From contig NZ_CP079095.1 of assembly GCF_019285515.1 (NCBI RefSeq), forward strand, positions 3,008,501 to 3,072,500: a stretch of 64,000 bases of DNA. Direction: 5' to 3'. A program made the position numbers and the translations under genes. The notes under the pieces are model-generated. The model worked only from the letters and a program-made list of their open reading frames with translations. It had not been told where the DNA came from and did no database searches. Below, one piece after another: positions 1 to 64,000 of the stretch (the first letter of the stretch is position 1; each line of letters opens with the position of its first letter). Origin of the DNA: Methylococcus sp. Mc7. GTDB lineage: Bacteria > Pseudomonadota > Gammaproteobacteria > Methylococcales > Methylococcaceae.

Positions 1-814
1 CGTCGAATTCGGTTTCGACGGTCCGCGCGGCGGCGTCGACCCGCTCCAGCCGCCCCTGTTTTTCCGAGGAAATCCATTCCAGCATGTCTCCATAATGTTC
101 GCGCCAGGCCTGTTCGAACGCCGGCTGCTTGGAAAACCGGGTCTTGGCGTCCAGTATCAGAATCTTGGAACGGGGTTTGTACTTCTTCAGGTAACAGGCG
201 ATGAGCGAGGCACGTTCGTAGGGCCCAGGCGGACAGCGGTAGGGATTGGCGGGCGCGGTGATCAGCACCAGGCCGCCGTCGGGCATCGTGCGGATTTGCC
301 GGGCGAGCATCGCGGTCTGGGGACCGGCTCGCCAGGCATGGGGAACGGTTCGGCTCGCCGCCTCGTCATAGCCTTCTATCGCATCCCAGCGAAAGTCGAT
401 GCCGGGAGAGAGGACCAACCGGTCGTAGGGTACCTCGGCACCGTCCGCCAGCACTACGCGCCGTCGCGGCCGATCCAGCCGGGTGGCCTGGGCGTTGACC
501 TTCTTTATATCCAGTTCCCGTCGCAACGAATCATAAGAGCGCACGAGCGTGCCCATGTCTTTGAGGCCGGCGACGGTTTCGTTCGAGCCGGGGCAGGAGA
601 GATAGGTGTCGCGAGGCTCGATGAGCGTGACCGTCAGGTCGGGATTCATCAGCTTCAGATAGCGAGCTGCCGTGGCGCCGCCATGGCCGCCCCCGACGAC
701 CACGACCTGGCCGGAGCCGGTGCCGCGACGATGCCTGCCGGAAGCGCATCCGCCCAACCCCCAACCCAAGCCGCAGGCCGCCAATAGACGCAGGAATCGA
801 CGCCGGGGATTCAT
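1..814 (-). CDS. Sulfide dehydrogenase flavoprotein subunit (FccB-like), C-terminus cut by window edge
   Basis: The first 271 codons of an FAD-dependent sulfide dehydrogenase/sulfide:quinone reductase-type flavoprotein. The N-terminus has a twin-arginine signal (RRRFLRLL, residues 4-11) and a Cys at 23 that could be a lipobox. The FAD-binding glycine motif GGGHGGATAA is at residues 41-50. A Cys-containing segment SCPGSNETVAG resembles the redox-active Cys region of FccB. The ATG at 814 overlaps the stop of the cytochrome gene as ATGA, so the two are translationally coupled. By family knowledge FccB oxidises sulfide in the periplasm and passes electrons to its c-type cytochrome partner. The C-terminal cysteine region lies outside the window, so FccB cannot be separated from other members of the family here. 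Confidence 0.85.
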   Translation of the reverse strand, partial: MNPRRRFLRLLAACGLGWGLGGCASGRHRRGTGSGQVVVVGGGHGGATAARYLKLMNPDLTVTLIEPRDTYLSCPGSNETVAGLKDMGTLVRSYDSLRRELDIKKVNAQATRLDRPRRRVVLADGAEVPYDRLVLSPGIDFRWDAIEGYDEAASRTVPHAWRAGPQTAMLARQIRTMPDGGLVLITAPANPYRCPPGPYERASLIACYLKKYKPRSKILILDAKTRFSKQPAFEQAWREHYGDMLEWISSEKQGRLERVDAAARTVETEFD

Positions 815-1155
815 GGCCTCTTTCCCAGAAAGCCGGCGATCCCTTCGATTTCACCATCCTTGAGACCGGCTGCGATCCGGTTCATGACGGTGCCCGATCG
901 CTTGCCCTCACGATAGTCCCGCAACATGGACGCTATCTCCTTCGCCTCGAAGCGGCGTGGCGATGTCAGCTCGGAAAGCGGTCCGTTTTCTTGCCCTCCC
1001 TCTTCAGCATGGCAGCCGAGACAACCGAGGGCCGCCAAAGCTGTATCCGGGCTTTCGGCGCGGGCGGGGAGACAGAGAGCGACAGCGATCGTACCGACGT
1101 GTGCGGACCTCGCAAACGATCGAACGGTACGGCGGGTGTTCAACTGATGACTCAC
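811..1155 (-). CDS. Small c-type cytochrome, partner of the sulfide dehydrogenase flavoprotein (FccA-like)
   Basis: A 114-residue exported monoheme cytochrome c. A signal peptide ends near ARAES (about residue 35). The heme motif CLGCH is near residue 45, and an RSGTVMNRIA segment supplies a likely distal Met. The start is GTG at 1155; translation continues SHQLNTRRT. It overlaps the downstream flavoprotein gene by 4 bp, which marks a two-gene operon. Family knowledge: FccA accepts electrons from FccB and delivers them to the respiratory chain. Unlike the diheme FccA of Allochromatium, only one CxxCH is present, as in short monoheme FccA forms. The operon lies divergent from the methane monooxygenase operon. 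Confidence 0.85.
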   Translation of the reverse strand: MSHQLNTRRTVRSFARSAHVGTIAVALCLPARAESPDTALAALGCLGCHAEEGGQENGPLSELTSPRRFEAKEIASMLRDYREGKRSGTVMNRIAAGLKDGEIEGIAGFLGKRP

Positions 1156-1187
1156 GGCGGGATATCCTGCAAAGATCGGCCTGACCG

Positions 1188-1216
1188 ATTTTATGCAAGC
1201 GTGACGATTCGACCAA
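1188..1216 (-). promoter_or_regulatory. Probable sigma-70 promoter of the sulfide dehydrogenase operon
   Basis: On the minus strand there is a TAAAAT -10 (1188-1193), a 17-bp spacer and a weak TTGGTC -35 (1211-1216), placed 33 bp upstream of the GTG start. Only the -10 is strong. Confidence 0.45.
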
Positions 1217-1308
1217 GCGGCGATTCCATCGAGGATACTGCATTAAGCGCTGCACAACCCATTGATTTATATGGAGCCACCCCTGCGTCAAAATGTCGCA
1301 GATTTTCC

Positions 1309-1336
1309 TTGACAGTTTGATGAAGGGTGATAGACT
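1309..1336 (+). promoter_or_regulatory. Sigma-70 promoter of pmoCAB
   Basis: A perfect TTGACA -35 (1309-1314), a 16-bp spacer and a TAGACT -10 (1331-1336) preceded by an extended -10 TG (1328-1329). Transcription would start near 1343 and give a leader of about 135 nt before pmoC. The 322-bp divergent gap 1156-1477 otherwise holds only the opposite-facing promoter and the strong pmoC ribosome site GAGGAGGA (1463-1470). I saw no copper-responsive motif that I can name. Confidence 0.75.
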
Positions 1337-1477
1337 CCCTCGCACCGACGGACCGGAACCGCCTCTGTTGCGGGACCAATAGAACGCCCGTTAGAGGCAG
1401 GAAAGATAGGGAATTAGAGAAGCGGGTTGTCGGCCGAAACGCCGGCCCCTTTCAACCATAACGAGGAGGATAAAACA

Positions 1478-2260
1478 ATGGCAGCAACAACCATTGGTGG
1501 TGCAGCCGCGGCCGAAGCGCCGATGCTGGACAAGAAGTGGCTCACATTCGCGTTGGCGATCTACACCGTGTTCTACATGTGGGTGCGCTGGTACGAAGGC
1601 GTCTACGGCTGGTCCGCCGGCCTGGATTCGTTCGCGCCGGAGTTCGAAACCTACTGGATGAACTTCCTGTACACCGAGATCGTCCTGGAAATCGTGACGG
1701 CTTCGATCCTGTGGGGTTACCTCTGGAAGACCCGCGACCGCAACCTGGCCGCGCTGACCCCGCGTGAAGAGCTGCGCCGCAACTTCACCCACCTGACCTG
1801 GCTGGTGGCCTACGCCTGGGCCCTCTACTGGGGCGCTTCCTACTTCACCGAGCAGGACGGCACCTGGCATCAGACGATCGTGCGCGACACCGACTTCACC
1901 CCGTCGCACATCATCGAGTTCTATCTGAGCTACCCGATCTACATCATCACCGGCTTTGCGGCGTTCATCTATGCCAAGACGCGTCTGCCGTTCTTCGCGA
2001 AGGGCATTTCGCTGCCGTACCTGGTGCTGGTGGTGGGTCCGTTCATGATTCTGCCGAACGTGGGTCTGAACGAATGGGGCCACACCTTCTGGTTCATGGA
2101 AGAGCTGTTCGTGGCGCCGCTGCACTACGGCTTCGTGATCTTCGGCTGGCTGGCGCTGGCCGTCATGGGCACGCTGACCCAGACCTTCTACAGCTTCGCT
2201 CAGGGCGGACTGGGACAGTCCCTCTGTGAAGCCGTGGACGAAGGCTTGATCGCGAAATAA
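1478..2260 (+). CDS. pmoC: Particulate methane monooxygenase subunit C
   Basis: A 260-residue multi-helix inner-membrane subunit of pMMO, which oxidises methane to methanol. The copper-site residues known from M. capsulatus structures are all present in this numbering: Asp127, His131 and His144 (CuC site), and Asn198, His202 and His216 (CuD site). I chose ATG 1478 because the strong Shine-Dalgarno GAGGAGGA (1463-1470) lies 7 nt upstream; an in-frame start at 1427 precedes it but has no comparable site. First gene of pmoCAB, driven by the promoter at 1309-1336. From memory the protein differs from M. capsulatus (Bath) PmoC at only a few positions. Confidence 0.98.
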   Translation: MAATTIGGAAAAEAPMLDKKWLTFALAIYTVFYMWVRWYEGVYGWSAGLDSFAPEFETYWMNFLYTEIVLEIVTASILWGYLWKTRDRNLAALTPREELRRNFTHLTWLVAYAWALYWGASYFTEQDGTWHQTIVRDTDFTPSHIIEFYLSYPIYIITGFAAFIYAKTRLPFFAKGISLPYLVLVVGPFMILPNVGLNEWGHTFWFMEELFVAPLHYGFVIFGWLALAVMGTLTQTFYSFAQGGLGQSLCEAVDEGLIAK

Positions 2261-2272
2261 GGAACTGTCAGG

Positions 2273-2289
2273 CCGGCGGGCCGGTTTTT
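2273..2289 (+). terminator. Possible weak attenuator between pmoC and pmoA
   Basis: A short GC stem (CCGG 2273-2276 with CCGG 2281-2284) is followed directly by five T residues (2285-2289), 13 bp after the pmoC stop. The stem is only 4 bp, so at best it would be leaky. The 150-bp pmoC-pmoA spacer also contains the pmoA ribosome site (GGAGGT, from 2398). Confidence 0.25.
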
Positions 2290-2410
2290 GGGGTTCTGGC
2301 GACAGGCTCCGTGCCGGTCCGGCGGCCGGAAAGGACTCGCGGCGATGGGTGTCCGGGGTTTTCCCGGGCACCGTCGAAAATAAGAAACGACAAATTTGGA
2401 GGTAACTTTA

Positions 2411-3154
2411 ATGAGTGCTGCGCAATCTGCGGTTCGTTCGCACGCCGAAGCGGTCCAGTTGTCCCGGACCATCGACTGGATGGCGTTGTTCGTGGTGTTC
2501 TTCGTGATCGTGGGCTCGTACCACATTCACGCCATGCTCACCATGGGCGACTGGGACTTCTGGTCGGACTGGAAAGACCGTCGACTGTGGGTCACCGTGA
2601 CCCCGATCGTGCTGATCACCTTCCCGGCGGCCGTCCAATCCTACCTGTGGGAACGGTATCGTCTGCCCTGGGGCGCCACCGTCTGCGTACTCGGCCTGCT
2701 GCTGGGTGAGTGGATCAACCGCTACTTCAACTTCTGGGGCTGGACCTACTTCCCGATCAACTTCGTCTTCCCCGCCTCGCTGGTACCGGGCGCCATCATC
2801 CTGGACACCGTCCTGATGCTGTCGGGCAGCTACCTGTTCACCGCCATCGTCGGCGCCATGGGCTGGGGTCTGATCTTCTACCCGGGCAACTGGCCGATCA
2901 TCGCGCCGCTGCACGTCCCGGTGGAATACAACGGCATGCTGATGTCGATCGCCGACATCCAGGGCTACAACTACGTCCGCACGGGCACCCCGGAATACAT
3001 CCGCATGGTAGAGAAGGGCACCCTGCGTACCTTCGGTAAGGACGTCGCCCCGGTATCGGCATTCTTCTCCGCGTTCATGTCGATCCTGATCTACTTCATG
3101 TGGCACTTCATCGGTCGCTGGTTCTCCAACGAACGGTTCCTGCAGAGCACCTGA
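2411..3154 (+). CDS. pmoA: Particulate methane monooxygenase subunit A
   Basis: A 247-residue integral membrane subunit of pMMO, the full family length. It contains the segments used as PmoA markers, including GDWDFWSDWKDRR near residue 46 and WGWTYFPINFVFPAS near residue 109. The start ATG follows a GGAGGTAAC ribosome site. It sits between pmoC (150-bp spacer) and pmoB (105-bp spacer), the standard order of methanotroph operons. Together with PmoB and PmoC it forms the trimeric membrane enzyme, largely in intracytoplasmic membranes (family knowledge). Essentially identical to type X/Methylococcus PmoA as I remember it. Confidence 0.98.
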   Translation: MSAAQSAVRSHAEAVQLSRTIDWMALFVVFFVIVGSYHIHAMLTMGDWDFWSDWKDRRLWVTVTPIVLITFPAAVQSYLWERYRLPWGATVCVLGLLLGEWINRYFNFWGWTYFPINFVFPASLVPGAIILDTVLMLSGSYLFTAIVGAMGWGLIFYPGNWPIIAPLHVPVEYNGMLMSIADIQGYNYVRTGTPEYIRMVEKGTLRTFGKDVAPVSAFFSAFMSILIYFMWHFIGRWFSNERFLQST

Positions 3155-3259
3155 TCCTGACAGATCGGGCCGACGCAAGACCCATGTGAAAGACCGCCGT
3201 CCGGCTTGGCGACAGGCCGGCGAGTGACCCAACAGCAAGAACTCGAAAGAGGAGAGATC

Positions 3260-4504
3260 ATGAAAACAATAAAGGACCGGATTGCAAAATGGTCTGCAAT
3301 CGGACTGCTGTCCGCCGTGGCAGCGACCAGCTTCTACGCCCCGAACGCCGCCGCCCACGGTGAGAAATCGCAGGCCGCGTTCATGCGTATGCGTACCATC
3401 CACTGGTACGACCTGAGCTGGTCGAAAGAGAAAGTCAAAGTCAACGAAACCGTGGAAATCAAAGGCAAGTTCCACGTGTTCGAAGGCTGGCCGGAGACGG
3501 TCGACGAACCGGATGTCGCGTTCCTCAACGTCGGCATGCCGGGCCCCGTGTTCGTCCGCAAGGAATCGTACATCGGGGGTCAGCTGGTGCCGCGTTCGGT
3601 ACGTCTGGAAATCGGCAAGACCTACGACTTCCGGGTCGTCCTCAAAGCCCGTCGTCCGGGTGACTGGCACGTACACACCATGATGAACGTCCAGGGCGGT
3701 GGACCGATCATCGGCCCCGGCAAGTGGATCACCGTGGAAGGCTCCATGAGCGAATTCCGGAACCCCGTCACCACCCTGACCGGGCAGACGGTGGACCTGG
3801 AGAACTACAACGAAGGCAACACCTACTTCTGGCACGCCTTCTGGTACGCCATCGGCCTCGCCTGGATCGGCTACTGGTCGCGTCGTCCGATCTTCATCCC
3901 CCGTCTGCTGATGGTGGATGCGGGCCGTGGGGACGAACTGGTGTCCACCACCGACCGCAAGGTGGCGATGGGCTTCCTGGCCGCCACCATCCTGATCGTG
4001 GTCATGGCCATGTCCAGCGCCAACAGCAAGTACCCGATCACCATCCCGCTGCAGGCCGGTACCATGCGTGGCATGAAGCCGATCGACCTGCCGGCGCCGA
4101 CGGTGGCGGTGAAAGTGGAAGACGCCACCTACCGGGTACCGGGCCGCGCCATGCGGATGAAGCTGACCGTGACCAACCACGGCAACAGCCCGATCCGGCT
4201 GGGTGAGTTCTACACCGCCTCGGTGCGTTTCCTGGATTCCAACGTCTACAAGGACACCACCGGCTATCCGGAAGACCTGCTGGCCGAAGACGGTCTGAGC
4301 GTCAGCGACAACAGCCCGCTGGCCCCCGGTGAGACCCGCACGGTCGACGTGACGGCGTCCGACGCGGCGTGGGAAGTGTATCGTCTGTCCGACATCATCT
4401 ACGACCCGGACAGCCGTTTCGCCGGTCTGCTGTTCTTCTTCGACGCTGAAGGCAACCGTCAGATCGTGCAGATCGACGCACCGCTGATCCCGTCGTTCAT
4501 GTAA
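3260..4504 (+). CDS. pmoB: Particulate methane monooxygenase subunit B
   Basis: A 414-residue periplasmic-facing subunit with two cupredoxin domains and two membrane helices. The signal peptide is cleaved before His33 (NAAAHGEK), and that His becomes the N-terminus and a copper ligand. The other CuB-site ligands His137 and His139 (GDWHVHT) and His48 are present. Membrane helices lie near residues 195-215 and 235-253. ATG 3260 follows an AAGAGGAGAGA ribosome site. Last gene of the operon, followed by two hairpin terminators. Confidence 0.98.
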   Translation: MKTIKDRIAKWSAIGLLSAVAATSFYAPNAAAHGEKSQAAFMRMRTIHWYDLSWSKEKVKVNETVEIKGKFHVFEGWPETVDEPDVAFLNVGMPGPVFVRKESYIGGQLVPRSVRLEIGKTYDFRVVLKARRPGDWHVHTMMNVQGGGPIIGPGKWITVEGSMSEFRNPVTTLTGQTVDLENYNEGNTYFWHAFWYAIGLAWIGYWSRRPIFIPRLLMVDAGRGDELVSTTDRKVAMGFLAATILIVVMAMSSANSKYPITIPLQAGTMRGMKPIDLPAPTVAVKVEDATYRVPGRAMRMKLTVTNHGNSPIRLGEFYTASVRFLDSNVYKDTTGYPEDLLAEDGLSVSDNSPLAPGETRTVDVTASDAAWEVYRLSDIIYDPDSRFAGLLFFFDAEGNRQIVQIDAPLIPSFM

Positions 4505-4510
4505 TCGTCC

Positions 4511-4536
4511 AAGGGGAGTCCTTCGGGACTCCCCTT
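4511..4536 (+). terminator. Strong hairpin after pmoB
   Basis: A perfect 11-bp stem (AAGGGGAGTCC with GGACTCCCCTT) around a TTCG tetraloop, 7 bp after the pmoB stop. It lacks a long T tract, so it may protect the transcript 3' end or pause polymerase ahead of the second terminator. Confidence 0.8.
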
Positions 4537-4551
4537 CCGGCGGTGAAAGCA

Positions 4552-4583
4552 AAAACCCCCGGCCGGTGACGGTCGGGGGTTTT
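4552..4583 (+). terminator. Rho-independent terminator of pmoCAB
   Basis: A 10-bp GC stem (CCCCCGGCCG with CGGTCGGGGG, one G-T pair) with a GTGA loop, flanked by AAAA and TTTT and followed by further T-rich sequence. Because of the A and T flanks it could also terminate the opposing gene that ends at 4629. Confidence 0.8.
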
Positions 4584-4628
4584 GTTTATGGAGAATTTTG
4601 TTCTGGACGGAGCGCGGAGAACTTCCGG

Positions 4629-5507
4629 TCAGGCTCCGAGAGCCGTCCGGCCACACCAGTCGCGTGCGAATTGCCAAGCGACTCGTCCGCTACGCGAACC
4701 GCGAGTGAGCGCCCAGCGTAATGCCTCCGTCCGGATGTCATTCCAATGGGTTTTCAGGTCGGGAGCTCCCAGTTTCGCCAGCCAATATTCGACCGTCGCC
4801 AAATACTCGTCCTGGGAGAACGGATGGAACGATAGCCACAGGCCAAATCGCTCGGACAGCGATATTTTCTCCTCGACCGAATCGCCAGGGTGGATTTCAT
4901 TTCCAGCGGGACGCGCCTCCAGGTTCTCCGCCATATATTCCGGTAACAGATGCCGGCGGTTGGATGTGGCGTAAATCAGCAGATTGGCGCTCAACACACT
5001 CGTCGAACCGTCCAGCACCGATTTCAGAGCCTTGTAGCCGGGTTCTTCACTTTCGAATGACAGATCGTCGGAAAACAGAATGAAGCGCTCGGGGCGGTCG
5101 TGGATATACTCGAGTATCTCCGGCAATTCCTCGAGATGGGCTTTGTCTACTTCGATGAGGCGGAGTCCGGATTCGGCGTAATCGTGGAGCAGCGCCTTGA
5201 CGAGGGACGACTTTCCTGTTCCCTTCGAGCCCCAAAGCAGCGCATTGTTGGCTGGCAAGCCTCGGAGAAATTGCCGGGTGTTACGCTCCAGCGCCGTTTT
5301 TTGGCGATCGATGCACAAAAGATCGCAGAGGCCGATGTCATGAGGTCGCCGCACGGGCCTCAAAGCTGGTTCGCAGCCGCCTCCGCTCCAACGATAGGCT
5401 TTGTACGTCCAATCGATAGCCGAAGGAACCGGCGGCGCGAGGCGTTCCACGGCGTCCGCCAGCCTTTGCAACGCCGCCAGCACGAGATCGGAGCGGTCCG
5501 GTGCCAT
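4629..5507 (-). CDS. DUF815 family AAA ATPase
   Basis: A 292-residue protein of the DUF815/IPR008533 P-loop ATPase family. The Walker A motif GSKGTGKSS is near residue 93; the Walker B-like segment FILFSDDLSFE is near residue 143. A conserved SNRRHLLPEY segment follows near residue 182. These features and the length match the family, whose cellular role is not established. The start is 12 bp after the stop of ettA on the same strand, so the two are probably co-transcribed. Confidence 0.88.
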   Translation of the reverse strand: MAPDRSDLVLAALQRLADAVERLAPPVPSAIDWTYKAYRWSGGGCEPALRPVRRPHDIGLCDLLCIDRQKTALERNTRQFLRGLPANNALLWGSKGTGKSSLVKALLHDYAESGLRLIEVDKAHLEELPEILEYIHDRPERFILFSDDLSFESEEPGYKALKSVLDGSTSVLSANLLIYATSNRRHLLPEYMAENLEARPAGNEIHPGDSVEEKISLSERFGLWLSFHPFSQDEYLATVEYWLAKLGAPDLKTHWNDIRTEALRWALTRGSRSGRVAWQFARDWCGRTALGA

Positions 5508-5519
5508 TCGGCGGATGAC

Positions 5520-7187
<1,668 letters not shown>

Positions 7188-7276
7188 CTTGAGTGCGTTA
7201 TGGGACTTTTGATCATAGTATTATTTCACGTTCGCACCCGTGAGGGACAGGCTTGCTTGAGGGGCTAGGACAGCGG

Positions 7277-8425
7277 ATGAACGCTGAACTCAGCGTACGT
7301 GTACATTCGAGACTGGCAGAGGTGCCGGCGAAGCAGTGGGACACATTCGGCAGTCCCGACGCACCGCTGAGCCACGAGTTTCTCTCGGCGCTGGAGGAGA
7401 CCGGTTGCCTGGGTGAAGCCGTGGGCTGGATTCCCATGCACCTCTCCTTCGCTGCGAAGGGCGGGGGGGTTCCGTTCGCCGCCATGCCCGCCTACATCAA
7501 AACCAATTCGTTCGGCGAGTTCGTATTCGATTGGGCATGGGCCGAAGCGCATTCGCGGGCCGGTCAGGCGTACTACCCGAAGTGGGTGATCGCGTCGCCC
7601 TTCACACCCGTCACTGGCCGGCGTCTGCTGGCGCCTGCGGAGGTGCCGGATTCTTCACGGGAGGCGATGCTGGAACGTGCCGTCAAAGCGGGCGAGGCCG
7701 TCGGCGTCTCGTCCATGCATTGGCTGTTCTGTACCGATCCGGTGCTGCTCGAAGCGCCGATGCTCGTTCAGCGCATGGGGTGCCAATTCCACTGGCATAA
7801 CGCCGGTTACAGAGACTTCGCGGATTTCCTGGACCGCTTCAATGCGAAAAGGCGAAAGGAGCTGAAACGGGAGCGGCGTCAGGTCCTCGATGCCGGGATA
7901 GAAATCGAAAGGATCGCCGGAAGCCAAGTGGACGCTGCGATTTGGAACCGGTTTCATGCCCTGTATCGGAGCACATTCGACAAGCACGGCAACTATCCGG
8001 CCTTGAGCGCAGGCTTTTTTCACCGCATCGGCGAGACCATGGGCGAAAAGATCATGCTCGTCCTCGCAAGACGGAAGTCCAATCTGGTCGCCGCCGGTTT
8101 CTTTCTCGTGGGCGAGGACACCTTGTACGGCCGCTATTGGGGGGCGTCGGAGGACGTGCCTTCTCTCCATTTCGAGGTTTGCTACTATCAGGGCCTGGAG
8201 TTTTGTCTGGAGCGGGGTCTCAGTTGCTTCCAGCCCGGCGCCCAGGGGGAGCATAAAGTCAGCCGCGGCTTCGAGCCTACGCCAACCTGGTCGGCGCATT
8301 GGATTGCCGATCCGCGTTTGCGGGCGGCGATTGCGCGTCACGTCGAAGCCGAGCGTCTGCATATGGAAGGTTACATGCAGGCGCTCGAATGTCGGCTGCC
8401 GTTCAAAAAGGAATCCGGATGCTGA
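7277..8425 (+). CDS. GNAT-superfamily acyltransferase (DUF482, FemAB/peptidoglycan-type)
   Basis: A 382-residue protein of the DUF482 family, often annotated GNAT family N-acetyltransferase. The family features are the N-terminal PLSHEFLSALEETGC region, the YYPKWVIASPFTPVTGRRLL segment and the C-terminal PGAQGEHKVSRGFEPT block. A TTG start at 7253 is possible, but ATG 7277 is preferred, with a GGA-rich site just upstream. The reaction is not known to me; the fold resembles FemX/Aat-type aminoacyl-tRNA-using transferases. It overlaps aat by 7 bp, so the two are translated together. That fits a link to aminoacyl transfer but does not prove it. Confidence 0.85.
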   Translation: MNAELSVRVHSRLAEVPAKQWDTFGSPDAPLSHEFLSALEETGCLGEAVGWIPMHLSFAAKGGGVPFAAMPAYIKTNSFGEFVFDWAWAEAHSRAGQAYYPKWVIASPFTPVTGRRLLAPAEVPDSSREAMLERAVKAGEAVGVSSMHWLFCTDPVLLEAPMLVQRMGCQFHWHNAGYRDFADFLDRFNAKRRKELKRERRQVLDAGIEIERIAGSQVDAAIWNRFHALYRSTFDKHGNYPALSAGFFHRIGETMGEKIMLVLARRKSNLVAAGFFLVGEDTLYGRYWGASEDVPSLHFEVCYYQGLEFCLERGLSCFQPGAQGEHKVSRGFEPTPTWSAHWIADPRLRAAIARHVEAERLHMEGYMQALECRLPFKKESGC

Positions 8426-9126
8426 CCCTCATCGATTCCAACGACGAACAGCAAGCGTTCCCTCCCCCTGACAGGGCATTGAAGGAGCCGAATGGTCTCC
8501 TTGCGGTCGGCGGTTCGTTGAGTATCGCTCGCCTGGAACTCGCCTATCGGCGCGGGATATTTCCCTGGTACGGTGAGGGCGATCCGATTCTATGGTGGTC
8601 GCCCGACCCCAGGCTGGTATTGTTTCCAGCGAATCTGCGGATTTCGCGGAGTCTGCGCAAGACCTTGCGCCGGCGGATATTTCAATTCAGCTTCGATCGT
8701 GCTTTTGGGGCGGTGATAAGGGCTTGCGCGGAGCCGCGTGGGAAATCGGAAGGAACCTGGCTGAGCGCCGACATGCGGTCGGCCTACGTCGCCTTCCATC
8801 GCGCCGGTTTTGCACACTCTTTCGAGGCCTGGCAGGACGGCTGCCTGGTGGGAGGGCTATACGGAGTGGCGATGGGGCGGATCTTTTACGGAGAATCGAT
8901 GTTCCACCGCGTGACGGATGCCTCGAAGGCGACGCTGGCGTTTGCGGTGGCCTGCCTGTCGGACTGGGGTTACTACATGATAGACTGCCAAGTTTACAGT
9001 TCGCATCTCGCCAGTCTAGGGGCATCCGCCATTCCGCGCAGCGAATTTCAGGCCTTGGTATCCGAATATTCGGAAATGCCCGTTAATCCTGAAGCATGGA
9101 AACATGCGCCGGCGGACTTCCCTTGA
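8419..9126 (+). CDS. aat: Leucyl/phenylalanyl-tRNA--protein transferase
   Basis: A 235-residue Aat. It transfers Leu or Phe from tRNA to proteins with N-terminal Lys or Arg and so creates N-degrons for ClpS/ClpAP. Diagnostic segments are LLAVGGSLSIARLELAYRRG (residues about 27-46), GIFPWY, WWSPDPR and GRIFYGESMFH (about 153-163), followed by CQVYSSHLASLG. The ATG at 8419 overlaps the preceding gene. bpt, which makes the complementary modification, follows immediately; clpS and clpA lie 1-3 kb further on the opposite strand. Confidence 0.96.
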   Translation: MLTLIDSNDEQQAFPPPDRALKEPNGLLAVGGSLSIARLELAYRRGIFPWYGEGDPILWWSPDPRLVLFPANLRISRSLRKTLRRRIFQFSFDRAFGAVIRACAEPRGKSEGTWLSADMRSAYVAFHRAGFAHSFEAWQDGCLVGGLYGVAMGRIFYGESMFHRVTDASKATLAFAVACLSDWGYYMIDCQVYSSHLASLGASAIPRSEFQALVSEYSEMPVNPEAWKHAPADFP

Positions 9127-9176
9127 ACCCGGAACGGACGGTGCTTTGAACGGGCCCTGACCATCCGTGCAGCTAC

Positions 9177-9851
9177 TTGCCGGGGCGGGACGCGCGCTTT
9201 GCCTATGTTTCGCCGGATCGGCCGCTTTCCCCGCAAAGCTATCGTGGGCTGCTGGAACGGGGGTTCCGGCGCAGCGGAAACTGGGTGTACCGGCCGTGCT
9301 GCATCGGCTGCAGCGCCTGCATTCCGGTGCGCCTTCCCGTGAAGGATTTTCATTTGACTCGCGGTCAGCGGCGCATTCTCAAGCGGAATGCGGACATCGA
9401 GATTCATGTTTCTGCCGCTCGCTTCGACGAGCGGCAGTTTCGGCTTTATGTCCGATATCTGGCGGTGCGGCACCCCACCGACACGCCAGTATCGCGAGAT
9501 GACTATTGGTCGTTTCTGGGGAGCTCCTGGGCGGAAACCCGCTTCGTGGAGTTTCGCTCACGCTCGGACTTGCTCGGCGTGGCGGTCGTCGACCACGTGC
9601 CCGGAGCCATGTCCGCCGTATACACCTTTTTCGACCCCGATGCCGCGGCGCGAAGTCCGGGCTCGCTGGCCATTTTGTGGCAGATATCGGAGGCCCGGCG
9701 GCTGGGACGGGACTGGCTATATCTCGGCTATTGGATCGACGGTTGCCGCAAGATGGAATACAAGGCGAAGTACAGGCCCTTGGAAGCGCTTGTCACGGAT
9801 CGATGGCGCAGATTCGAAGTGGATGAGCCGCTACCTTCGAGCGTGCTATAA
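9177..9851 (+). CDS. bpt: Aspartate/glutamate leucyltransferase (Bpt), N-terminus interrupted by an in-frame TGA
   Basis: Bpt adds Leu to proteins with N-terminal Asp or Glu. The body is intact: [24 protein letters not shown], the YTFFDPD core and [16 protein letters not shown]. The family N-terminus ending in HPCSYLPGR is encoded upstream in the same frame, starting at TTG 9123 (coupled to the aat stop) and reading NPERTVL, but a TGA at 9147-9149 stands where a conserved Leu is expected. Between that TGA and 9177 the only start codon is TTG 9177, which would drop the conserved Cys of CSYL. This is either a real truncation, a readthrough site or a sequencing error. Coordinates given are for the downstream TTG. 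Confidence 0.75.
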
Positions 9852-9852
9852 T
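9844..9852 (+). promoter_or_regulatory. Extended -10 promoter for infA
   Basis: TGCTATAAT: a perfect TATAAT (9847-9852) with an extended -10 TG (9844-9845), overlapping the end of bpt. No convincing -35 is seen. The predicted leader is only about 23 nt, T-rich, and lacks a clear Shine-Dalgarno sequence. Confidence 0.55.
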
Positions 9853-9880
9853 TAGGGAAATTTTTTTACCCTGCGAACAG

Positions 9881-10099
9881 ATGTCGAAAGAAGATCATAT
9901 CGAAATGGAAGGCAAGGTGATTGAAACCCTGCCCAACACGACTTTCCGCGTTCAGCTGGATAACGGGCATGTAGTCATCGCCCATATTTCCGGCAAGATG
10001 CGGAAAAACTATATCCGGATTCTGACCGGCGACCGCGTCAAGGTCGAACTCACCCCGTACGACCTGAGCAAGGCTCGTATCACCTTCCGCCATCGCTAG
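9881..10099 (+). CDS. infA: Translation initiation factor IF-1
   Basis: A complete 72-residue IF-1 ([13 protein letters not shown] ... ARITFRHR) with the S1/OB-fold core. It blocks the ribosomal A site during initiation. Length and sequence are standard. It has its own promoter and lies between the N-degron transferases and clpA, as in many gammaproteobacteria. Confidence 0.98.
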
Positions 10100-10112
10100 C
10101 GCCAGCCCGTGA

Positions 10113-12383
10113 TCACACGGGCTCGGCGGCTTTCTGGCGCGTTTCGTAGGTAAATGTCAGCCTGTCCGGCGAAGCGCCGACGCGCACCGTACCTCCATGC
10201 GCAAGGCGGCCGAACAGGATTTCTTCGGCCAGCGGCTTCTTGATGTTTTCCTGAATCACGCGGGCCATCGGACGCGCGCCCATTTTCGGGTCGAAGCCGT
10301 GCTCGGCCAGCCACGCCCGTGCGTCCGGCTCGATTACCAGGGCTACCTGCTTCTCGGCCAACTGGGCTTCGAGTTCGAAGATAAATTTGTCCACCACATG
10401 CCCGATCGTTTCCGTGCTGAGGGGGTTGAACTGGATGATCGCATCGAGGCGGTTCCTGAACTCGGGCGAGAATATCCGCTCGATCGCTTTCAGGCTGTCC
10501 GTGGAGTGGTCTTGCGGGGTGAAGCCTATCGACGGACGGGCACCCTCGAAGGCGCCCGCATTGGTCGTCATGACCAGGATGATGTTGCGGAAATCGGCCT
10601 TGCGTCCGTTGTTGTCGGTCAGCGTACCGTGATCCATCACCTGCAGGAGCAGGTTGAAGACGTCCGGGTGCGCTTTTTCGATCTCGTCGAGCAACAGCAC
10701 GGCGTGCGGATGTTTACTGATGGCTTCGGTCAGGAGACCGCCCTGGTCGAATCCGACATAGCCCGGCGGCGCCCCGATCAGGCGTGATACGGTATGCCGC
10801 TCCATGTATTCCGACATGTCGAAGCGGATCAGCTCGACGCCGAGCATGTGGGAGAGCTGGCGTGTCACTTCCGTCTTGCCTACGCCGGTGGGGCCGGCAA
10901 ACAGGAATGAGCCTATGGGCTTTTGCCCATCGCGCAGACCGGCGCGGGACAGTTTGATCGCCGACGACAGCGCCGAGATGGCCTCATCCTGGCCGAAGAC
11001 CAGCATCTTGAGGTTGGATTCCAGGTCGCGCAATTTTTCCTTGTCGTTGGCCGACACCGTCTTGGCGGGAATCCGCGCGATCTTCGAAACGATGTCCTCG
11101 ATATCCACCGTGCCGATGGTCTTCTTGCGGCGCGAGGGAGGCAGCAGGCGCTGGTTCGCTCCCGCTTCGTCGATGACGTCGATGGCCTTGTCGGGGAGAT
11201 GGCGATCGTTGATGTACCGGTCCGACAGTTCCACCGCGGTGCGCAGCGCGGCGAGGGAGTATTTGACGTCATGGTGCTGTTCGAACCGCGTCTTCAGTCC
11301 TTTGAGGATCTGGTAGGTTTCTTCGACCGACGGTTCGGGTATATCGATTTTCTGGAAGCGGCGGGCCAGCGCACGGTCCTTCTCGAAGATGCCGCGGTAT
11401 TCCTGGTAGGTCGTCGAACCGATGCAGCGCAATTCGCCCGAGGCCAGGACCGGCTTGATCAGGTTGGACGCATCCATCACCCCTCCCGAGGCGGAGCCTG
11501 CGCCGATGATGGTGTGGATCTCGTCGATGAACAGGATGGCGTTCGGCTCTTTCTTGAGCTGCGCCAGGAGCGACTTCAGACGCTTCTCGAAATCGCCGCG
11601 GTACTTGGTTCCCGCCACCAGACTGCCGAGATCCAGCGAATAGATCGTGCTGCCTTTGAGCACTTCCGGTACGTCGTTTTCGACGATTTTCTTCGCCAAA
11701 CCTTCGGCGATGGCTGTCTTGCCCACCCCGGCTTCGCCGACGAACAGCGGATTGTTCTTCCTTCTGCGGCATAGTACCTGGACGGTACGCTCCAGTTCGT
11801 CTTTGCGGCCGATGAGGGGATCGATTTTCCCGCGCCGGGCGGATTCGTTGAGATTGGTGGCGAATTTTTCGAGCGGGTTGGCGCTGCCTCCGCTTTCGGC
11901 GTCTTCGGATTCGGGTGTGGCGCCCCTCGATGCGCCGTCAGCCTCGTCCCGCACCTTGGAGATGCCGTGAGAAATGAAGTTCACGACGTCGAGGCGGGTG
12001 ATGTCCTGCTTGTGCAGCAGATAGACGGCGTGCGAGTCCTGTTCGCTGAAGATGGCGACCAGGACGTTCGCCCCGGTGACCTCCTTCTTCCCGGACGATT
12101 GCACGTGGAAGGCCGCGCGTTGGAGTACCCGCTGGAATCCCAGCGTGGGTTGGGTATCGCGCTTGACGCCGGCCGGTATCAGCGGCGTGGTTTCATCCAG
12201 GAATTCGCTCAGTTCGGTCCGGAGCAGGTCGAGATTGCCGCCGCAGGCACGCAGGACTTCGATGGCGGCGCCGTTGTCGAGCATGGCCAGCAGCAAGTGC
12301 TCCACGGTGATGAATTCATGGCGTTTCTCGTATGCGGTACGGAAGGCCGAATTCAGTGATTGTTCGAGTTCTTTGCTCAACAT
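10113..12383 (-). CDS. clpA: ATP-dependent Clp protease ATP-binding subunit ClpA
   Basis: A 756-residue Hsp100 unfoldase. It has the double Clp_N domain (residues 1-145), AAA1 with Walker A GEAGVGKTA, and AAA2 with Walker A GPTGVGKTE. It feeds substrates to ClpP and receives N-degron proteins from ClpS. A longer in-frame reading to 12518 exists, but ATG 12383 (MLSKELEQSLN) is the conserved family start. It follows clpS by 29 bp on the same strand; the 3' end faces infA across 13 bp. Confidence 0.97.
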   Translation of the reverse strand: MLSKELEQSLNSAFRTAYEKRHEFITVEHLLLAMLDNGAAIEVLRACGGNLDLLRTELSEFLDETTPLIPAGVKRDTQPTLGFQRVLQRAAFHVQSSGKKEVTGANVLVAIFSEQDSHAVYLLHKQDITRLDVVNFISHGISKVRDEADGASRGATPESEDAESGGSANPLEKFATNLNESARRGKIDPLIGRKDELERTVQVLCRRRKNNPLFVGEAGVGKTAIAEGLAKKIVENDVPEVLKGSTIYSLDLGSLVAGTKYRGDFEKRLKSLLAQLKKEPNAILFIDEIHTIIGAGSASGGVMDASNLIKPVLASGELRCIGSTTYQEYRGIFEKDRALARRFQKIDIPEPSVEETYQILKGLKTRFEQHHDVKYSLAALRTAVELSDRYINDRHLPDKAIDVIDEAGANQRLLPPSRRKKTIGTVDIEDIVSKIARIPAKTVSANDKEKLRDLESNLKMLVFGQDEAISALSSAIKLSRAGLRDGQKPIGSFLFAGPTGVGKTEVTRQLSHMLGVELIRFDMSEYMERHTVSRLIGAPPGYVGFDQGGLLTEAISKHPHAVLLLDEIEKAHPDVFNLLLQVMDHGTLTDNNGRKADFRNIILVMTTNAGAFEGARPSIGFTPQDHSTDSLKAIERIFSPEFRNRLDAIIQFNPLSTETIGHVVDKFIFELEAQLAEKQVALVIEPDARAWLAEHGFDPKMGARPMARVIQENIKKPLAEEILFGRLAHGGTVRVGASPDRLTFTYETRQKAAEPV

Positions 12384-12412
12384 AGTGGAACCTGCTCGAG
12401 ACTGGTGAAAAA

Positions 12413-12733
12413 TTAAGCTTCTTCCATGGTACAGAGGAGAGGATGCTGGTTCTGGCGCGCATGGGCATTCACCTGCTGCACCTTGGTTTCCGCCACGTCC
12501 TTGGAAAAGACCCCGCACACCCCTACGCCCCGCGTGTGAACATGCAGCATCACCTGCGTCGCTTTCTCTTCGTTCATGCCGAAAAACAGCATCAGCACCT
12601 GAACGACGAATTCCATCGGAGTGAAATCATCATTCAACAGCATGACTTTGTACAGCGGTGGACGCTTGACCTTGGGTTGGGCCTCTTGAAGGGCCAAACC
12701 GTCGCCGGAGCCGTGATCCGATTCCTGAGACAT
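12413..12733 (-). CDS. clpS: ATP-dependent Clp protease adaptor ClpS
   Basis: A 106-residue ClpS. The N-degron binding pocket segment [13 protein letters not shown] and the helix [14 protein letters not shown] are present. It recognises N-terminal Leu, Phe, Trp and Tyr, which Aat and Bpt can create, and delivers such proteins to ClpA. First gene of a clpS-clpA unit. Confidence 0.97.
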
Positions 12734-12816
12734 CTGTCCGTCGATCCCACGAAAAAATTGTTGCCTTTGCTACGAATATGGGCCGCGATTTCCCGAGATC
12801 AAGCCAGCGGCCGGTG

Positions 12817-13566
12817 TCAGCACCGCCTGAGCGCGTCACGCTGGTCCAAATAGGGCAGTTGCCGCGGCAGGATCCACATTTCGTACATCGAGACCACCCA
12901 CATGAACACGAAAGCCATGGCGAGGCCGCCGCCGCCCATGACGACGAGAAGGGCGAAATGGCGGTCGAGTTTCGTAAGCCACCAGGAGGCGATGTCCAGC
13001 AGCAGGAAAACATACGGCATGAGGATGGCCGAGCACTTGAGCTTACAGGGTACTCCGGAAGCCAGAGCGAAAATCATGCCGACGAACATGAAAATGAAAG
13101 CGATACCGAACATGTGAATGTGCGACACCCGCGTCAACGACGAAAACGTCGCGCCTTCGTCCGACTGCGCCCGCGCCTTGATGTTCTCGTAGCGGGTGAA
13201 ATCCGGCAATCCGCTGTCGGCGTTGTGGCAAGCGGTGCAATGCGCTTCGAACAGCGGCCTGATCTGCCTGGCGTAGGCGTTTTCATTGGCGCCGTCCCGA
13301 ACCCATTGGATGATCTGGAACCGCGCCTCGTCCGGCGCATTGGCCTTCATCGAACCGTTGAGCTTGGCCTCCAGCACCGAGCCCGAGCGGTTGCCGTAAT
13401 AGCTGTAGACGATATCCTCGATCGACAGTCCGAACTTGCCGTCGGCCATGCCATGCGTAAACAAGATCTGCACCATGGCCAAGCCGTAGCCGATTGCGAC
13501 GACGATCAAATAACCGGAAAATAACAACTTGACCGATGTGCCCAAGTTGCTCAAGTTCAGCGGCAT
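12817..13566 (-). CDS. Membrane-anchored c-type cytochrome with C-terminal membrane helices
   Basis: A 249-residue protein that I do not recognise as a named gene. A first membrane helix (residues about 12-35) is followed by a periplasmic segment with one heme-binding CTACH (Cys110, Cys113, His114) in the context PLFEAHCTACHNADSGLPDF, then three to four further helices (from about residue 145 to 235). The HMFGIAFIFMFVGMIFAL segment contains His and Met residues that could serve as ligands. It probably passes electrons at the periplasmic face, but partner and substrate are unknown. Start: ATG 13566 (MPLNLSNLG) is preferred over 13581. It is divergent from the Nudix gene. Confidence 0.7.
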   Translation of the reverse strand: MPLNLSNLGTSVKLLFSGYLIVVAIGYGLAMVQILFTHGMADGKFGLSIEDIVYSYYGNRSGSVLEAKLNGSMKANAPDEARFQIIQWVRDGANENAYARQIRPLFEAHCTACHNADSGLPDFTRYENIKARAQSDEGATFSSLTRVSHIHMFGIAFIFMFVGMIFALASGVPCKLKCSAILMPYVFLLLDIASWWLTKLDRHFALLVVMGGGGLAMAFVFMWVVSMYEMWILPRQLPYLDQRDALRRC

Positions 13567-13624
13567 TCCCGCGGCTCCCACGAATCATCACGAACTTTGC
13601 AGGCGAATCCTGCGTCTTAACGGT

Positions 13625-13653
13625 TTAATAACACACGCGAATTGACAACTCAA
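13625..13653 (-). promoter_or_regulatory. Possible promoter for the membrane cytochrome gene
   Basis: On the minus strand: TTGAGT (13648-13653), a 17-bp spacer and TATTAA (13625-13630). Each hexamer matches the consensus at four positions. A perfect TTGACA for the opposite strand starts at 13642, but its -10 is poor and would place the Nudix transcript start almost at its ATG. Confidence 0.35.
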
Positions 13654-13675
13654 TTCGCTTCCAATTGAAAACAGT

Positions 13676-14152
13676 ATGCAAAATTTGGAAACCCCGTCGG
13701 ACGGCCGTCCTCGGGTCACGGTAGCCGCCGTCATCGAACGGCACGGCCGTTTTCTATGCGTGGAGGAGCGCGCCGGCGCATCCCCCGAACTCGTCATCAA
13801 CCAGCCGGCGGGCCATGTCGAAGCGGCGGAGTCGGTGGTCGAGGCGGCGGTCCGCGAGACCCTGGAAGAGACCGGCTGGCGTCTGGTACCAGAGGCCGTG
13901 ACCGGTATCTATTTGTGGCGTCATCCGGAATCCGGCAGGAGCTTCCTGCGCATCGCCATCACCGGCCGGGCCGATGCCCCCGTGGGCGAGGTTCGGCTGG
14001 ACGAAGGTATCGAGCGGGCGCTCTGGCTGAGCCGGGACGAGCTGCTGCGCGAACGAAGCCGCCACCGCAGCCCGCTGGTGCTGCATACGGTGGAGGACTA
14101 CCTCCGGGGCGAGCGCCATCCGCTCAGCCTCCTGAAACACATGCTCGGCTGA
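13676..14152 (+). CDS. Nudix hydrolase (NudJ-like phosphatase)
   Basis: A 158-residue protein with a perfect Nudix box, G-x5-E-x7-REUxEExGU, at about residues 43-65 ([10 protein letters not shown] ... EETGW). The N-terminal [24 protein letters not shown] and the position directly before mnmA resemble NudJ (YmfB), which hydrolyses nucleoside di- and triphosphates and thiamine pyrimidine pyrophosphate. mnmA starts 7 bp downstream. It opens a run of eight closely packed genes. Confidence 0.88.
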
Positions 14153-14159
14153 GGCGGAC

Positions 14160-15275
14160 ATGAAACCGCATGTGATCGTCGGCATGTCGGGCGGGGTGGA
14201 TTCTTCCGTCAGCGCCTTGCTGCTGCTCCGGCAGGGTTACCGTGTCAGCGGCCTGTTCATGAAGAACTGGGAGGAGGACGACGGCACCGAGTACTGCACG
14301 GCCGTGCAGGATTTCGCCGACGCCAGGCAGGTGTGCGAGCGTTTGGAAATCGAGCTGCACGCGGTGAATTTCGCCGCCGAATACTGGGACGACGTGTTCG
14401 AGGTGTTCTTGAGCGAATACCGGGCCGGCCGGACGCCGAACCCCGACATCCTCTGCAACAAGCAGATCAAGTTCAAGGCCTTCCTCGACTATGCCGAAGA
14501 CCTGGGCGCCGACCTCATCGCCATGGGGCATTATGCCCGCGTGGCGGAGGAGGACGGCCGGTTCCGGCTCCTCAAGGGCTGCGACGCCGGCAAGGATCAG
14601 AGCTATTTCCTGTACACGCTGCAGCAGGAACAGCTCGCCCGCACCCTGTTTCCGCTGGGCGAGCTGAACAAGACCGAGGTGCGTGCGCTGGCCACACAGG
14701 CCGGTTTCGCCAACGATGCCAAGAAGGACAGCACCGGCATCTGTTTCATCGGCGAACGGCGATTCAAGGACTTCCTGGAGCGTTATCTGCCGGCCCAGCC
14801 CGGGGAGATCCGCACGCCGGAAGGCGCCTTGCTCGGCCGGCACGACGGTCTGATGTACTACACCCTGGGCCAGCGTTCCGGGCTCGGCATCGGCGGCACC
14901 AGGGAGGGCGGACAGGCGCCCTGGTATGTGCTGGGCAAGGACCTGGCGAACAACGTGCTGGTGGTGGGGCAGGGCCACGATCATCCGCTGCTCTTCAGGG
15001 ATGGACTCGAGGCCGGCCGGCTCGACTGGGTCGACGGCGTCGGCCCCGCAGCCGGCGAGGTGCTGCGCTGCGCCGCCAAGACCCGCTACCGCCAGAGCGA
15101 CCAGGACTGCCGTATCCGCCTGGTCGGCGAAGACCGCCTGGAAGTCGTGTTCGACCGGCCCCTGCGCGCCGTCACTCCCGGCCAGTCGGTCGTGTTTTAC
15201 CAGGGTGATCGCTGCCTCGGCGGCGGCGTCATCGACCTGACCTTCAACACGGCTTCGAAGGCCGAAGCCGCGTAG
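14160..15275 (+). CDS. mnmA: tRNA-specific 2-thiouridylase MnmA
   Basis: A 371-residue ATP-dependent enzyme that thiolates U34 of tRNA for Lys, Glu and Gln. The PP-loop motif SGGVDSS is at residues 10-16. The catalytic cysteines are in [12 protein letters not shown] and GICFIGER. The family block [10 protein letters not shown] is also present. Translation is probably coupled to the Nudix gene 7 bp upstream, a common gammaproteobacterial order that continues with purB. Confidence 0.97.
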
Positions 15276-16658
<1,383 letters not shown>

Positions 16659-16662
16659 GCCC

Positions 16663-17289
16663 ATGTCCGCATTCCGATACCTGATCGCGCTGCCGCTGCT
16701 GTTCCTGAGCCTCGCCTCGCAGGCGGAGACCACGCCGCAGAGCCGGCTGAAGAGCTTCTTCGATTCCGCCCGCACCCTGCAGGCCGAGTTCACCCAGGTC
16801 CAACTCGACGAAAGCGGGCGGCCCAAGCAGGAGAGCAAGGGCACCTTCTATCTGCAGCGGCCCGGCAAGTTCCGCTGGGACTACGCCAAGCCTTACAAAC
16901 AAGAAATCGTTTCCGCCGGCGGCAAGGTCTGGTTCTACGACGTCGATCTGGAACAGGTCACGGCGAAGAAGCTCGGCCAGGCCGTGGGCTCGACCCCGGC
17001 GCTGCTGCTGAGCGGCGAGATGGCGCTGGAGGACAATTTCACCATCGAGGACCAGGGCGCCGACGAGGGCATGTTCTGGATCAAACTGGTGCCCAAGTCG
17101 GAAGAGGGCGGATTCCGCTACGTGCTGATCGGGCTCGAAGGCGACAAGCTGGCCGGCATGGAGCTGAGCGACAACTTCGGCCAGTTGACCCGCATCTATT
17201 TCTCCAACCTGCGTACCGGAATCGTGCTCGATCCCAAGCTGTTCCAGTTCAGTCCGCCGGCCGGGGTGGACGTGTTCGAGGACAAGTAG
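16663..17289 (+). CDS. lolA: Outer-membrane lipoprotein carrier LolA
   Basis: A 208-residue periplasmic chaperone. It has a signal peptide (MSAFRYLIALPLLFLSLASQA) and LolA features: the TLQAEFTQVQLDE strand, KGTFYLQRPGKFRWDY and LTRIYFSNL. It takes lipoproteins from LolCDE and hands them to LolB. It starts 4 bp after purB and is followed by rarA, an order found in many gammaproteobacteria. Confidence 0.96.
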   Translation: MSAFRYLIALPLLFLSLASQAETTPQSRLKSFFDSARTLQAEFTQVQLDESGRPKQESKGTFYLQRPGKFRWDYAKPYKQEIVSAGGKVWFYDVDLEQVTAKKLGQAVGSTPALLLSGEMALEDNFTIEDQGADEGMFWIKLVPKSEEGGFRYVLIGLEGDKLAGMELSDNFGQLTRIYFSNLRTGIVLDPKLFQFSPPAGVDVFEDK

Positions 17290-17295
17290 CCTCCG

Positions 17296-18603
17296 GTGTT
17301 CGCAGATCTCTCCCAGCCGCTGGCCGACCGGCTGCGTCCCCGGACGCTGGACGAGTACATCGGCCAGACCCATCTCATCAAGCCGGGCCGGCCGCTGTAC
17401 GAGTCGATCCGGCGCGGCCGCATCCACTCGATGATTTTCTGGGGGCCGCCCGGCACCGGCAAGACCACCCTGGCGCGGCTGGTCGCCCGCCATGCCGACG
17501 CCGAGTTCCTGTCGGTCTCGGCGGTGCTGTCGGGGGTGAAGGAAATCCGCGAAGCCTTGGCGCAGGCGGCGAAATTCAAAGCCGCCGGGCGCAGCGCCAT
17601 CCTGTTCGTCGACGAGGTGCACCGCTTCAACAAGTCGCAGCAGGACGCGTTCCTGGCCCATGTCGAGGACGGCACGGTCAGCTTCATCGGCGCCACCACC
17701 GAAAATCCCTCCTTCGAGGTCAGCAGCGCCTTGCTGTCTCGGGCACGGGTCTATGTGCTGAAGGCGCTGACCGAGGCCGATTTGCTGGGCGTCATCGAAC
17801 GCGCGTTGTCGGATTCGGAGCGCGGCCTGGGCCGGCACGGCCTGGACATGACCGAGCCGGTGCGCATGGCCTACGTTCGCGCCGCCGACGGCGACGCCCG
17901 GCGCTTGCTGAACCTGCTGGAGATCACGGCGGACCTGCTGGACGAGGGCCAGACCGCGGTGAGCGAGGAGATCGCTCACCAGGTCCTGTCGTCCGGAACC
18001 ACGCGCCGCTTCGACAAGCAGGGGGAGGAGTTCTACAACCAGATTTCCGCCCTGCACAAATCGGTGCGCGGCAGCTCGCCCGATGCCGCCTTGTATTGGC
18101 TCTGCCGGATGCTGGACGGCGGCTGCGATCCGCTCTATCTGGCCCGGCGCCTGGTGCGGATCGCCTCGGAGGACATCGGCAACGCCGATCCCAAGGCGCT
18201 GGAGCTGTGCCTGAACGCCTGGAACGCCCAGGAACGCCTGGGCAGCCCGGAAGGCGAACTGGCCTTGGCGCAGGCCGTGGCCTATCTGGCCGTCGCCCCC
18301 AAGAGCAACGCGGTCTACGAGGCCTACAAGGCCGCCCGCGCCGACGCCGCCCAGTCGGGCAGCCTGCCGGTGCCCCTGCATCTGCGCAACGCGCCGACCG
18401 GGCTGATGAAGAGCCTGGATTACGGCAAGGAATACCGCTACGCGCACGACTATCCCGATGCCTATGTGCCGGGCGAAAACTATTTCCCCGACGAGCTGGG
18501 GACTCGGGAGTACTACCGGCCGGTCAACCGCGGCATGGAGATCAAGATCGCCGAGAAGCTCGAGCGTCTCAAGGCGCTGGACAAGGAGGCAGGCAAGCGG
18601 TGA
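17296..18603 (+). CDS. rarA: Replication-associated recombination protein A (RarA/MgsA)
   Basis: A 435-residue AAA+ protein. It has Walker A GPPGTGKTTLAR (about residues 53-64), Walker B AILFVDEVHRF and GATTENPSFEV, and the conserved C-terminal tetramerisation region. The start is GTG 17296, giving FADLSQPLADRLRPRTLDEYIGQ, which matches the family N-terminus. It acts at stalled replication forks. Its stop overlaps the GTG of birA. Confidence 0.96.
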   Translation: MFADLSQPLADRLRPRTLDEYIGQTHLIKPGRPLYESIRRGRIHSMIFWGPPGTGKTTLARLVARHADAEFLSVSAVLSGVKEIREALAQAAKFKAAGRSAILFVDEVHRFNKSQQDAFLAHVEDGTVSFIGATTENPSFEVSSALLSRARVYVLKALTEADLLGVIERALSDSERGLGRHGLDMTEPVRMAYVRAADGDARRLLNLLEITADLLDEGQTAVSEEIAHQVLSSGTTRRFDKQGEEFYNQISALHKSVRGSSPDAALYWLCRMLDGGCDPLYLARRLVRIASEDIGNADPKALELCLNAWNAQERLGSPEGELALAQAVAYLAVAPKSNAVYEAYKAARADAAQSGSLPVPLHLRNAPTGLMKSLDYGKEYRYAHDYPDAYVPGENYFPDELGTREYYRPVNRGMEIKIAEKLERLKALDKEAGKR

Positions 18604-19595
18604 GCGGCGCCAACGGTTTTTCCACGGCTGCCCGCCGTCTGCTCTCTTTGCTGGCCGATGGCGGCTTCCATTCCGGCGAGGCCATCGCGGCGAGCACGGG
18701 TTGCAGCCGCGCCGGCGTTTGGAAGCGCATCGAGGAATTGCGCGCCCTGGGGGTGGAAGTCCATGCCGTTCCCGGCACCGGGTACAGGTTGGCGTATCCG
18801 CTGGAACTGCTGGACGGGGAGGCGATCGCGGGCGCGCTGACCGACGCGGCCGCGGAATCCGTCGGCGGCTTCGAAATTCATCATCAACTCGATTCCACGA
18901 ACAGCCATCTGATGCGCCGAGCCGCCGAGGGCGCGCCCACCGGCACCGTCTGCCTGGCCGAGCGGCAGACCGCGGGGAAGGGGCGGATCGGCCGGGATTG
19001 GGTGTCGCCGCTGTCCGGCAACGTCTATCTCTCGCTGCTGTGGCGGTTCGGCCGGGCGGGGTTTTCCGGGCTCAGCCTCGCGGTGGGCGTGGCCGTCGTA
19101 CGGGCCTTGCGGGCACAGGGCATCGCCGATCCGGCGCTCAAATGGCCGAACGACATCCTGTGGTCGCGCCGCAAGCTGGGCGGCATCCTGATCGAGGTCA
19201 CGGGCGAGGACAACGGCCAGTACGCCGTGGTGATCGGGATCGGCCTCAACGTGAACTTGCCTGACCGCCATGCCGGGGTCATCGATCAGGACTGGGTCGA
19301 CCTGGCGCGGATTCCGGGGGGCGCCGGCGTGTCGCGCAATCGGCTGATCGCCGGGATGCTCAGCGAATTGGCCCCCATGCTGGCGGGTTACGAAACCACC
19401 GGGCTTGCGCCGTATCTCGACGAATGGCGCAGCTACCACGGCTTCGACGGCGCGCAGGCCAGCGTGCAGCAGGGCGACTGGGTACGGACGGGGCGGATCG
19501 TCGGCGTCTCGGCGGAAGGACTGCTGATGCTGGCGTGCGAGGACGGCAAAGTGCGCGAATTCGCATCCGGCGACGTGCGGGTGAGGCCGCTGTGA
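18600..19595 (+). CDS. birA: Bifunctional biotin--protein ligase / biotin operon repressor BirA
   Basis: A 331-residue protein starting at GTG 18600, overlapping the rarA stop. The N-terminal winged helix ([26 protein letters not shown]) indicates the repressor-type BirA. The catalytic domain has [12 protein letters not shown] (biotinyl-AMP loop), KWPNDILW and KLGGILIE. It biotinylates the acetyl-CoA carboxylase carrier protein. It overlaps coaX as GTGA. Confidence 0.95.
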
Positions 19596-20332
19596 AGCTG
19601 CTGATCGACGTCGGCAACTCGCGGGTGAAATGGGCTCGGTCCGAGCCGGGACGGTACGCATTTGGCGGGGCCTTTGCCACGGATGTGTTCAGCCTGGCGG
19701 ACGCGTGCGAACGCCAGATGGCGGCGCTGCCGCGGCCGGAGGCCGTGCTGGTATCCAACGTCGCCGGCGCAAGGGCGGGCGAGACGCTCGCGGATTGGGT
19801 GTCGGCCCGCTGGGCCGTGCCGGTCCGTTTCGTACGCAGCGAGGCTTCGGCCCTGGGAGTCGTCAACGCTTACGCGAACCCGGCCCAATTGGGTGTCGAC
19901 CGCTGGCTCGGCCTGATAGGAGCCTGGCGGATACACCGCGATGCCTGCTGCATCGTCAGCGCCGGCACCGCCTTGACCGTCGACTTGCTGGACGCGGAGG
20001 GCAGGCACCGGGGCGGTGTGATCGGCCCCGGTCTGGCGATGATGCGTGCCGCCCTCGCGTCCCTGGAGGCTTTGGGGGGGGCGGCGGAAAGCTGGGACGG
20101 CTTTTTCTGCAACAGCACCGGACCCGCGCTGTCCAGCGGCATTCTCCATTCCGCCGTGGGTTTGATACGGGAGTCCCTGGGCCGGGCGGCGGCGCTCCTG
20201 GGAGCCGAGCCCGCACTGGTGCTGACCGGCGGCGATGCCGAGACGCTCCGCCCTCACATCGAGGCTCCGGTCCGGCTGGTGCCTCACCTCGTCCTTGAAG
20301 GCTTGCACGCCTTAGCAGAGCGATCGACATGA
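19592..20332 (+). CDS. coaX: Type III pantothenate kinase
   Basis: A 246-residue CoaX, the first step of coenzyme A synthesis. ATP-binding [10 protein letters not shown] is at residues 6-15; the [11 protein letters not shown] and [11 protein letters not shown] motifs and [11 protein letters not shown] follow. The GTG start at 19592 overlaps the birA stop by 4 bp. The birA-coaX pair is a common arrangement. Its stop overlaps the next ATG (ATGA). Confidence 0.95.
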
Positions 20333-21030
20333 GACTCCTTTTCTATTTTCTCCTCGTCGCCAATGTGGCTTTCTTCTTTTGGAGCCTGGGGCATCGGGAT
20401 ACCAGGCGGCACGTCGATATCAAGGCCGTGGAGGCGCCTGGAAGGCTGCTGCTGCGCTCGGAGGTCGCAGACACTCATGGCGGAATCCCGAGTCCGCCGG
20501 TCGGCACGCCGCCGCCGGCCGGGGCCGACACGGGCCTGCTCGTCGGCAACGGTACTTGCCATCGTCTCGGGCCGTTCGCCGAGACGGCCGAAGCCCGGAA
20601 GGTGCTCGCGCTCGTCAAGGAGTGGATCGACAAGGCGAGTGTGACCAGCGAGTCTTCGGAGTCCCTGGACGGCTACTGGCTGCTCTATCCCAAGGCAGAG
20701 AACATGGACGAGGCCAAGGGCAACCGCAAGATGCTGATGGACAAAGGCATCAAGGACGTCTGGCTGATCGACAAGGGCGACATGGCCGGCATGATTTCGC
20801 TCGGCATTTTCAAGACCCGGGAGGAGGCCGAAACCGAGTGGGTCCGTTTGTCCAAACTCAACGTGCGGGCGCAGATCCGGCCCCGGATCACGCAGTCTGA
20901 AACGGCCTGGATACAGTTCGCCTGGGACAAGTCCCCGCTGGAGCTGGACGAGGTGATGATCCAACTGCGCGGCGAGAATCCGGAGGTGTCGGTGCCGCCG
21001 CTCAAGCCCTGCCCGCCGCGCAAGCCTTAA
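20329..21030 (+). CDS. SPOR-domain protein with N-terminal membrane anchor
   Basis: A 233-residue protein. One N-terminal membrane helix ([19 protein letters not shown]) is followed by a Pro-rich linker (residues about 55-68) and two SPOR-like halves. The clearest SPOR core is [21 protein letters not shown] (about residues 156-176). SPOR domains bind denuded peptidoglycan at division sites (family knowledge). Last gene of the run that starts at 13676; its stop overlaps the stop of convergent ctaA. Confidence 0.8.
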
Positions 21031-22001
21031 CGGCCGGCGTAACGGCCGGCGACGAAAAGGAAGAACTGGGTGCCGAAGATCAGGTTCGCCAGCACCAGGT
21101 GCAGCGGCTGGGCGATGGCCGGGAAGCCGAGCCGGTCCAGCGTGACGCCGGCGGCGATGGCGGCGGCGACGAGGCCAGCCAAGGCCATTCCGAAGCGGGC
21201 GTAGAGCGAGCCCGCCGGCAAAGCCTTGACCATCTTCCAGGCCAGCCACAGGTTGACGCCGAGAATCAGGGCGGAGAAGGACCGGTGGACGTAGAAGATG
21301 AGCGGGAGGTTCTCGCGCCACAGGCCGCGGTCCGTCGAGGCGGCCGTGGCCATGACGTCCACCGACTCGCGGATCTGGGTGCCCATGGCGATCTGCAGGA
21401 GGGTCATGCCCATGGCGGCCATCAGGACCGCGCGGAAGCGCGGGGGCAGGCCGGACAGGTCCAGGGCCTCGAAATAGCTGCGCTGTGAACGTGTGACCGC
21501 GTAGATCAGTAGGCAGACGATGGCGAAGGCCATCAGCATGTGGGCCGTGATCATGACGGGGCGCAGATTGCTGGCTACTACCGCGGAGCCCAGCCAGCCC
21601 TGGAAGCCCACCGCCAGGAACACCGCCAGCGCAAGCCAGGTCACGGCCCGGTCGGTCTTCCAGAAGGCGAGGGAGCGGTACAGCGTGGCGATGATCAGCA
21701 GGCCGATACTGACGCCTACAAGTCGGTTGACGTATTCGGTCCAGGTCTTGACCGGGTTGAAACGGGTGTCGGCATAGCCGCGCTCGGCATAGATCTCGTG
21801 GTAATTGGCCGGGAGCTGGGACTCGTCGGTCGGCGGCACCAGCCGGCCGAAGCAGGTCGGCCAGTCCGGGCAGCCCATGCCGGCGCCTGAGGCTCTGACG
21901 ATGCCACCCACCATGATCAAAAAATAGACTGCGGCGATGGTGATGATGCCGATGCGGGCGAAACGGGTAGTAACCGCGGCGGAGGCGGCGGTGGTTTGCA
22001 T
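21027..22001 (-). CDS. ctaA: Heme A synthase (COX15/CtaA)
   Basis: A 324-residue polytopic membrane protein. It converts heme O to heme A for cytochrome c oxidase. Family blocks: VGGIVRASGAGMGCPDWPTCFG (helix 1 and the Cys pair), EYVNRLVGVSIG, MITAHMLMAF and FYVHRSFSAL, with conserved His residues. ATG 22001 (MQTTAAS) is preferred over the in-frame extension to 22163, because that extension reads through a palindromic repeat (22023-22057). It is convergent with the SPOR gene; the two stop codons overlap by 3 bases. Confidence 0.93.
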   Translation of the reverse strand: MQTTAASAAVTTRFARIGIITIAAVYFLIMVGGIVRASGAGMGCPDWPTCFGRLVPPTDESQLPANYHEIYAERGYADTRFNPVKTWTEYVNRLVGVSIGLLIIATLYRSLAFWKTDRAVTWLALAVFLAVGFQGWLGSAVVASNLRPVMITAHMLMAFAIVCLLIYAVTRSQRSYFEALDLSGLPPRFRAVLMAAMGMTLLQIAMGTQIRESVDVMATAASTDRGLWRENLPLIFYVHRSFSALILGVNLWLAWKMVKALPAGSLYARFGMALAGLVAAAIAAGVTLDRLGFPAIAQPLHLVLANLIFGTQFFLFVAGRYAGR

Positions 22002-22022
22002 GATGCGATCTCGAAGTCGTTG

Positions 22023-22057
22023 TCCCTCTCCCTTTGAGAGAGGGCTGGGGTGAGGGA
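22023..22057. repeat. GC-rich palindromic repeat (REP-like), copy A
   Basis: CCCTCTCCC ... GAGAGGG followed by GGGGTGAGGG. The same pattern occurs at 45917-45952 and 51358-51401, and a shorter palindrome at 40408-40432. Here it lies in the leader of ctaA. Confidence 0.75.
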
Positions 22058-22203
22058 AGAGGCCGGGCGAATCATAGCACCGGAGCGGTGCGGCGGTAAT
22101 CGGACCGGCCCTGGATACGGAAATTGCGTCCGTCCGGCCTTGATAAAGAATTCGGGCGTTCATATATGCGCCTTTGGTCCTTAAACAAACCGAGGAGTTT
22201 CCG

Positions 22204-22482
22204 ATGCCGATTTATGAATACCAGTGCAAATCCTGCGGCCACAGCCTGGAGGCCATGCAGAAGATCGCCGATGCGCCATTGACGGACTGCCCCGCCTGCG
22301 GCAAGCCGGAACTGACCAAGCAGGTTTCCGCCGCCGGTTTCCGGCTCAAGGGCGGCGGCTGGTACGAAACCGACTTCAAGGGCAGCAAGGACAAGAAAAA
22401 GAATCTGGCCGGCGATGCCAAGCCGAAATCGGAGAGCAAGCCGGCGGACAGCGCCGCTTCCTCCGGCAAACCTGCGGCCTAG
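22204..22482 (+). CDS. FmdB-family zinc-ribbon protein
   Basis: A 92-residue small protein. The N-terminal zinc ribbon MPIYEYQCKSCGHSLE ... DCPACGKPEL supplies four Cys ligands. A Lys/Ser/Ala-rich tail (from about residue 62) is probably disordered. The family is often annotated putative regulatory protein FmdB and frequently lies next to aspS in proteobacteria, as here (73 bp upstream of it). ATG 22204 follows a GAGGAG site. The exact function is not known. Confidence 0.9.
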   Translation: MPIYEYQCKSCGHSLEAMQKIADAPLTDCPACGKPELTKQVSAAGFRLKGGGWYETDFKGSKDKKKNLAGDAKPKSESKPADSAASSGKPAA

Positions 22483-22491
22483 GATCGGCTT

Positions 22492-22512
22492 GCGCTGGCT
22501 CGAAGCCAGCGC
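22492..22512 (+). other. Hairpin between the zinc-ribbon gene and aspS
   Basis: A perfect 8-bp stem (GCGCTGGC with GCCAGCGC) and a 5-nt loop, 9 bp after the zinc-ribbon stop. There is no T run, so it is more likely a processing or attenuation element than a full terminator. Confidence 0.4.
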
Positions 22513-22555
22513 GTAACATTCGAAGTTTTTCTCAGTCGATCAACAGAGTTCGAAT

Positions 22556-24355
22556 ATGCGCAGTCACCGTTGCGGGGAAGTGAGCGAGAGCCTTCTGGGC
22601 CAGGAAGTCGGATTGTGCGGTTGGGTGCACCGCCGGCGCGACCACGGGGGAGTGATTTTCATCGATCTCCGGGACCGGGAAGGGCTGGTGCAGGTCGTGT
22701 TCGATCCGGATTACCAGGAGCCCTTCAAGCTCGCCGAGACCGTCCGCAGCGAGTACGTCATCCGTGTAACGGGCAAGGTCCGCAGCCGCCCCGAGGGGAC
22801 CGAGAACCCGAACCTCAGGAGCGGCAAGGTCGAGGTGCTGGCCACTTCGCTGGAAATCCTCAATCGTTCGGAAACCCCGCCGTTCCCCATCGAAGGCGAC
22901 ATCGAGGTGAACGAGGAGATGCGGCTGCGCTACCGCTACATCGACCTGCGCCGGCCGGTCATGCAGCAGCGCATGCGCCTGCGCCGGGACATCACCCGCT
23001 TCCTGCGCAATTTCCTGGATCATCACGGCTTCTACGAGATCGAGACGCCGTTCCTGACCAAGGCTACGCCGGAAGGCGCGCGCGACTACCTCGTGCCCAG
23101 CCGCACCCATCCGCATTCGTTCTTCGCCTTGCCGCAGTCGCCGCAGCTCTACAAACAACTGCTGATGATCTCCGGCATGGACCGCTATTACCAGGTCGTG
23201 CGCTGCTTCCGCGACGAGGATCTCCGCGCCGACCGCCAGCCGGAATTCACCCAGCTCGACATCGAGACCTCGTTCATGAACGAGGACCAGATCATGACCC
23301 TCATGGAGGCCATGATCCGCGATCTGTTCCGGGAAACCCTGAGCGAGGAACTGCCGGATCCCTTCCCGCGCATGACCTACGCCGAAGCCATGCGCCGGTT
23401 CGCTTCCGACAAGCCGGATCTGCGCATCCCGCTGGAACTGGTGGACATCGCCGATCTCATGACCGGGGTGGAGTTCAAGGTATTCGCCGGGCCCGCCGCG
23501 GACCCCGAAGGCCGCGTGGTGGCGCTCAAGGTGCCGGGCGGCGGCGACATCTCGCGCAAGGACATCGACGACCTGACCCGTTTCGTCGGCATCTACGGCG
23601 CCAAGGGCCTGGCCTATGTCAAGGTGAACGACCTCGGCGCCGGGCTGGAAGGCCTGCAATCGCCGATCCTCAAGTTCATGCCGGAAGCCGCGATCCGCGG
23701 CATCCTGGAGCGCACCGAGGCCCGGACCGGCGACCTGATCTTCTTCGGCGCCGACAAGGCGCGCATCGTCAACGAGTCCATGGGCGCGTTGAGGGTCAAG
23801 CTGGGACAGGATCGCGGCCTGGTCGAGGCGGGCTGGCGGCCGCTGTGGGTCACCGATTTCCCCATGTTCGAGTGGGACGAGAAATCCAGCCGCTGGGTCG
23901 CCCTGCATCATCCGTTCACCGCACCCAACTGCAGCGAGGAAGCGCTCAAGCAGAACCCCGGTCAGGCCCTGTCCCGCGCCTACGACATGGTGCTCAACGG
24001 CACCGAGATCGGCGGCGGCTCGGTGCGTATCCACCGCACCGAGATGCAGCAGACCGTATTCGGTCTGCTGGGCATCGGCGACGAGGAAGCGCAGCAGAAG
24101 TTCGGCTTTCTGCTCAACGCCTTGCGCTACGGCTGCCCGCCCCACGGCGGCCTGGCCTTCGGCCTGGACCGCCTGGTGATGCTGATGTCCGGTGCCTCTT
24201 CCATCCGCGAAGTGATGGCCTTCCCCAAGACCCAGTCGGCCTGGTGCCCGCTGATCGACGCCCCGGCCCAGGTCAACGACGCTCAGTTGCACGAGCTCGG
24301 CATCCGGCTGCGGAAGAATCCGGCGGCGGAAGGCGGCAACGCGCCTTCCGCGTGA
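22556..24355 (+). CDS. aspS: Aspartyl-tRNA synthetase
   Basis: A 599-residue class II synthetase. It has the N-terminal OB fold ([22 protein letters not shown]), motif 2 [16 protein letters not shown], a GAD insertion domain and motif 3 [13 protein letters not shown]. It charges tRNA-Asp and probably also tRNA-Asn if the organism uses the GatCAB route, which cannot be judged here. Followed by a repeat element rather than another gene. Confidence 0.98.
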
Positions 24356-24379
24356 GGGCGCACTCCGAGGAGTGTAAGG

Positions 24380-24608
24380 GTCTGTCTTGAAAAAGAAAAT
24401 GGAGGATCGTAGGGCGGATAAGCGGCAGCGCATCCGCCAAATTCAGCTTCGCTGCTCTCCGAGTCGGCTCCGCCGCTCTTCGAGTCAGCTTCGCTGCTCT
24501 TCGAGTTGGCGCGGAGGTGGATGCGCTACGCTTATCCACCCTACCTGAGCGGAGAATTTTCCTGATTTCAACTGATTAATTTTGCTTGAATAGATTCTTC
24601 AAGACAGG
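24380..24608. repeat. Nested inverted-repeat element (MITE-like) with three internal 21-bp tandem units
   Basis: Outer inverted repeats CTGTCTTGAA (from 24382) and TTCAAGACAG (to 24607). Inner inverted repeats of about 29 bp: GTAGGGCGGATAAGC ... GCATCCGCC (24409-24438) and its near-complement (24516-24544). Between the inner arms are three 21-bp tandem copies (24444-24464, 24465-24485, 24486-24506) ending in CGAGT. No coding potential. This explains the 292-bp gene-free gap 24356-24647. It looks like a non-autonomous mobile element or an old composite of two repeats. Confidence 0.65.
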
Positions 24609-24647
24609 TTCTAAATATCCCTCGATATACCCGATTCAGGCGGGTCC

Positions 24648-25235
24648 CTAGGACGCGCGGCTGGTCCCGTGAGAAGCCAGTAATTCCCGCTCCAGATTGG
24701 CAAGGCAGTTCTGGAACGGGCGGGTCGTACCCATCCCGCGGGAGACCACCAGGCTGCCTTGCAAAAGCGCTATGGCGCGTTCGGCGCGGAAGCGCGCGGT
24801 ATCCTCATCGAATCCGGCATCGGTGAGGACGGCGGAAAGCGCTTCGATCCAGGCCTCGAACGCATGCTTGATCAGGCTTGAAAACGGCCCGTGGTCCGCA
24901 CGCGGCGAAGACAGCATGTTCAGCAGACAGGCCTGCCGGCCGCCGGAATAGAACGCATCGACGCTGCGGATCATGGCCTGGATCCGCGCTTCCGGCGCTC
25001 CCCCCGACTTGAGCGGCGCGAGGATATGCTCGCTCAGCCACGCTTCCGCACGAGCCATCACCTCTAGCGCCATCTGTTCCTTGCCGCCGGGGAAGCGGTG
25101 GTAGAGGCTCGCCTTCTTGAGTCCCGAGGCTTTCGACAGGACGGCAAGCGAAGCGGCCTCATAGCCGACTTCGCGAAAGACATCGCTCAGCCTTTCGAGC
25201 AGTGCGGAATCCTTGATCTTAGCGGGGCGTGCCAC
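24648..25235 (-). CDS. TetR-family transcriptional regulator
   Basis: A 195-residue TetR repressor. The HTH is near residues 26-47 (ASLAVLSKASGLKKASLYHRF). The C-terminal ligand domain resembles the AcuR/LfrR-like group. It is divergent from the DsrE gene; the 141-bp gap carries two matching palindromes (25272-25285 and 25325-25338), so it very likely represses itself and the DsrE gene. Ligand unknown; AcuR- or NemR-like repressors respond to electrophiles. Confidence 0.9.
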   Translation of the reverse strand: MARPAKIKDSALLERLSDVFREVGYEAASLAVLSKASGLKKASLYHRFPGGKEQMALEVMARAEAWLSEHILAPLKSGGAPEARIQAMIRSVDAFYSGGRQACLLNMLSSPRADHGPFSSLIKHAFEAWIEALSAVLTDAGFDEDTARFRAERAIALLQGSLVVSRGMGTTRPFQNCLANLERELLASHGTSRAS

Positions 25236-25271
25236 AATATTTCTCCATGTAAAGCATTACCTTAGCACGTT

Positions 25272-25285
25272 ACCGAACGAACGGT
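25272..25285. promoter_or_regulatory. Probable TetR operator 1
   Basis: ACCGAACGAACGGT, 37 bp upstream of the TetR gene start. It shares the pattern ACCGA-W-CG-WW-CGGT with operator 2. Confidence 0.65.
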
Positions 25286-25324
25286 TAATTTGTTCTGGAC
25301 AAAGGCCGCTGCGAACCATAATAT

Positions 25325-25338
25325 ACCGATCGTTCGGT
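25325..25338. promoter_or_regulatory. Probable TetR operator 2
   Basis: ACCGATCGTTCGGT, 39 bp upstream of the DsrE-family start. Same pattern as operator 1, with a 53-bp start-to-start distance (about five helical turns). This would suit repression of both divergent genes. Confidence 0.65.
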
Positions 25339-25376
25339 AAATATGCCGAATGACATCAAAGATGAGGAGAAACACC

Positions 25377-25754
25377 ATGTCCAAGACCGCCATCGTCGTC
25401 CTATCCGATCCGCAGTCCGGCTCCGAGGAAGCGTTGGGACGCCTCTTCAACGCGTTGTTCCTTGCCTACGAGCTGAAGGAGAAAGGCCAGGAAGTTGCCC
25501 TGATCTTTCAAGGCGCCGGCACGCGCTGGGTCAGCGAGATCGCCAAGTCCGACCACCCCGCCCATGGCCTCTACGAAGCCGTCAAGGACGTCGTCGTCGG
25601 CGTTTGCGGCGGCTGTGCCGACGTCTTCGGCGCAACCGCCGGCGCCGAAGCGACGGGCCTGCCGCTGTTACGGGAAAAGAACATCGCCGGCATTGCGGGC
25701 ATCATCGACCTGTCCCGGTATCTCGACGAGGGCTACCGCCTGCTCACGTTCTGA
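25377..25754 (+). CDS. DsrE/DsrF-like family protein
   Basis: A 125-residue protein of the DsrE/F-like fold (TusD-related). SKTAIVVLSDPQSGSEEALGRLFNAL starts the fold; a CGGCADVFGA segment carries two cysteines near residue 80. DsrE-like proteins often act in sulfur trafficking, but many stand-alone members are uncharacterised. It is divergent from a TetR regulator with shared operators, so expression is probably induced by a small molecule. ATG 25377 follows GATGAGGAGA. Confidence 0.82.
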   Translation: MSKTAIVVLSDPQSGSEEALGRLFNALFLAYELKEKGQEVALIFQGAGTRWVSEIAKSDHPAHGLYEAVKDVVVGVCGGCADVFGATAGAEATGLPLLREKNIAGIAGIIDLSRYLDEGYRLLTF

Positions 25755-25766
25755 AGGCATCCCATT

Positions 25767-25788
25767 GCGCCGCTCTGTGGGGCGGCGC
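25767..25788. terminator. Hairpin between the convergent DsrE gene and amtB
   Basis: A perfect 7-bp stem (GCGCCGC with GCGGCGC) and an 8-nt loop, 12 bp after the DsrE stop. There is no T tract. The rest of the 237-bp convergent gap (25755-25991) shows nothing I can support. Confidence 0.4.
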
Positions 25789-25991
25789 TCAGGGTGAATC
25801 ATGGAGGTCGAGCTGTGGAGGCTACCCGCCGTCAATGACTCGTGGCGTCTAGGACGCGGCTGATGATGTCTCGGGTATGGCCGGATCACAGGGATGCAAC
25901 GCCAAGGAGGCAAGGAGGCGACGTGGCAGGATTGACCGGCATGGGCCGTAACGGTGCCGCATACCTTTACTACGGCCCTTCTCATGGGTTG

Positions 25992-27185
25992 TTACCAGCC
26001 CGCTTCCTTCTCCGGGCTCGCCGAGATCTTGTGCAGCGTCAAATCCGCCCCGTCGAATTCCTCTTCCGGCGTCAGACGCAGGCCAATCAGCATTTTCACG
26101 GTGCCGTAAACGGCGAAGCCTCCGGTCAGCGCGATTGCAATCCCCAGTCCCGTCCCCAGTACCTGTGCCATGAAGCCGATGCCGCCGATCCCCCCCAGGG
26201 CGCTTTGGCCGAAGATGCCGGCGGCCACGCCGCCCCAGGCGCCGCAGAGCCCGTGCAAGGGCCAGACGCCGAGCACGTCGTCGATTTTCCAGCGGTTCTG
26301 GGTCAGGGTGAACAAATAGACGAACAGGAAGCCGGCGACCGCGCCGACGACCAGGGCGCCGGCCGGGTGCATCAAATCGGAGCCGGCGCAGACGGCGACC
26401 AGTCCGGCCAGCGGGCCGTTGTGCACGAAGCCGGGGTCGTTGCGGCCGGCGAGCAGGGCGGCGAGGGTGCCGCCGACCATGGCCATGAGCGAGTTGACGG
26501 CGACCAGGCCGCTGATACCGTCGAGGTTCTGGGCCGACATGACGTTGAAGCCGAACCAGCCGACGGTGAGTATCCAGGCGCCGAGCGCGAGGAAGGGGAT
26601 GCTGGACGGCGGGTGGGCGGCGATCATGCCGTCGCGGTGGTAGCGTCCGCGGCGGGGTCCGAGCAGCAGCACCGCGGCCAGGCCGATCCAGCCGCCGACG
26701 GCATGGACCACCACGGAACCGGCGAAGTCATGGAACTGCGCGCCGAAATGCGCCTGCAGCCAGCCCTGGAAGCCGAGGTTGGAATTCCAGGCGATGCCTT
26801 CGAACAGCGGGTAGACGAAGCCGACCAGCAGGAAGGTGGCGGCGAGCTGGGGATTGAACTTCGAGCGTTCTGCGATGCCGCCGGAAACGATGGCCGGGAT
26901 GGCGGCGGCGAAGGTCAGCAGGAAAAAGAACTTGACCAGGCCGTAGCCATTGTCCACCGTGAGCGCCTGGGCGCCGTCGAAAAAATGGACGCCGTAGGCG
27001 AGATAATAGCCGATGAAGAAATAGGCGATGGTCGACATCGCAAAATCGCTGATTATCTTGACCAGTGCGTTGACCTGGTTCTTGCGCCGCACCGTGCCGA
27101 CTTCGAGGAAGGCGAAGCCGGCATGCATGGCCAGCACCATGATGGCGCCGAGTAGTACGAAGAGTACGTCTGCACTTTTTGTCAT
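25992..27185 (-). CDS. amtB: Ammonium transporter AmtB
   Basis: A 397-residue polytopic Amt/MEP/Rh channel with about 11 helices. The twin-His pore residues lie in VVHAVGGWIGL and WPLHGLCGAWGG. The mature part begins TKSADVLFVLLGAIMVLAMHAGFAFLEVGTVRRKN, the family pattern. ATG 27185 has an AGGGA site upstream; the in-frame extension to 27248 would run through the predicted sigma-54 promoter. No glnK is adjacent, which is unusual. A sigma-54 promoter and an NtrC-like site upstream indicate nitrogen-controlled expression. Confidence 0.94.
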   Translation of the reverse strand: MTKSADVLFVLLGAIMVLAMHAGFAFLEVGTVRRKNQVNALVKIISDFAMSTIAYFFIGYYLAYGVHFFDGAQALTVDNGYGLVKFFFLLTFAAAIPAIVSGGIAERSKFNPQLAATFLLVGFVYPLFEGIAWNSNLGFQGWLQAHFGAQFHDFAGSVVVHAVGGWIGLAAVLLLGPRRGRYHRDGMIAAHPPSSIPFLALGAWILTVGWFGFNVMSAQNLDGISGLVAVNSLMAMVGGTLAALLAGRNDPGFVHNGPLAGLVAVCAGSDLMHPAGALVVGAVAGFLFVYLFTLTQNRWKIDDVLGVWPLHGLCGAWGGVAAGIFGQSALGGIGGIGFMAQVLGTGLGIAIALTGGFAVYGTVKMLIGLRLTPEEEFDGADLTLHKISASPEKEAGW

Positions 27186-27228
27186 TGTTTTCCCTAAATC
27201 GCGGTATTTCATTGGGTAACGCAACATT

Positions 27229-27245
27229 AGCAAATTGCGGGCCGT
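27229..27245 (-). promoter_or_regulatory. Sigma-54 promoter of amtB
   Basis: On the minus strand: CGGCCCG-CAAT-TTGCT. GG and GC are separated by exactly 10 bp, and the -12 element TTGCT is perfect. It lies 44 bp upstream of the amtB start. Confidence 0.7.
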
Positions 27246-27342
27246 CACGGATGATGGCGCTATTGCCTTGTTTTGGCGCTATATGTCCAACGGTGGGGCG
27301 CAACCGGCCTGATTTGTTATGGTGCAACGTATGACGGATTCG

Positions 27343-27356
27343 GCACCTATTGGTGC
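27343..27356. promoter_or_regulatory. NtrC-like palindrome upstream of amtB
   Basis: GCACC-TATT-GGTGC, about 100 bp upstream of the sigma-54 site, with another GGTGCA at 27321-27326. The classic NtrC site is GCAC-N7-GTGC; here the spacing is N6, so the match is imperfect. It also sits just before the lhr start. Confidence 0.4.
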
Positions 27357-27362
27357 AATAAG

Positions 27363-30300
27363 ATGCCTATGAACGGCTTCCACCCCCTCGTCGCTTCATG
27401 GTTCGAAACCGCCATCGGCACGCCGACATCCGCGCAGCTCCGCGCCTGGGCGGCGGTGCAGGGCGGCAACGACGTGCTGGTGGCGGCGCCGACCGGTTCG
27501 GGCAAGACCCTGGCGGCGTTCCTGGCGGCGATCGACGAGCTGGTGCGGGAAGGGGAGGTGTTCGGTCTGCCGGACGAGACCCGCATCCTGTACATTTCGC
27601 CGCTCAAGGCGTTGAGCAACGACATCCACAAGAATCTGCAACTGCCGCTGGAAGGCATCCAACGGATGCTGTTCGAAGCCGGCCAGACCGCGCTGGCGAT
27701 CCGTTCCCAGGTCCGCACCGGCGACACGCCGGCGGCCGAGCGCACCGCCATGACGCGGCAGCCGCCGCACGTCCTGGTGACCACGCCCGAATCGATCTAC
27801 ATCCTGCTGACCAGTGCCGGCGGGCGGCGGATGCTGGGTTCGGTGCGGACGGTGATCGTCGACGAAATCCACGCCGTGCTGGGCAGTAAGCGCGGTTCGC
27901 ACCTGGCGCTGTCGCTGGAGCGGCTGGAACGCCTGGCCGGCCGGGGGCTCAGGCGGATCGGCTTGTCCGCCACCCAGCGCCCGGTCGAGGAGGTCGCGCG
28001 TTTCCTCACCGGCGGGCGCGGCGGCTGCGTGATCGTTGACGAGGGCCACCGGCGGCGGCTGGACCTGGACATCGAGCTGCCGGATTTCCCGCTGGAGGCC
28101 GTGCTGTCGAACGAGGCCGCAGGGCAGGTCTACGACCGTATGGCCGAGCTGGTGCGGCAGCACCGCACCACCCTGGTGTTCGTGAACACCCGCCGCATGG
28201 CCGAGCGCTTGGCGCGGGCGCTGGCAGAGCGAGTCGGCGAGGACAGCGTCACCTCGCATCACGGCAGTCTGTCCAAGGAGCAGCGGCTGGAGGCGGAAAC
28301 CCGGCTCAAGGCCGGCGAGCTGAAGGCCCTGGTGGCGACGGCTTCGCTGGAGCTGGGCATCGACATCGGCGAAATCGACCTGGTCTGTCAGTTCGGCGCG
28401 ACCGGGACCATCGCCGCCTTTCTGCAACGGGTCGGGCGTTCCGGCCATTACGCCGGCGGGCTGCCGAAAGGCAGGTTATTCCCGACCAGCCGCGACGACC
28501 TGGTCGACTGCATCGCGCTGGTCGACGCGTTGCGGCAGGGCGAACTCGACCGCATTCCGATCCCGGCTCAGCCGCTGGACGTGCTGGCGCAGCAGATCGT
28601 CGCCATGGTGGCCTGCGAGGAATGGGGCGAGGACGAACTCTACGCCGCCGTGCGCGGCGCCTATCCGTACCGGAATCTCGAGCGCGAGGACTTCGACGCG
28701 CTGCTCGCCATGCTGGCCGACGGCTACAGCACCCGCCGCGGCATTCGCGGCGCCTATTTGCACCGCGACCGCATCCATGGCCGGCTGCGGCCCCGCAAGG
28801 GCGCGCTGCTGACCGCGGTCACCTGCGGCGGCGCTATCCCCGACAACGCCGAATACCGGGTGATCGTCGAGCCCAGCGGCGAGGTCGTCGGCAGCGTGGA
28901 CGAGGATTTCGCCATCGAAAGCATGTCGGGCGACGTATTCCAGCTCGGTAACACCAGTTGGCGCGTGCTGCGGCTGGAGGGCGGGGCGCTGCGGGTGGAG
29001 GACGCCGCCGGCATCCCGCCGAGCATTCCGTTCTGGTTCGGCGAGGCGCCGGGGCGCTCCCACGAGCTTTCGCTGGCGGTGTCGCGCCTGCGGGCGCGGA
29101 TCGAGGAGAGCCTGGAGCAATCGGCGCCGGAAAAAGTCGCCGCGGGACTGTCCGCCGAACTGGCGCTGGCGCCGGGGCCGGTGGAACAGGCGGTCAATTA
29201 CCTCGCCGCCGCCAAGGCGGTGCTGGGCGTGCTGCCGACCTTCGACACGGTGGTGTTCGAGCGCTTCTTCGACGAATCCGGCGGCATGCAGTTCATCATC
29301 CACGCCCCCTTCGGCAGCCGGGTCAATCGCGCCTGGGGGCTGGCGCTGCGCAAGCGTTTCTGCCGCACCTTCAACTTCGAGCTGCAGGCCGCGGCGACCG
29401 AGAACGCGCTGATCCTGTCGCTCGGCGTGGCGCAGAGCTTCGCGCTGGAGGAAGTCAAACAGTTCCTGAGCGTCGACACCGTTCGGACCATCCTGGTCCA
29501 GGCGCTGCTCGATGCGCCCATGTTCAAAGTGCGCTGGCGCTGGAACGCGGTGTGCGCCCTGGCGCTCAAGCGTTTCCAGGGCGGCGGCAAGACCCCGCCC
29601 TATTTGCTGCGGATGCAGGCGGAGGATCTGGTGACCTGCGTGTTCCCGGACCAGCTCGCCTGTTTCGAAAACATCGTCGGCGACCGCGAGGTTCCCGACC
29701 ATCCCCTGGTCAACCAGACCGTGCACGATTGCCTGACCGAGGCCATGGACCTGGATCGGCTGATCGAGGTGATCCGGGGCATCCGCGAGGGCTCGATCCG
29801 GGTCGAATGCCGCGACTTAACCGAGCCTTCGCCGCTGGCCGCCGAGATCGTCAATTCCAAGGTCTACACCTTCCTCGACGGTGCGCCGCTGGAGGAGCGG
29901 CGGACCCGCGCGGTGTCCATGCGCCGCTGGCTGGAGCCCGCCGCCGCTTCCGATCTGGGCCAGTTGGATGGGGCGGCGATCGCCCGCGTGCTTGAGGAGA
30001 TCGAGCCGCAGGGCGGAACCGCCGAAGAGGTACACGACGCGCTGAGCGTCTCCGGCTACGTCACGGTGCAGGAGGCGGCCCAAAAGGGCTGGATGCGCTT
30101 CCTGGCGGAACTCGCGGGCTCCGGCCGCGCCGCCCGCCTGCCTTGCGGCGGTGCGGGGCTGTGGCTCGCCGCCGAGCGCTGGCCGCAATTCCGGGCCATC
30201 TATCCCGGCGTTGCCACCGAGCCGGCATTGCGGCTGCCGCCGACCCTGGACGCGGAGTTCTGGGAGCCCGAGCCGGCCCTGGTCGAAATCTTGCGCGCCC

Positions 30301-31607
30301 GCCTCGGCGTCAGCGGACCGGCGACGGTGGCGCGGCTCGCCGCCCAGACCGGGCTGGCCGCGGCGACGGTCGAGGCGGCCCTTTACGCGCTGGAAAACGA
30401 AGGCACGGTGCTGCGCGGCCATTTCACCCCCAGCGGCGGCGAGACCGAATGGTGCGAGCGCGGCATCCTGGCGCGCATCCACCGCTACACTCTCGGGCGG
30501 CTGCGGCAATCGATCGAGCCGGTCACGACGGCCGATTTCATGCGGTTTCTCTTGCACTGGCAGCATGTCCATCCGGCGGCGAAGGTCCGCGGCAAGGAGG
30601 GCCTCGCCCTGGTGCTGGATCGGCTGGAAGGCTTCCAGGCCACCGCCGCGGCTTGGGAACGGGAGCTGTTGCCGTTGCGGGTGGAGGATTACGACCCGGC
30701 CTGGCTGGACGCGCTCTGCGTCTCCGGCCGTATCCTATGGCGGCGTCTGCCCCGCGAGGGTTCGGGCGGAGGCGCGCTGCGGGTCGCGCCCTTGGTCTTG
30801 TTGCCGCGCGTGCACAACGCCCAGTGGCTGCCCGCTGCGTCTCCGGAAGTGTCGGGCACCGCGGCCCGCGTGGCCGAGAGCCTGGAACGGCGCGGCGCGC
30901 AGTTCTTCGATGAACTGGTGGCTTCGACCGGCTTGCTCAAGACGCAAGCCGAGGAAGCCCTGTCGGAACTGGCTGCGAAAGGCCGGGTCACCTCGGACAG
31001 CTTCATGGGCCTCAGGGCGCTGCTGATGCCGGAGCAGCGCAAGCGGCGCTACCGCGGCGTGACGGGGATCGAGGAGGCGGGGCGCTGGAGCCTGGCGCCG
31101 TCCGGCTCCGGCGAGAACCAGGCAGTCCGCACCGAGCATGCCGCCCGAGCGCTGCTGAAGCGCTACGGCGTGGTGTTCCGCAGCCTGCTGGAACGCGAAC
31201 CGTCGATGCCGGCCTGGCTGGAACTGGTCCGGGTATACCGGCGGCTGGAGGCGCGAGGCGAAATCCGCGGCGGGCGTTTTATCGTCGGCCGCTACGGCGA
31301 GCAGTTCGCCTTGCCGGAGGCGGTCGAGTCGCTGCGCAAGCTGCGCAGCCAGCCGCCCGACGGGCTGGTCGTCTCCGTCGACGGCGCCGATCCGCTCAAT
31401 CTGGCCGGCACCGTGCTGCCCGGCGAGCGCGTCGCCGCCAACAGCGGCAAGCGGCTGGTGCTGCGGAATGGCGTGCCGGTGGCGGTGGGAACGGCGCACG
31501 GTGTGGTGCATCTCGCCGACGAAGGCGGCCCGGTCGACCCACGACAAGCGTTGGCACGGCCGCCGGTGGCGCCCGGTTTGCGAGCCTACCTGGGCAAGCG
31601 GCGATAA
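27363..31607 (+). CDS. lhr: Lhr-type ATP-dependent helicase, long form
   Basis: A 1414-residue superfamily 2 helicase. RecA1 has Walker A APTGSGKTLAA (about residues 43-53) and a DEIH box (VDEIHAVLG). RecA2 has the SLELGIDIGEID and QRVGRSGH motifs. A winged-helix and Lhr core then a long C-terminal extension (from about residue 850) give the full-length bacterial Lhr architecture. Lhr unwinds RNA:DNA and DNA and is linked to DNA repair. ATG 27363 (MPMNGFHPL) is chosen; an in-frame extension to 27273 would overlap the amtB control region. Neither candidate start has a strong ribosome site. Confidence 0.92.
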   Translation: MPMNGFHPLVASWFETAIGTPTSAQLRAWAAVQGGNDVLVAAPTGSGKTLAAFLAAIDELVREGEVFGLPDETRILYISPLKALSNDIHKNLQLPLEGIQRMLFEAGQTALAIRSQVRTGDTPAAERTAMTRQPPHVLVTTPESIYILLTSAGGRRMLGSVRTVIVDEIHAVLGSKRGSHLALSLERLERLAGRGLRRIGLSATQRPVEEVARFLTGGRGGCVIVDEGHRRRLDLDIELPDFPLEAVLSNEAAGQVYDRMAELVRQHRTTLVFVNTRRMAERLARALAERVGEDSVTSHHGSLSKEQRLEAETRLKAGELKALVATASLELGIDIGEIDLVCQFGATGTIAAFLQRVGRSGHYAGGLPKGRLFPTSRDDLVDCIALVDALRQGELDRIPIPAQPLDVLAQQIVAMVACEEWGEDELYAAVRGAYPYRNLEREDFDALLAMLADGYSTRRGIRGAYLHRDRIHGRLRPRKGALLTAVTCGGAIPDNAEYRVIVEPSGEVVGSVDEDFAIESMSGDVFQLGNTSWRVLRLEGGALRVEDAAGIPPSIPFWFGEAPGRSHELSLAVSRLRARIEESLEQSAPEKVAAGLSAELALAPGPVEQAVNYLAAAKAVLGVLPTFDTVVFERFFDESGGMQFIIHAPFGSRVNRAWGLALRKRFCRTFNFELQAAATENALILSLGVAQSFALEEVKQFLSVDTVRTILVQALLDAPMFKVRWRWNAVCALALKRFQGGGKTPPYLLRMQAEDLVTCVFPDQLACFENIVGDREVPDHPLVNQTVHDCLTEAMDLDRLIEVIRGIREGSIRVECRDLTEPSPLAAEIVNSKVYTFLDGAPLEERRTRAVSMRRWLEPAAASDLGQLDGAAIARVLEEIEPQGGTAEEVHDALSVSGYVTVQEAAQKGWMRFLAELAGSGRAARLPCGGAGLWLAAERWPQFRAIYPGVATEPALRLPPTLDAEFWEPEPALVEILRARLGVSGPATVARLAAQTGLAAATVEAALYALENEGTVLRGHFTPSGGETEWCERGILARIHRYTLGRLRQSIEPVTTADFMRFLLHWQHVHPAAKVRGKEGLALVLDRLEGFQATAAAWERELLPLRVEDYDPAWLDALCVSGRILWRRLPREGSGGGALRVAPLVLLPRVHNAQWLPAASPEVSGTAARVAESLERRGAQFFDELVASTGLLKTQAEEALSELAAKGRVTSDSFMGLRALLMPEQRKRRYRGVTGIEEAGRWSLAPSGSGENQAVRTEHAARALLKRYGVVFRSLLEREPSMPAWLELVRVYRRLEARGEIRGGRFIVGRYGEQFALPEAVESLRKLRSQPPDGLVVSVDGADPLNLAGTVLPGERVAANSGKRLVLRNGVPVAVGTAHGVVHLADEGGPVDPRQALARPPVAPGLRAYLGKRR

Positions 31608-31636
31608 TTCGAAGTTTTCGACAGACAGGACGTTGC

Positions 31637-32989
31637 ATGAGCAGATACGAGTTTCCCGAGAATTTTCTGTGGGGCGCGGCCACCTCGGCCTACCAGGTCG
31701 AAGGCTCGCCCCTGGCCGATGGCGCGGGGCCGAGCAACTGGCATCGCTTCTGCCACCAGCCGGGGCGGATCCTCAACGGTGACACCGGCGACCTCGCCTG
31801 CGACCACTACCGGCGTTTCCGGGAGGACATCGCGCTGATGAAGGAGCTGGGGCTCTCGGCCTACCGCTTCTCGATCGCCTGGAGCCGGGTGTTCCCGGAA
31901 GGGAAGGGCAGGCCCAATCCGCGCGGACTCGCCCATTACCAGTCCCTGGTCGACACGCTGCTGGCCCACGGCATCCAGCCGATGGCCACGCTCTACCACT
32001 GGGACCTGCCGGCGGCGCTGGAAGATGCCGGCGGCTGGGCGAACCGCGACAGCGCGGGCTGGTTCGCCGATTACGCCCACGCCGTCATCCGAGCGCTGGG
32101 CGACGAGATCGACTTCTGGGCGACGCTGAACGAGCCCTGGGTCGTCATGGACGCGGGCTACATGTCGGGCGTCCACCCGCCGGGCCATGTCTCGCCGAAG
32201 GAAGCGCCCTGGGTCTCGCACAACCTGCTGCGCGCCCATGCCTTGGGCGTGCAGGCCTTCAGAGCGGACGGCCAGGGCCGGATCGGCCTGGTGGTCAACC
32301 TCGAGCCCAAATACGCCGCGACCGGCAGCCGGGAAGACCGCGCCGCCGCCGAGCGCGCCCACGCCTACATGAACCGGCAGTATCTCGACCCCGTGCTGCG
32401 CGGCTCCTATCCTGAGGAGCTGGCGGAAATCTTCGGGCCGCATTGGCCCCGGTTCGAGAGCGAAGACCTGCGCCTGATCCAGGAGCCCATCGATTATCTC
32501 GGGGTCAACTATTACACCCGTGCGGTGGTGAAGCACGACCCGCTGGGCGGGCCGCTCAAGGTCTCGGCCGTTCCCCAGTGCGGCGCCGAGCACACCGAGA
32601 TGGGCTGGGAGGTTTACCCCCAAGGCCTGAAAGACATCCTGCTCTGGGTCAAGGCCCGCTACGGCGACATCCCGCTCTACATCACCGAAAACGGCGCCGC
32701 CTTCGCCGATCCGCCTCCGGCAGACGGCCGGATCGACGACCCCCGCCGCATCGCCTATTACCGCAGCCATCTGCGCGCGCTGCACGAGGCCATCGCCGAA
32801 GGCGTGGACGTCCGAGGCTATTTCGCCTGGTCGCTGCTCGACAATTTCGAATGGGCCTACGGCTATGCCAAGCGTTTCGGCCTGGTGCAGGTCGACCCAG
32901 CGAGCCAGCGGCGCAGACCCAAGGCCAGTGCCGGGTTTTACGCCGAAGTGGCTCAATCCAACGGTGCGGTGTTGGACCGGGAATATTGA
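31637..32989 (+). CDS. GH1 family beta-glucosidase
   Basis: A 450-residue glycoside hydrolase family 1 enzyme, full length. The N-terminal FPENFLWGAATSAYQVEGS signature, the acid/base Glu166 in TLNEPW and the nucleophile Glu351 in YITENG are present. It hydrolyses terminal beta-glucosides or related glycosides in the cytoplasm (no signal peptide). Its presence in an obligate methane user is interesting; it may act on internal glycosides. It lies 29 bp after lhr. Confidence 0.95.
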   Translation: MSRYEFPENFLWGAATSAYQVEGSPLADGAGPSNWHRFCHQPGRILNGDTGDLACDHYRRFREDIALMKELGLSAYRFSIAWSRVFPEGKGRPNPRGLAHYQSLVDTLLAHGIQPMATLYHWDLPAALEDAGGWANRDSAGWFADYAHAVIRALGDEIDFWATLNEPWVVMDAGYMSGVHPPGHVSPKEAPWVSHNLLRAHALGVQAFRADGQGRIGLVVNLEPKYAATGSREDRAAAERAHAYMNRQYLDPVLRGSYPEELAEIFGPHWPRFESEDLRLIQEPIDYLGVNYYTRAVVKHDPLGGPLKVSAVPQCGAEHTEMGWEVYPQGLKDILLWVKARYGDIPLYITENGAAFADPPPADGRIDDPRRIAYYRSHLRALHEAIAEGVDVRGYFAWSLLDNFEWAYGYAKRFGLVQVDPASQRRRPKASAGFYAEVAQSNGAVLDREY

Positions 32990-33003
32990 CAAGGGAGGCC
33001 GTG

Positions 33004-33597
33004 ATGAAACCATCGTTTGCGATATGGGCCATGTTGCTGCTGGCCGCGTGCGCCGGACCGGCTTTGAAGAGCGGGTTCGACAAGGATTACGACTTCGTCC
33101 GGGCCAAGACCTGGAGCTATGCCGTCATGCCGGGCTCCGACCAGGCTGCCGTCGAGCGCTTGCGACTCGATACCCTGATGAAGGACACGCTCGAACCGCT
33201 GCTGGCGGCCAAGGGTTACAGCAGGCGCGAAGCCGGCGCAGACTTCCAGGTCGGTTGGTCCTTCGGCGAATGGAAGATCGACCGCCGTCCCAAATCCAGC
33301 GCCGAATGGGGGGCTGTCGGCCTGTTCTACCCCGGCATGCACGCCGTGCCCGCGCCGAACCCTTCGACTTCGCTCAGGGCGAGCGGACGGGCTCTGCCGC
33401 CCAGCGTCGATCCCTATGGTTCGTCCTACGAAAAAGCCAAGCTGGACTTGGTGGTGGTGGACGGCAAGACCCAGCGCGTGGTCTGGCATGCCAGCGTCGA
33501 AGACGACGGCGACTTCGGCTACGACCCGGACACACAAAGGACGGAAATCAGGGAGGCGGTGGAAAAGGCGTTTCAGGCGTTTCCGCCGGGGCGATAG
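33004..33597 (+). CDS. DUF4136 lipoprotein with an in-frame repeat insertion
   Basis: A 197-residue predicted lipoprotein (lipobox LLAAC, Cys16) of the DUF4136 type: FDKDYDFVRAKTWSYA near the N-terminus, LDLVVVDGKTQRVVWHASV and a C-terminal IREAVEKAFQAFPPG. Residues about 119-132 (NPSTSLRASGRALP) are encoded by a palindromic repeat (33358-33392) of a type usually found between genes. It interrupts the segment before the second half of the domain without breaking the frame. ATG 33004 follows GGGAGGCC. Function unknown. Confidence 0.82.
   Translation: MKPSFAIWAMLLLAACAGPALKSGFDKDYDFVRAKTWSYAVMPGSDQAAVERLRLDTLMKDTLEPLLAAKGYSRREAGADFQVGWSFGEWKIDRRPKSSAEWGAVGLFYPGMHAVPAPNPSTSLRASGRALPPSVDPYGSSYEKAKLDLVVVDGKTQRVVWHASVEDDGDFGYDPDTQRTEIREAVEKAFQAFPPGR
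33358..33392. repeat. Palindromic repeat inserted inside the DUF4136 gene
   Basis: CCCTTCGACTTCGCTCAGGG followed by CGAGCGGACGGG. I recognise this as a common dispersed bacterial intergenic repeat. Here it is in frame within a gene. Confidence 0.6.
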
Positions 33598-33603
33598 TTT
33601 TTG

Positions 33604-35736
33604 TCAGCGCATACCACGCACCTGGAACTTCACCGTGTCCACGATCCTCCCGTGGCTGTCCTTGAGTTTCAGCACATGGTTGCCGGGTTCCGGCGGCCAT
33701 TTGACCGGATTTCCTGCATCGCCCGCGGGTTTTTCGTCGAGCACGAACGAAGTGCCAATGCGGGCGGGCCGGGCGCGGAAGACTAGTTTTTGGTTGCGGG
33801 CGGGAATGTCGGGGTCGAGGGCGACGATCATGCCGTCGGCGGGCGTTTCGATTCGTGGCGTCGGAGCATCCGGAACCGCCACTTCCGCGGTTTCGGTGCC
33901 GGCGACGAACCATTCCTGGCGTTCGGGTTCCAGGGCGTCGGCATAACGGATGCGGCGGCCGACCACGCCTTCCGGCGGCGAGGGCGGCTGACTCGGTAGG
34001 TCCGCATGCAGGCCGTTCATGATTTCCAGCCAGGCCGGGGCGGCGCCGGAGATGCCGGAGACGTCGTGCATGGCGTCGCCCTCGAAATTCCCTACCCACA
34101 CGCCGACGGTGTAACGCTCGCTGTAGCCGATGCACCAGTTGTCGCGCATGTTCTTGCTGGTGCCGGTCTTGACCGCGGTCCAGTAGCGGGTGGTGAGCGG
34201 ATTGTCCAGGCCGAAACTGAGGGCGCGGCTGGAGCGGTCGCTGAGGATGCTGCCCACGATGTAGGCGGCGCGCGGGTCGATCAGCGTGCGGGCGTCGCCG
34301 GGCTCATCGCTCGCCAGCCAGCGGAGCGGCGACAGGAGGCCGCCGTTGGCGAGGGCACGGAAGGCATTGACCTGTTCCCAGAGGCTGACTTCGGCCGAGC
34401 CCAGGGCCAGGGAATAGCCGTAATACTCGCCGTCCTGGGTCAAGCCTTTGTAGCCGAGGTTCCACAGCCGCTCGTGGAAAGGCTCCAGGCCGACCAGAAT
34501 CAAGGTGCGGATGGCGGGGATGTTGAGCGAGGCGGCCAGCGCGGTGCGGACGCTGACCCGGCCTTTGAAGTTGCGGTCGTAGTTCTGCGGCACATACAGG
34601 CCGGTGCGGGTTTCCAGGTTGAGCGGCGAGTCGTCCAGGATGGAGGCCGCGGTGAGGTAGCGCTTCTCCAACGCCAGCGCATAGAGGAAGGGCTTGAGGG
34701 TGGAGCCGGCCTGGCGCCGGGCGCGGACGCCGTCGACTTGGCGCGCGCGGCTGCTCGGGCCTGCCGAACCCACGTAGGCGAGGACTTCTCCACTCCGATT
34801 ATCGACGACCAGGGCGGCTCCGTCACGGACGTTGCGTGCTTTCAAATCCTGGAGCTGCTGCTCCAGCGCTTCGATGGCACGGCGCTGGACCGGCGCGCTG
34901 AGCGTGGTCCTGACCTTCTCACTGCGCTTTTTCAGCAGCCGGCGGGCGAGATGCGGGGCGAGCGCGGTCGACGGCGGCGGGCGGTTGGCATGGGTCAGCG
35001 CCATCTCCGCCCGCCGCTCCAGATCGCCGCAGTCCACCGGGAAGGCGGCGGCCTTGGCGATGGCGCAGGCGCGGCGGGCGATTCGAGCGGCTCCGGCGTT
35101 GGGGGAGGGCAGGATGGCGGCAAGCAGCGCCGACTCGGCCTCATCCAAGCCGGAAGCCTCCTTGCCGAACAGCCCCAGGGCCGTGGCCGGCACGCCTTCC
35201 AGTTCGCCCCGGAACCGCACCCGGTTGAGATAGGCTTCCAGTATCTCGCCCTTGTTCCAGCGGCGCTCCAGCGACCGCGCCGCCGTGATCTGGCCGAGCT
35301 TCTGCCGGATGGAGCGCCCGCCGCCTTGCATGGCCAGCCGCTGATCCAACAGGGCTGCGAGCTGCATGGTGATCGTGCTGGCGCCGCGCTTGTGGCCGCC
35401 GAGCGTTCCCCATGCCGCCGCGGCCATGGCCTGCCAGTCCACGCCGCGGTGGTCGTAGAACCGCCGGTCTTCCGCCGCGACGATCGCTTTCAGCAAGGCC
35501 GGTGAAAAGGAATTCAAAGGCACCCAAGGTTTGCGCCGGGCGGAAAAATCCACTCGCTGCTCGTGGATGACTTCCCCGTTGCGGTCCAGCAGATAGGCTT
35601 CGGACGGAATCCATTCGGCCTTGACGGTTTGGAATTCGGGGATGGAGGCTTCCGGGAGGCTTAGGAAAACGACGGCGACGGCCGAGAGTATCAGCAGGGC
35701 GATACCCATGAGCCAATGGGGGGTGTGGCGGGACAT
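33604..35736 (-). CDS. pbpC: Penicillin-binding protein 1C
   Basis: A 710-residue bifunctional peptidoglycan synthase. An N-terminal membrane anchor (WLMGIALLILSAVAVVFLSL) is followed by the GT51 transglycosylase (KAIVAAEDRRFYDHRGVDW; GASTITMQLA), the transpeptidase (AGSTLKPFLYAL with the SxxK Ser; KTGTSKNMRDNW) and the C-terminal BiPBP_C domain. ATG 35736 (MSRHTPHW) is preferred over 35802. It is convergent with the DUF4136 gene. The alpha-2-macroglobulin gene often found next to pbpC is absent. Confidence 0.95.
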   Translation of the reverse strand: MSRHTPHWLMGIALLILSAVAVVFLSLPEASIPEFQTVKAEWIPSEAYLLDRNGEVIHEQRVDFSARRKPWVPLNSFSPALLKAIVAAEDRRFYDHRGVDWQAMAAAAWGTLGGHKRGASTITMQLAALLDQRLAMQGGGRSIRQKLGQITAARSLERRWNKGEILEAYLNRVRFRGELEGVPATALGLFGKEASGLDEAESALLAAILPSPNAGAARIARRACAIAKAAAFPVDCGDLERRAEMALTHANRPPPSTALAPHLARRLLKKRSEKVRTTLSAPVQRRAIEALEQQLQDLKARNVRDGAALVVDNRSGEVLAYVGSAGPSSRARQVDGVRARRQAGSTLKPFLYALALEKRYLTAASILDDSPLNLETRTGLYVPQNYDRNFKGRVSVRTALAASLNIPAIRTLILVGLEPFHERLWNLGYKGLTQDGEYYGYSLALGSAEVSLWEQVNAFRALANGGLLSPLRWLASDEPGDARTLIDPRAAYIVGSILSDRSSRALSFGLDNPLTTRYWTAVKTGTSKNMRDNWCIGYSERYTVGVWVGNFEGDAMHDVSGISGAAPAWLEIMNGLHADLPSQPPSPPEGVVGRRIRYADALEPERQEWFVAGTETAEVAVPDAPTPRIETPADGMIVALDPDIPARNQKLVFRARPARIGTSFVLDEKPAGDAGNPVKWPPEPGNHVLKLKDSHGRIVDTVKFQVRGMR

Positions 35737-35848
35737 GCCTGGCTTCGATTCGGCAGCTCTTCTAGCCGCTATCGTCCTCGCTGAGCGCCGTTTCCAAGAC
35801 ATTGGTGCGGTCGGGCGGCAGGAAAACCGAGGAGGGGTGAACCCTGTC

Positions 35849-36268
35849 TCACATCACGATAAAGCCGATACCTAACGCTTCCGCCGCCGCATTCAGCCGC
35901 TGATCGAGGCTGAACATCGCGGCGCTCAAGCGCCGGGCCACGGCGAGATGCAGGGCGTCGCCCGCCCGCAGAACCAGCGGGCCGTCGATGAACACCGCCG
36001 CAGTACGGAAATCAGCCGGCTCGATTTCCACCACACCGAGCTCGGCCGAAACGAACCGCTGAAAATTCGCCAGCGCTTGCTGGCGGGTGGCCGCATCGAT
36101 GGCCCCGGTACGCGCTTTGATACCGCCGACGCTGACCATTTCGGTCAAGGTCCAGGCTGAAACCATCAGCTTGCGTTGGCGCAGCCGTTCGAGCCAGGTC
36201 AGCAGGTCGGCGGCATTCGCCTCCCGGAAGAAGATCGCTCCTAGCAGGGAGGTATCGAGATAAATCAC
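35849..36268 (-). CDS. PIN-domain toxin (VapC-type)
   Basis: A 139-residue PIN-domain RNase. Acidic residues are in YLDTSLLGA (Asp5), LTEMVS (Glu) and AGDALHLAVAR (Asp), as expected for Mg-dependent cleavage. The ATG overlaps the antitoxin stop by 4 bp, the usual toxin-antitoxin layout. The target RNA is not known. Confidence 0.9.
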   Translation of the reverse strand: MIYLDTSLLGAIFFREANAADLLTWLERLRQRKLMVSAWTLTEMVSVGGIKARTGAIDAATRQQALANFQRFVSAELGVVEIEPADFRTAAVFIDGPLVLRAGDALHLAVARRLSAAMFSLDQRLNAAAEALGIGFIVM

Positions 36269-36507
36269 AGCCTATCCTGTTCGCGCATTTCAGCGACCGT
36301 CAGACCTTGAGGCGCAGCCCCCTGGGCGACCCAGGTGCGCAAATCGGACCAGCCGAAACCTTCGGCACAGGGTTCCGCGACCAGACGGGCTACGGGCTTT
36401 CCCCGCCGGGTGATGACAACCTCTTCACCTGCTTCGATGTCTGCGAGCAGAGCGGACAAATGCGATTTGGCGTCGGCGATGCCGGTGGTTTTCATGGGCA
36501 AAGTCAT
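36265..36507 (-). CDS. Phd/YefM-type antitoxin paired with the PIN toxin
   Basis: An 80-residue antitoxin: TTGIADAKSHLSALLADIEAGEEVVITRRGKPVARLV is the Phd/YefM DNA-binding fold. The C-terminal part (GWSDLRTWVAQGAAPQG ... REQDRL) should wrap the toxin. ATG 36507 and ATG 36495 are both possible; neither has a strong ribosome site. The pair probably represses itself. The 300-bp gap to 36808 holds only the alcohol dehydrogenase ribosome site (GGGAGGA, 36793-36799) and a 17-codon reading frame at 36730 that I do not support as a gene. Confidence 0.85.
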   Translation of the reverse strand: MTLPMKTTGIADAKSHLSALLADIEAGEEVVITRRGKPVARLVAEPCAEGFGWSDLRTWVAQGAAPQGLTVAEMREQDRL

Positions 36508-36807
36508 AACATGGTCAGATATGGCCTTATTTTCTGCTCTAATGGTCATCCGAGCAAGGGCGACATGACCGCCCATCCCAGTACTGTGTTTGGCTTTGCT
36601 CGGATTTCCCTTGTAAGGAGTTAATCTATTCATGGTGAGGCCGCGTCACAGCCTCTGCAGGTATGGCTCAATGGCATCGCGGTTAGAGGGCCTTGTCGCT
36701 GCCGTTCACGCCGCAGAGAAAAACAGATCATGAGCATGCCCAAAGCGGAGGCGCTGACCGGTGTGCTGGCCTGCCTGAAATAATCGTATCTATGGGAGGA
36801 TATCCGC

Positions 36808-37872
36808 ATGTACACCGCCAATGCCTACGCCACCCAAAGTGCCGACTCGGCCCTGGCGCCGTTCGTCCTGCAGCGGCGCGACCCGCTGCCCCAGGATGTC
36901 CGCATCGACATCCTGTACTGCGGTGTCTGCCATTCCGACCTGCACCAGGCGCGCAACGAGTGGAACGCCACTGTTTATCCCTGCGTGCCGGGGCACGAGA
37001 TCGTTGGCACGGTGGCTGAAGTGGGCCGCAGCGTGACGAAGTTCAAGCCGGGCGATACCGTGGCGGTAGGCTGCATGGTGGATTCCTGCCGGACCTGCGA
37101 GAGCTGCGCGGACGGGCTGGAACAGCATTGTGAGCACGGCCCGGTATTCACCTACAACAGCCCGGACCGCCACAGCGGCGGCATGACTTACGGCGGCTAC
37201 GCCGACAGCATCGTGGTCGACGAGGCCTTCGTGCTGCGAGTGCCGGACGGCCTGGATCTCGCGGCTGCGGCCCCGCTGCTGTGCGCCGGGATTACCACTT
37301 ATTCGCCCTTGCGGCATTGGAGGGTGGGGCCGGGCCGTCGGGTCGGGATCATCGGCCTGGGCGGTCTGGGACACATGGCGCTCAAGTTCGCCCATGCCTT
37401 CGGCGCCGAAACGGTGCTGTTCACGACTTCGCCGGGCAAGGCCGAGGACGCTCGGCGGCTGGGAGCGGACGAGGTCGTGGTGTCGAGGGACCCCGAGGCC
37501 ATGGCGCGGCAGGCCGGCCGGTTCGATTTCATCCTCGACACCGTATCCGCCCCGCACGACATCAACGCGTATCTGAATCTGCTCGAGCGGGACGGCACGC
37601 TGACCCTGGTCGGCGTACCGCCTGAAGGCGTGCAGGTCATGCCGTTCAGCCTGATCGGCGGGCGCCGCCAGTTGGCGGGCTCGCTGATCGGCGGCATCCG
37701 GGAAACCCAGGAGATGCTGGACTTTTGCGGCGAACACGGCATCGTCTGCGACATCGAGCTGATCCCGATCCAGCGGATCAACGAGGCTTTCGAGCGCCTG
37801 CTCAAAAGCGACGTGAAATACCGCTTCGTGATCGATATGGCGACGCTGGGCGGGGAGCCGGCCGGGAATTGA
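36808..37872 (+). CDS. Zinc-dependent NAD(P) alcohol dehydrogenase (CAD/YahK-like)
   Basis: A 354-residue medium-chain dehydrogenase. Catalytic zinc ligands are in CGVCHSDLH (Cys41) and PGHE (His63, Glu64). Structural zinc cysteines are Cys94, 97, 100 and 108. The nucleotide site GLGGLGHMALKFA is near residue 185. The TTSPGKAEDARRLGAD segment is typical of NADPH-preferring aldehyde reductases of the YahK/cinnamyl-alcohol group. A role in detoxifying aldehydes, including formaldehyde-linked stress, would suit a methanotroph but is inference. Confidence 0.92.
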   Translation: MYTANAYATQSADSALAPFVLQRRDPLPQDVRIDILYCGVCHSDLHQARNEWNATVYPCVPGHEIVGTVAEVGRSVTKFKPGDTVAVGCMVDSCRTCESCADGLEQHCEHGPVFTYNSPDRHSGGMTYGGYADSIVVDEAFVLRVPDGLDLAAAAPLLCAGITTYSPLRHWRVGPGRRVGIIGLGGLGHMALKFAHAFGAETVLFTTSPGKAEDARRLGADEVVVSRDPEAMARQAGRFDFILDTVSAPHDINAYLNLLERDGTLTLVGVPPEGVQVMPFSLIGGRRQLAGSLIGGIRETQEMLDFCGEHGIVCDIELIPIQRINEAFERLLKSDVKYRFVIDMATLGGEPAGN

Positions 37873-37915
37873 CGAAGCCCGTTTCCCTCATCCGGACCTG
37901 AGGGCCACTTTTTGT

Positions 37916-37960
37916 TTTCGGGCGGTCCTGCCCGAAACCCTTCGGGCGAGCTTCGCTCGG
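37916..37960. terminator. Tandem hairpins between convergent adh and RNA helicase genes
   Basis: TTTCGGGC with GCCCGAAA (8-bp perfect stem, 37916-37937), then CGAGC-TTC-GCTCG (37948-37960). The first stem is preceded by TTTTTG on the plus strand and could work in both directions. Confidence 0.5.
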
Positions 37961-38008
37961 CCAAGACCGCTCCTGGCGGGTTTTGTCCCAGAGGGACAGG
38001 GGTGAAGG

Positions 38009-39739
38009 TCAGCCGTTCTTCTTCGGATAGCCCTTTTTTTTCTTCGGCTTATCGAATGCCTGCGGGGCGGGCGCGTCGCCGTGCCAGAGCCGGATATTGA
38101 TCGGTTTGCCGACGATCCAGATTTTTTCCAGCCGTTTCAGCGACTTCTTCGGCAGGTCCGCGGGGAGGCTCACGGTGCTGAAGTCGTCGTACAGCTTGAT
38201 GTGGCCGATGGCGCTGCCGGGGATGTCCGCTTCGTTGGCGATGGCGCCGACGATGTCCTTGGGCGCGGCGCCGTCGTTGCGGCCGACGTCGATGCGGTAG
38301 AGTACGCCGGTCTCTTCACGGTCCTTGCGCTTGCGTTTCTTTTCGCCGGGCTCTGCGTCGCGAAATTTCTTGCGCGGTTCGCGGCTCTCGGATGCGAGTT
38401 CCGCCGGGGCGGCTTTCTCGTCCGGAACCAGCGGACGGTCCTTCTGCACGAGGTAGGTGAGGGCGGCGGCGACGTCGGTGGGCGAGAGGCCCTGTTCCCG
38501 GCCGATCTGCTGCACCAGCCGGCGGAAGAACTCCAGGTCCTCTTCCTCCAGCGTCGCCATGACCTGGGCCTTGAACTGCTCGACCCGGCGCTCGGCGATG
38601 TCCTGGTGGGTGGGCAGGCGCATTTCGGTGATGCGCTGGCGCGTGGCCTTCTCGATGGCGCTCAGCATCCTCTTTTCCCGCGGCGTGACGAACAGGATCG
38701 CCTGGCCCTTACGCCCGGCGCGGCCGGTGCGGCCGATGCGGTGGACGTAGGCCTCGGTGTCGTAGGGGATGTCGTAATTGACCACGTGGCTGATGCGTTC
38801 GACGTCCAGGCCGCGGGCGGCGACGTCGGTGGCGACCAGGATGTCCAGGGTATTCTTTTTCAGCCGGTCGACCGCCTTCTCGCGCAGCGCCTGGCTCATG
38901 TCGCCATTCAGCGCGGCGGCGGAATAGCCGCGGGCTTCGAGCTTTTCCGCCAGTTCTTCCGTCAGCACCTTGGTGCGGACGAAGATGATCATGGCGTCGA
39001 AGTCCTCGACCTCGAGGATGCGGGTCAGCGCATCGAGCTTGTGCACGCCCGAACCCAGCCAGTAGCGCTGGGTGATGGCCTCGACGGTCGCGGTCTTGGC
39101 CTCGATCTTGGCTTCCTTGGGGTGGCGGAGGTGCCGTTTGGCGACCTTGCGGATCGCTTCCGGCATGGTGGCCGAGAACAGGGCGATCTGGCGCTCGGGC
39201 GGCGTGTGCTCGAGGATCCACTCGACGTCTTCGATGAAGCCCATTCGCAGCATCTCGTCGGCTTCGTCCAGCACCAGGGTGCGCAGGCCATCCAGGTTGA
39301 GGCTCTTGCGGCGCAGGTGGTCCATCACCCGGCCCGGCGTGCCGACGATGACGTGGACGCCGCGGCGCAGATGGCGCAATTGGGCATCCATCGACTGGCC
39401 GCCGTAGATCGGGAGGATGTGGAAATCGGGCAGGTGGCGGGCATAGCTCTGGAATGCCTCGGCCACCTGCAGCGCCAGCTCGCGGGTCGGTGCCAGCACC
39501 AGGGCCTGCGGTTCGCGGCGCTCGAGGTCGATGCCGTTCAGAATCGGCAGGGCGAAAGCGGCGGTCTTGCCGGTACCGGTCTGGGCCTGGCCCAGGAGAT
39601 CGTGGCCGGCGAGGAGATGGGGAATGCTCGCCGCCTGGATGGGCGAGGGGGTCTCGTATCCGATTTCGCGGATGGCCTGGAGAATGGGGGCCGAGATCGC
39701 CAGATCGGAAAAGGAAAAAGGAGTTTCAGTCGATTGCAT
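38009..39739 (-). CDS. deaD: DEAD-box ATP-dependent RNA helicase (DeaD/CsdA type)
   Basis: A 576-residue DEAD-box helicase. Q motif (GYETPSPIQ), AQTGTGKTAAF, PTRELA, VLDEADEML, SAT and HRIGRTGRAGRKG are all present. The C-terminal DbpA-type RNA-binding domain (YRIDVGRNDGAAPKDIVGAIANEADIPG) and a basic tail ending KKKKGYPKKNG follow. This matches DeaD/CsdA, which helps ribosome assembly and RNA decay at low temperature. It is divergent from the glycine-zipper lipoprotein gene. Confidence 0.93.
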   Translation of the reverse strand: MQSTETPFSFSDLAISAPILQAIREIGYETPSPIQAASIPHLLAGHDLLGQAQTGTGKTAAFALPILNGIDLERREPQALVLAPTRELALQVAEAFQSYARHLPDFHILPIYGGQSMDAQLRHLRRGVHVIVGTPGRVMDHLRRKSLNLDGLRTLVLDEADEMLRMGFIEDVEWILEHTPPERQIALFSATMPEAIRKVAKRHLRHPKEAKIEAKTATVEAITQRYWLGSGVHKLDALTRILEVEDFDAMIIFVRTKVLTEELAEKLEARGYSAAALNGDMSQALREKAVDRLKKNTLDILVATDVAARGLDVERISHVVNYDIPYDTEAYVHRIGRTGRAGRKGQAILFVTPREKRMLSAIEKATRQRITEMRLPTHQDIAERRVEQFKAQVMATLEEEDLEFFRRLVQQIGREQGLSPTDVAAALTYLVQKDRPLVPDEKAAPAELASESREPRKKFRDAEPGEKKRKRKDREETGVLYRIDVGRNDGAAPKDIVGAIANEADIPGSAIGHIKLYDDFSTVSLPADLPKKSLKRLEKIWIVGKPINIRLWHGDAPAPQAFDKPKKKKGYPKKNG

Positions 39740-39926
39740 CAGGATGGGAAGTCAAGGAGTAAAAACGTCAGATGAGAGGGACCGCGCACCGGAACGTCGA
39801 TCGGCGGAGGGGGTCGGGCGGTCGTCAGGGAAAGGCGGCGGCTCGTCGCGCTCATCGGATAGTGCGATCATAACAGAAGCGCCGGATATTCCCGAATCGG
39901 CCGAGTGTTCGGCCGGAACCCGGTTT

Positions 39927-39935
39927 TGATATAGT
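39927..39935 (+). promoter_or_regulatory. Extended -10 promoter for the glycine-zipper lipoprotein
   Basis: TGATATAGT: TATAGT (5 of 6 to consensus) with an extended -10 TG. No clear -35. 76 bp upstream of the ATG. Confidence 0.4.
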
Positions 39936-40010
39936 GGCTCCGTCTTCCAGCCTCCCGGACCTGGGCGTCTGGCTGTAAGGATGGAATTTTCGAGCGAGGA
40001 GTTTACGAAC

Positions 40011-40400
40011 ATGCTGAAAAATATATTGGTACTGCTGATCTCGGCCATGACCGTTTCGGGTTGCGCCACCTATTCCGGTTGGAAACCGACCTACGACACG
40101 TACAAGGACCCCAATGCGGCCCGAATTCCCCTCGATGAGGAAGAATGCCGGATGATGGCCAAGGAAGCCGGCAGCGCGGGTACGGAAGCCTTGAAGGGGG
40201 GCGCGGTCGGCGGCCTGGTCGGCGCGGCGGCCGGTGCGGCCATCGGCGCGGCGGTGGGAAGCCCTGGGACCGGAGCGGCCATCGGTGCGGCGACCGGCGG
40301 CATCGGCGGCGCCGCTCAGCAGGGCGTCTCCGGCGACGAGCAGTACAAGCGCGCCTTCATCAACTGCATGCGCGGACGCGGCCACAACGTCATCAACTGA
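40011..40400 (+). CDS. Glycine-zipper outer-membrane lipoprotein
   Basis: A 129-residue protein. The signal peptide ends in the lipobox VSGC (Cys18). Residues about 65-105 are a glycine-zipper repeat (GGAVGGLVGAAAGAAIGAAVG ... GAATGGIGGAA), known from small outer-membrane lipoproteins and pore-like helices. A C-terminal FINCMRGRGHNVIN segment supplies a Cys conserved in the family. Probably envelope-associated. ATG 40011 (MLKNILVLL) is preferred over the in-frame start at 39981. Confidence 0.85.
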   Translation: MLKNILVLLISAMTVSGCATYSGWKPTYDTYKDPNAARIPLDEEECRMMAKEAGSAGTEALKGGAVGGLVGAAAGAAIGAAVGSPGTGAAIGAATGGIGGAAQQGVSGDEQYKRAFINCMRGRGHNVIN

Positions 40401-40407
40401 CGTTTGC

Positions 40408-40432
40408 CCCCCTCTCCTGCCAGGAGAGGGGG
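40408..40432. repeat. Perfect palindrome (12-bp arms) after the glycine-zipper gene
   Basis: CCCCCTCTCCTG and CAGGAGAGGGGG around a single base, 7 bp after the stop. It is close to copies A-C of the REP-like repeat and probably also works as a transcript end. Confidence 0.6.
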
Positions 40433-40490
40433 ACACCGCCCGTGTTCGACTCGGGCGCGCGGCACGAAACGTTCCTCGAGTCCCCAAAGA

Positions 40491-42023
40491 ATGCAAGCAT
40501 CGCTCACGGCTGCGCTCCGGCAGGCGGCAGCCCGTTTTTCGTCCCTTCCCGCCATTTTGACGGACGAGCGGCGCATCGGCTTCGCCGAGTTCGACCGTTC
40601 CTCCGACGCCATCGCCGCCGGACTCGCCTCCCGTGGCGTCGCCAAGGGCGAGCGCATCGGCCTCTACTGCATCAATTCGGCGGAATTCGCCCTGGCCTAC
40701 GCCGGCACCCTCAAGGCCGGCGCCGTCGTCGTGCCCATCAACCTGCTGCTCAGCGCCGAAGAGGTGCATTACAACCTCGCCGACGCCGGAGTTAGCGGGC
40801 TGATCTATCACGGCCAGGTCTCGGCAAACGCCGCAGCCGCACTGGATCGGCTTCCCGGGCTCAAGGTTCGCGCCGGCATCGGCTGCGACGGTCCGGACGG
40901 AGAGGTCTGGCGGGCCTTGCTGGAAGAGGTTGCGGCGCCCCCGTCCGTCGAATTCGACGCTCGGGAAGACCTGGCCGCGATCCTCTACACCTCCGGCACG
41001 ACCGGCCATCCCAAGGGCGCGATGTTGACCCACGGCAACCTGCTGGCGAACACCGCAAGCGTGCGGGAGGCCCTCGACTGGCGCCCCGGCGAGGACCGGG
41101 TATTGGTGGTGCTGCCGATGTTCCATGCCTTCGCTGCCACCGTCGGTATGCTCACGCCGCTCCTCCACGGCTGCGCCCTGGTGCCGCTGGCGAAGTTCGA
41201 GCCGGACTTGGTGGCCGATACCATCGGCCGCCACGGCGCGACCCTGTTCCTCGGCGTGCCGAGCATGTACGCCCTGCTGTGCCGGCTGCGGGAGGACCGG
41301 ATCGCCCGGTTCGGAAGCGTCCGGCTTTGCGTGTCCGGCGGCGCGGCCTTGCCGCCCACCGTCATGCAGCAGTTCGAGGCGCGTTTCGGCTTACCCATTC
41401 ACGAAGGCGACGGTCCCACCGAATGCTCGCCGGTCACCTGCGTCAACCCGGCGGGCGGCCCCGTCAAAAGCGGCACGGTCGGCCTGCCGGTGCCGGGTGT
41501 CGAAATGAAGATCGTCGGCGAGAACGGCGCCGAACTTCCTGTGGGCGAGATGGGCGAAATCGCCGTGCGCGGCGCCAATGTGTTCAAAGGCTACTGGAAC
41601 CAGCCGGAGGCGACGCGGGAAAGCTTCCGCGACGGCTGGTTCCTCACCGGCGATCTCGGCCATGTGGATGAGGACGGCTACTTCAGCATCGTCGACCGCA
41701 AGAAGGATCTGATCATCGTCAACGGCATGAACGTCTACCCCAGGGTGATCGAAGAGGTCCTGTGCCGGCATCCGGCGGTCCGGGAGGTCGCCGTGGTCGG
41801 CGACCCGGACCCGCTGCACGGTGAACGGGTGGTGGCCTACGTGGTACTGGATGCGCCCGCCACCGAGGCCGAAATCCGCGCCTGGTGCAAGCCCTGCCTG
41901 GGACGGCACGAGATTCCCCGCCAGATCGTAGCGATCGAGCAACTGCCCCGGAACGCGGCCGGCAAGATATTGAAGCGACAGTTGCGGCGGCAGGGGGAAG
42001 TGGAGCGCGGGGTGGATGCCTGA
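40491..42023 (+). CDS. Acyl-CoA ligase (AMP-binding, fatty acid-CoA ligase type)
   Basis: A 510-residue ANL-superfamily enzyme. It has the AMP-binding loop YTSGTTGHPKGAM (about residue 167), YxPTE-like GDGPTECSPVT, the A8 motif GDLGHVDEDGYFSIVDRKKDLI and the C-terminal lysine region AGKILKRQLRR. It activates a carboxylic acid, probably a fatty acid, as its CoA thioester. ATG 40491 is chosen because the longer reading from 40404 would translate through the palindromic repeat. Last gene before the defence locus. Confidence 0.92.
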   Translation: MQASLTAALRQAAARFSSLPAILTDERRIGFAEFDRSSDAIAAGLASRGVAKGERIGLYCINSAEFALAYAGTLKAGAVVVPINLLLSAEEVHYNLADAGVSGLIYHGQVSANAAAALDRLPGLKVRAGIGCDGPDGEVWRALLEEVAAPPSVEFDAREDLAAILYTSGTTGHPKGAMLTHGNLLANTASVREALDWRPGEDRVLVVLPMFHAFAATVGMLTPLLHGCALVPLAKFEPDLVADTIGRHGATLFLGVPSMYALLCRLREDRIARFGSVRLCVSGGAALPPTVMQQFEARFGLPIHEGDGPTECSPVTCVNPAGGPVKSGTVGLPVPGVEMKIVGENGAELPVGEMGEIAVRGANVFKGYWNQPEATRESFRDGWFLTGDLGHVDEDGYFSIVDRKKDLIIVNGMNVYPRVIEEVLCRHPAVREVAVVGDPDPLHGERVVAYVVLDAPATEAEIRAWCKPCLGRHEIPRQIVAIEQLPRNAAGKILKRQLRRQGEVERGVDA

Positions 42024-42566
42024 CAGGGGGAGCGGCCCCCGAAATTCTCCGATACCCTCGGTTTCCCCTGGGACCGGTCCGCTGTTCCAGTCGCGGTGCC
42101 GGTCCATACCGTCGAGGGGGCGCTGTTCCGGTTCCACCGGATGCTGCCTGAATGAGTTTGGGACGCCGCTCTACCCGACGGCAGTTCGATCGCCTTCCCA
42201 GCGGTGTAAACCCTGCCAGAGGGGGTAACGGTCGTTGGCCATAAACTTTCCGACCAGGAGATGTCCTCGATCTCGCGGAGGGTTCGAGGCACCGATCCTG
42301 ATCGGAACCATCGGGCGTGGGCTGCGCCCAGTCCATCGTGAACACGCCTTTGAGGTCCTCGTTGGCATTGGGTACGTAGAGTCGGTCCATTCGACTGGGG
42401 CTCGAAGCGCCAATCAACCCGCAGGATGACCCGCATCGCGAGATGCGGGCAGCGCGCCCTGTCGCGAAGCGCGGGGCCGCTGATGCGTCATCGGCTCGTT
42501 CCGCATTGTGGGAGCCCGAGAGATACTGTAAAGTGCAGTACTTTTGCAGTGGCTTCTGGAGAGGCT
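42024..42566. other. 543-bp gene-poor junction between the acyl-CoA ligase and the defence operon
   Basis: No intact gene. Read on the minus strand, parts look like former coding sequence in different frames, for example YVPNANEDLKGVFTMDWAQP near 42320-42380, and LVGKFMANDRYPLWQGLHRW near 42190-42260. This suggests a decayed gene, but no family is recognisable. A stem-loop CCCGCATC-GCGA-GATGCGGG lies at 42430-42449. The operon promoter and operator are near the right end. Confidence 0.4.
42524..42540. promoter_or_regulatory. Palindrome upstream of the defence operon, candidate operator
   Basis: TACTG-N7-CAGTA, 26 bp before the ribbon-helix-helix ATG, with a further GCAGT copy at 42546-42550. 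A weak -10-like TGTAAA (42527-42532) lies inside the palindrome. It would suit autoregulation by the ribbon-helix-helix protein. Confidence 0.4.
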
Positions 42567-42764
42567 ATGACCGCAAGCAAGACCGCTACGCTGACCTTTC
42601 GGATCGATCCCGGGCTCAAGGAGGCGTTGCGCATCGCAGCGAATCTCGAACATCGGTCCATCGCGAACATGGTCGAGGTTCTGATTCGCGACTATTGCGA
42701 GCAGCGCGGCATAGCCATTCCGCTCCCCGAAGAAACCGAGAACAACAACGGAGCGCGCTCATGA
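42567..42764 (+). CDS. Ribbon-helix-helix (CopG/Arc-like) DNA-binding protein
   Basis: A 65-residue protein. TATLTFRIDPGLKEALRIAANLEHRSIANMVEVLIRDYC is a ribbon-helix-helix fold: a beta strand followed by two helices. ATG 42567 follows TGGAGAGGC. Its TGA overlaps the ATG of the DUF499 gene (ATGA), so it is the first gene of the defence operon. No toxin partner is adjacent, which points to a regulator of the operon rather than an antitoxin. A palindrome that could be its operator lies just upstream. Confidence 0.8.
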   Translation: MTASKTATLTFRIDPGLKEALRIAANLEHRSIANMVEVLIRDYCEQRGIAIPLPEETENNNGARS

Positions 42765-45700
42765 TCAAGACGGTCAAGCAGGCCTGCCGGTTCAATCCGA
42801 TCATCCGGGACTACCGGATGAGCCAGGGGATCGAGAACCTGGCGGAGCTCATCGATGACGAGGGGGACGGGCGGGAGTTCTTCTCGCGCAACTTCGTCAC
42901 CCACGGCATGGAGCAATTGTTCCGCGAGGGACTCCTGCGGCTGTCGGGCAAGTCGGATCAGGCGGTCTTCGAGCTTACCCAGGCCATGGGTGGCGGTAAG
43001 ACGCACATGATGATCGCGCTTGGGCTCCTGGCGCGGCATCCGCACCTGCGTTCCGATGTCCTCCCCCCCGATCTCGCCGCGCGTGTGGACTTTGGCACGG
43101 CACGCATTGCCGCCTTCAACGGCCGCAACAACCCTGATAACTACATCTGGGGCGAGATTGCAACCCAACTTGGCGCTGAGGACGCCATCAAGCCTTATTG
43201 GGTCAATGGCCCCAAGGCAGTCGATCAGCGCAAGTGGAAGGAAATCATCGGCGACGAGCCGACGCTGATCCTGCTGGACGAGCTGCCGCCCTATCTCGAC
43301 AACGCCAGCACCCTACGGTATGGAGAGGGCACGCTGGCCAACATGGTGGTTTACAGCCTTTCCAGCCTAATGAGCGCGGCGCTGGAGTTGCCCAACTGCG
43401 CCATCGTCGTAGCGAATCTCTCGGGTAGCTACAAGGCGCAGACGAAGGCTCTTGCGGACGCCATCTCCAATCTTCAGCAGGAGACGCGCCGCCAGGCAAT
43501 GACCATCACGCCGGTGCAACTGGCCGGCAACGAGATCTACGAAATCCTCAAGAAGCGCCTCATCGACGAGCTGCCGGACGAACGCGTGATCTCCGATATC
43601 GCCGAAGAATACGCCCAGCAGATCAAGAAGGCCGAAGACGGCGGCTATATCGTGGCGGCGAGCATCGAGCAAATTGCCGAGCAAGTCCGGGAGACCTACC
43701 CGTTCCATCCTTCCTTCAAGCACCTCGTTGCACTGTTCAAGGAGAACGAAGGTTTCCGGCAAACCCGCGGTCTGATGCAGTTCACGGCGCGTTTGCTGAA
43801 GAGCGTTGAGGAGCGCGAAGCCGACGACGTATTCCTGGTCGGTACCCAACACCTCAATCTCAATGACGATCAGGTTAAGGATGAGATCGAGCGGATTGCG
43901 CCCAAGCTAATGCCCGCCGTGACCCGTGACATCGCCGACAACGGGAATGCTATCGCGGAGCAGATCGGCGACGAACTCGGAGACGACGCTGCGCAGCAAG
44001 TCATGACCTTGCTGTTGGCTTCATCCCTTTCTCGCGCAGTAGGGGGGCGTATCGGTCTATCCGAAAGCGAGTTGATCGAGTTCCTTGCGGCACCCCAACG
44101 CAAACCAGACGAGTTCCTTCAGGCCCTCCAGCGCCTGCGTGAACAGGCCTGGTATCTGCACCGCGAAGAACAGCGCTTTTTCGTTAAGGAGACCGAGAAT
44201 CTCTCGCGCCAGATCGAGCGCAATGCCAAGGAAGTGCCGCAGCCGAAGATCGATCAGGCGCTCATCAACCGACTGGCCGGCGTCCTGCAACCGGAGCGCA
44301 AAGTCGCGTACCAGGATGTTCAGGTGTTGCCGAAGCTGGATGAGCTCCGGCTCGGCGGGCCACGCACCCTCATCGTCATCAAACCCGATGGCAAGGTACC
44401 GCCCAGCGAACTACAGAATTTCTTCGACTACCAACAAGAGAAGAACAATCTGCTGGTGCTGACCGGGCAGGACAGCCTGTTGGCCGACGCGGTCGAGGAC
44501 CGTTTGCGCGAGCTGTACGCCATCGAACAGATCTACAAGCGCTTAAAGCCTGGGGACACCCTGTACGAGGAAGCCCGCGATCGTCTGGAAGAGGCAGAGG
44601 ACCGATTTGCGAAGGCCTTGTCGGCGGCCTACAACCGCCTCTATTTCCCGATCAACGATCCTATGGATGGCAGCGATAAGCTGGCCAGCGTCACCATCGA
44701 CCAAGGATTGAAACTCGGCAAAGACGAGCAATCGGCGGAAGCACAGATCGAAGCATTGCTGGCTAGTCCGCGCGCCGACTACAAGCTTGTGCGCGAGCTC
44801 ACCAAGGACAACCTGGACGAGTACTTTGCGATGGCCGAGGAGTACCTTTGGCCATCCGGCAAGGACAACCGCCGGACGCCATGGAAGGACGTGGTCACCC
44901 GCGCCAAGTGCTCGCCCGTCTGGCCCTGGATGCCGGGCGCCGGCGGCCTGGACGCCCTCAAGACCGAGGCGCTCAAGCAGGGGCGCTGGCGGTTGGGTGA
45001 AGACGGCTATGTCGAGAAGGGGCCTTTCCCGAAAGACAAGGCCACGGTCAATGTCTCTGTCGTCAACGTCAAGGCCGATACGGGCGAAACCGTGCTGAGC
45101 CTGACACCGCGCCACAGCGGCGACAGCCCCATCGTCTACTGGTCGACCAAGCCGGATGTGTCCGAAAAGGACCATAAGGTCGAAGATCTGGACAACTTCA
45201 CGACGCGTGAAGGCACCTTGTACTTCTTGGTAAAAGAGCCGACCGGCCAATACGAGAGCGCACCGCCCGCGCGCTGGCTTGCCGACCTCAAGATCCGCCA
45301 CCAGGTCGAGCCTGCGGCCAACAAACGGCGTGTGCGCCTCGAAGCCACACCGCACGCAGAGCTCTTCTACACCCTGGATGGCTCTAATCCCAAGGACGGC
45401 AACCGTTACGACGGCCCCTTTGAAATCGGCCCGGGAAGCTACCGCTTGTTGGTCTACGCTCGCGCCGGCGAGGCCAACAAGACGGCTGACTTCCAGATTC
45501 CGGCCAGCGGCGACAAGACGGTCCAGATCGTCGACACCAAGCCGGCCCGCCTGCAGGCGAAGCGCGTGTCTCTCGACACCACCGACCGTGTATTCGGGGT
45601 CATCAATCGCTTTCGCGATCAGCCGGGCACGCGTTTCAAGGGCGTTCGCGTCGAGATCGGCGAGGGGGAAAACACCGTGACCGTGCGCTTCCAGGAGCGT

Positions 45701-45886
45701 GAAGTCACGGCCGCCATGATCGAAGGCGTCGTCGACAGCCTTAGGGAGGTTCTCAACGAACCCGAAGCCTTGGTCAATATCGCCATCGCCGATGGCATTC
45801 AGTTCGATACCGGCTTTGCGCTCAAGGAGTTCGCCAGAATCGCCGGCGTTGAACTTAAGCCCGGCGACGTGAGCCAGGAGGATTGA
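42761..45886 (+). CDS. DUF499 anti-phage ATPase (Hma-type ATPase) with a chitobiase-C-like domain
   Basis: A 1041-residue protein. P-loop MGGGKTH is at residues 76-82 and Walker B LILLDE at 169-174, in the DUF499 family that occurs with DUF3780, DUF1156 and helicase genes in anti-phage loci. The C-terminal third is not ATPase: around residues 866-915, ELFYTLDGSNPKDGNRYDGP is the pattern of a chitobiase/hexosaminidase C-terminal (CHB_HEX_C) or FN3-like beta-sandwich. Residues 915-1041 form a second small domain (DTTDRVFGVINRF ...). By analogy it powers or gates the defence complex; no biochemical role is established to my knowledge. It overlaps the regulator by 4 bp; DUF3780 starts 2 bp downstream. 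Confidence 0.9.
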   Translation: MIKTVKQACRFNPIIRDYRMSQGIENLAELIDDEGDGREFFSRNFVTHGMEQLFREGLLRLSGKSDQAVFELTQAMGGGKTHMMIALGLLARHPHLRSDVLPPDLAARVDFGTARIAAFNGRNNPDNYIWGEIATQLGAEDAIKPYWVNGPKAVDQRKWKEIIGDEPTLILLDELPPYLDNASTLRYGEGTLANMVVYSLSSLMSAALELPNCAIVVANLSGSYKAQTKALADAISNLQQETRRQAMTITPVQLAGNEIYEILKKRLIDELPDERVISDIAEEYAQQIKKAEDGGYIVAASIEQIAEQVRETYPFHPSFKHLVALFKENEGFRQTRGLMQFTARLLKSVEEREADDVFLVGTQHLNLNDDQVKDEIERIAPKLMPAVTRDIADNGNAIAEQIGDELGDDAAQQVMTLLLASSLSRAVGGRIGLSESELIEFLAAPQRKPDEFLQALQRLREQAWYLHREEQRFFVKETENLSRQIERNAKEVPQPKIDQALINRLAGVLQPERKVAYQDVQVLPKLDELRLGGPRTLIVIKPDGKVPPSELQNFFDYQQEKNNLLVLTGQDSLLADAVEDRLRELYAIEQIYKRLKPGDTLYEEARDRLEEAEDRFAKALSAAYNRLYFPINDPMDGSDKLASVTIDQGLKLGKDEQSAEAQIEALLASPRADYKLVRELTKDNLDEYFAMAEEYLWPSGKDNRRTPWKDVVTRAKCSPVWPWMPGAGGLDALKTEALKQGRWRLGEDGYVEKGPFPKDKATVNVSVVNVKADTGETVLSLTPRHSGDSPIVYWSTKPDVSEKDHKVEDLDNFTTREGTLYFLVKEPTGQYESAPPARWLADLKIRHQVEPAANKRRVRLEATPHAELFYTLDGSNPKDGNRYDGPFEIGPGSYRLLVYARAGEANKTADFQIPASGDKTVQIVDTKPARLQAKRVSLDTTDRVFGVINRFRDQPGTRFKGVRVEIGEGENTVTVRFQEREVTAAMIEGVVDSLREVLNEPEALVNIAIADGIQFDTGFALKEFARIAGVELKPGDVSQED

Positions 45887-45888
45887 GA

Positions 45889-46542
45889 ATGGCGCGAGCC
45901 AAGGCCAGGGTTGTCACCCCTCTCCCTGAGGGAGAGGGGCCGGGGGTGAGGGCCGCCAAGCCCACGACTCACACCTTGGGCTTTGGCGTGCCGGCGACCT
46001 CGGACCCGCATCATTTCAAGGTGCTCATCCCCAAGAGCAGCACAGGCAAGGTTCAGATCTCCGAATATCTGGGGCTGCAAGCGGCCGCCAGCGACAACGC
46101 CGTCATCGACCGCGTGCTGCTCGATCGTCCTCGTTGGACGGCCATCCGCAGCGAGGTGCAACGCGCGTTCAACGCGAGATTGGCCGCCCACGGACTCAAG
46201 ACCAGCGCCTGGAAAGTCGGGGAGAACCCGGTCGACCGGCTCCTGGGCAAGGAACTCTGCGTACTCGCCTGGGCTGTGGAGCAGATGCTTCCTGAGAAAA
46301 TTCCGGTGGCCGTGCGCAACTGGCTGGCGCTACGACCGGAGGAGCGATGGTGGCTCTTCGGCATGACCGCCATGACCACCGGAGGTGTGCTCGATGCCGG
46401 CAAGGGCTGGCGTGCGGCCCTGCAGCATGCCTTGGGCGATGTTGCGCAAAGCGAGTTGCTGGCTCCGCGTGCTCGCCGGGGACGACACGACAGCACGGAG
46501 TCACGGCCCACGCTGGATCTATTCGGAGACGATAACGGGTGA
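45889..46542 (+). CDS. DUF3780 anti-phage protein with a repeat-encoded N-terminus
   Basis: A 217-residue protein. From about residue 26 (THTLGFGVPATSDPHHFKVLIPKSS) it follows the DUF3780 pattern and stays so to WWLFGMTAMTTGG. Residues about 10-20 (TPLPEGEGPGV) are encoded by a palindromic repeat (45917-45952) sitting just after the ATG. A GTG at 45946 after the repeat could be the older start. ATG 45889 has a strong GGAGG site (45877-45881). DUF3780 is regularly found between DUF499 and DUF1156 in these loci; function unknown. Confidence 0.85.
   Translation: MARAKARVVTPLPEGEGPGVRAAKPTTHTLGFGVPATSDPHHFKVLIPKSSTGKVQISEYLGLQAAASDNAVIDRVLLDRPRWTAIRSEVQRAFNARLAAHGLKTSAWKVGENPVDRLLGKELCVLAWAVEQMLPEKIPVAVRNWLALRPEERWWLFGMTAMTTGGVLDAGKGWRAALQHALGDVAQSELLAPRARRGRHDSTESRPTLDLFGDDNG
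45917..45952. repeat. GC-rich palindromic repeat (REP-like), copy B, inside the DUF3780 gene
   Basis: CCTCTCCCTGAGGGAGAGG followed by CCGGGGGTGAGGG. Same pattern as copies A and C. Confidence 0.75.
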
Positions 46543-46612
46543 CTACTCAGGCTCCGCGACAGCTCTCGCCAAGTTGTCTGGCAGGCATCATGGGCAGAAA
46601 TAGGGGATAGGC

Positions 46613-49408
46613 ATGGTCGCAACGATTGCCGAACAGCCGGATGTTTGGCCCTATCCGGGCTCCCGCTGGTGGAAGTTCGACTTTCACACGCACACTCCCG
46701 TCTCGCTGGATACGCCATGGCATCGGCAAAACCTCGATCTGTCGCCGGAGCTATGGTTGCTCAGATTCATGGCGGCCGGAATCGACTGTGTGGCCGTAAC
46801 CGACCACAACAGCGGTGCCTGGGCCGATTCGCTCAAGGCAGCTTACGAGGGAATGAAAGCTCGGCGCCCGGAAGGCTTCCGCGAATTGACCCTCTTCTCG
46901 GGCGTCGAAATTTCGGTGCAGGGCGGCTTTCATCTGCTGGCCCTCTTCGATCCCGCCGCCACGACCAGTGACATCGATACCTTGCTCGGGCAAGTCGGCT
47001 ACAACGGGACCAAAGGTGACAGCGACGGCGTGACGCGCCGCGGTGCTGGCGAGGTGGTGCAGGCGGTGCTGGACTCGGGCGGGCTTCCCATCCTCGCGCA
47101 TGCCGATGGCGACAAAGGGCTACTGGCTGTGCGGGAAGGCACGCGCGAGTGCCGGCTCGACGCGAACACGGTCCTGGAGGCGCTCGACACCGATGGGCTC
47201 CTGGCCATGGAATGGCTCGACATGGCGAAGCCGCTCCCCGAGCGCGTCGAGAAGCGGGCGAGCAAGCTCGCCCGTGTGCTCGGCAGCGACTGTCACAGCT
47301 TTCAAGGCAACGGCGGGGCTGGCTCACGCTACACCTGGGTCAAGATGGCCACGCCCACCCTCGAAGGCCTGCGGCTGGCGCTGCTGGATGGCAATGGCGT
47401 TTCCATCCGGCGCAGCGATGAAGGGCCCTTCGAGCCGTTCAGGACGCCAGCACACTTCATCACCGGCATCGAGGTCGAGTCGGCCCGCTTCATGGGCAAC
47501 GGGCAGCCCGAGCGGCTCGCCCTTACGCCCTACTACAACGCCTTGATCGGAGGGCGCGGCACCGGAAAATCAACCATCGTCCATGCGACGCGCCTGGCAT
47601 TCCGGCGCGATGACGATCTGAAGCATCTGACCGAGAAGAGCGATCCTCGGCGCCAATTCGAGGACTTCCGCAAGGCCGTCAGGGGACGCGATGGCGACGG
47701 CGCGTTACGCGAGAACACCGAAATCCGCATCGAACTGATCTGCGATGGCGTTCCGCATCGCCTGCGCTGGCGAGCGGACGGTCAAGGCGATGTGGTCGAG
47801 GAACGTGGTGAAAATGGTCAATGGATGGTCTCGGCGAGCCAGGCCATCCATGCCGAGCGCTTCCCGATCCGTTTGTTTTCGCAGGGGCAGATTGCTGCAA
47901 TGGCCGGCGACAGCCGCCAGGCGCTGCTCGACGTCATCGACCAAGCGGCCAATATCGCGCCGCTGCACCGCGCCTTCGAGGAAGCCAGGCGCACTTACTT
48001 CGCCCAACGGGCGAAGCTGCGCGAGCTCGATGGTCATTTGAGTGGTAGCCCCGAGTTGCAGCGCAAACATGCGGACCTGATCCGCAAGATCGAGGCCCTG
48101 GCGCAATCCCACCACGCCGAAGTGCTCAAGGCGCATCAGCAAGCGCAACGACAGCGCCGCGAAGTGGACCAGGCGCTCGAACAGTTGCGCGCTTTGCCTG
48201 CGCGGATCGAAGCCTTGGCGCAGGATTTTCTGCTCGACGACTGGCCCGATGGTGCCTTCGATGTGTCGCAAGATGCCGATGTCTTGGCTTGGCGGAATGA
48301 TGCCGAGGCTGCTCTGACGGAAGTGCAGGATGCGCTGTCCCGTGCCGCGACTGCGCTGCGTGGGCGGACGGATGCGCTGGGCGCGGATGAGCGGCTGGCG
48401 ATTTGGCGTCGGCGTGTGGACAAGGCGCGGGAAGCTTATGAAGCGCTCCAGGCCGCATTGGCAGCGCAAGGCGTGGCCGATCCGCAGACCTTCGGTCGAC
48501 TGGTTCAGGAGCGACAGCAGCTCGAAGTGCAACTGAAGCAACTGGAGCAGATCGGACGCGACCGGGAGCGCCTGCAGGCGGAGAACGACGCGCAATGGCT
48601 GCGCGTGGCGCAGGCACGTGCCGCCATCAGCCAGGCACGTGCCGCCTTTCTAGGGGATGCGCTGCGCGCCAACGAATTCGTGCGCATGGAGGTGGTGCCG
48701 TACGGCTTCGACGCAAGGATCATCGAGCGCGATCTGCGCGAGCTGCTTGATGTCGCCGGTGACCGCTTCGAAGGAGACATACTGCAATTGCGTGACAGCG
48801 AACCTGCAGGCGGCCTTGCCTTTGAGCTGGCTCAGGCCGATGACCGTGAGCGAACGTTGCAGGTCATCAAGCAGCGGCTGATCGATATCGATGGCAGTTT
48901 CGGTGGTCATTTCCGCAACTACCTGCAGCGCAAGCTGGAAAAACCAGAGTTCGCCGACCACATCCGCTGCTGGTTCCCAACGGACGACCTGCGCATCGAA
49001 TACAGCCGCACTGGCAATGGGCAAGACTGGGCCGCCATTTCGCAGGGCTCGCAAGGTCAGCGTTCGGCGGCCTTGCTTGCGTTCCTGCTCGCCTTCGGCG
49101 ATGAGCCGCTGGTGCTCGACCAGCCCGAGGACGATCTGGACAACCACCTGATCTACGACCTGATCGTGCGCCAGATCCGGGCCAACAAGCTGCGCCGGCA
49201 ACTGATCATCGTGACCCACAATCCCAACGTCGTGGTCAATGGCGACGCCGAGATGGTCCACGCCTTCGATTTTCGCGGCGGTCAGTGCCGGGTCGTCGAG
49301 CGCGGTGCACTACAGGAGCTGCCGGTGCGCGAAGAAGTGTGTCGCGTGATGGAAGGCGGCCACGAGGCCTTTGCGCGCCGCTGGGCGCGCTTGGGCCGGG
49401 AGCTTTGA
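46613..49408 (+). CDS. TrlF-like ATPase: PHP phosphoesterase fused to SMC/ABC-type ATPase
   Basis: A 931-residue fusion. The PHP metal-dependent phosphoesterase domain (residues 1-270) has DFHTHT (23-28), TDHN (63-66), ILAHADGD and GSDCHSF. The SMC/RecN-like ABC ATPase (from about 290) has Walker A GGRGTGKST (about 312-320), a coiled coil (about 470-680), signature GSQGQRSAAL and Walker B LVLDQPEDDLDN (about 831). Such PHP-SMC proteins occur in defence islands; a nucleic-acid cleavage activity is a fair inference. A 70-bp gap, the largest in the operon, separates it from DUF3780, and it starts the first extra module. Confidence 0.88.
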   Translation: MVATIAEQPDVWPYPGSRWWKFDFHTHTPVSLDTPWHRQNLDLSPELWLLRFMAAGIDCVAVTDHNSGAWADSLKAAYEGMKARRPEGFRELTLFSGVEISVQGGFHLLALFDPAATTSDIDTLLGQVGYNGTKGDSDGVTRRGAGEVVQAVLDSGGLPILAHADGDKGLLAVREGTRECRLDANTVLEALDTDGLLAMEWLDMAKPLPERVEKRASKLARVLGSDCHSFQGNGGAGSRYTWVKMATPTLEGLRLALLDGNGVSIRRSDEGPFEPFRTPAHFITGIEVESARFMGNGQPERLALTPYYNALIGGRGTGKSTIVHATRLAFRRDDDLKHLTEKSDPRRQFEDFRKAVRGRDGDGALRENTEIRIELICDGVPHRLRWRADGQGDVVEERGENGQWMVSASQAIHAERFPIRLFSQGQIAAMAGDSRQALLDVIDQAANIAPLHRAFEEARRTYFAQRAKLRELDGHLSGSPELQRKHADLIRKIEALAQSHHAEVLKAHQQAQRQRREVDQALEQLRALPARIEALAQDFLLDDWPDGAFDVSQDADVLAWRNDAEAALTEVQDALSRAATALRGRTDALGADERLAIWRRRVDKAREAYEALQAALAAQGVADPQTFGRLVQERQQLEVQLKQLEQIGRDRERLQAENDAQWLRVAQARAAISQARAAFLGDALRANEFVRMEVVPYGFDARIIERDLRELLDVAGDRFEGDILQLRDSEPAGGLAFELAQADDRERTLQVIKQRLIDIDGSFGGHFRNYLQRKLEKPEFADHIRCWFPTDDLRIEYSRTGNGQDWAAISQGSQGQRSAALLAFLLAFGDEPLVLDQPEDDLDNHLIYDLIVRQIRANKLRRQLIIVTHNPNVVVNGDAEMVHAFDFRGGQCRVVERGALQELPVREEVCRVMEGGHEAFARRWARLGREL

Positions 49409-49409
49409 G

Positions 49410-50711
49410 ATGCTAGCGACCAGAAGCGAACTCATCGACAAAATCCGCCTCGGCGAAGATAGCTTCCTGGAACTGAAAGAGGTGCGTTTCGCCGGGGGCA
49501 AGATCAGGGGACCCGAGCAGAACGATCTGGCCGATGAGCTGGCGGCCTTCGCCAACAGTCGCGGCGGGGTGCTGTTGCTCGGCGTGCATGACAAGTCGCG
49601 CGAGGTCCTGGGCATCCCCGTGGACCGCCTCGATGCGGTCGAAGCCTTGGTGCGCCAGGCTTGCGAAGACTCCATCCGGCCGCCGCTGGCGCCCGTCATC
49701 GAGCGCACGACCCTGCCCGATGCGGCGGGCGTCGAACAGCCGGTGCTGCGCATGGAGGTCTCGCCCAGCCTGTTCGTCCACCAGAGTCCCGGAGGTTACT
49801 TCCACCGGGTGGGCTCCTCCAAGCGCCCCATCCCACCCGAGCAGCTTGCACGGCTGTTCCAGCAGCGCAGCCAGTCGCGCCTGATCCGTTTCGACGAAAC
49901 GCCGATCGCAACGGCGAGACTGGATGAGCTGGAAGAGGCGCTGTGGCGGCGCTTTGCTCCGAAGACGACGCAGGAGCCTGCCGAGCGGCTGCTTGCCAAG
50001 CTGGCCATGGCAGCGCAGGACGACGCAGACGTCTGGCGGCCCACGGTCGCAGGTATTTTGCTGGCCAGCGGGAAGCCCCATCGGCATATTCCCGGTGCCT
50101 TCATCCAGGCCGTGGCTTACGCCGGCACCGCTGTCACACCGGCGACCGGCGATGCCTATCAGCGCGATGCGCTGGACATTACCGGCCCGCTCGATCAGCA
50201 GATCTTCGGCGCCTGTGATTTCGTGCGCAAGAATATGCGCGTGGCGGCGCGGAAAAATGCTGAAGGCGGCCGGGAAGACCTGCCGCAGTTCGACATGCTG
50301 TCGGTTTTCGAGGCGGTCACCAACGCCGTGGCTCATCGCGATTACTCCCTGGCAGGCAGCAAAGTGCGGCTGCGCTTGTTCGAGGATCGTCTGGAGATTT
50401 ACACCCCGGGCATGCTCCCCAACACCATGACCCCCGAGAGTCTGCCCTACCGCCAGGCCGCGCGTAACGAGGCGGTCACCAGCCTGCTGGCGCGGTGTCC
50501 GGTGGTGCGTGATGACCTGAGCGCCCATCGCTCGCACATCATGGATAAGCGTGGCGAAGGCGTCCCCATCATCCTGGCCCGCAGCGAGGCGCTCTCCGGA
50601 AAGCTTCCGGTGTATCGCCAGATCGACGACAGCGAACTGTTCCTGACCATCTACGCCGCCAGTCCGGAAGAGGCATCCGGGGACACGGAGGATCATTTTG
50701 GATCGGAATAA
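49410..50711 (+). CDS. AlbA_2/Schlafen-domain protein with C-terminal HATPase (ATP-binding)
   Basis: A 433-residue protein. The N-terminal AlbA_2 (Schlafen) domain covers about residues 10-120: EDSFLELKEVRF, DLADELAAFANSRGGVLLLGV. The C-terminal half carries a GHKL ATPase of the HATPase_c_4 type: MLSVFEAVTNAVAHRDYSLAGSKVRLRLFEDRLEIYTPG. This architecture is common in putative regulators and in defence islands, where some Schlafen domains act as nucleases. ATG 49410 is 1 bp after the TrlF stop, so it is certainly co-translated. A simple regulator is the alternative reading. Confidence 0.85.
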   Translation: MLATRSELIDKIRLGEDSFLELKEVRFAGGKIRGPEQNDLADELAAFANSRGGVLLLGVHDKSREVLGIPVDRLDAVEALVRQACEDSIRPPLAPVIERTTLPDAAGVEQPVLRMEVSPSLFVHQSPGGYFHRVGSSKRPIPPEQLARLFQQRSQSRLIRFDETPIATARLDELEEALWRRFAPKTTQEPAERLLAKLAMAAQDDADVWRPTVAGILLASGKPHRHIPGAFIQAVAYAGTAVTPATGDAYQRDALDITGPLDQQIFGACDFVRKNMRVAARKNAEGGREDLPQFDMLSVFEAVTNAVAHRDYSLAGSKVRLRLFEDRLEIYTPGMLPNTMTPESLPYRQAARNEAVTSLLARCPVVRDDLSAHRSHIMDKRGEGVPIILARSEALSGKLPVYRQIDDSELFLTIYAASPEEASGDTEDHFGSE

Positions 50712-50715
50712 CGCC

Positions 50716-51009
50716 ATGAACCCGCTTCCCAAACGGTTGAAGGATGATGCCCGGGCGCATCTGCAAGATGACGTCGTGTCCGATGAACAGCCAATAACCG
50801 AACTGGGGAAGAAACTGCTGGCATTGCGTCGAGCCTGGCTTGCCAGCGGCGGAAAGCCCTTGTCGGCCGACCAATTGGACGAAGAGATGCGGGAACGTCG
50901 GGGAGGGCTGATGTTTGCTGAAAAAAATCTCGCGGAAGATTGGCTGCGAGCCGAGGAGGACGAGGCATGGGCGCATTTGCAGCAGGCACGGCCAGGGGAT
51001 CATTCGTGA
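50716..51009 (+). CDS. Small hypothetical protein of the defence operon
   Basis: A 97-residue protein, not recognised. Charged and predicted helical: ITELGKKLLALRRAWLASGGKPLSADQLDEEMRERRGG. ATG 50716 lies 4 bp after the Schlafen gene stop; a TTG at 50698 is an in-frame alternative. Its TGA overlaps the GTG of the methyltransferase gene. The acidic, helical make-up and its position before an enzyme resemble antitoxin-like or adaptor proteins, but that is only an impression. Confidence 0.7.
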   Translation: MNPLPKRLKDDARAHLQDDVVSDEQPITELGKKLLALRRAWLASGGKPLSADQLDEEMRERRGGLMFAEKNLAEDWLRAEEDEAWAHLQQARPGDHS

Positions 51010-53969
51010 CACCCCTCACCCCCCTGGCATTGAAAGACGCGCCTGCCTTGATCGAAACAGTCTTCCCGGCGCAGAAGGTGTCGTTCGAGGCGCAGAAGGA
51101 ACGCAAAGCCGGTCGAGCCCAGACCCTTACTGGACTTGGCTCGTTTTGGAAGGGCAGGAAGCCCCTGATCCTGGTGCGCGCCATCGTCCTCGGCAGCCTC
51201 CTGCCGCCCACGGACGACGCCGAGGCCGACCTGGCCATATTCGAGAAGCTCATGGCCTTCGACGACGAGGGATTGGCACGCCGCGCACTCGCCGCCAACG
51301 CCTTCTCCGCCGCCCGGCTGCAGGAGACGATGCCCATCGCCGACCCCGAGCGCTATTTCTCTCTCCCCTCTCCCCCCGGGAGAGGGGCCGGGGGTGAGGG
51401 CAAGGCGCGCTGGCGCCGCGACATCACCGACGACGACAAGCTCGTCCTGTACCGCCGCGCGCTGGCAACACTCCCTAGCTACGAAGAAAAGGCTGGCATA
51501 GCCAAGCGCCCCGAAGAAGTGGATCAGGACTGGCTCTACGCCCCGGTATGGCCGGTGGTGAATCGTCACTATGCCCATCTGGGGCTCGATGCCCATTCCT
51601 TCCCCGAACTCATTGAGCAGCTCGGTATTTTGCGCTACGGCCACCGTCCGCGCGTAGGCGACACCTTCTGCGGCGGCGGCTCTATTCCCTTCGAGGCGGC
51701 GCGCATCGGCTGCGATGTCTATGCCTCGGACCTGAACCCCGTGGCCTGCATGTTGACGTGGGGCGCATTCAACGTCATTGGCGCATCTCCTGAACAACGC
51801 AACGAAATCGATCAGGCGCAGCGTATTGTTGCAGATGCAGTGGACACTGAAATTACGCGGTTGGGTATCGAACACGACGAGCATGGTAACCGTGCCAAAG
51901 CGTATCTCTATTGCTTGGAAGCTCGCTGCCCCGAAACTGGCTGGCTCGTGCCAATGGCGCCCAACTGGGTTATCTCGCGGTTCAAGGGGGTTATCGCGGT
52001 TCTGAAGCCAAACCATGAAAAACGGAAATTTGATATTGAAATCAAATCTGGCGCGTCAAATCCCGAAGTAGCTGCTGCAGAGGTGGGCACGGTGCAAGGC
52101 GAATCGCTGGTTTATTCGCTGAACGGCAAGACGTATCGAATTCCCATCAAGACGATACGCGGAGATTACCGCCTTGCGGATGGAACGACGGGCAATCGCC
52201 TGCGCCAGTGGAAAAAAGAGGACTTCGTGCCGAGGCACGATGATATCTTCCAAGAGAGGTTGTACTGCATTCACTGGATTGCCAAGGAAAGCATTGGAAA
52301 GCCGCGCTTGGAAACTTTCTTCGCCGCACCGACCGACGCCGATCTGAAACGCGAGCAGCGCGTGGAAGAGATCGTCGCCGAAAACCTCGCCCGCTGGCAG
52401 GAGGAAGGCTGGGTGCCGGATATGGCCATCGAGCCTGGGGACGAGACGACACGCCTATTCCGAGAGCGTGGCTGGACCCACTGGCACCACCTGTTCAATG
52501 CGCGGCAACTCCAAATGCTGCAGAGCATCCTGCGACATGGAAGAACAACGAACACCTGGCTGGCCAGTCTCGGAATTCTCAACCTTCAATCCAAGCTTTG
52601 TGCGTGGCACAACGATGGTCGAAAGGGCGGACTTCAAAACGTCTTCTCGAACCAAGCACTCAATACCCTGTTCAATTGGGGTTCGCGCGGACTTGTCGAT
52701 CTCACGGCCTACATCCAACTCGACACGAAGAATTCTCCAGTTCGGCAATCGCTTGATTTGAAGGCGGTTCCAGCGGAGGCGGTGTCAGTTGAGTCTGAGT
52801 TCTGGATCACCGACCCCCCCTACGCCGACGCCGTCAACTACCACGAGATTACCGAGTTCTTTATCGCCTGGCTGCGCAAGAACCCGCCCAAGCCCTTCGA
52901 CGAATGGGTGTGGGACTCGCGCCGGGCGCTGGCGATCAAGGGTTCGGGTGAAGACTTCCGGCGCGGCATGGTCGCCGCCTACAAAGCCATGGCCGAGCAC
53001 ATGCCCGACAACGGCATGCAGTGCGTGATGTTCACCCATCAGGACACGGGGGTGTGGAGCGACCTGATCGGCATCTTCTGGGCGGCGGGCCTGCAAGTGG
53101 TGGCCGCGTGGTACATCGCCACCGAGACCACCTCGGAGCTCAAGAAGGGCGGCTACGTGCAGGGCACGGTGATCCTGATGCTCAGGAAGCGCCCCCCCGG
53201 CGAGCGTGCCGGCTTCAAGCAGCGCCTGCTACCCGCCGTGCGCCAGGAGGTGGCGCGGCAGATCGAGACCATGATGCACCTCAACAAGCAGGTGTCCGCG
53301 CATCACGGCGAGCCGGTTTGGAACGACTCGGACCTGCAGATGGCGGGCTATGCGGCCGCACTGAAGGTGCTCACGGCCTACACCCACATCGGCGGCGAGG
53401 ACGTGACGACCTTCGCCCTGCGCCCGCGTGCCCGCGGGGAAGTGACCGTCGTGGACGAGATCGTCCAGCAGGCGAGCGAGACGGCGTCCAGCCTGTTGGT
53501 GCCAGAAGGCTTGAGTTCCGCGACCTGGGCCAAGCTCACAGGCATCGAGCGCTTCATGCTGCGCATGTGGGACATGGAGACGACCGGCGCGCAGAAGCTC
53601 GACAACTACCAGAACTTCGCCAAGGCCTTCCGTGTGGCGGACTACAGCCGCGTGATGGGCGACATGCGGCCCAACCAGGCGCGCCTGAAGCGGGTGACCG
53701 AGTTCACATCCCGCGACCTGACCGACGCCACTGAGCTGGGCGCAACCCGCCTCGGCCGACTCATCATCGCCCTGCAACAGATGCTGAAGGACACCGAGCC
53801 GCAAGTGATCGTCGATCAGCTGCGCGCCGAGATGGCGGACTTCCTGGAAATTCGCCCGCTGCTGGTGGATCTGCTGGTCTTCATCGAGCGCAAGTCGGCG
53901 GAGTCTGAAGTGCGCAGCGCCGCCGAGGTGCTGGGTGCGCGGCTGAAGAACCTGCGCTTTGGGGATTGA
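51006..53969 (+). CDS. DUF1156 DNA methyltransferase (Hma-type methylase) with repeat insertion
   Basis: A 987-residue SAM-dependent DNA methyltransferase of the DUF1156 family. SAM-binding DTFCGGGSIPFEAA is at residues 219-232 and catalytic TDPPYADAV at about 602-610. By family this gives adenine or cytosine-N4 methylation. Residues 119-132 (SLPSPPGRGAGGEG) come from an in-frame palindromic repeat. The centre (about 51780-52790) is visibly less GC-rich than both flanks, as if exchanged by recombination. The start GTG 51006 overlaps the preceding stop; an in-frame ATG at 50967 is the alternative. It probably marks self DNA for the defence complex. Confidence 0.9.
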   Translation: MTPLTPLALKDAPALIETVFPAQKVSFEAQKERKAGRAQTLTGLGSFWKGRKPLILVRAIVLGSLLPPTDDAEADLAIFEKLMAFDDEGLARRALAANAFSAARLQETMPIADPERYFSLPSPPGRGAGGEGKARWRRDITDDDKLVLYRRALATLPSYEEKAGIAKRPEEVDQDWLYAPVWPVVNRHYAHLGLDAHSFPELIEQLGILRYGHRPRVGDTFCGGGSIPFEAARIGCDVYASDLNPVACMLTWGAFNVIGASPEQRNEIDQAQRIVADAVDTEITRLGIEHDEHGNRAKAYLYCLEARCPETGWLVPMAPNWVISRFKGVIAVLKPNHEKRKFDIEIKSGASNPEVAAAEVGTVQGESLVYSLNGKTYRIPIKTIRGDYRLADGTTGNRLRQWKKEDFVPRHDDIFQERLYCIHWIAKESIGKPRLETFFAAPTDADLKREQRVEEIVAENLARWQEEGWVPDMAIEPGDETTRLFRERGWTHWHHLFNARQLQMLQSILRHGRTTNTWLASLGILNLQSKLCAWHNDGRKGGLQNVFSNQALNTLFNWGSRGLVDLTAYIQLDTKNSPVRQSLDLKAVPAEAVSVESEFWITDPPYADAVNYHEITEFFIAWLRKNPPKPFDEWVWDSRRALAIKGSGEDFRRGMVAAYKAMAEHMPDNGMQCVMFTHQDTGVWSDLIGIFWAAGLQVVAAWYIATETTSELKKGGYVQGTVILMLRKRPPGERAGFKQRLLPAVRQEVARQIETMMHLNKQVSAHHGEPVWNDSDLQMAGYAAALKVLTAYTHIGGEDVTTFALRPRARGEVTVVDEIVQQASETASSLLVPEGLSSATWAKLTGIERFMLRMWDMETTGAQKLDNYQNFAKAFRVADYSRVMGDMRPNQARLKRVTEFTSRDLTDATELGATRLGRLIIALQQMLKDTEPQVIVDQLRAEMADFLEIRPLLVDLLVFIERKSAESEVRSAAEVLGARLKNLRFGD
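51358..51401. repeat. GC-rich palindromic repeat (REP-like), copy C, inside the methyltransferase gene
   Basis: CCCCTCTCCCCCCGGGAGAG followed by GGGCCGGGGGTGAGGG. In frame; encodes LPSPPGRGAGGEG. Confidence 0.8.
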
Positions 53970-53979
53970 GGGAGAAGGA

Positions 53980-54396
53980 ATGCAGGCGGATTTTCTGGAT
54001 GCGCATGAGCGGCACTGGGTTGATGCGGAGGGCTTGTTCCAGGCCCAGCGCTGGGCCAATGCCGATCATCTGTATGGTATGGCGGCCGAGTGTGGATTGA
54101 AGCGGTTGATGCTGGCCTTCGGGATGCCCTATGACTCGGCCCGCGACCGTCCTGACAAGAGCCAGGACCGGACACACGCCAACGACATCTGGGCTCGCTT
54201 CGAAAGCTATCGTTGCGGCCATCATCAGGGCGCCGGTTACGCGCTGACAACGCCCAATCCTTTTGCCGATTGGGATGTGGCACAACGCTATGCCCACCAG
54301 GCGAATTTCGATCAGATGCGTGCAGAGGCTCATCAAGCCGGCGTCATCCTGGTGCGCAACCTGGTCCAGAAAGCAAAGCGGGAGGGCGTGATATGA
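53980..54396 (+). CDS. Small helical protein, HEPN-like
   Basis: A 138-residue protein, not firmly recognised. RWANADHLYGMAAECGLKRLMLAFG is the pattern seen in HEPN-like helical proteins (A-x-HL-G-AAEC-LK). HANDIWARFESYRCGHH and DVAQRYAHQANFD supply His and Arg residues, but a clean R-x4-6-H HEPN nuclease motif is not obvious. ATG 53980 follows GGGAGAAGG, 10 bp after the methyltransferase. It overlaps the next gene (ATGA), so it belongs with the two ATPases that follow. It could be an RNase effector or an inactive sensor. Confidence 0.72.
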   Translation: MQADFLDAHERHWVDAEGLFQAQRWANADHLYGMAAECGLKRLMLAFGMPYDSARDRPDKSQDRTHANDIWARFESYRCGHHQGAGYALTTPNPFADWDVAQRYAHQANFDQMRAEAHQAGVILVRNLVQKAKREGVI

Positions 54397-55694
54397 CCTT
54401 CGATGACATCCTGCCCGCCATCAAGGAGACGCTCGCCGCACATGCGGATGCGTTGAACGGCCTTTCGTTCCTGCTCATCAACCGCGATCTTTATGGTCGG
54501 GTACGTTTGATCGCCCCGGAAACCGTGCAGGAGGAGGAAGCCGCCCGCGCGGCGCTGGAAAGGCTGGCGGTCACTGTGGCCGAACGGCTCGGCTCGCACG
54601 CCTACCCACCCGATTCGGCCATTCTCTATGAAGCCGACCGGGAGCTGGCTTGCCAAGGCGCCGCAACCGTCCCGCTCGAAGGCCATGCTAACGTGTGGGT
54701 GGTGGACCGTCTGGCGACCGAAGGCAACTGGGCGCAGATCGCGCCTGAAACTCAGGGGCCGCCCCGCATTGTGTTCTTTTCGATCAAGGGTGGTGTGGGT
54801 CGCTCCACGGCGCTGGCCGCCACCGCCTGGTGGCTGGCCCAAGCGGGCAGGCGCGTCCTGGTGCTGGACCTGGACTTGGAATCCCCCGGCCTGTCGTCCA
54901 GCCTGTTGCCGCCTGATCGTCAGCCCAAGTACGGCATTACCGACTGGCTGGTGGAGGATCTGGTGGACAACGCCGATGCGGTGTTCGAAAGCCTGATCGC
55001 CACTAGCGGCTTGTCCCATGACGGTGAGATCTACGTGGTTCCGGCTCATGGTGCCGATCCAGGTGAATATGTGGCCAAACTAGGGCGAGTGTGGATGCCC
55101 AAAATTCGATCGGACGGGACGCGCGAGTCATGGTCCAGCCGATTGCATCGACTATTGCAGGCGCTGGAGGGGCGCATCCGTCCCGATGTGGTGCTGATTG
55201 ATTCGCGCGCCGGTATCGACGAGGTGGCATCCGCCTGCGTGACCGATCTAGGTGCGAACCTAGTGCTGTTGTTCGCACTGGAAGGCAGCCAGACCTGGAG
55301 CGGCTACCGTATTCTGTTCGAGCACTGGCGGCGTGCCGGGGTCGCTGAATCGGTGCGTGAAAGGTTGCAGCTTGTGGCGGCGACAACACCCGATACCGAA
55401 GCCCGTCTCAATTATCTCGAGACCTTGCGCGAGAACGGGTATGACCTTTTTGCGACGTCACTCTACGACGAAATTCAAGCTGGGGAGGCGGTTGGAGATC
55501 GCTGGCATTTCGAGGCGGCGGACGATACTGCACCGCATGCCCCCTGGGAGGTACGTTGGCACCAAAGCTTTGCCGGCTTGAGATCATTGCATGGGCGCCT
55601 CACGGAGATCGATGACACTGCGGTGCGTGCCATTTTCGGCCCGATGATCGAGGGCATCGTACAAACCGCAGGGCTGGAGAATGGCAATGTCTGA
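54393..55694 (+). CDS. KGGVGR-variant ParA/MinD-like ATPase
   Basis: A 433-residue SIMIBI-class ATPase. The deviant Walker A KGGVGRST is at residues 132-139, with Arg where typical ParA has Lys/Thr; VLDLDLESPGLSSSLL and VLIDSRAGIDEVAS follow. The first 125 residues form a separate domain. NCBI models recognise a KGGVGR-motif variant group, as I recall; its function is not settled. The ATG overlaps the helical protein gene, and the next ATPase gene overlaps its end. Together the three look like one cassette inserted between methyltransferase and helicase. Confidence 0.82.
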   Translation: MTFDDILPAIKETLAAHADALNGLSFLLINRDLYGRVRLIAPETVQEEEAARAALERLAVTVAERLGSHAYPPDSAILYEADRELACQGAATVPLEGHANVWVVDRLATEGNWAQIAPETQGPPRIVFFSIKGGVGRSTALAATAWWLAQAGRRVLVLDLDLESPGLSSSLLPPDRQPKYGITDWLVEDLVDNADAVFESLIATSGLSHDGEIYVVPAHGADPGEYVAKLGRVWMPKIRSDGTRESWSSRLHRLLQALEGRIRPDVVLIDSRAGIDEVASACVTDLGANLVLLFALEGSQTWSGYRILFEHWRRAGVAESVRERLQLVAATTPDTEARLNYLETLRENGYDLFATSLYDEIQAGEAVGDRWHFEAADDTAPHAPWEVRWHQSFAGLRSLHGRLTEIDDTAVRAIFGPMIEGIVQTAGLENGNV

Positions 55695-57081
55695 AGCTCA
55701 AGCGTTGCGCGATGCCATCCTGGCGGCGCCTCTGGAAACCAGCAACTTCGGCGAGGAACCGCAGCCGGGGACACTCTACGTTCCCCTGTCCCATCTGAAG
55801 GCGCTCAAGCTGGATGCACACGTGGTCGTCGGCGGCCGCGGTGTGGGCAAATCCTTCTGGACCGCCGCGTTGCAGTCCGAAGCGCTGCGAAACCTGCTGG
55901 GCTCCACGGCGCCTGAACTGAATGATGTCGTGGTGCAGGTAGGCTTTGCGAGCAGCCCATCCATCGACTGCTATCCTAATGCCGATGTTTTCGAGGCTTT
56001 CATCGCCCAAGGCGGCGATCCCTATGATCTCTGGCGTGCAGTCGTCCTGCGTTGGGTGGCAGGTCGTGCGCATCAGACCATTCCGGTAGCGAGCTGGGCG
56101 GAGACCGTTGCATGGTTGAAGGATAGGCCGGAAGAGGCTGCACGTCTGATGCAACAGCCACGTGCCTGGCGTGGCCTGATTCTGTTCGATGCGCTGGATC
56201 GCACCAGCAACGACTGGAAGCGGATGGATGACATCGTGCGCGGCCTGCTGCGCGCGGTACTTTGGCTCAAGGGCTTTCCGGGGCTTTACGGCAAGGTTTT
56301 TCTGCGCGAAGACCAGGCGGAGCGTACGGTATTCAATTTTCCGGATGCCTCCAAACTGACGGCCACCAAGGCCGAGTTGACCTGGGCCAGGCACGACCTG
56401 CACGGATTGCTCTGGCAGCGTCTTGTCAATGCTCCCGATGGGCATGGCGTGACGTTGCGCGGAATTTGTGCAGCCGAACAGCGCGAGGGCGTCTGGTTGG
56501 TCGCCGGTGAAATGAAGCGCGAATCCGAATCGCAACGCATGGCTTTCGAACGGCTGGCTGGTCCCTGGATGGGGCGCGATCGGCGCCGTGGTGTTCCTTA
56601 CACCTGGTCGGTCGGGCACCTGGCCGATGGCCGCGGTCAGACTTCACCGCGCTCGTTTCTTGCGGCCATTCGTCAGGCTGCGGAGGATTCCAGTGAACGG
56701 TATCCGCATCACGAGTATGCGCTTCATTACGAAAGTATCAAACGCGGCATTCAGAAGGCGTCCGAGATCCGGGTGACCGAAGTGGCCGAAGATTATCCCT
56801 GGGTTCCGGAAGTCCTCTCGGTGCTCCGGGGAATGAATGTGCCATGCACCTACGAGGACATCCTGTCGCAGTGGCAAGACAATTTTCCGACTGGGCCACA
56901 GGATATTCATTCAGCGCGGTTGCCTGCACAGCACGCCAGCCGCGGCTGGGAAGGTATTCGCGAGGATTTACTGCGCCTCGGCCTGATTGAAACCAAGAAA
57001 GACGGTCGTATCGATATGCCTGACCTGTACCGCGTGGGTTTTGGCTTGGGCCGCAAGGGCGGCGTGAAGCCTCGGAATTGA
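55687..57081 (+). CDS. P-loop ATPase paired with the KGGVGR ATPase
   Basis: A 464-residue P-loop NTPase. Walker A GGRGVGKS is at residues 49-56 and Walker B LILFDALDR at 164-172. The C-terminal part (from about 370: PWVPEVLSVLRGMNVPCTYEDI) looks like a winged helix ending in a basic tail. I know no name for it. ATG 55687 is chosen because GGAG (55675-55678) is better spaced than for ATG 55681. It overlaps the previous gene by 8 bp, and the helicase gene starts 6 bp after it. Confidence 0.8.
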   Translation: MSEAQALRDAILAAPLETSNFGEEPQPGTLYVPLSHLKALKLDAHVVVGGRGVGKSFWTAALQSEALRNLLGSTAPELNDVVVQVGFASSPSIDCYPNADVFEAFIAQGGDPYDLWRAVVLRWVAGRAHQTIPVASWAETVAWLKDRPEEAARLMQQPRAWRGLILFDALDRTSNDWKRMDDIVRGLLRAVLWLKGFPGLYGKVFLREDQAERTVFNFPDASKLTATKAELTWARHDLHGLLWQRLVNAPDGHGVTLRGICAAEQREGVWLVAGEMKRESESQRMAFERLAGPWMGRDRRRGVPYTWSVGHLADGRGQTSPRSFLAAIRQAAEDSSERYPHHEYALHYESIKRGIQKASEIRVTEVAEDYPWVPEVLSVLRGMNVPCTYEDILSQWQDNFPTGPQDIHSARLPAQHASRGWEGIREDLLRLGLIETKKDGRIDMPDLYRVGFGLGRKGGVKPRN

Positions 57082-57087
57082 GGCGCA

Positions 57088-59835
57088 ATGAGCATTCGCC
57101 GCTTTTCTTCCAGAACGCATCGCCTTGACGCCAGCTTCCTGATGCAGCATCTGGTAGGCGCCAAAAGCTACAAGCGCATCGCTGGATACTTCACCAGTTC
57201 GCTGTTCGAGGTGGCCGGTGAGGTGCTGGAGGACATCCCCGAGGTCAAGATCGTCTGTAACGTGGACATCCACCCGGACGACCTGAAGGTTGCCCAGTTG
57301 CGTGAAAGCAAGATGCTGGGCCGCTGGAACGAGCGGGCTCTGGAAGCCGAGGCCCTGCTGCACCGTGATCGCTACCGGCGCCTGGATACCTTCTTACAGA
57401 AGCACGGCCAGGCCGTGCGGGTGGCGCCGGATGAGATTTGTGGCTTTGTGCATGGCAAGGCGGGGGTGATCACCTTGGCCGATGGTCGCAAGCTCGGCTT
57501 TATCGGCTCGATGAACGAAACCCGCAGCGGCTGGCAGCGGCACTACGAGATCCTGTGGGAAGACGAGTCTCCGGAAGGCGTCGCCTGGATCGAGGAGGAG
57601 TTCGAGTTCCTCTGGAATGCCGCCAAGCCCTTGCCCCAGGCGATCATCCGCGAGGTGCATCGCCGGGGCTATCGCCGCGAAGTGGTCTTCGACGAGATCG
57701 ACGAGGACGAGAACCTTGCGCCGGCGGCGCTGATCGAGTCCCCCCTTTACCGCGAGGGGCAGCAGTTGCAGCCCTGGCAGCAGGGCTTCCTGACCGAGTG
57801 TCTGCGCCACTACCAGCTCCACGGCGTGGTGCGGCTGCTGCTCGCCGACGAGGTAGGGCTGGGAAAGACGCTGTCGCTGGCGACGGCCGCGCTGACGCTG
57901 TGTCTCCTCTCGGACAAAGAAAACGGCCCATCCCGCCCGGTCGTGATCTTTGCACCGGCCACGCTTACCGAGCAATGGCAAACCGAGATGCTGGACAAGC
58001 TCGGTATCCCCTCCGCGCGTTGGGACACAGTACGCAAGGTCTGGCTAGATGCGGTCGAGCGCGCCATTTCTCCGGCGGGCCGCGAGCAGATCGCCCGTTG
58101 CCCTCTGCGCATCGGCATCGTGTCCACCGGGCTCATGATGCGCGATTCGCAGGAAAAGCAGCATCTCTTGGGCCTGCGTTTCAGCGTTGTGATTCTCGAC
58201 GAGGCGCATAAGGCCCGCACCCGCAAGGGCTTTGGCCGGGACGCGGGCACGCCCAACGAACTGCTGGCCTTCATGCGCGAGATCGCAGCGCGGGCGGATC
58301 ATGTGCTGCTGGGCACGGCTACGCCGATCCAGACCGATCCGGTCGATTTGTGGGATTTGCTCGGCATCCTGCATCAGGGCAAGGGCCGATTCGTGCTCGG
58401 GCACGATCTGTCGCCCTGGCATCGACCTGACGAGGTGCTGGAGATTTTGGCCGGCCGGCAAGAAGTGCTGGACGTGGGGCATGCCTGGGAGTTGCTGCGC
58501 TCGCCGCTGCCGCGCGTCGAGTCCACCAGCGAGCCGCATGCCCGCAAGCTGTTCTCTGCCATCCGGCAAGACCTGGGGCTCACCCAGGAGGAATGGCAGA
58601 CCCAACACCCCTGGACCGATCTTGCCGAGGAGACGCGCGAGATACTGCAAGAGGAGCTGGAGCGGCGCATTGCCGGCGCGACCTTCTTTCAGCGCGAGAA
58701 CCCGCTGGTACGGCATGTCGTGCTGCGCAAACGCCAGCAGCTGGAGGACGCCGGGCTGCTGGCGCGGGTGGGCGTCGACGTTCACCCCGACCGAGCGCGG
58801 GTGCGGGAGCCGCGTGCCTTCGATGTCCTGTTCGAAGACAAGGCGCTGCGGACTTCAGAGAACTTCCGCGCGGCCTACAGCCAGGCACGCGCCTTCGGCA
58901 AGGCGCTCGCCAAACGCGGCAAGGGTAGCGGGTTCATGAGGAACCTCATGGAACAGCGCATCTGCTCCAGCATCGAGGCGGGTCTCGCAACCGCTCGACG
59001 GTTGTTGCAAGGGCAGACCGTGCATGAAGCGGGGGACGAGTTCGAGGTCGACCTGGCTGTTGAAACACCAGAGGAACGCGAGGCTCTCGAACGCCTCATC
59101 GACAGCCTGCAACGGCTCGACGCGGACCCCAAGATGCAGGCTGTGATCCACTACCTGAGCCAAGAGAGATGGCTTGAACTTGGCGTGATCATCTTCAGCC
59201 AGTACTTCGACACCGCGAAATGGGTGGCCGATGACCTGGCCGCCCGTTATCCCGACGAGGCGATCGGCCTCTACGCCGGGGCGGGGCGCAGCCGCCTCTA
59301 TCAACGTGGTGACAGCGTCGCGGTGGAGCGCGAGACACTGAAGCGGATGGTCGCCGAGCACCAGATTCGGGTCATGGTGGCCACCGATGCCGCGTGCGAA
59401 GGTCTCAACCTGCAGACCCTCGGCACGCTTATCAATGTGGACCTGCCCTGGAACCCGACGCGCCTGGAACAGCGCATTGGACGAATCAAGCGCTTCGGCC
59501 AGAAGCGGGAGACCGTCGAGATGCTGAACCTGGTATTCGAGCAGACGGTGGACGAGAAGATCTACGAGCGGCTGTCGGAGCGCATGCGCAACCGCTACGA
59601 CCTGTTCGGTTCCCTACCCGATACCATCAAAGACGAGTGGATCGAGGACATCGAGTCCCTTGGGGAGAGGCTGGACGAGTACATCGACGCCCAGAAGACG
59701 GCGACTGGCTTCGACCTGCGCTACACGGCAACGATGACTCCTCCGGACAAGGACTGGCGAGACTGTTTCGAAGTGCTGGCCAGGCGGGACTTCGTTTCTT
59801 TGATGAGTGTTGCCTGGGGGAGCAGACTGCTTTGA
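57088..59835 (+). CDS. PLD-domain SNF2-type anti-phage helicase (Hma-type helicase)
   Basis: A 915-residue protein. The N-terminal phospholipase D-like domain (residues 1-180) has HGK at 122-124 and GSMNETRSGW (140-149). The SNF2/superfamily 2 helicase has Walker A DEVGLGKT (254-261), DEAH (370-373), GTATPIQ, DAACEGLNLQ and QRIGRIKRFGQ (about 794). This is the architecture of the PLD-like anti-phage helicase that closes DUF499/DUF3780/DUF1156 loci. The single HxK motif fits a PLD nuclease that dimerises. Last gene of the operon; its reading frame continues open past the TGA for a short stretch. Confidence 0.92.
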   Translation: MSIRRFSSRTHRLDASFLMQHLVGAKSYKRIAGYFTSSLFEVAGEVLEDIPEVKIVCNVDIHPDDLKVAQLRESKMLGRWNERALEAEALLHRDRYRRLDTFLQKHGQAVRVAPDEICGFVHGKAGVITLADGRKLGFIGSMNETRSGWQRHYEILWEDESPEGVAWIEEEFEFLWNAAKPLPQAIIREVHRRGYRREVVFDEIDEDENLAPAALIESPLYREGQQLQPWQQGFLTECLRHYQLHGVVRLLLADEVGLGKTLSLATAALTLCLLSDKENGPSRPVVIFAPATLTEQWQTEMLDKLGIPSARWDTVRKVWLDAVERAISPAGREQIARCPLRIGIVSTGLMMRDSQEKQHLLGLRFSVVILDEAHKARTRKGFGRDAGTPNELLAFMREIAARADHVLLGTATPIQTDPVDLWDLLGILHQGKGRFVLGHDLSPWHRPDEVLEILAGRQEVLDVGHAWELLRSPLPRVESTSEPHARKLFSAIRQDLGLTQEEWQTQHPWTDLAEETREILQEELERRIAGATFFQRENPLVRHVVLRKRQQLEDAGLLARVGVDVHPDRARVREPRAFDVLFEDKALRTSENFRAAYSQARAFGKALAKRGKGSGFMRNLMEQRICSSIEAGLATARRLLQGQTVHEAGDEFEVDLAVETPEEREALERLIDSLQRLDADPKMQAVIHYLSQERWLELGVIIFSQYFDTAKWVADDLAARYPDEAIGLYAGAGRSRLYQRGDSVAVERETLKRMVAEHQIRVMVATDAACEGLNLQTLGTLINVDLPWNPTRLEQRIGRIKRFGQKRETVEMLNLVFEQTVDEKIYERLSERMRNRYDLFGSLPDTIKDEWIEDIESLGERLDEYIDAQKTATGFDLRYTATMTPPDKDWRDCFEVLARRDFVSLMSVAWGSRLL

Positions 59836-59928
59836 AACTACGCCGCAACCTCTTACCGGGGATTCAACAAGATTCTGAACGACCGGGTGAATATCAATCG
59901 ATTCATCAGGCATGTCGAAGCTCACGAT
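59836..59928. other. Junction at the right end of the defence operon, possible gene remnant
   Basis: 93 bp between convergent genes. In frame after the helicase stop it reads NYAATSYRGFNKILNDRVNI and on to RHVEAHDL with normal-looking codons. This could be a fossil of another gene, perhaps a transposase end, but no family is certain. No terminator hairpin was found. Confidence 0.3.
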
Positions 59929-61902
59929 TTAGTGTTCTTTCCAGTATCCGCTCCGGCCCGACCGGCGGTGAAGCCGCCAGGCCAAGCTCAACCCGGCGGT
60001 GTAGAGCGACAGATAACCGGTCCAGATACGCTTCCAGAGCTGGCGCGAAATTGCCATCCCGCCTTTCCGTTCCATTTCGTCCAGGTAGATCATGACGGCC
60101 TCCCTCGCCCTGGCGGCATGGCCGGAGGCGAGGTTGTCGATGCTGAGGTGCAATTGGACGATGGCGGGATCGATGCCGTGGCTGCGCAGCAGGTCGATCA
60201 TCCGCATGTAGCCGGCGCCGAGGCCGCTGAGTTCGATGGCGAGATTGAGGCCCAGCAGCTCCGGAAAATAGCGCCGTGAACATTGCCCGATGGCGAGGAG
60301 GTAGACCGGAAGGTCGAAGGCGGCATCGAGGAACCGCGGGTCGTTGGCGAAAGCCTCGCCGTCGAACGGCGGCAGTTCGATGGCGAGTTGGTCGAGCAGG
60401 TGGCGGTAGACGTTGGGGTGGTTGCGTTCGGGCCGGCCGTTGCCCAGTTCGTCGGCGTAGATCTTGAGGAGATGGCGGCCTGCGGTATCCAGGCATTCGG
60501 CCGCGGTGCCGATTCCGGCCAGCCAGCAGCCGTCGACCAGGATCGCCGGGGCGAACTGGAGGATGACCCAGCGGCAGAACTCTCCGCCGATCGTGGGAAG
60601 CGCGTCCGGCGGCCGGTAACGTCCAATCTCATGGGCGTGGATGGCCTCGATCCGGGCGTGAAAATCGGCTTCGGTGTACGGGAAGAAGCGCCGGTGCCCG
60701 CGCTGCAGAGGCATCATGACGCGAGTCAGGCGCAGTATCCGGTTCACTACGGCGCTTGCCTCTTCCGGCACGTCCGCCGTCGATTCGGCGCGCAGCAAGG
60801 CGGTGTAGAGCGCGCGTTTCGACCGAAGACCGGCGCACGACGGACGCTCCGCCTCGACGGGCCGTGGAAGGGACGCAGGAGCTTGCGGGGCAAGCGGGAG
60901 CGGGCGGTCCTCGTCTTCGATCCAGTCCAGGCAGACCTGCCGCTCGGCGCGGTCGAACACCCCGAACATCGGCCCGCCGAAATCCATGGCGCGGACGAGC
61001 CGGCTGGCCTCCGGGCAGGCCCGGTCCACCCAGGGCGAATCGCGCAGGGCTCGGAGCAGCGGTTCCGGATCGGGGTCCGCCAGCCATTCATCGAGGCCGC
61101 GTCCGGCCAGCAGGATGCGTCCGTGATGGCCGACGGCATGGCCGCGCTTGGCCTGGACGATCTCGGCCAGCGTCTCCCTCGCCGGAATCTTCCGGGCAGC
61201 CGCGGCGGCGGTCTGATTCAGCAAGTCGGCGAACAGCCTGCAATAAAGGGTCCAGCCGGCGCGGACGCGTCCTTCGTTGCGGGCCTCGCAAGCCTCCAGC
61301 GCCGCGCGGGCCAAGGCCCGGTTTTGGGCCGTTTCCGCTTCGCCGGTGCCGTCCCACCAGGCCGGCTCGCGCAGGCCGTGGGCCAGGGTCCAGCCCAGCA
61401 GCTCGGGAAAGTAGCGGCGCGGCCGGTGGAACAGGCATAGCTGGGCGGCCGGCAGGTTCCAGGCGAAATCGGGGATACCGGGGAACCGAAAGAAACCCGG
61501 ATCGTTCAGTCCCGGCAGGGCCACCCCGGCCAGGGTGAGTCCCGCCCGAAATTTGGAGGACGCCGAGGTCGCGGGATCGTCCAGACCGATGCTGCGGCAA
61601 TACAGCTCGAACAAACGGCATTCGGCCGGACGATGGGCCGTCGCAGGCTGCGCCGCGCGGGCCAGCCATATCTGTTCCAGCAACAAGGCCGGCGCCAGGG
61701 CGTGAAGCACGCTGCGGCGCCCGGCCGGATCGTCAGGCGGGGGCAACGCCGGCGCCGGCCAGGGGCGTCCGAAATCCGGGGCCGTTCCATCCGGCCCGGC
61801 CCCGGCCAGCCCGGATTGGAAAAACGCCTCGGCCGTCCTCAGCGATCCGGCATCGATGGGGCCGTGCAGCAGGGTCCGGCACAGTCCGCGCAGGCAGGTC
61901 AT
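59929..61902 (-). CDS. Heme-oxygenase-like iron-containing redox protein, two repeats (HDO-like)
   Basis: A 657-residue protein of the iron-containing redox enzyme / Haem_oxygenas_2 type. Two related repeats are visible from RYFPELLGWTLAHGL (about residue 167) and RYFPELLGLNLAIELSGLGAGY (about residue 554). Only the second carries a likely metal set: Glu in ELSGLG and HLSIDNLASGHA (His, Asp, His), as in heme-oxygenase-like diiron oxidases such as UndA and SznF. The first repeat lacks these and may be structural. It overlaps the carbamoyltransferase stop by 4 bp, so they form one operon. Substrate unknown. Confidence 0.78.
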   Translation of the reverse strand: MTCLRGLCRTLLHGPIDAGSLRTAEAFFQSGLAGAGPDGTAPDFGRPWPAPALPPPDDPAGRRSVLHALAPALLLEQIWLARAAQPATAHRPAECRLFELYCRSIGLDDPATSASSKFRAGLTLAGVALPGLNDPGFFRFPGIPDFAWNLPAAQLCLFHRPRRYFPELLGWTLAHGLREPAWWDGTGEAETAQNRALARAALEACEARNEGRVRAGWTLYCRLFADLLNQTAAAAARKIPARETLAEIVQAKRGHAVGHHGRILLAGRGLDEWLADPDPEPLLRALRDSPWVDRACPEASRLVRAMDFGGPMFGVFDRAERQVCLDWIEDEDRPLPLAPQAPASLPRPVEAERPSCAGLRSKRALYTALLRAESTADVPEEASAVVNRILRLTRVMMPLQRGHRRFFPYTEADFHARIEAIHAHEIGRYRPPDALPTIGGEFCRWVILQFAPAILVDGCWLAGIGTAAECLDTAGRHLLKIYADELGNGRPERNHPNVYRHLLDQLAIELPPFDGEAFANDPRFLDAAFDLPVYLLAIGQCSRRYFPELLGLNLAIELSGLGAGYMRMIDLLRSHGIDPAIVQLHLSIDNLASGHAARAREAVMIYLDEMERKGGMAISRQLWKRIWTGYLSLYTAGLSLAWRLHRRSGRSGYWKEH

Positions 61903-63662
61903 GACGGCGTTTCCGGTTTGGTGAAGAGGTGATCGCCGACCGCCAGGGCATCCAGGCCCGATCCCAGGAACACGCCGAAGGCATCCTCCATGCTGTGCAC
62001 GATGGGCTTGCCCATGACGTTGAAGCTGGTGTTGAGCAGCACCGGCACGCCGCTCAGGCGGTGGAACCGGCTAAGCAGGTCGTGGAAGCGCGGATTCCAT
62101 TCCGGATTCACGGTCTGCAGCCGTCCGGTTCCGTCCACATGGACCACCGCCGGCACGCGCTCGCGGGCCTCCGGCCGAAACCGCAGGGTGCGCTCCATGT
62201 AAGGGGACTCTTGATAGGCCTCGAACCAATCCGGGCCATGCTCGTGCAGGATGGCCGGGGCGTAGGGACGGAAGCGCTCGCGGAACTTCACCTCGCGGTT
62301 GATGCGCTCCGCTGTCTCCGCGCGGCGGGGATCGGCCAGGATGGAGCGGTTGCCCAGGGCGCGGGGACCGAATTCGGCCCGTCCCTGCACCCAACCGAGG
62401 ATCTTGCCCTCGGCCAACAGCCCGGCGGCGGCGTCGGCCAGGGCGGGACCGGGAAGACGCCGCACCGGCAGGCCGGCGTAACGGGCGAAACGCTCGATGT
62501 CCGCCACCGGGATTTCACTGCCGAGATAAGGCGACAGATGGCTGGCTTCGAAGACCTGCTCGGGGTGATCTTCCCGATAAGCCAGCCAGGCGGCGCCCAG
62601 GGCCGTGCCGTCGTCGGTCGGTGCCGGCGGCACGTAGAGGGCCTGAAACGGCGTCGACTCCAGAATCTGGCCATTGCAGGTCGAATTCAGGGCGCACCCT
62701 CCGGCGAAGGCGAGATTGTCCGAGCCCTCACGGTCATGCAGATGGCTGAGTAAGCAATGAACGGTCTCGGTGAAGAACTGCTGGCCGGTATGGGCCAGGT
62801 CGGCGGCGGCTTCCGGCGCTTCTCCCGGACGGCGCCTGCGGGCTTCGAGCCGTTGCAGCCGGTCGAAAAAAACATCGTGCCGGGTCGAAAGCCCAAGAGC
62901 CTCCACCCGCATCATCTCCCGCAGCCAGCCCAGGACTTCCGCGTCCGTCTTTCCGTAGGAAGCCAGCCCCATGACTTTCCATTCCTCGCCGCCCAGCCAG
63001 TCGAATCCGCACAGCTCGGTGAGCTTCATATAGTAGAATCCGAGGCTCTGCGGTCCTTCGAGTCCGGCGATGGGGCGCAGTCTGCCGTCGCGGTAGGCGA
63101 AGAAGGCCATCGATCCGGTTTCGCCGTAGGAGTCGATGACGGCGCAGGCGGCGGTGTCGAAAGGGCTGCCGTAGCAGGCCAGCGCGGCGTGGCAGAGGTG
63201 GTGGTCGTAGCCGCGGAAGCGGACCGGGATGCCGGGGAAATCGCGCCGCAGGCTCCTCGCCAGATTGAGCAGGCGGCTTTTCAGGGCGTGATGCTGGGCG
63301 GCCTGCATGTGGTAGAGCTGGTAAGGCTCCAGCCAGGCATGCACCCGGCGGCCGGCATTGGCGAGGATGCCGCGGGGCGACAGCCAGCCCAGCCAGCGTG
63401 CGAGGCGCTCGTGCAGCGGGCGCGACTCCTGCCAGTTGCAGGCGACGACGAATTCGTCGGCATCGGCGCAATGCGCTTGCAGCAGCGCGGGCAACTGGAA
63501 CAGGTCGTCGGGCGGAGCGTTCAGGGCCCGCTTGCTCTGAAGCCTCCGCTCGGCGGCTTCGGCGAACAGGACGCCGCCGTCCGGGCCGACGATCGCCAGG
63601 GCCGGATCGTGGTAGGTCAGGCACAGGCCGAGATAATAGGTTCGCGCTTTTGATGGCCGCAT
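61899..63662 (-). CDS. Carbamoyltransferase (NodU/CmcH/TobZ family)
   Basis: A 587-residue enzyme. The N-terminal Kae1-like domain (TYYLGLCLTYHDPALAIVG; GYDHHLCHAALA with metal-binding His; AFAGGCALNSTCNG) and the C-terminal YrdC-like domain (GRAEFGPRALGNRSILADPR; PVLLNTSFNVMGKPIV) are both complete. It makes carbamoyl-adenylate from carbamoyl phosphate and ATP and transfers the carbamoyl group to a hydroxyl or amine of a small molecule. ATG 63662 is preferred over TTG 63677. It overlaps the downstream redox protein by 4 bp. Only 20 bp separate it from the divergent AlkB-like gene. Confidence 0.93.
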   Translation of the reverse strand: MRPSKARTYYLGLCLTYHDPALAIVGPDGGVLFAEAAERRLQSKRALNAPPDDLFQLPALLQAHCADADEFVVACNWQESRPLHERLARWLGWLSPRGILANAGRRVHAWLEPYQLYHMQAAQHHALKSRLLNLARSLRRDFPGIPVRFRGYDHHLCHAALACYGSPFDTAACAVIDSYGETGSMAFFAYRDGRLRPIAGLEGPQSLGFYYMKLTELCGFDWLGGEEWKVMGLASYGKTDAEVLGWLREMMRVEALGLSTRHDVFFDRLQRLEARRRRPGEAPEAAADLAHTGQQFFTETVHCLLSHLHDREGSDNLAFAGGCALNSTCNGQILESTPFQALYVPPAPTDDGTALGAAWLAYREDHPEQVFEASHLSPYLGSEIPVADIERFARYAGLPVRRLPGPALADAAAGLLAEGKILGWVQGRAEFGPRALGNRSILADPRRAETAERINREVKFRERFRPYAPAILHEHGPDWFEAYQESPYMERTLRFRPEARERVPAVVHVDGTGRLQTVNPEWNPRFHDLLSRFHRLSGVPVLLNTSFNVMGKPIVHSMEDAFGVFLGSGLDALAVGDHLFTKPETPS

Positions 63663-63682
63663 CGTGAGGTTCCGCAAAGCCC

Positions 63683-64000
63683 ATGAGCATTCTATCGAAA
63701 ACCCGGTTGGGGGCCATTTGGCCGCTGCCGTGGTGGACCGGCTACAGCCTCAGCCTGGTGTTCCCTCTGGCCGTGCTCGGCTTCCTCGCCACCGGTCCAC
63801 ACCGGCCACTGACGGCATTGCTCTGGACCCTGCCCATGCTGCTCCTGCTGCTGGCCGACTATTTCGGGCCGGCGGAAACCCGGATCGTGCCGGAATCGGC
63901 GCCGGTGCCGTTCTTCGATGCTCTGCTGTATCTGCTGTCGGTCCTGCAACTGGCGAACCTGTTCGCCTTGGGACGGATGGTTTCGCAACTGGGCTGGAGC
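63683..64000 (+). CDS. AlkB-like membrane oxygenase/desaturase, N-terminal part only
   Basis: The first 106 codons; the gene runs off the window. Residues 1-106 hold three to four hydrophobic helices: WPLPWWTGYSLSLVFPLAVLG, LLWTLPMLLLLLADYFGP and ALLYLLSVLQLANLF. The LLLADYFGPAETR segment aligns well with the LPLLDAMFGED region of AlkB alkane hydroxylase. The histidine boxes lie beyond the window, so the assignment is provisional. ATG 63683 leaves only 20 bp to the divergent carbamoyltransferase, so the promoters must lie inside the opposite genes or the true start is further in. Confidence 0.6.
   Translation, partial: MSILSKTRLGAIWPLPWWTGYSLSLVFPLAVLGFLATGPHRPLTALLWTLPMLLLLLADYFGPAETRIVPESAPVPFFDALLYLLSVLQLANLFALGRMVSQLGWS

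Follow-up and report, generated by a model that had tools for sequence, protein, structure and literature searches.

An operon assigned to the Type-2 BREX-related systems with cargo genes on both sides of its methylase gene

Closest described systems and the backbone

Type-2 BREX-related (BR) systems were described by Rakesh and Krishnan (2026, PMC12839542). In the main text of that paper DUF3780 and a helicase with an N-terminal PLD domain are the marks of the type, DUF499 is a BrxC-like ATPase with FnIII-like domains in its C-terminal part in 53% of the Type-2 taxa, and nuclease effectors embedded in BR loci are reported; none of the terms ParA, slot, hotspot and recombination occurs there as a whole word. 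The Hma system (PADLOC; Payne 2021, PMC8565338) consists of a helicase, methylase and ATPase trio and is reported to host embedded defences (PMC12255303 and PMC12988326). An RptR-controlled Type I RM island with embedded DarTG2 (PMC12255303) resembles our locus in its small first gene as (here putative) regulator, its repeated operator and the presence of defence genes inside a modification system; in our case, however, the putative regulator is RHH-like (a candidate repressor) and the backbone is a different one. Defences embedded in defences are an already published concept, of which the locus described here is a well-resolved further example.

We analyzed a window of 64,000 nucleotides from Methylococcus sp. 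Mc7. The host has two pmoA-type genes, pointing to a methanotroph. Positions 42567–59835 hold 11 intact genes on the + strand, and a direct check of the sequence found all frames open and uninterrupted. The genes overlap or sit at most 10 bp apart except for one 70-bp gap; in order, the junctions measure -4, +2, +70, +1, +4, -4, +10, -4, -14 and +6 bp. The first-pass annotation had described ten genes in one direction with 4-bp overlaps or gaps mostly under 12 bp. The single direction and the spacing agree with our data (one of ten junctions exceeds 12 bp), the gene count does not. Its placement of three genes between DUF3780 and the methylase and of three more between the methylase and the helicase was also correct, as were its four backbone domain calls, all of which exceed the NCBIfam equivalog cut-offs.

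The DUF499 AAA+/STAND ATPase (42761–45886, + strand, as all genes below) scores 1534.5 bits with NF042962 (NCBIfam, cut-off 1200) and 1449.5 bits with PDLC02192 (PADLOC). It carries Walker A/B-type motifs and FnIII-like domains in its C-terminal part (PF13287, 28.1 bits, cut-off 23, residues 858–890; PF13290, 26.8 bits, cut-off 22, residues 855–908). DUF3780 is encoded by a stand-alone gene of the core locus (45889–46542; NF042961, 284.8 bits, cut-off 200; PF12635, 255.6 bits). The DUF1156 N6-adenine DNA methyltransferase (51006–53969, GTG start) has its DPPY motif at residue 603 and scores 1392.6 bits with NF042963 (cut-off 1000) and 1432.4 bits with the PADLOC DUF1156_MTase model. The last gene (57088–59835) encodes a PLD (HKD)-SNF2 helicase, the presumed restriction effector (NF042964, 1228.9 bits, cut-off 1100; PDLC02193, 1395 bits). 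A PLDc_2 domain (PF13091, 41.1 bits, cut-off 27) is located at its N-terminus (residues 87–176), and a Pfam search at E ≤ 0.01 found no TUDOR domain.

The locus thus shares with the Type-2 BR systems of PMC12839542 a DUF499 ATPase with an Fn3-like domain, a stand-alone DUF3780, a DUF1156-type N6-methylase and an SNF2 helicase with N-terminal PLD/HKD domain, and differs from their description there in carrying two cargo sets. From its sequence we assign the backbone to the Type-2 DUF499-centred BR systems, sister to Hma and not Hma itself. Of the earlier label, an Hma-type anti-phage system, the helicase/methylase/ATPase backbone of anti-phage type stands. Hma proper was rejected because its PADLOC models score far lower than those of Type 2 (HmaA 119.3 bits against 1395 for PLD_Helicase, HmaB 73.7 against 1432.4 for DUF1156_MTase, HmaC 153.2 against 1449.5 for DUF499); DUF3780 and the PLD helicase also speak against it. 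Hma proper would correspond to those BR types that lack DUF3780 and the PLD helicase.

Head of the operon and contents of the two slots

In a phylum-wide draw of 398 genomes DUF3780 occurred in only two, our own included. This draw was too sparse for a survey, and relatives were therefore sought by a scan of genome contigs. The backbone gene order was identical in all 66 loci with all four genes. We refer to the gap before the methylase gene as slot A and to the gap after it as slot B, and count a slot as filled from a limit of 250 bp. For 67 of the 80 genome loci (the other 13 had a gap that was not measurable) both slots were empty in 24, only A was filled in 25, only B in one and both in 17. 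Since 24 of the 67 loci are empty in both slots, we treat the internal genes as cargo and reject their being core components; the possibility that homologous loci always contain all genes is thereby removed. Two modules in one backbone, previously called unusual, are common. Co-occupancy of A and B gave a Fisher P of 0.0012, but independent pairs yielded a median P of 0.06, and so we claim no dependency.

The first gene (42567–42764) encodes an RHH-like protein of 65 amino acids, a likely autoregulator (PF07878 RHH_5, E 9e-5, 22.6 bits, under the Pfam cut-off of 26). A homologue was detected by tblastn in 41 of the 80 genome loci, 64 of which include the stretch upstream of DUF499. A candidate operator/promoter element, TACTGTA-n3-TGCAGTACT-TTTGCAG, lies upstream of the gene (42524..42549, + strand). 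In the alignment of upstream regions from 42 loci that carry the RHH gene, the window among them (37 of the regions being distinct), its core columns reach up to 2 bits, compared with a mean of 0.27 bits further upstream. A strict operator pattern matched 28 of the 41 RHH loci, with variants in the other 13. It was absent from all 30 loci, among them those on plasmids, in which no RHH homologue had been detected. The pattern TGCAGTACNTTTGCAG occurs once in the 4.0-Mb genome with one mismatch allowed; a backward control pattern likewise matches once. The RHH protein is probably a repressor of the operon that acts through this motif; the association of operator and RHH gene and its absence elsewhere may reflect descent rather than function.

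Slot A contains three genes. The first (46613–49408) encodes a PHP phosphoesterase with an SMC-like ATPase, the combination known from the TrlF family and Ppl. It belongs to the TrlF family (NF045780 TrlF_fam_ATP, 594.9 bits over residues 16–928, cut-off 350). Strict identity with Ppl was rejected, as the protein stays under the equivalog cut-off (NF042955, 487 bits against 1000); it also differs in being embedded together with AlbA. It carries PHP-type and Walker motifs; a PDB sequence search gave no matches. The second gene (49410–50711) encodes a Schlafen AlbA_2 and HATPase_c_4 protein (PF04326, 57.4 bits, cut-off 25.3; PF13749, 62.7 bits, cut-off 26). The third, orf6 (50716–51009), is an orphan ORF of 97 amino acids that overlaps the methylase gene by 4 bp. 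It has no PADLOC or Pfam match and a single NCBIfam match at chance level, so that its suspected role as an orphan antitoxin found no support in these collections. A partial homologue (58%) is present in slot A of one relative (L024).

Slot B holds all three proteins of PDC-M28, a catalogued candidate of PADLOC-DB that is not named in the literature we searched, in the same order: M28A (53980–54396, 186.2 bits), M28B (54393–55694, PDLC04559, 612.5 bits) and M28C (55681–57081, 683.7 bits). M28B is a ParA/MinD-like ATPase with a KGGVGR motif (NF047398, 202.7 bits, cut-off 90). M28A is predicted to adopt a HEPN fold. The hallmark of HEPN ribonucleases is an Rx4-6H motif; over 18 aligned rows no conserved pair of this kind was found in M28A, and one such string occurs in the window protein at residue 24. 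Conserved in these rows are R11, H12, E37, K41, R103 and Y104, together with H66 in 94%. A PDB search with an M28A profile, which included one unrelated row (L102), gave no matches. M28C is predicted to be a STAND/Cdc6-like P-loop ATPase, the PDB sequence search yielding P-loop matches at chance level only. It is fused to a metallophosphatase-NACHT protein in one other genus and present on 14 IMG/VR contigs, with no match among 50,697 phage records.

Exchange of cargo and recognition region

The slots of the relatives contain DarTG, AlbA, PIN, Phd/YafQ, Uma2, HEC-01, IetAS, PDC-S28 and AbiU. At the same chromosomal site within the genus two congeners are empty, and another has the operon with a slot A lacking PHP and AlbA, again a homologous locus without the full gene set. 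Four-fold sites in Pseudomonas sp. PIC25 and in the window are 87% identical in the PHP gene and 95% identical over the initial 450 nt of AlbA, compared with 50–54% in DUF499, methylase and helicase. Judging by these values, the slot-A cassette was exchanged recently between our operon and the PIC25 lineage. Sequence comparison shows that the slots acquire, lose and swap their contents; in the case with the best resolution this happened by recombination ending inside neighbouring genes.

The identity profile of the methylase shows a hypervariable region, similar to a recognition domain, at residues ~250–600. Recognition-region clusters were built from 45 rows, close kin only, leaving out L080, where the methylase match was split. 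Two operons (L012 and L023) are 99–100% identical from the promoter to the middle of DarTG, yet differ in this region. By sequence comparison, operons that are up to 100% identical elsewhere have exchanged cargo and this recognition-like region. A further pair, L086 without M28 and L019 with it, has 97–100% identical DUF499 DNA. Unusually clean natural experiments are provided by near-identical operons that have or lack M28, by the congener whose operon sits at the shared chromosomal site with no slot-A cargo, and by operons whose main difference is the recognition-like region. They permit asking whether specificity resides in the methylase alone, whether cargo is autonomous or triggered by backbone failure, and what role M28 has.

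Proposed function and alternatives

We consider it quite likely that the operon is a restriction-like Type-2 BR chassis with cargo slots on both sides of the methylase gene and with the cargo as back-up responders. Based on family knowledge and the main text of PMC12839542, the DUF1156 methylase would mark self DNA, its own recognition region specifying the site, DUF499 with DUF3780 would scan or assemble on unmarked DNA, and the PLD-SNF2 helicase would translocate and cut it. Once this layer is defeated, cells with the cargo of slots A and B would most likely stop growing; in slot B the STAND-type sensor ATPase M28C and the ParA-like M28B most likely control the HEPN protein M28A. Only tentatively, and as a whole, we extend this to Type-2 BR operons in general as plug-in chassis: a single transcription unit with an RHH repressor and its operator at the head and a nearly fixed restriction core, around which the specificity and two back-up cartridges are swapped independently, and M28ABC as a free-standing HEPN/ParA-like/STAND fail-safe that plugs into at least two BREX-family backbones and is linked by fusion to metallophosphatase-NACHT.

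Alternatively, the six internal proteins could be accessory subunits of one BR-dependent machine, with DUF499 or a stalled helicase as possible triggers. The tight coupling with 4-bp overlaps fits this, and M28 occupies slot B, never A, in all ten genome loci that have it. M28 also occurs inside BREX-2 operons, lying beside pglX in the three cases found (in one with two small genes between). We nevertheless regard such a machine as unlikely, given the 24 loci with empty slots. M28 is found alone as well: in none of 19 further M28 loci from a phylum-wide draw did blastp (E ≤ 1e-8) detect a BR or BREX-2 reference protein in the retrieved stretch, which covered ~7 kb on either side unless the contig ended earlier (a check with few reference proteins that may miss distant kin). 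On a FastTree backbone tree (65 rows including the window and plasmid loci, after exclusion of loci whose genes were short or absent; several long branches) M28 is scattered as if at random, with 8 changes against a shuffled mean of 7.7. M28 and backbone pair distances correlate among nine loci (Spearman 0.67–0.82), so that M28 is only partly independent of its hosts. Relatives of both modules, M28 and the PHP-ATPase as a named family, exist outside such backbones, in keeping with the original proposal of two inserted modules.

The slots might instead be neutral landing sites within a defence island, where cargo gains nothing from co-transcription. This would suit the diversity of the cargo and the types found in both slots: DarTG (slot A of 20 loci, slot B of L083), AlbA (slot A, and slot B of plasmid L007) and PIN. 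It is very improbable, however, as 104 of 119 cargo ORFs (≥100 aa, 80 genome loci; called by a simple script that favours this strand and sets approximate starts) run in the operon direction and 17 of 20 cargo representatives match a Pfam family, mostly of toxin-antitoxin or defence types. Least credible is a degraded or silent operon with no current role. One congener does retain at the same site, in the stretch retrieved, nothing but a 48-aa methylase-like remnant; in the window, however, all eleven frames are open, catalytic motifs are present and the exchange of the slot-A cassette is recent.

Layout and identity of the operon

The operon (42567–59835, plus strand) comprises eleven genes on that strand, all without internal stops, and not ten as counted in the first-pass annotation. 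Gene spacing runs from -14 to +10 bp at nine of the ten junctions; the remaining one, between the DUF3780 and PHP genes, measures 70 bp. Five of the proteins (DUF499, helicase, PHP-ATPase, M28B and M28C) bear Walker-type motifs. The methylase has a DPPY motif and the helicase one of PLD type, and there are four PHP-type motifs.

DUF499, DUF3780, the DUF1156 methylase and the PLD-SNF2 helicase pass the NCBI equivalog cut-offs of families whose names contain 'anti-phage'. Rakesh and Krishnan described this four-gene backbone as the Type-2 DUF499-centred BREX-related system (PMC12839542). There, Type-2 is marked by DUF3780 and an N-terminal HKD nuclease, and FnIII-like domains are present in the DUF499 of 53% of Type-2 taxa, a feature shared by the window protein (PF13287, PF13290). 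The operon had been called Hma-type beforehand. The helicase, methylase and ATPase backbone behind that call holds, but PADLOC Hma models score on the backbone proteins only about a tenth of the best-fitting, Type-2 models. The Hma label is therefore apt only in the sense of a 'sister system', not of Hma proper; the same article uses Hma as an alternative name for the DUF499 systems as a group.

Occupancy and contents of the two slots

A methylase alignment of the window and eight plasmid loci was used to scan one genome per species (84,980 species), and the best 80 of 508 confirmed stretches were kept as genome loci. Among these best 80, order and strand of the backbone are constant in all 66 loci with all four genes. 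The gaps between DUF3780 and methylase (slot A) and between methylase and helicase (slot B) could both be measured in 67 of the best 80, and gaps longer than 250 bp were counted as filled. Both slots were empty in 24 of the 67, slot A alone was filled in 25, slot B alone in one and both in 17. No gene occupies either slot in five of the eight annotated plasmid loci; both slots are loaded in Deinococcus psychrotolerans, and slot B in Thiodictyon and Desulfosarcina. Since the slots vary between empty and filled across genome and plasmid loci, the internal genes are cargo and not core. The doubly empty loci thus favor the first-pass reading of inserted modules, whereas its view that two modules in one backbone are unusual does not agree with the 17 doubly filled loci, a common arrangement in this sample.

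To identify cargo, ORFs were clustered and representatives compared with profile libraries: 20 with Pfam, where 17 matched, and 10 with PADLOC; the remaining types obtained no family name in these scans. Within the best 80 of 508, slot A contains DarTG in 20 loci and, elsewhere, AlbA/Schlafen, PIN, Phd-YafQ, Uma2 or HEC-01, and slot B contains M28ABC, the three genes of the catalogued PADLOC candidate PDC-M28, in 10 loci. Slot B also holds PIN/VapC in two loci (L003, L078) and, in one locus each, AlbA (L007, a plasmid locus), IetAS (L049), PDC-S28 (L076) and AbiU/AIPR (L020). A further locus (L083) has DarTG in slot B (13060–14784), in contrast to the 20 with DarTG in slot A. In the window, slot A holds a PHP-ATPase of the TrlF family together with an AlbA protein, and slot B holds M28ABC; the PHP gene occurs in one of the best 80 loci, L014 (Pseudomonas sp. 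PIC25). The DUF499 match in L073 and the methylase match in L080 extend over a much longer stretch of DNA than in other loci, so that they look interrupted.

Exchange of cargo, methylase region and whole operons

We compared the window with L014 at four-fold degenerate sites. Identity was 54% for DUF499, 50% for the methylase and 53% for the helicase, whereas DUF3780 reached 75% and 88% in its two halves and the PHP gene 87%; in AlbA it was 95% over the first 450 nt and then 60% and 51%. This contrast marks a recent exchange between positions of about 46.2 and 49.9 kb, with endpoints within DUF3780 and AlbA. L086 (Caldimonas) and L019 (Rhodanobacteraceae MAG) are 97–100% identical in DUF499 DNA, and M28 is found in L019 but not in L086. 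It lies between methylase stop and helicase start, and identity drops to 84–85% in the two 300-bp bins with which the helicase begins. In a backbone tree built from 65 rows, eight of them with M28, this cargo changes 8 times (shuffled-label mean 7.7) and slot-A DarTG 3 times (shuffled 17.3): M28 is gained and lost freely and DarTG mostly inherited. M28 and backbone distances are still correlated (Spearman 0.67–0.82, nine loci).

Residues 500–600 of the methylase are 22–40% identical in seven of ten close relatives, although the first 100 residues and most after 600 are at 72–100% (the split gene of L080 excepted at the start). L010, L011 and L064 share the window's region type, as they keep 68–94% at residues 500–600. 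At 60% identity the recognition-like region (480–610) of 45 close loci separates into 15 types, which change 27 times on the backbone tree; the figure for shuffled labels is 29.5 (lowest 25). L012 (Rhodanobacter MAG) and L023 (Comamonas) are 99–100% identical from the promoter to mid-DarTG, 70–76% identical or not alignable in this region, and alike again downstream, mostly at 93–100%. With ATPase and helicase constant and the methylase region variable, we infer that marking and cutting both take their site from the methylase, or that cutting requires none of its own.

The window operon is flanked by an AMP-binding and a haem-oxygenase-like gene. These are neighbours in the congeners G398 and G399 (gaps of about 140 and 80 bp, respectively). 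In G402 the operon occupies the window's site with M28 in slot B; its slot A (L116) is about 270 bp long, with a lone 75-aa ORF in place of PHP, AlbA and orf6. In G401 a 48-aa methylase-like match (58%; L120 13589–13732) follows the AMP-binding gene, and the stretch ends before the right flank. G400 carries the operon at another site, with slot B empty and about 1.8 kb in slot A. Because the window is closer to L019 than to G402 in both M28 (82–85% versus 68–76%) and DUF499 (93% versus 89%), operons sharing one site have also been replaced, against simple descent at the G402 site.

M28ABC beyond the backbone, upstream region and precedents

M28C and DUF3780 each match 20 plasmid records, with zero overlap. 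M28A, B and C stand in order in 11 of the 15 M28C plasmid regions read; the other four (L124, L125, L127, L129) are distant Streptomyces homologues of M28C without M28A or M28B. M28 lies within BREX-2 operons beside pglX in three of the 15 (L091, L094, L097; two small genes intervene in L091), and an integrase gene is directly upstream in four (L093, L095, L096, L123). The 14 IMG/VR loci comprise ten A-B-C, three B-C and one fragment. In the phylum draw of 398 genomes, M28C (E<=1e-3) was found in 27, including the genome of the window and some partial matches, and DUF3780 in two. At the 19 longest M28C places outside the window (17 genomes), M28A was detected in 13 and M28B in 17; none had BREX-related or BREX-2 reference proteins nearby, a small reference set that distant kin could escape. 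Five of the 19, from four genomes of one genus, encode M28C joined in one protein with metallophosphoesterase and NACHT domains (1328–1790 aa; L138 10606–15978, L139 3113–8437, L140 10156–14142, L141 5942–10219, L142 7515–12590), three of them preceded by M28A and M28B; one locus has an M28B-M28C fusion.

M28A models as a predicted HEPN fold and M28C as a predicted STAND/Cdc6-like ATPase; the alignment columns of M28A contain no conserved Rx4-6H motif of the kind expected in a HEPN ribonuclease. A HEPN family sharing an operon with a ParA/Soj-type ATPase was reported in 2013 (PMC3710099) and may be the same one.

The first gene of the operon encodes an RHH-like protein of 65 aa. Of the best 80 of 508 genome loci, 64 include the upstream sequence and 41 of these have a homologue; some further loci have small genes there that are RHH-like by eye. 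The upstream motif TACTGTA-n3-TGCAGTACA-TTTGCAG is conserved with several invariant columns in 37 distinct sequences; its core occurs once in the genome, as does a backward control pattern, one mismatch allowed. An analogous case is a Type I RM island in which DarTG2 is embedded and whose small first gene encodes the repressor RptR (PMC12255303).

'Guilt by embedding' and Hma-embedded candidates go back to a preprint (Payne and others 2024), as cited in PMC12255303, PMC12988326 and PMC12629846, and both the backbone and the idea of embedded back-up effectors are already in PMC12839542. Concept and backbone are, by these sources, published, and the operon is a further example. In the open-access literature without supplements we found no earlier report of the M28C-NACHT fusion and met none of the two-slot count, the methylase-region exchange or the RHH-linked motif, at which the searches were not aimed; any of these four features may already be in print.

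The window's left end carries a particulate methane/ammonia monooxygenase subunit gene (2432–3145, plus strand; PF02461, 450.7 bits), and an equally scoring second copy lies at 1.51 Mb in the host genome. Because of these two copies, the host looks like a methanotroph.
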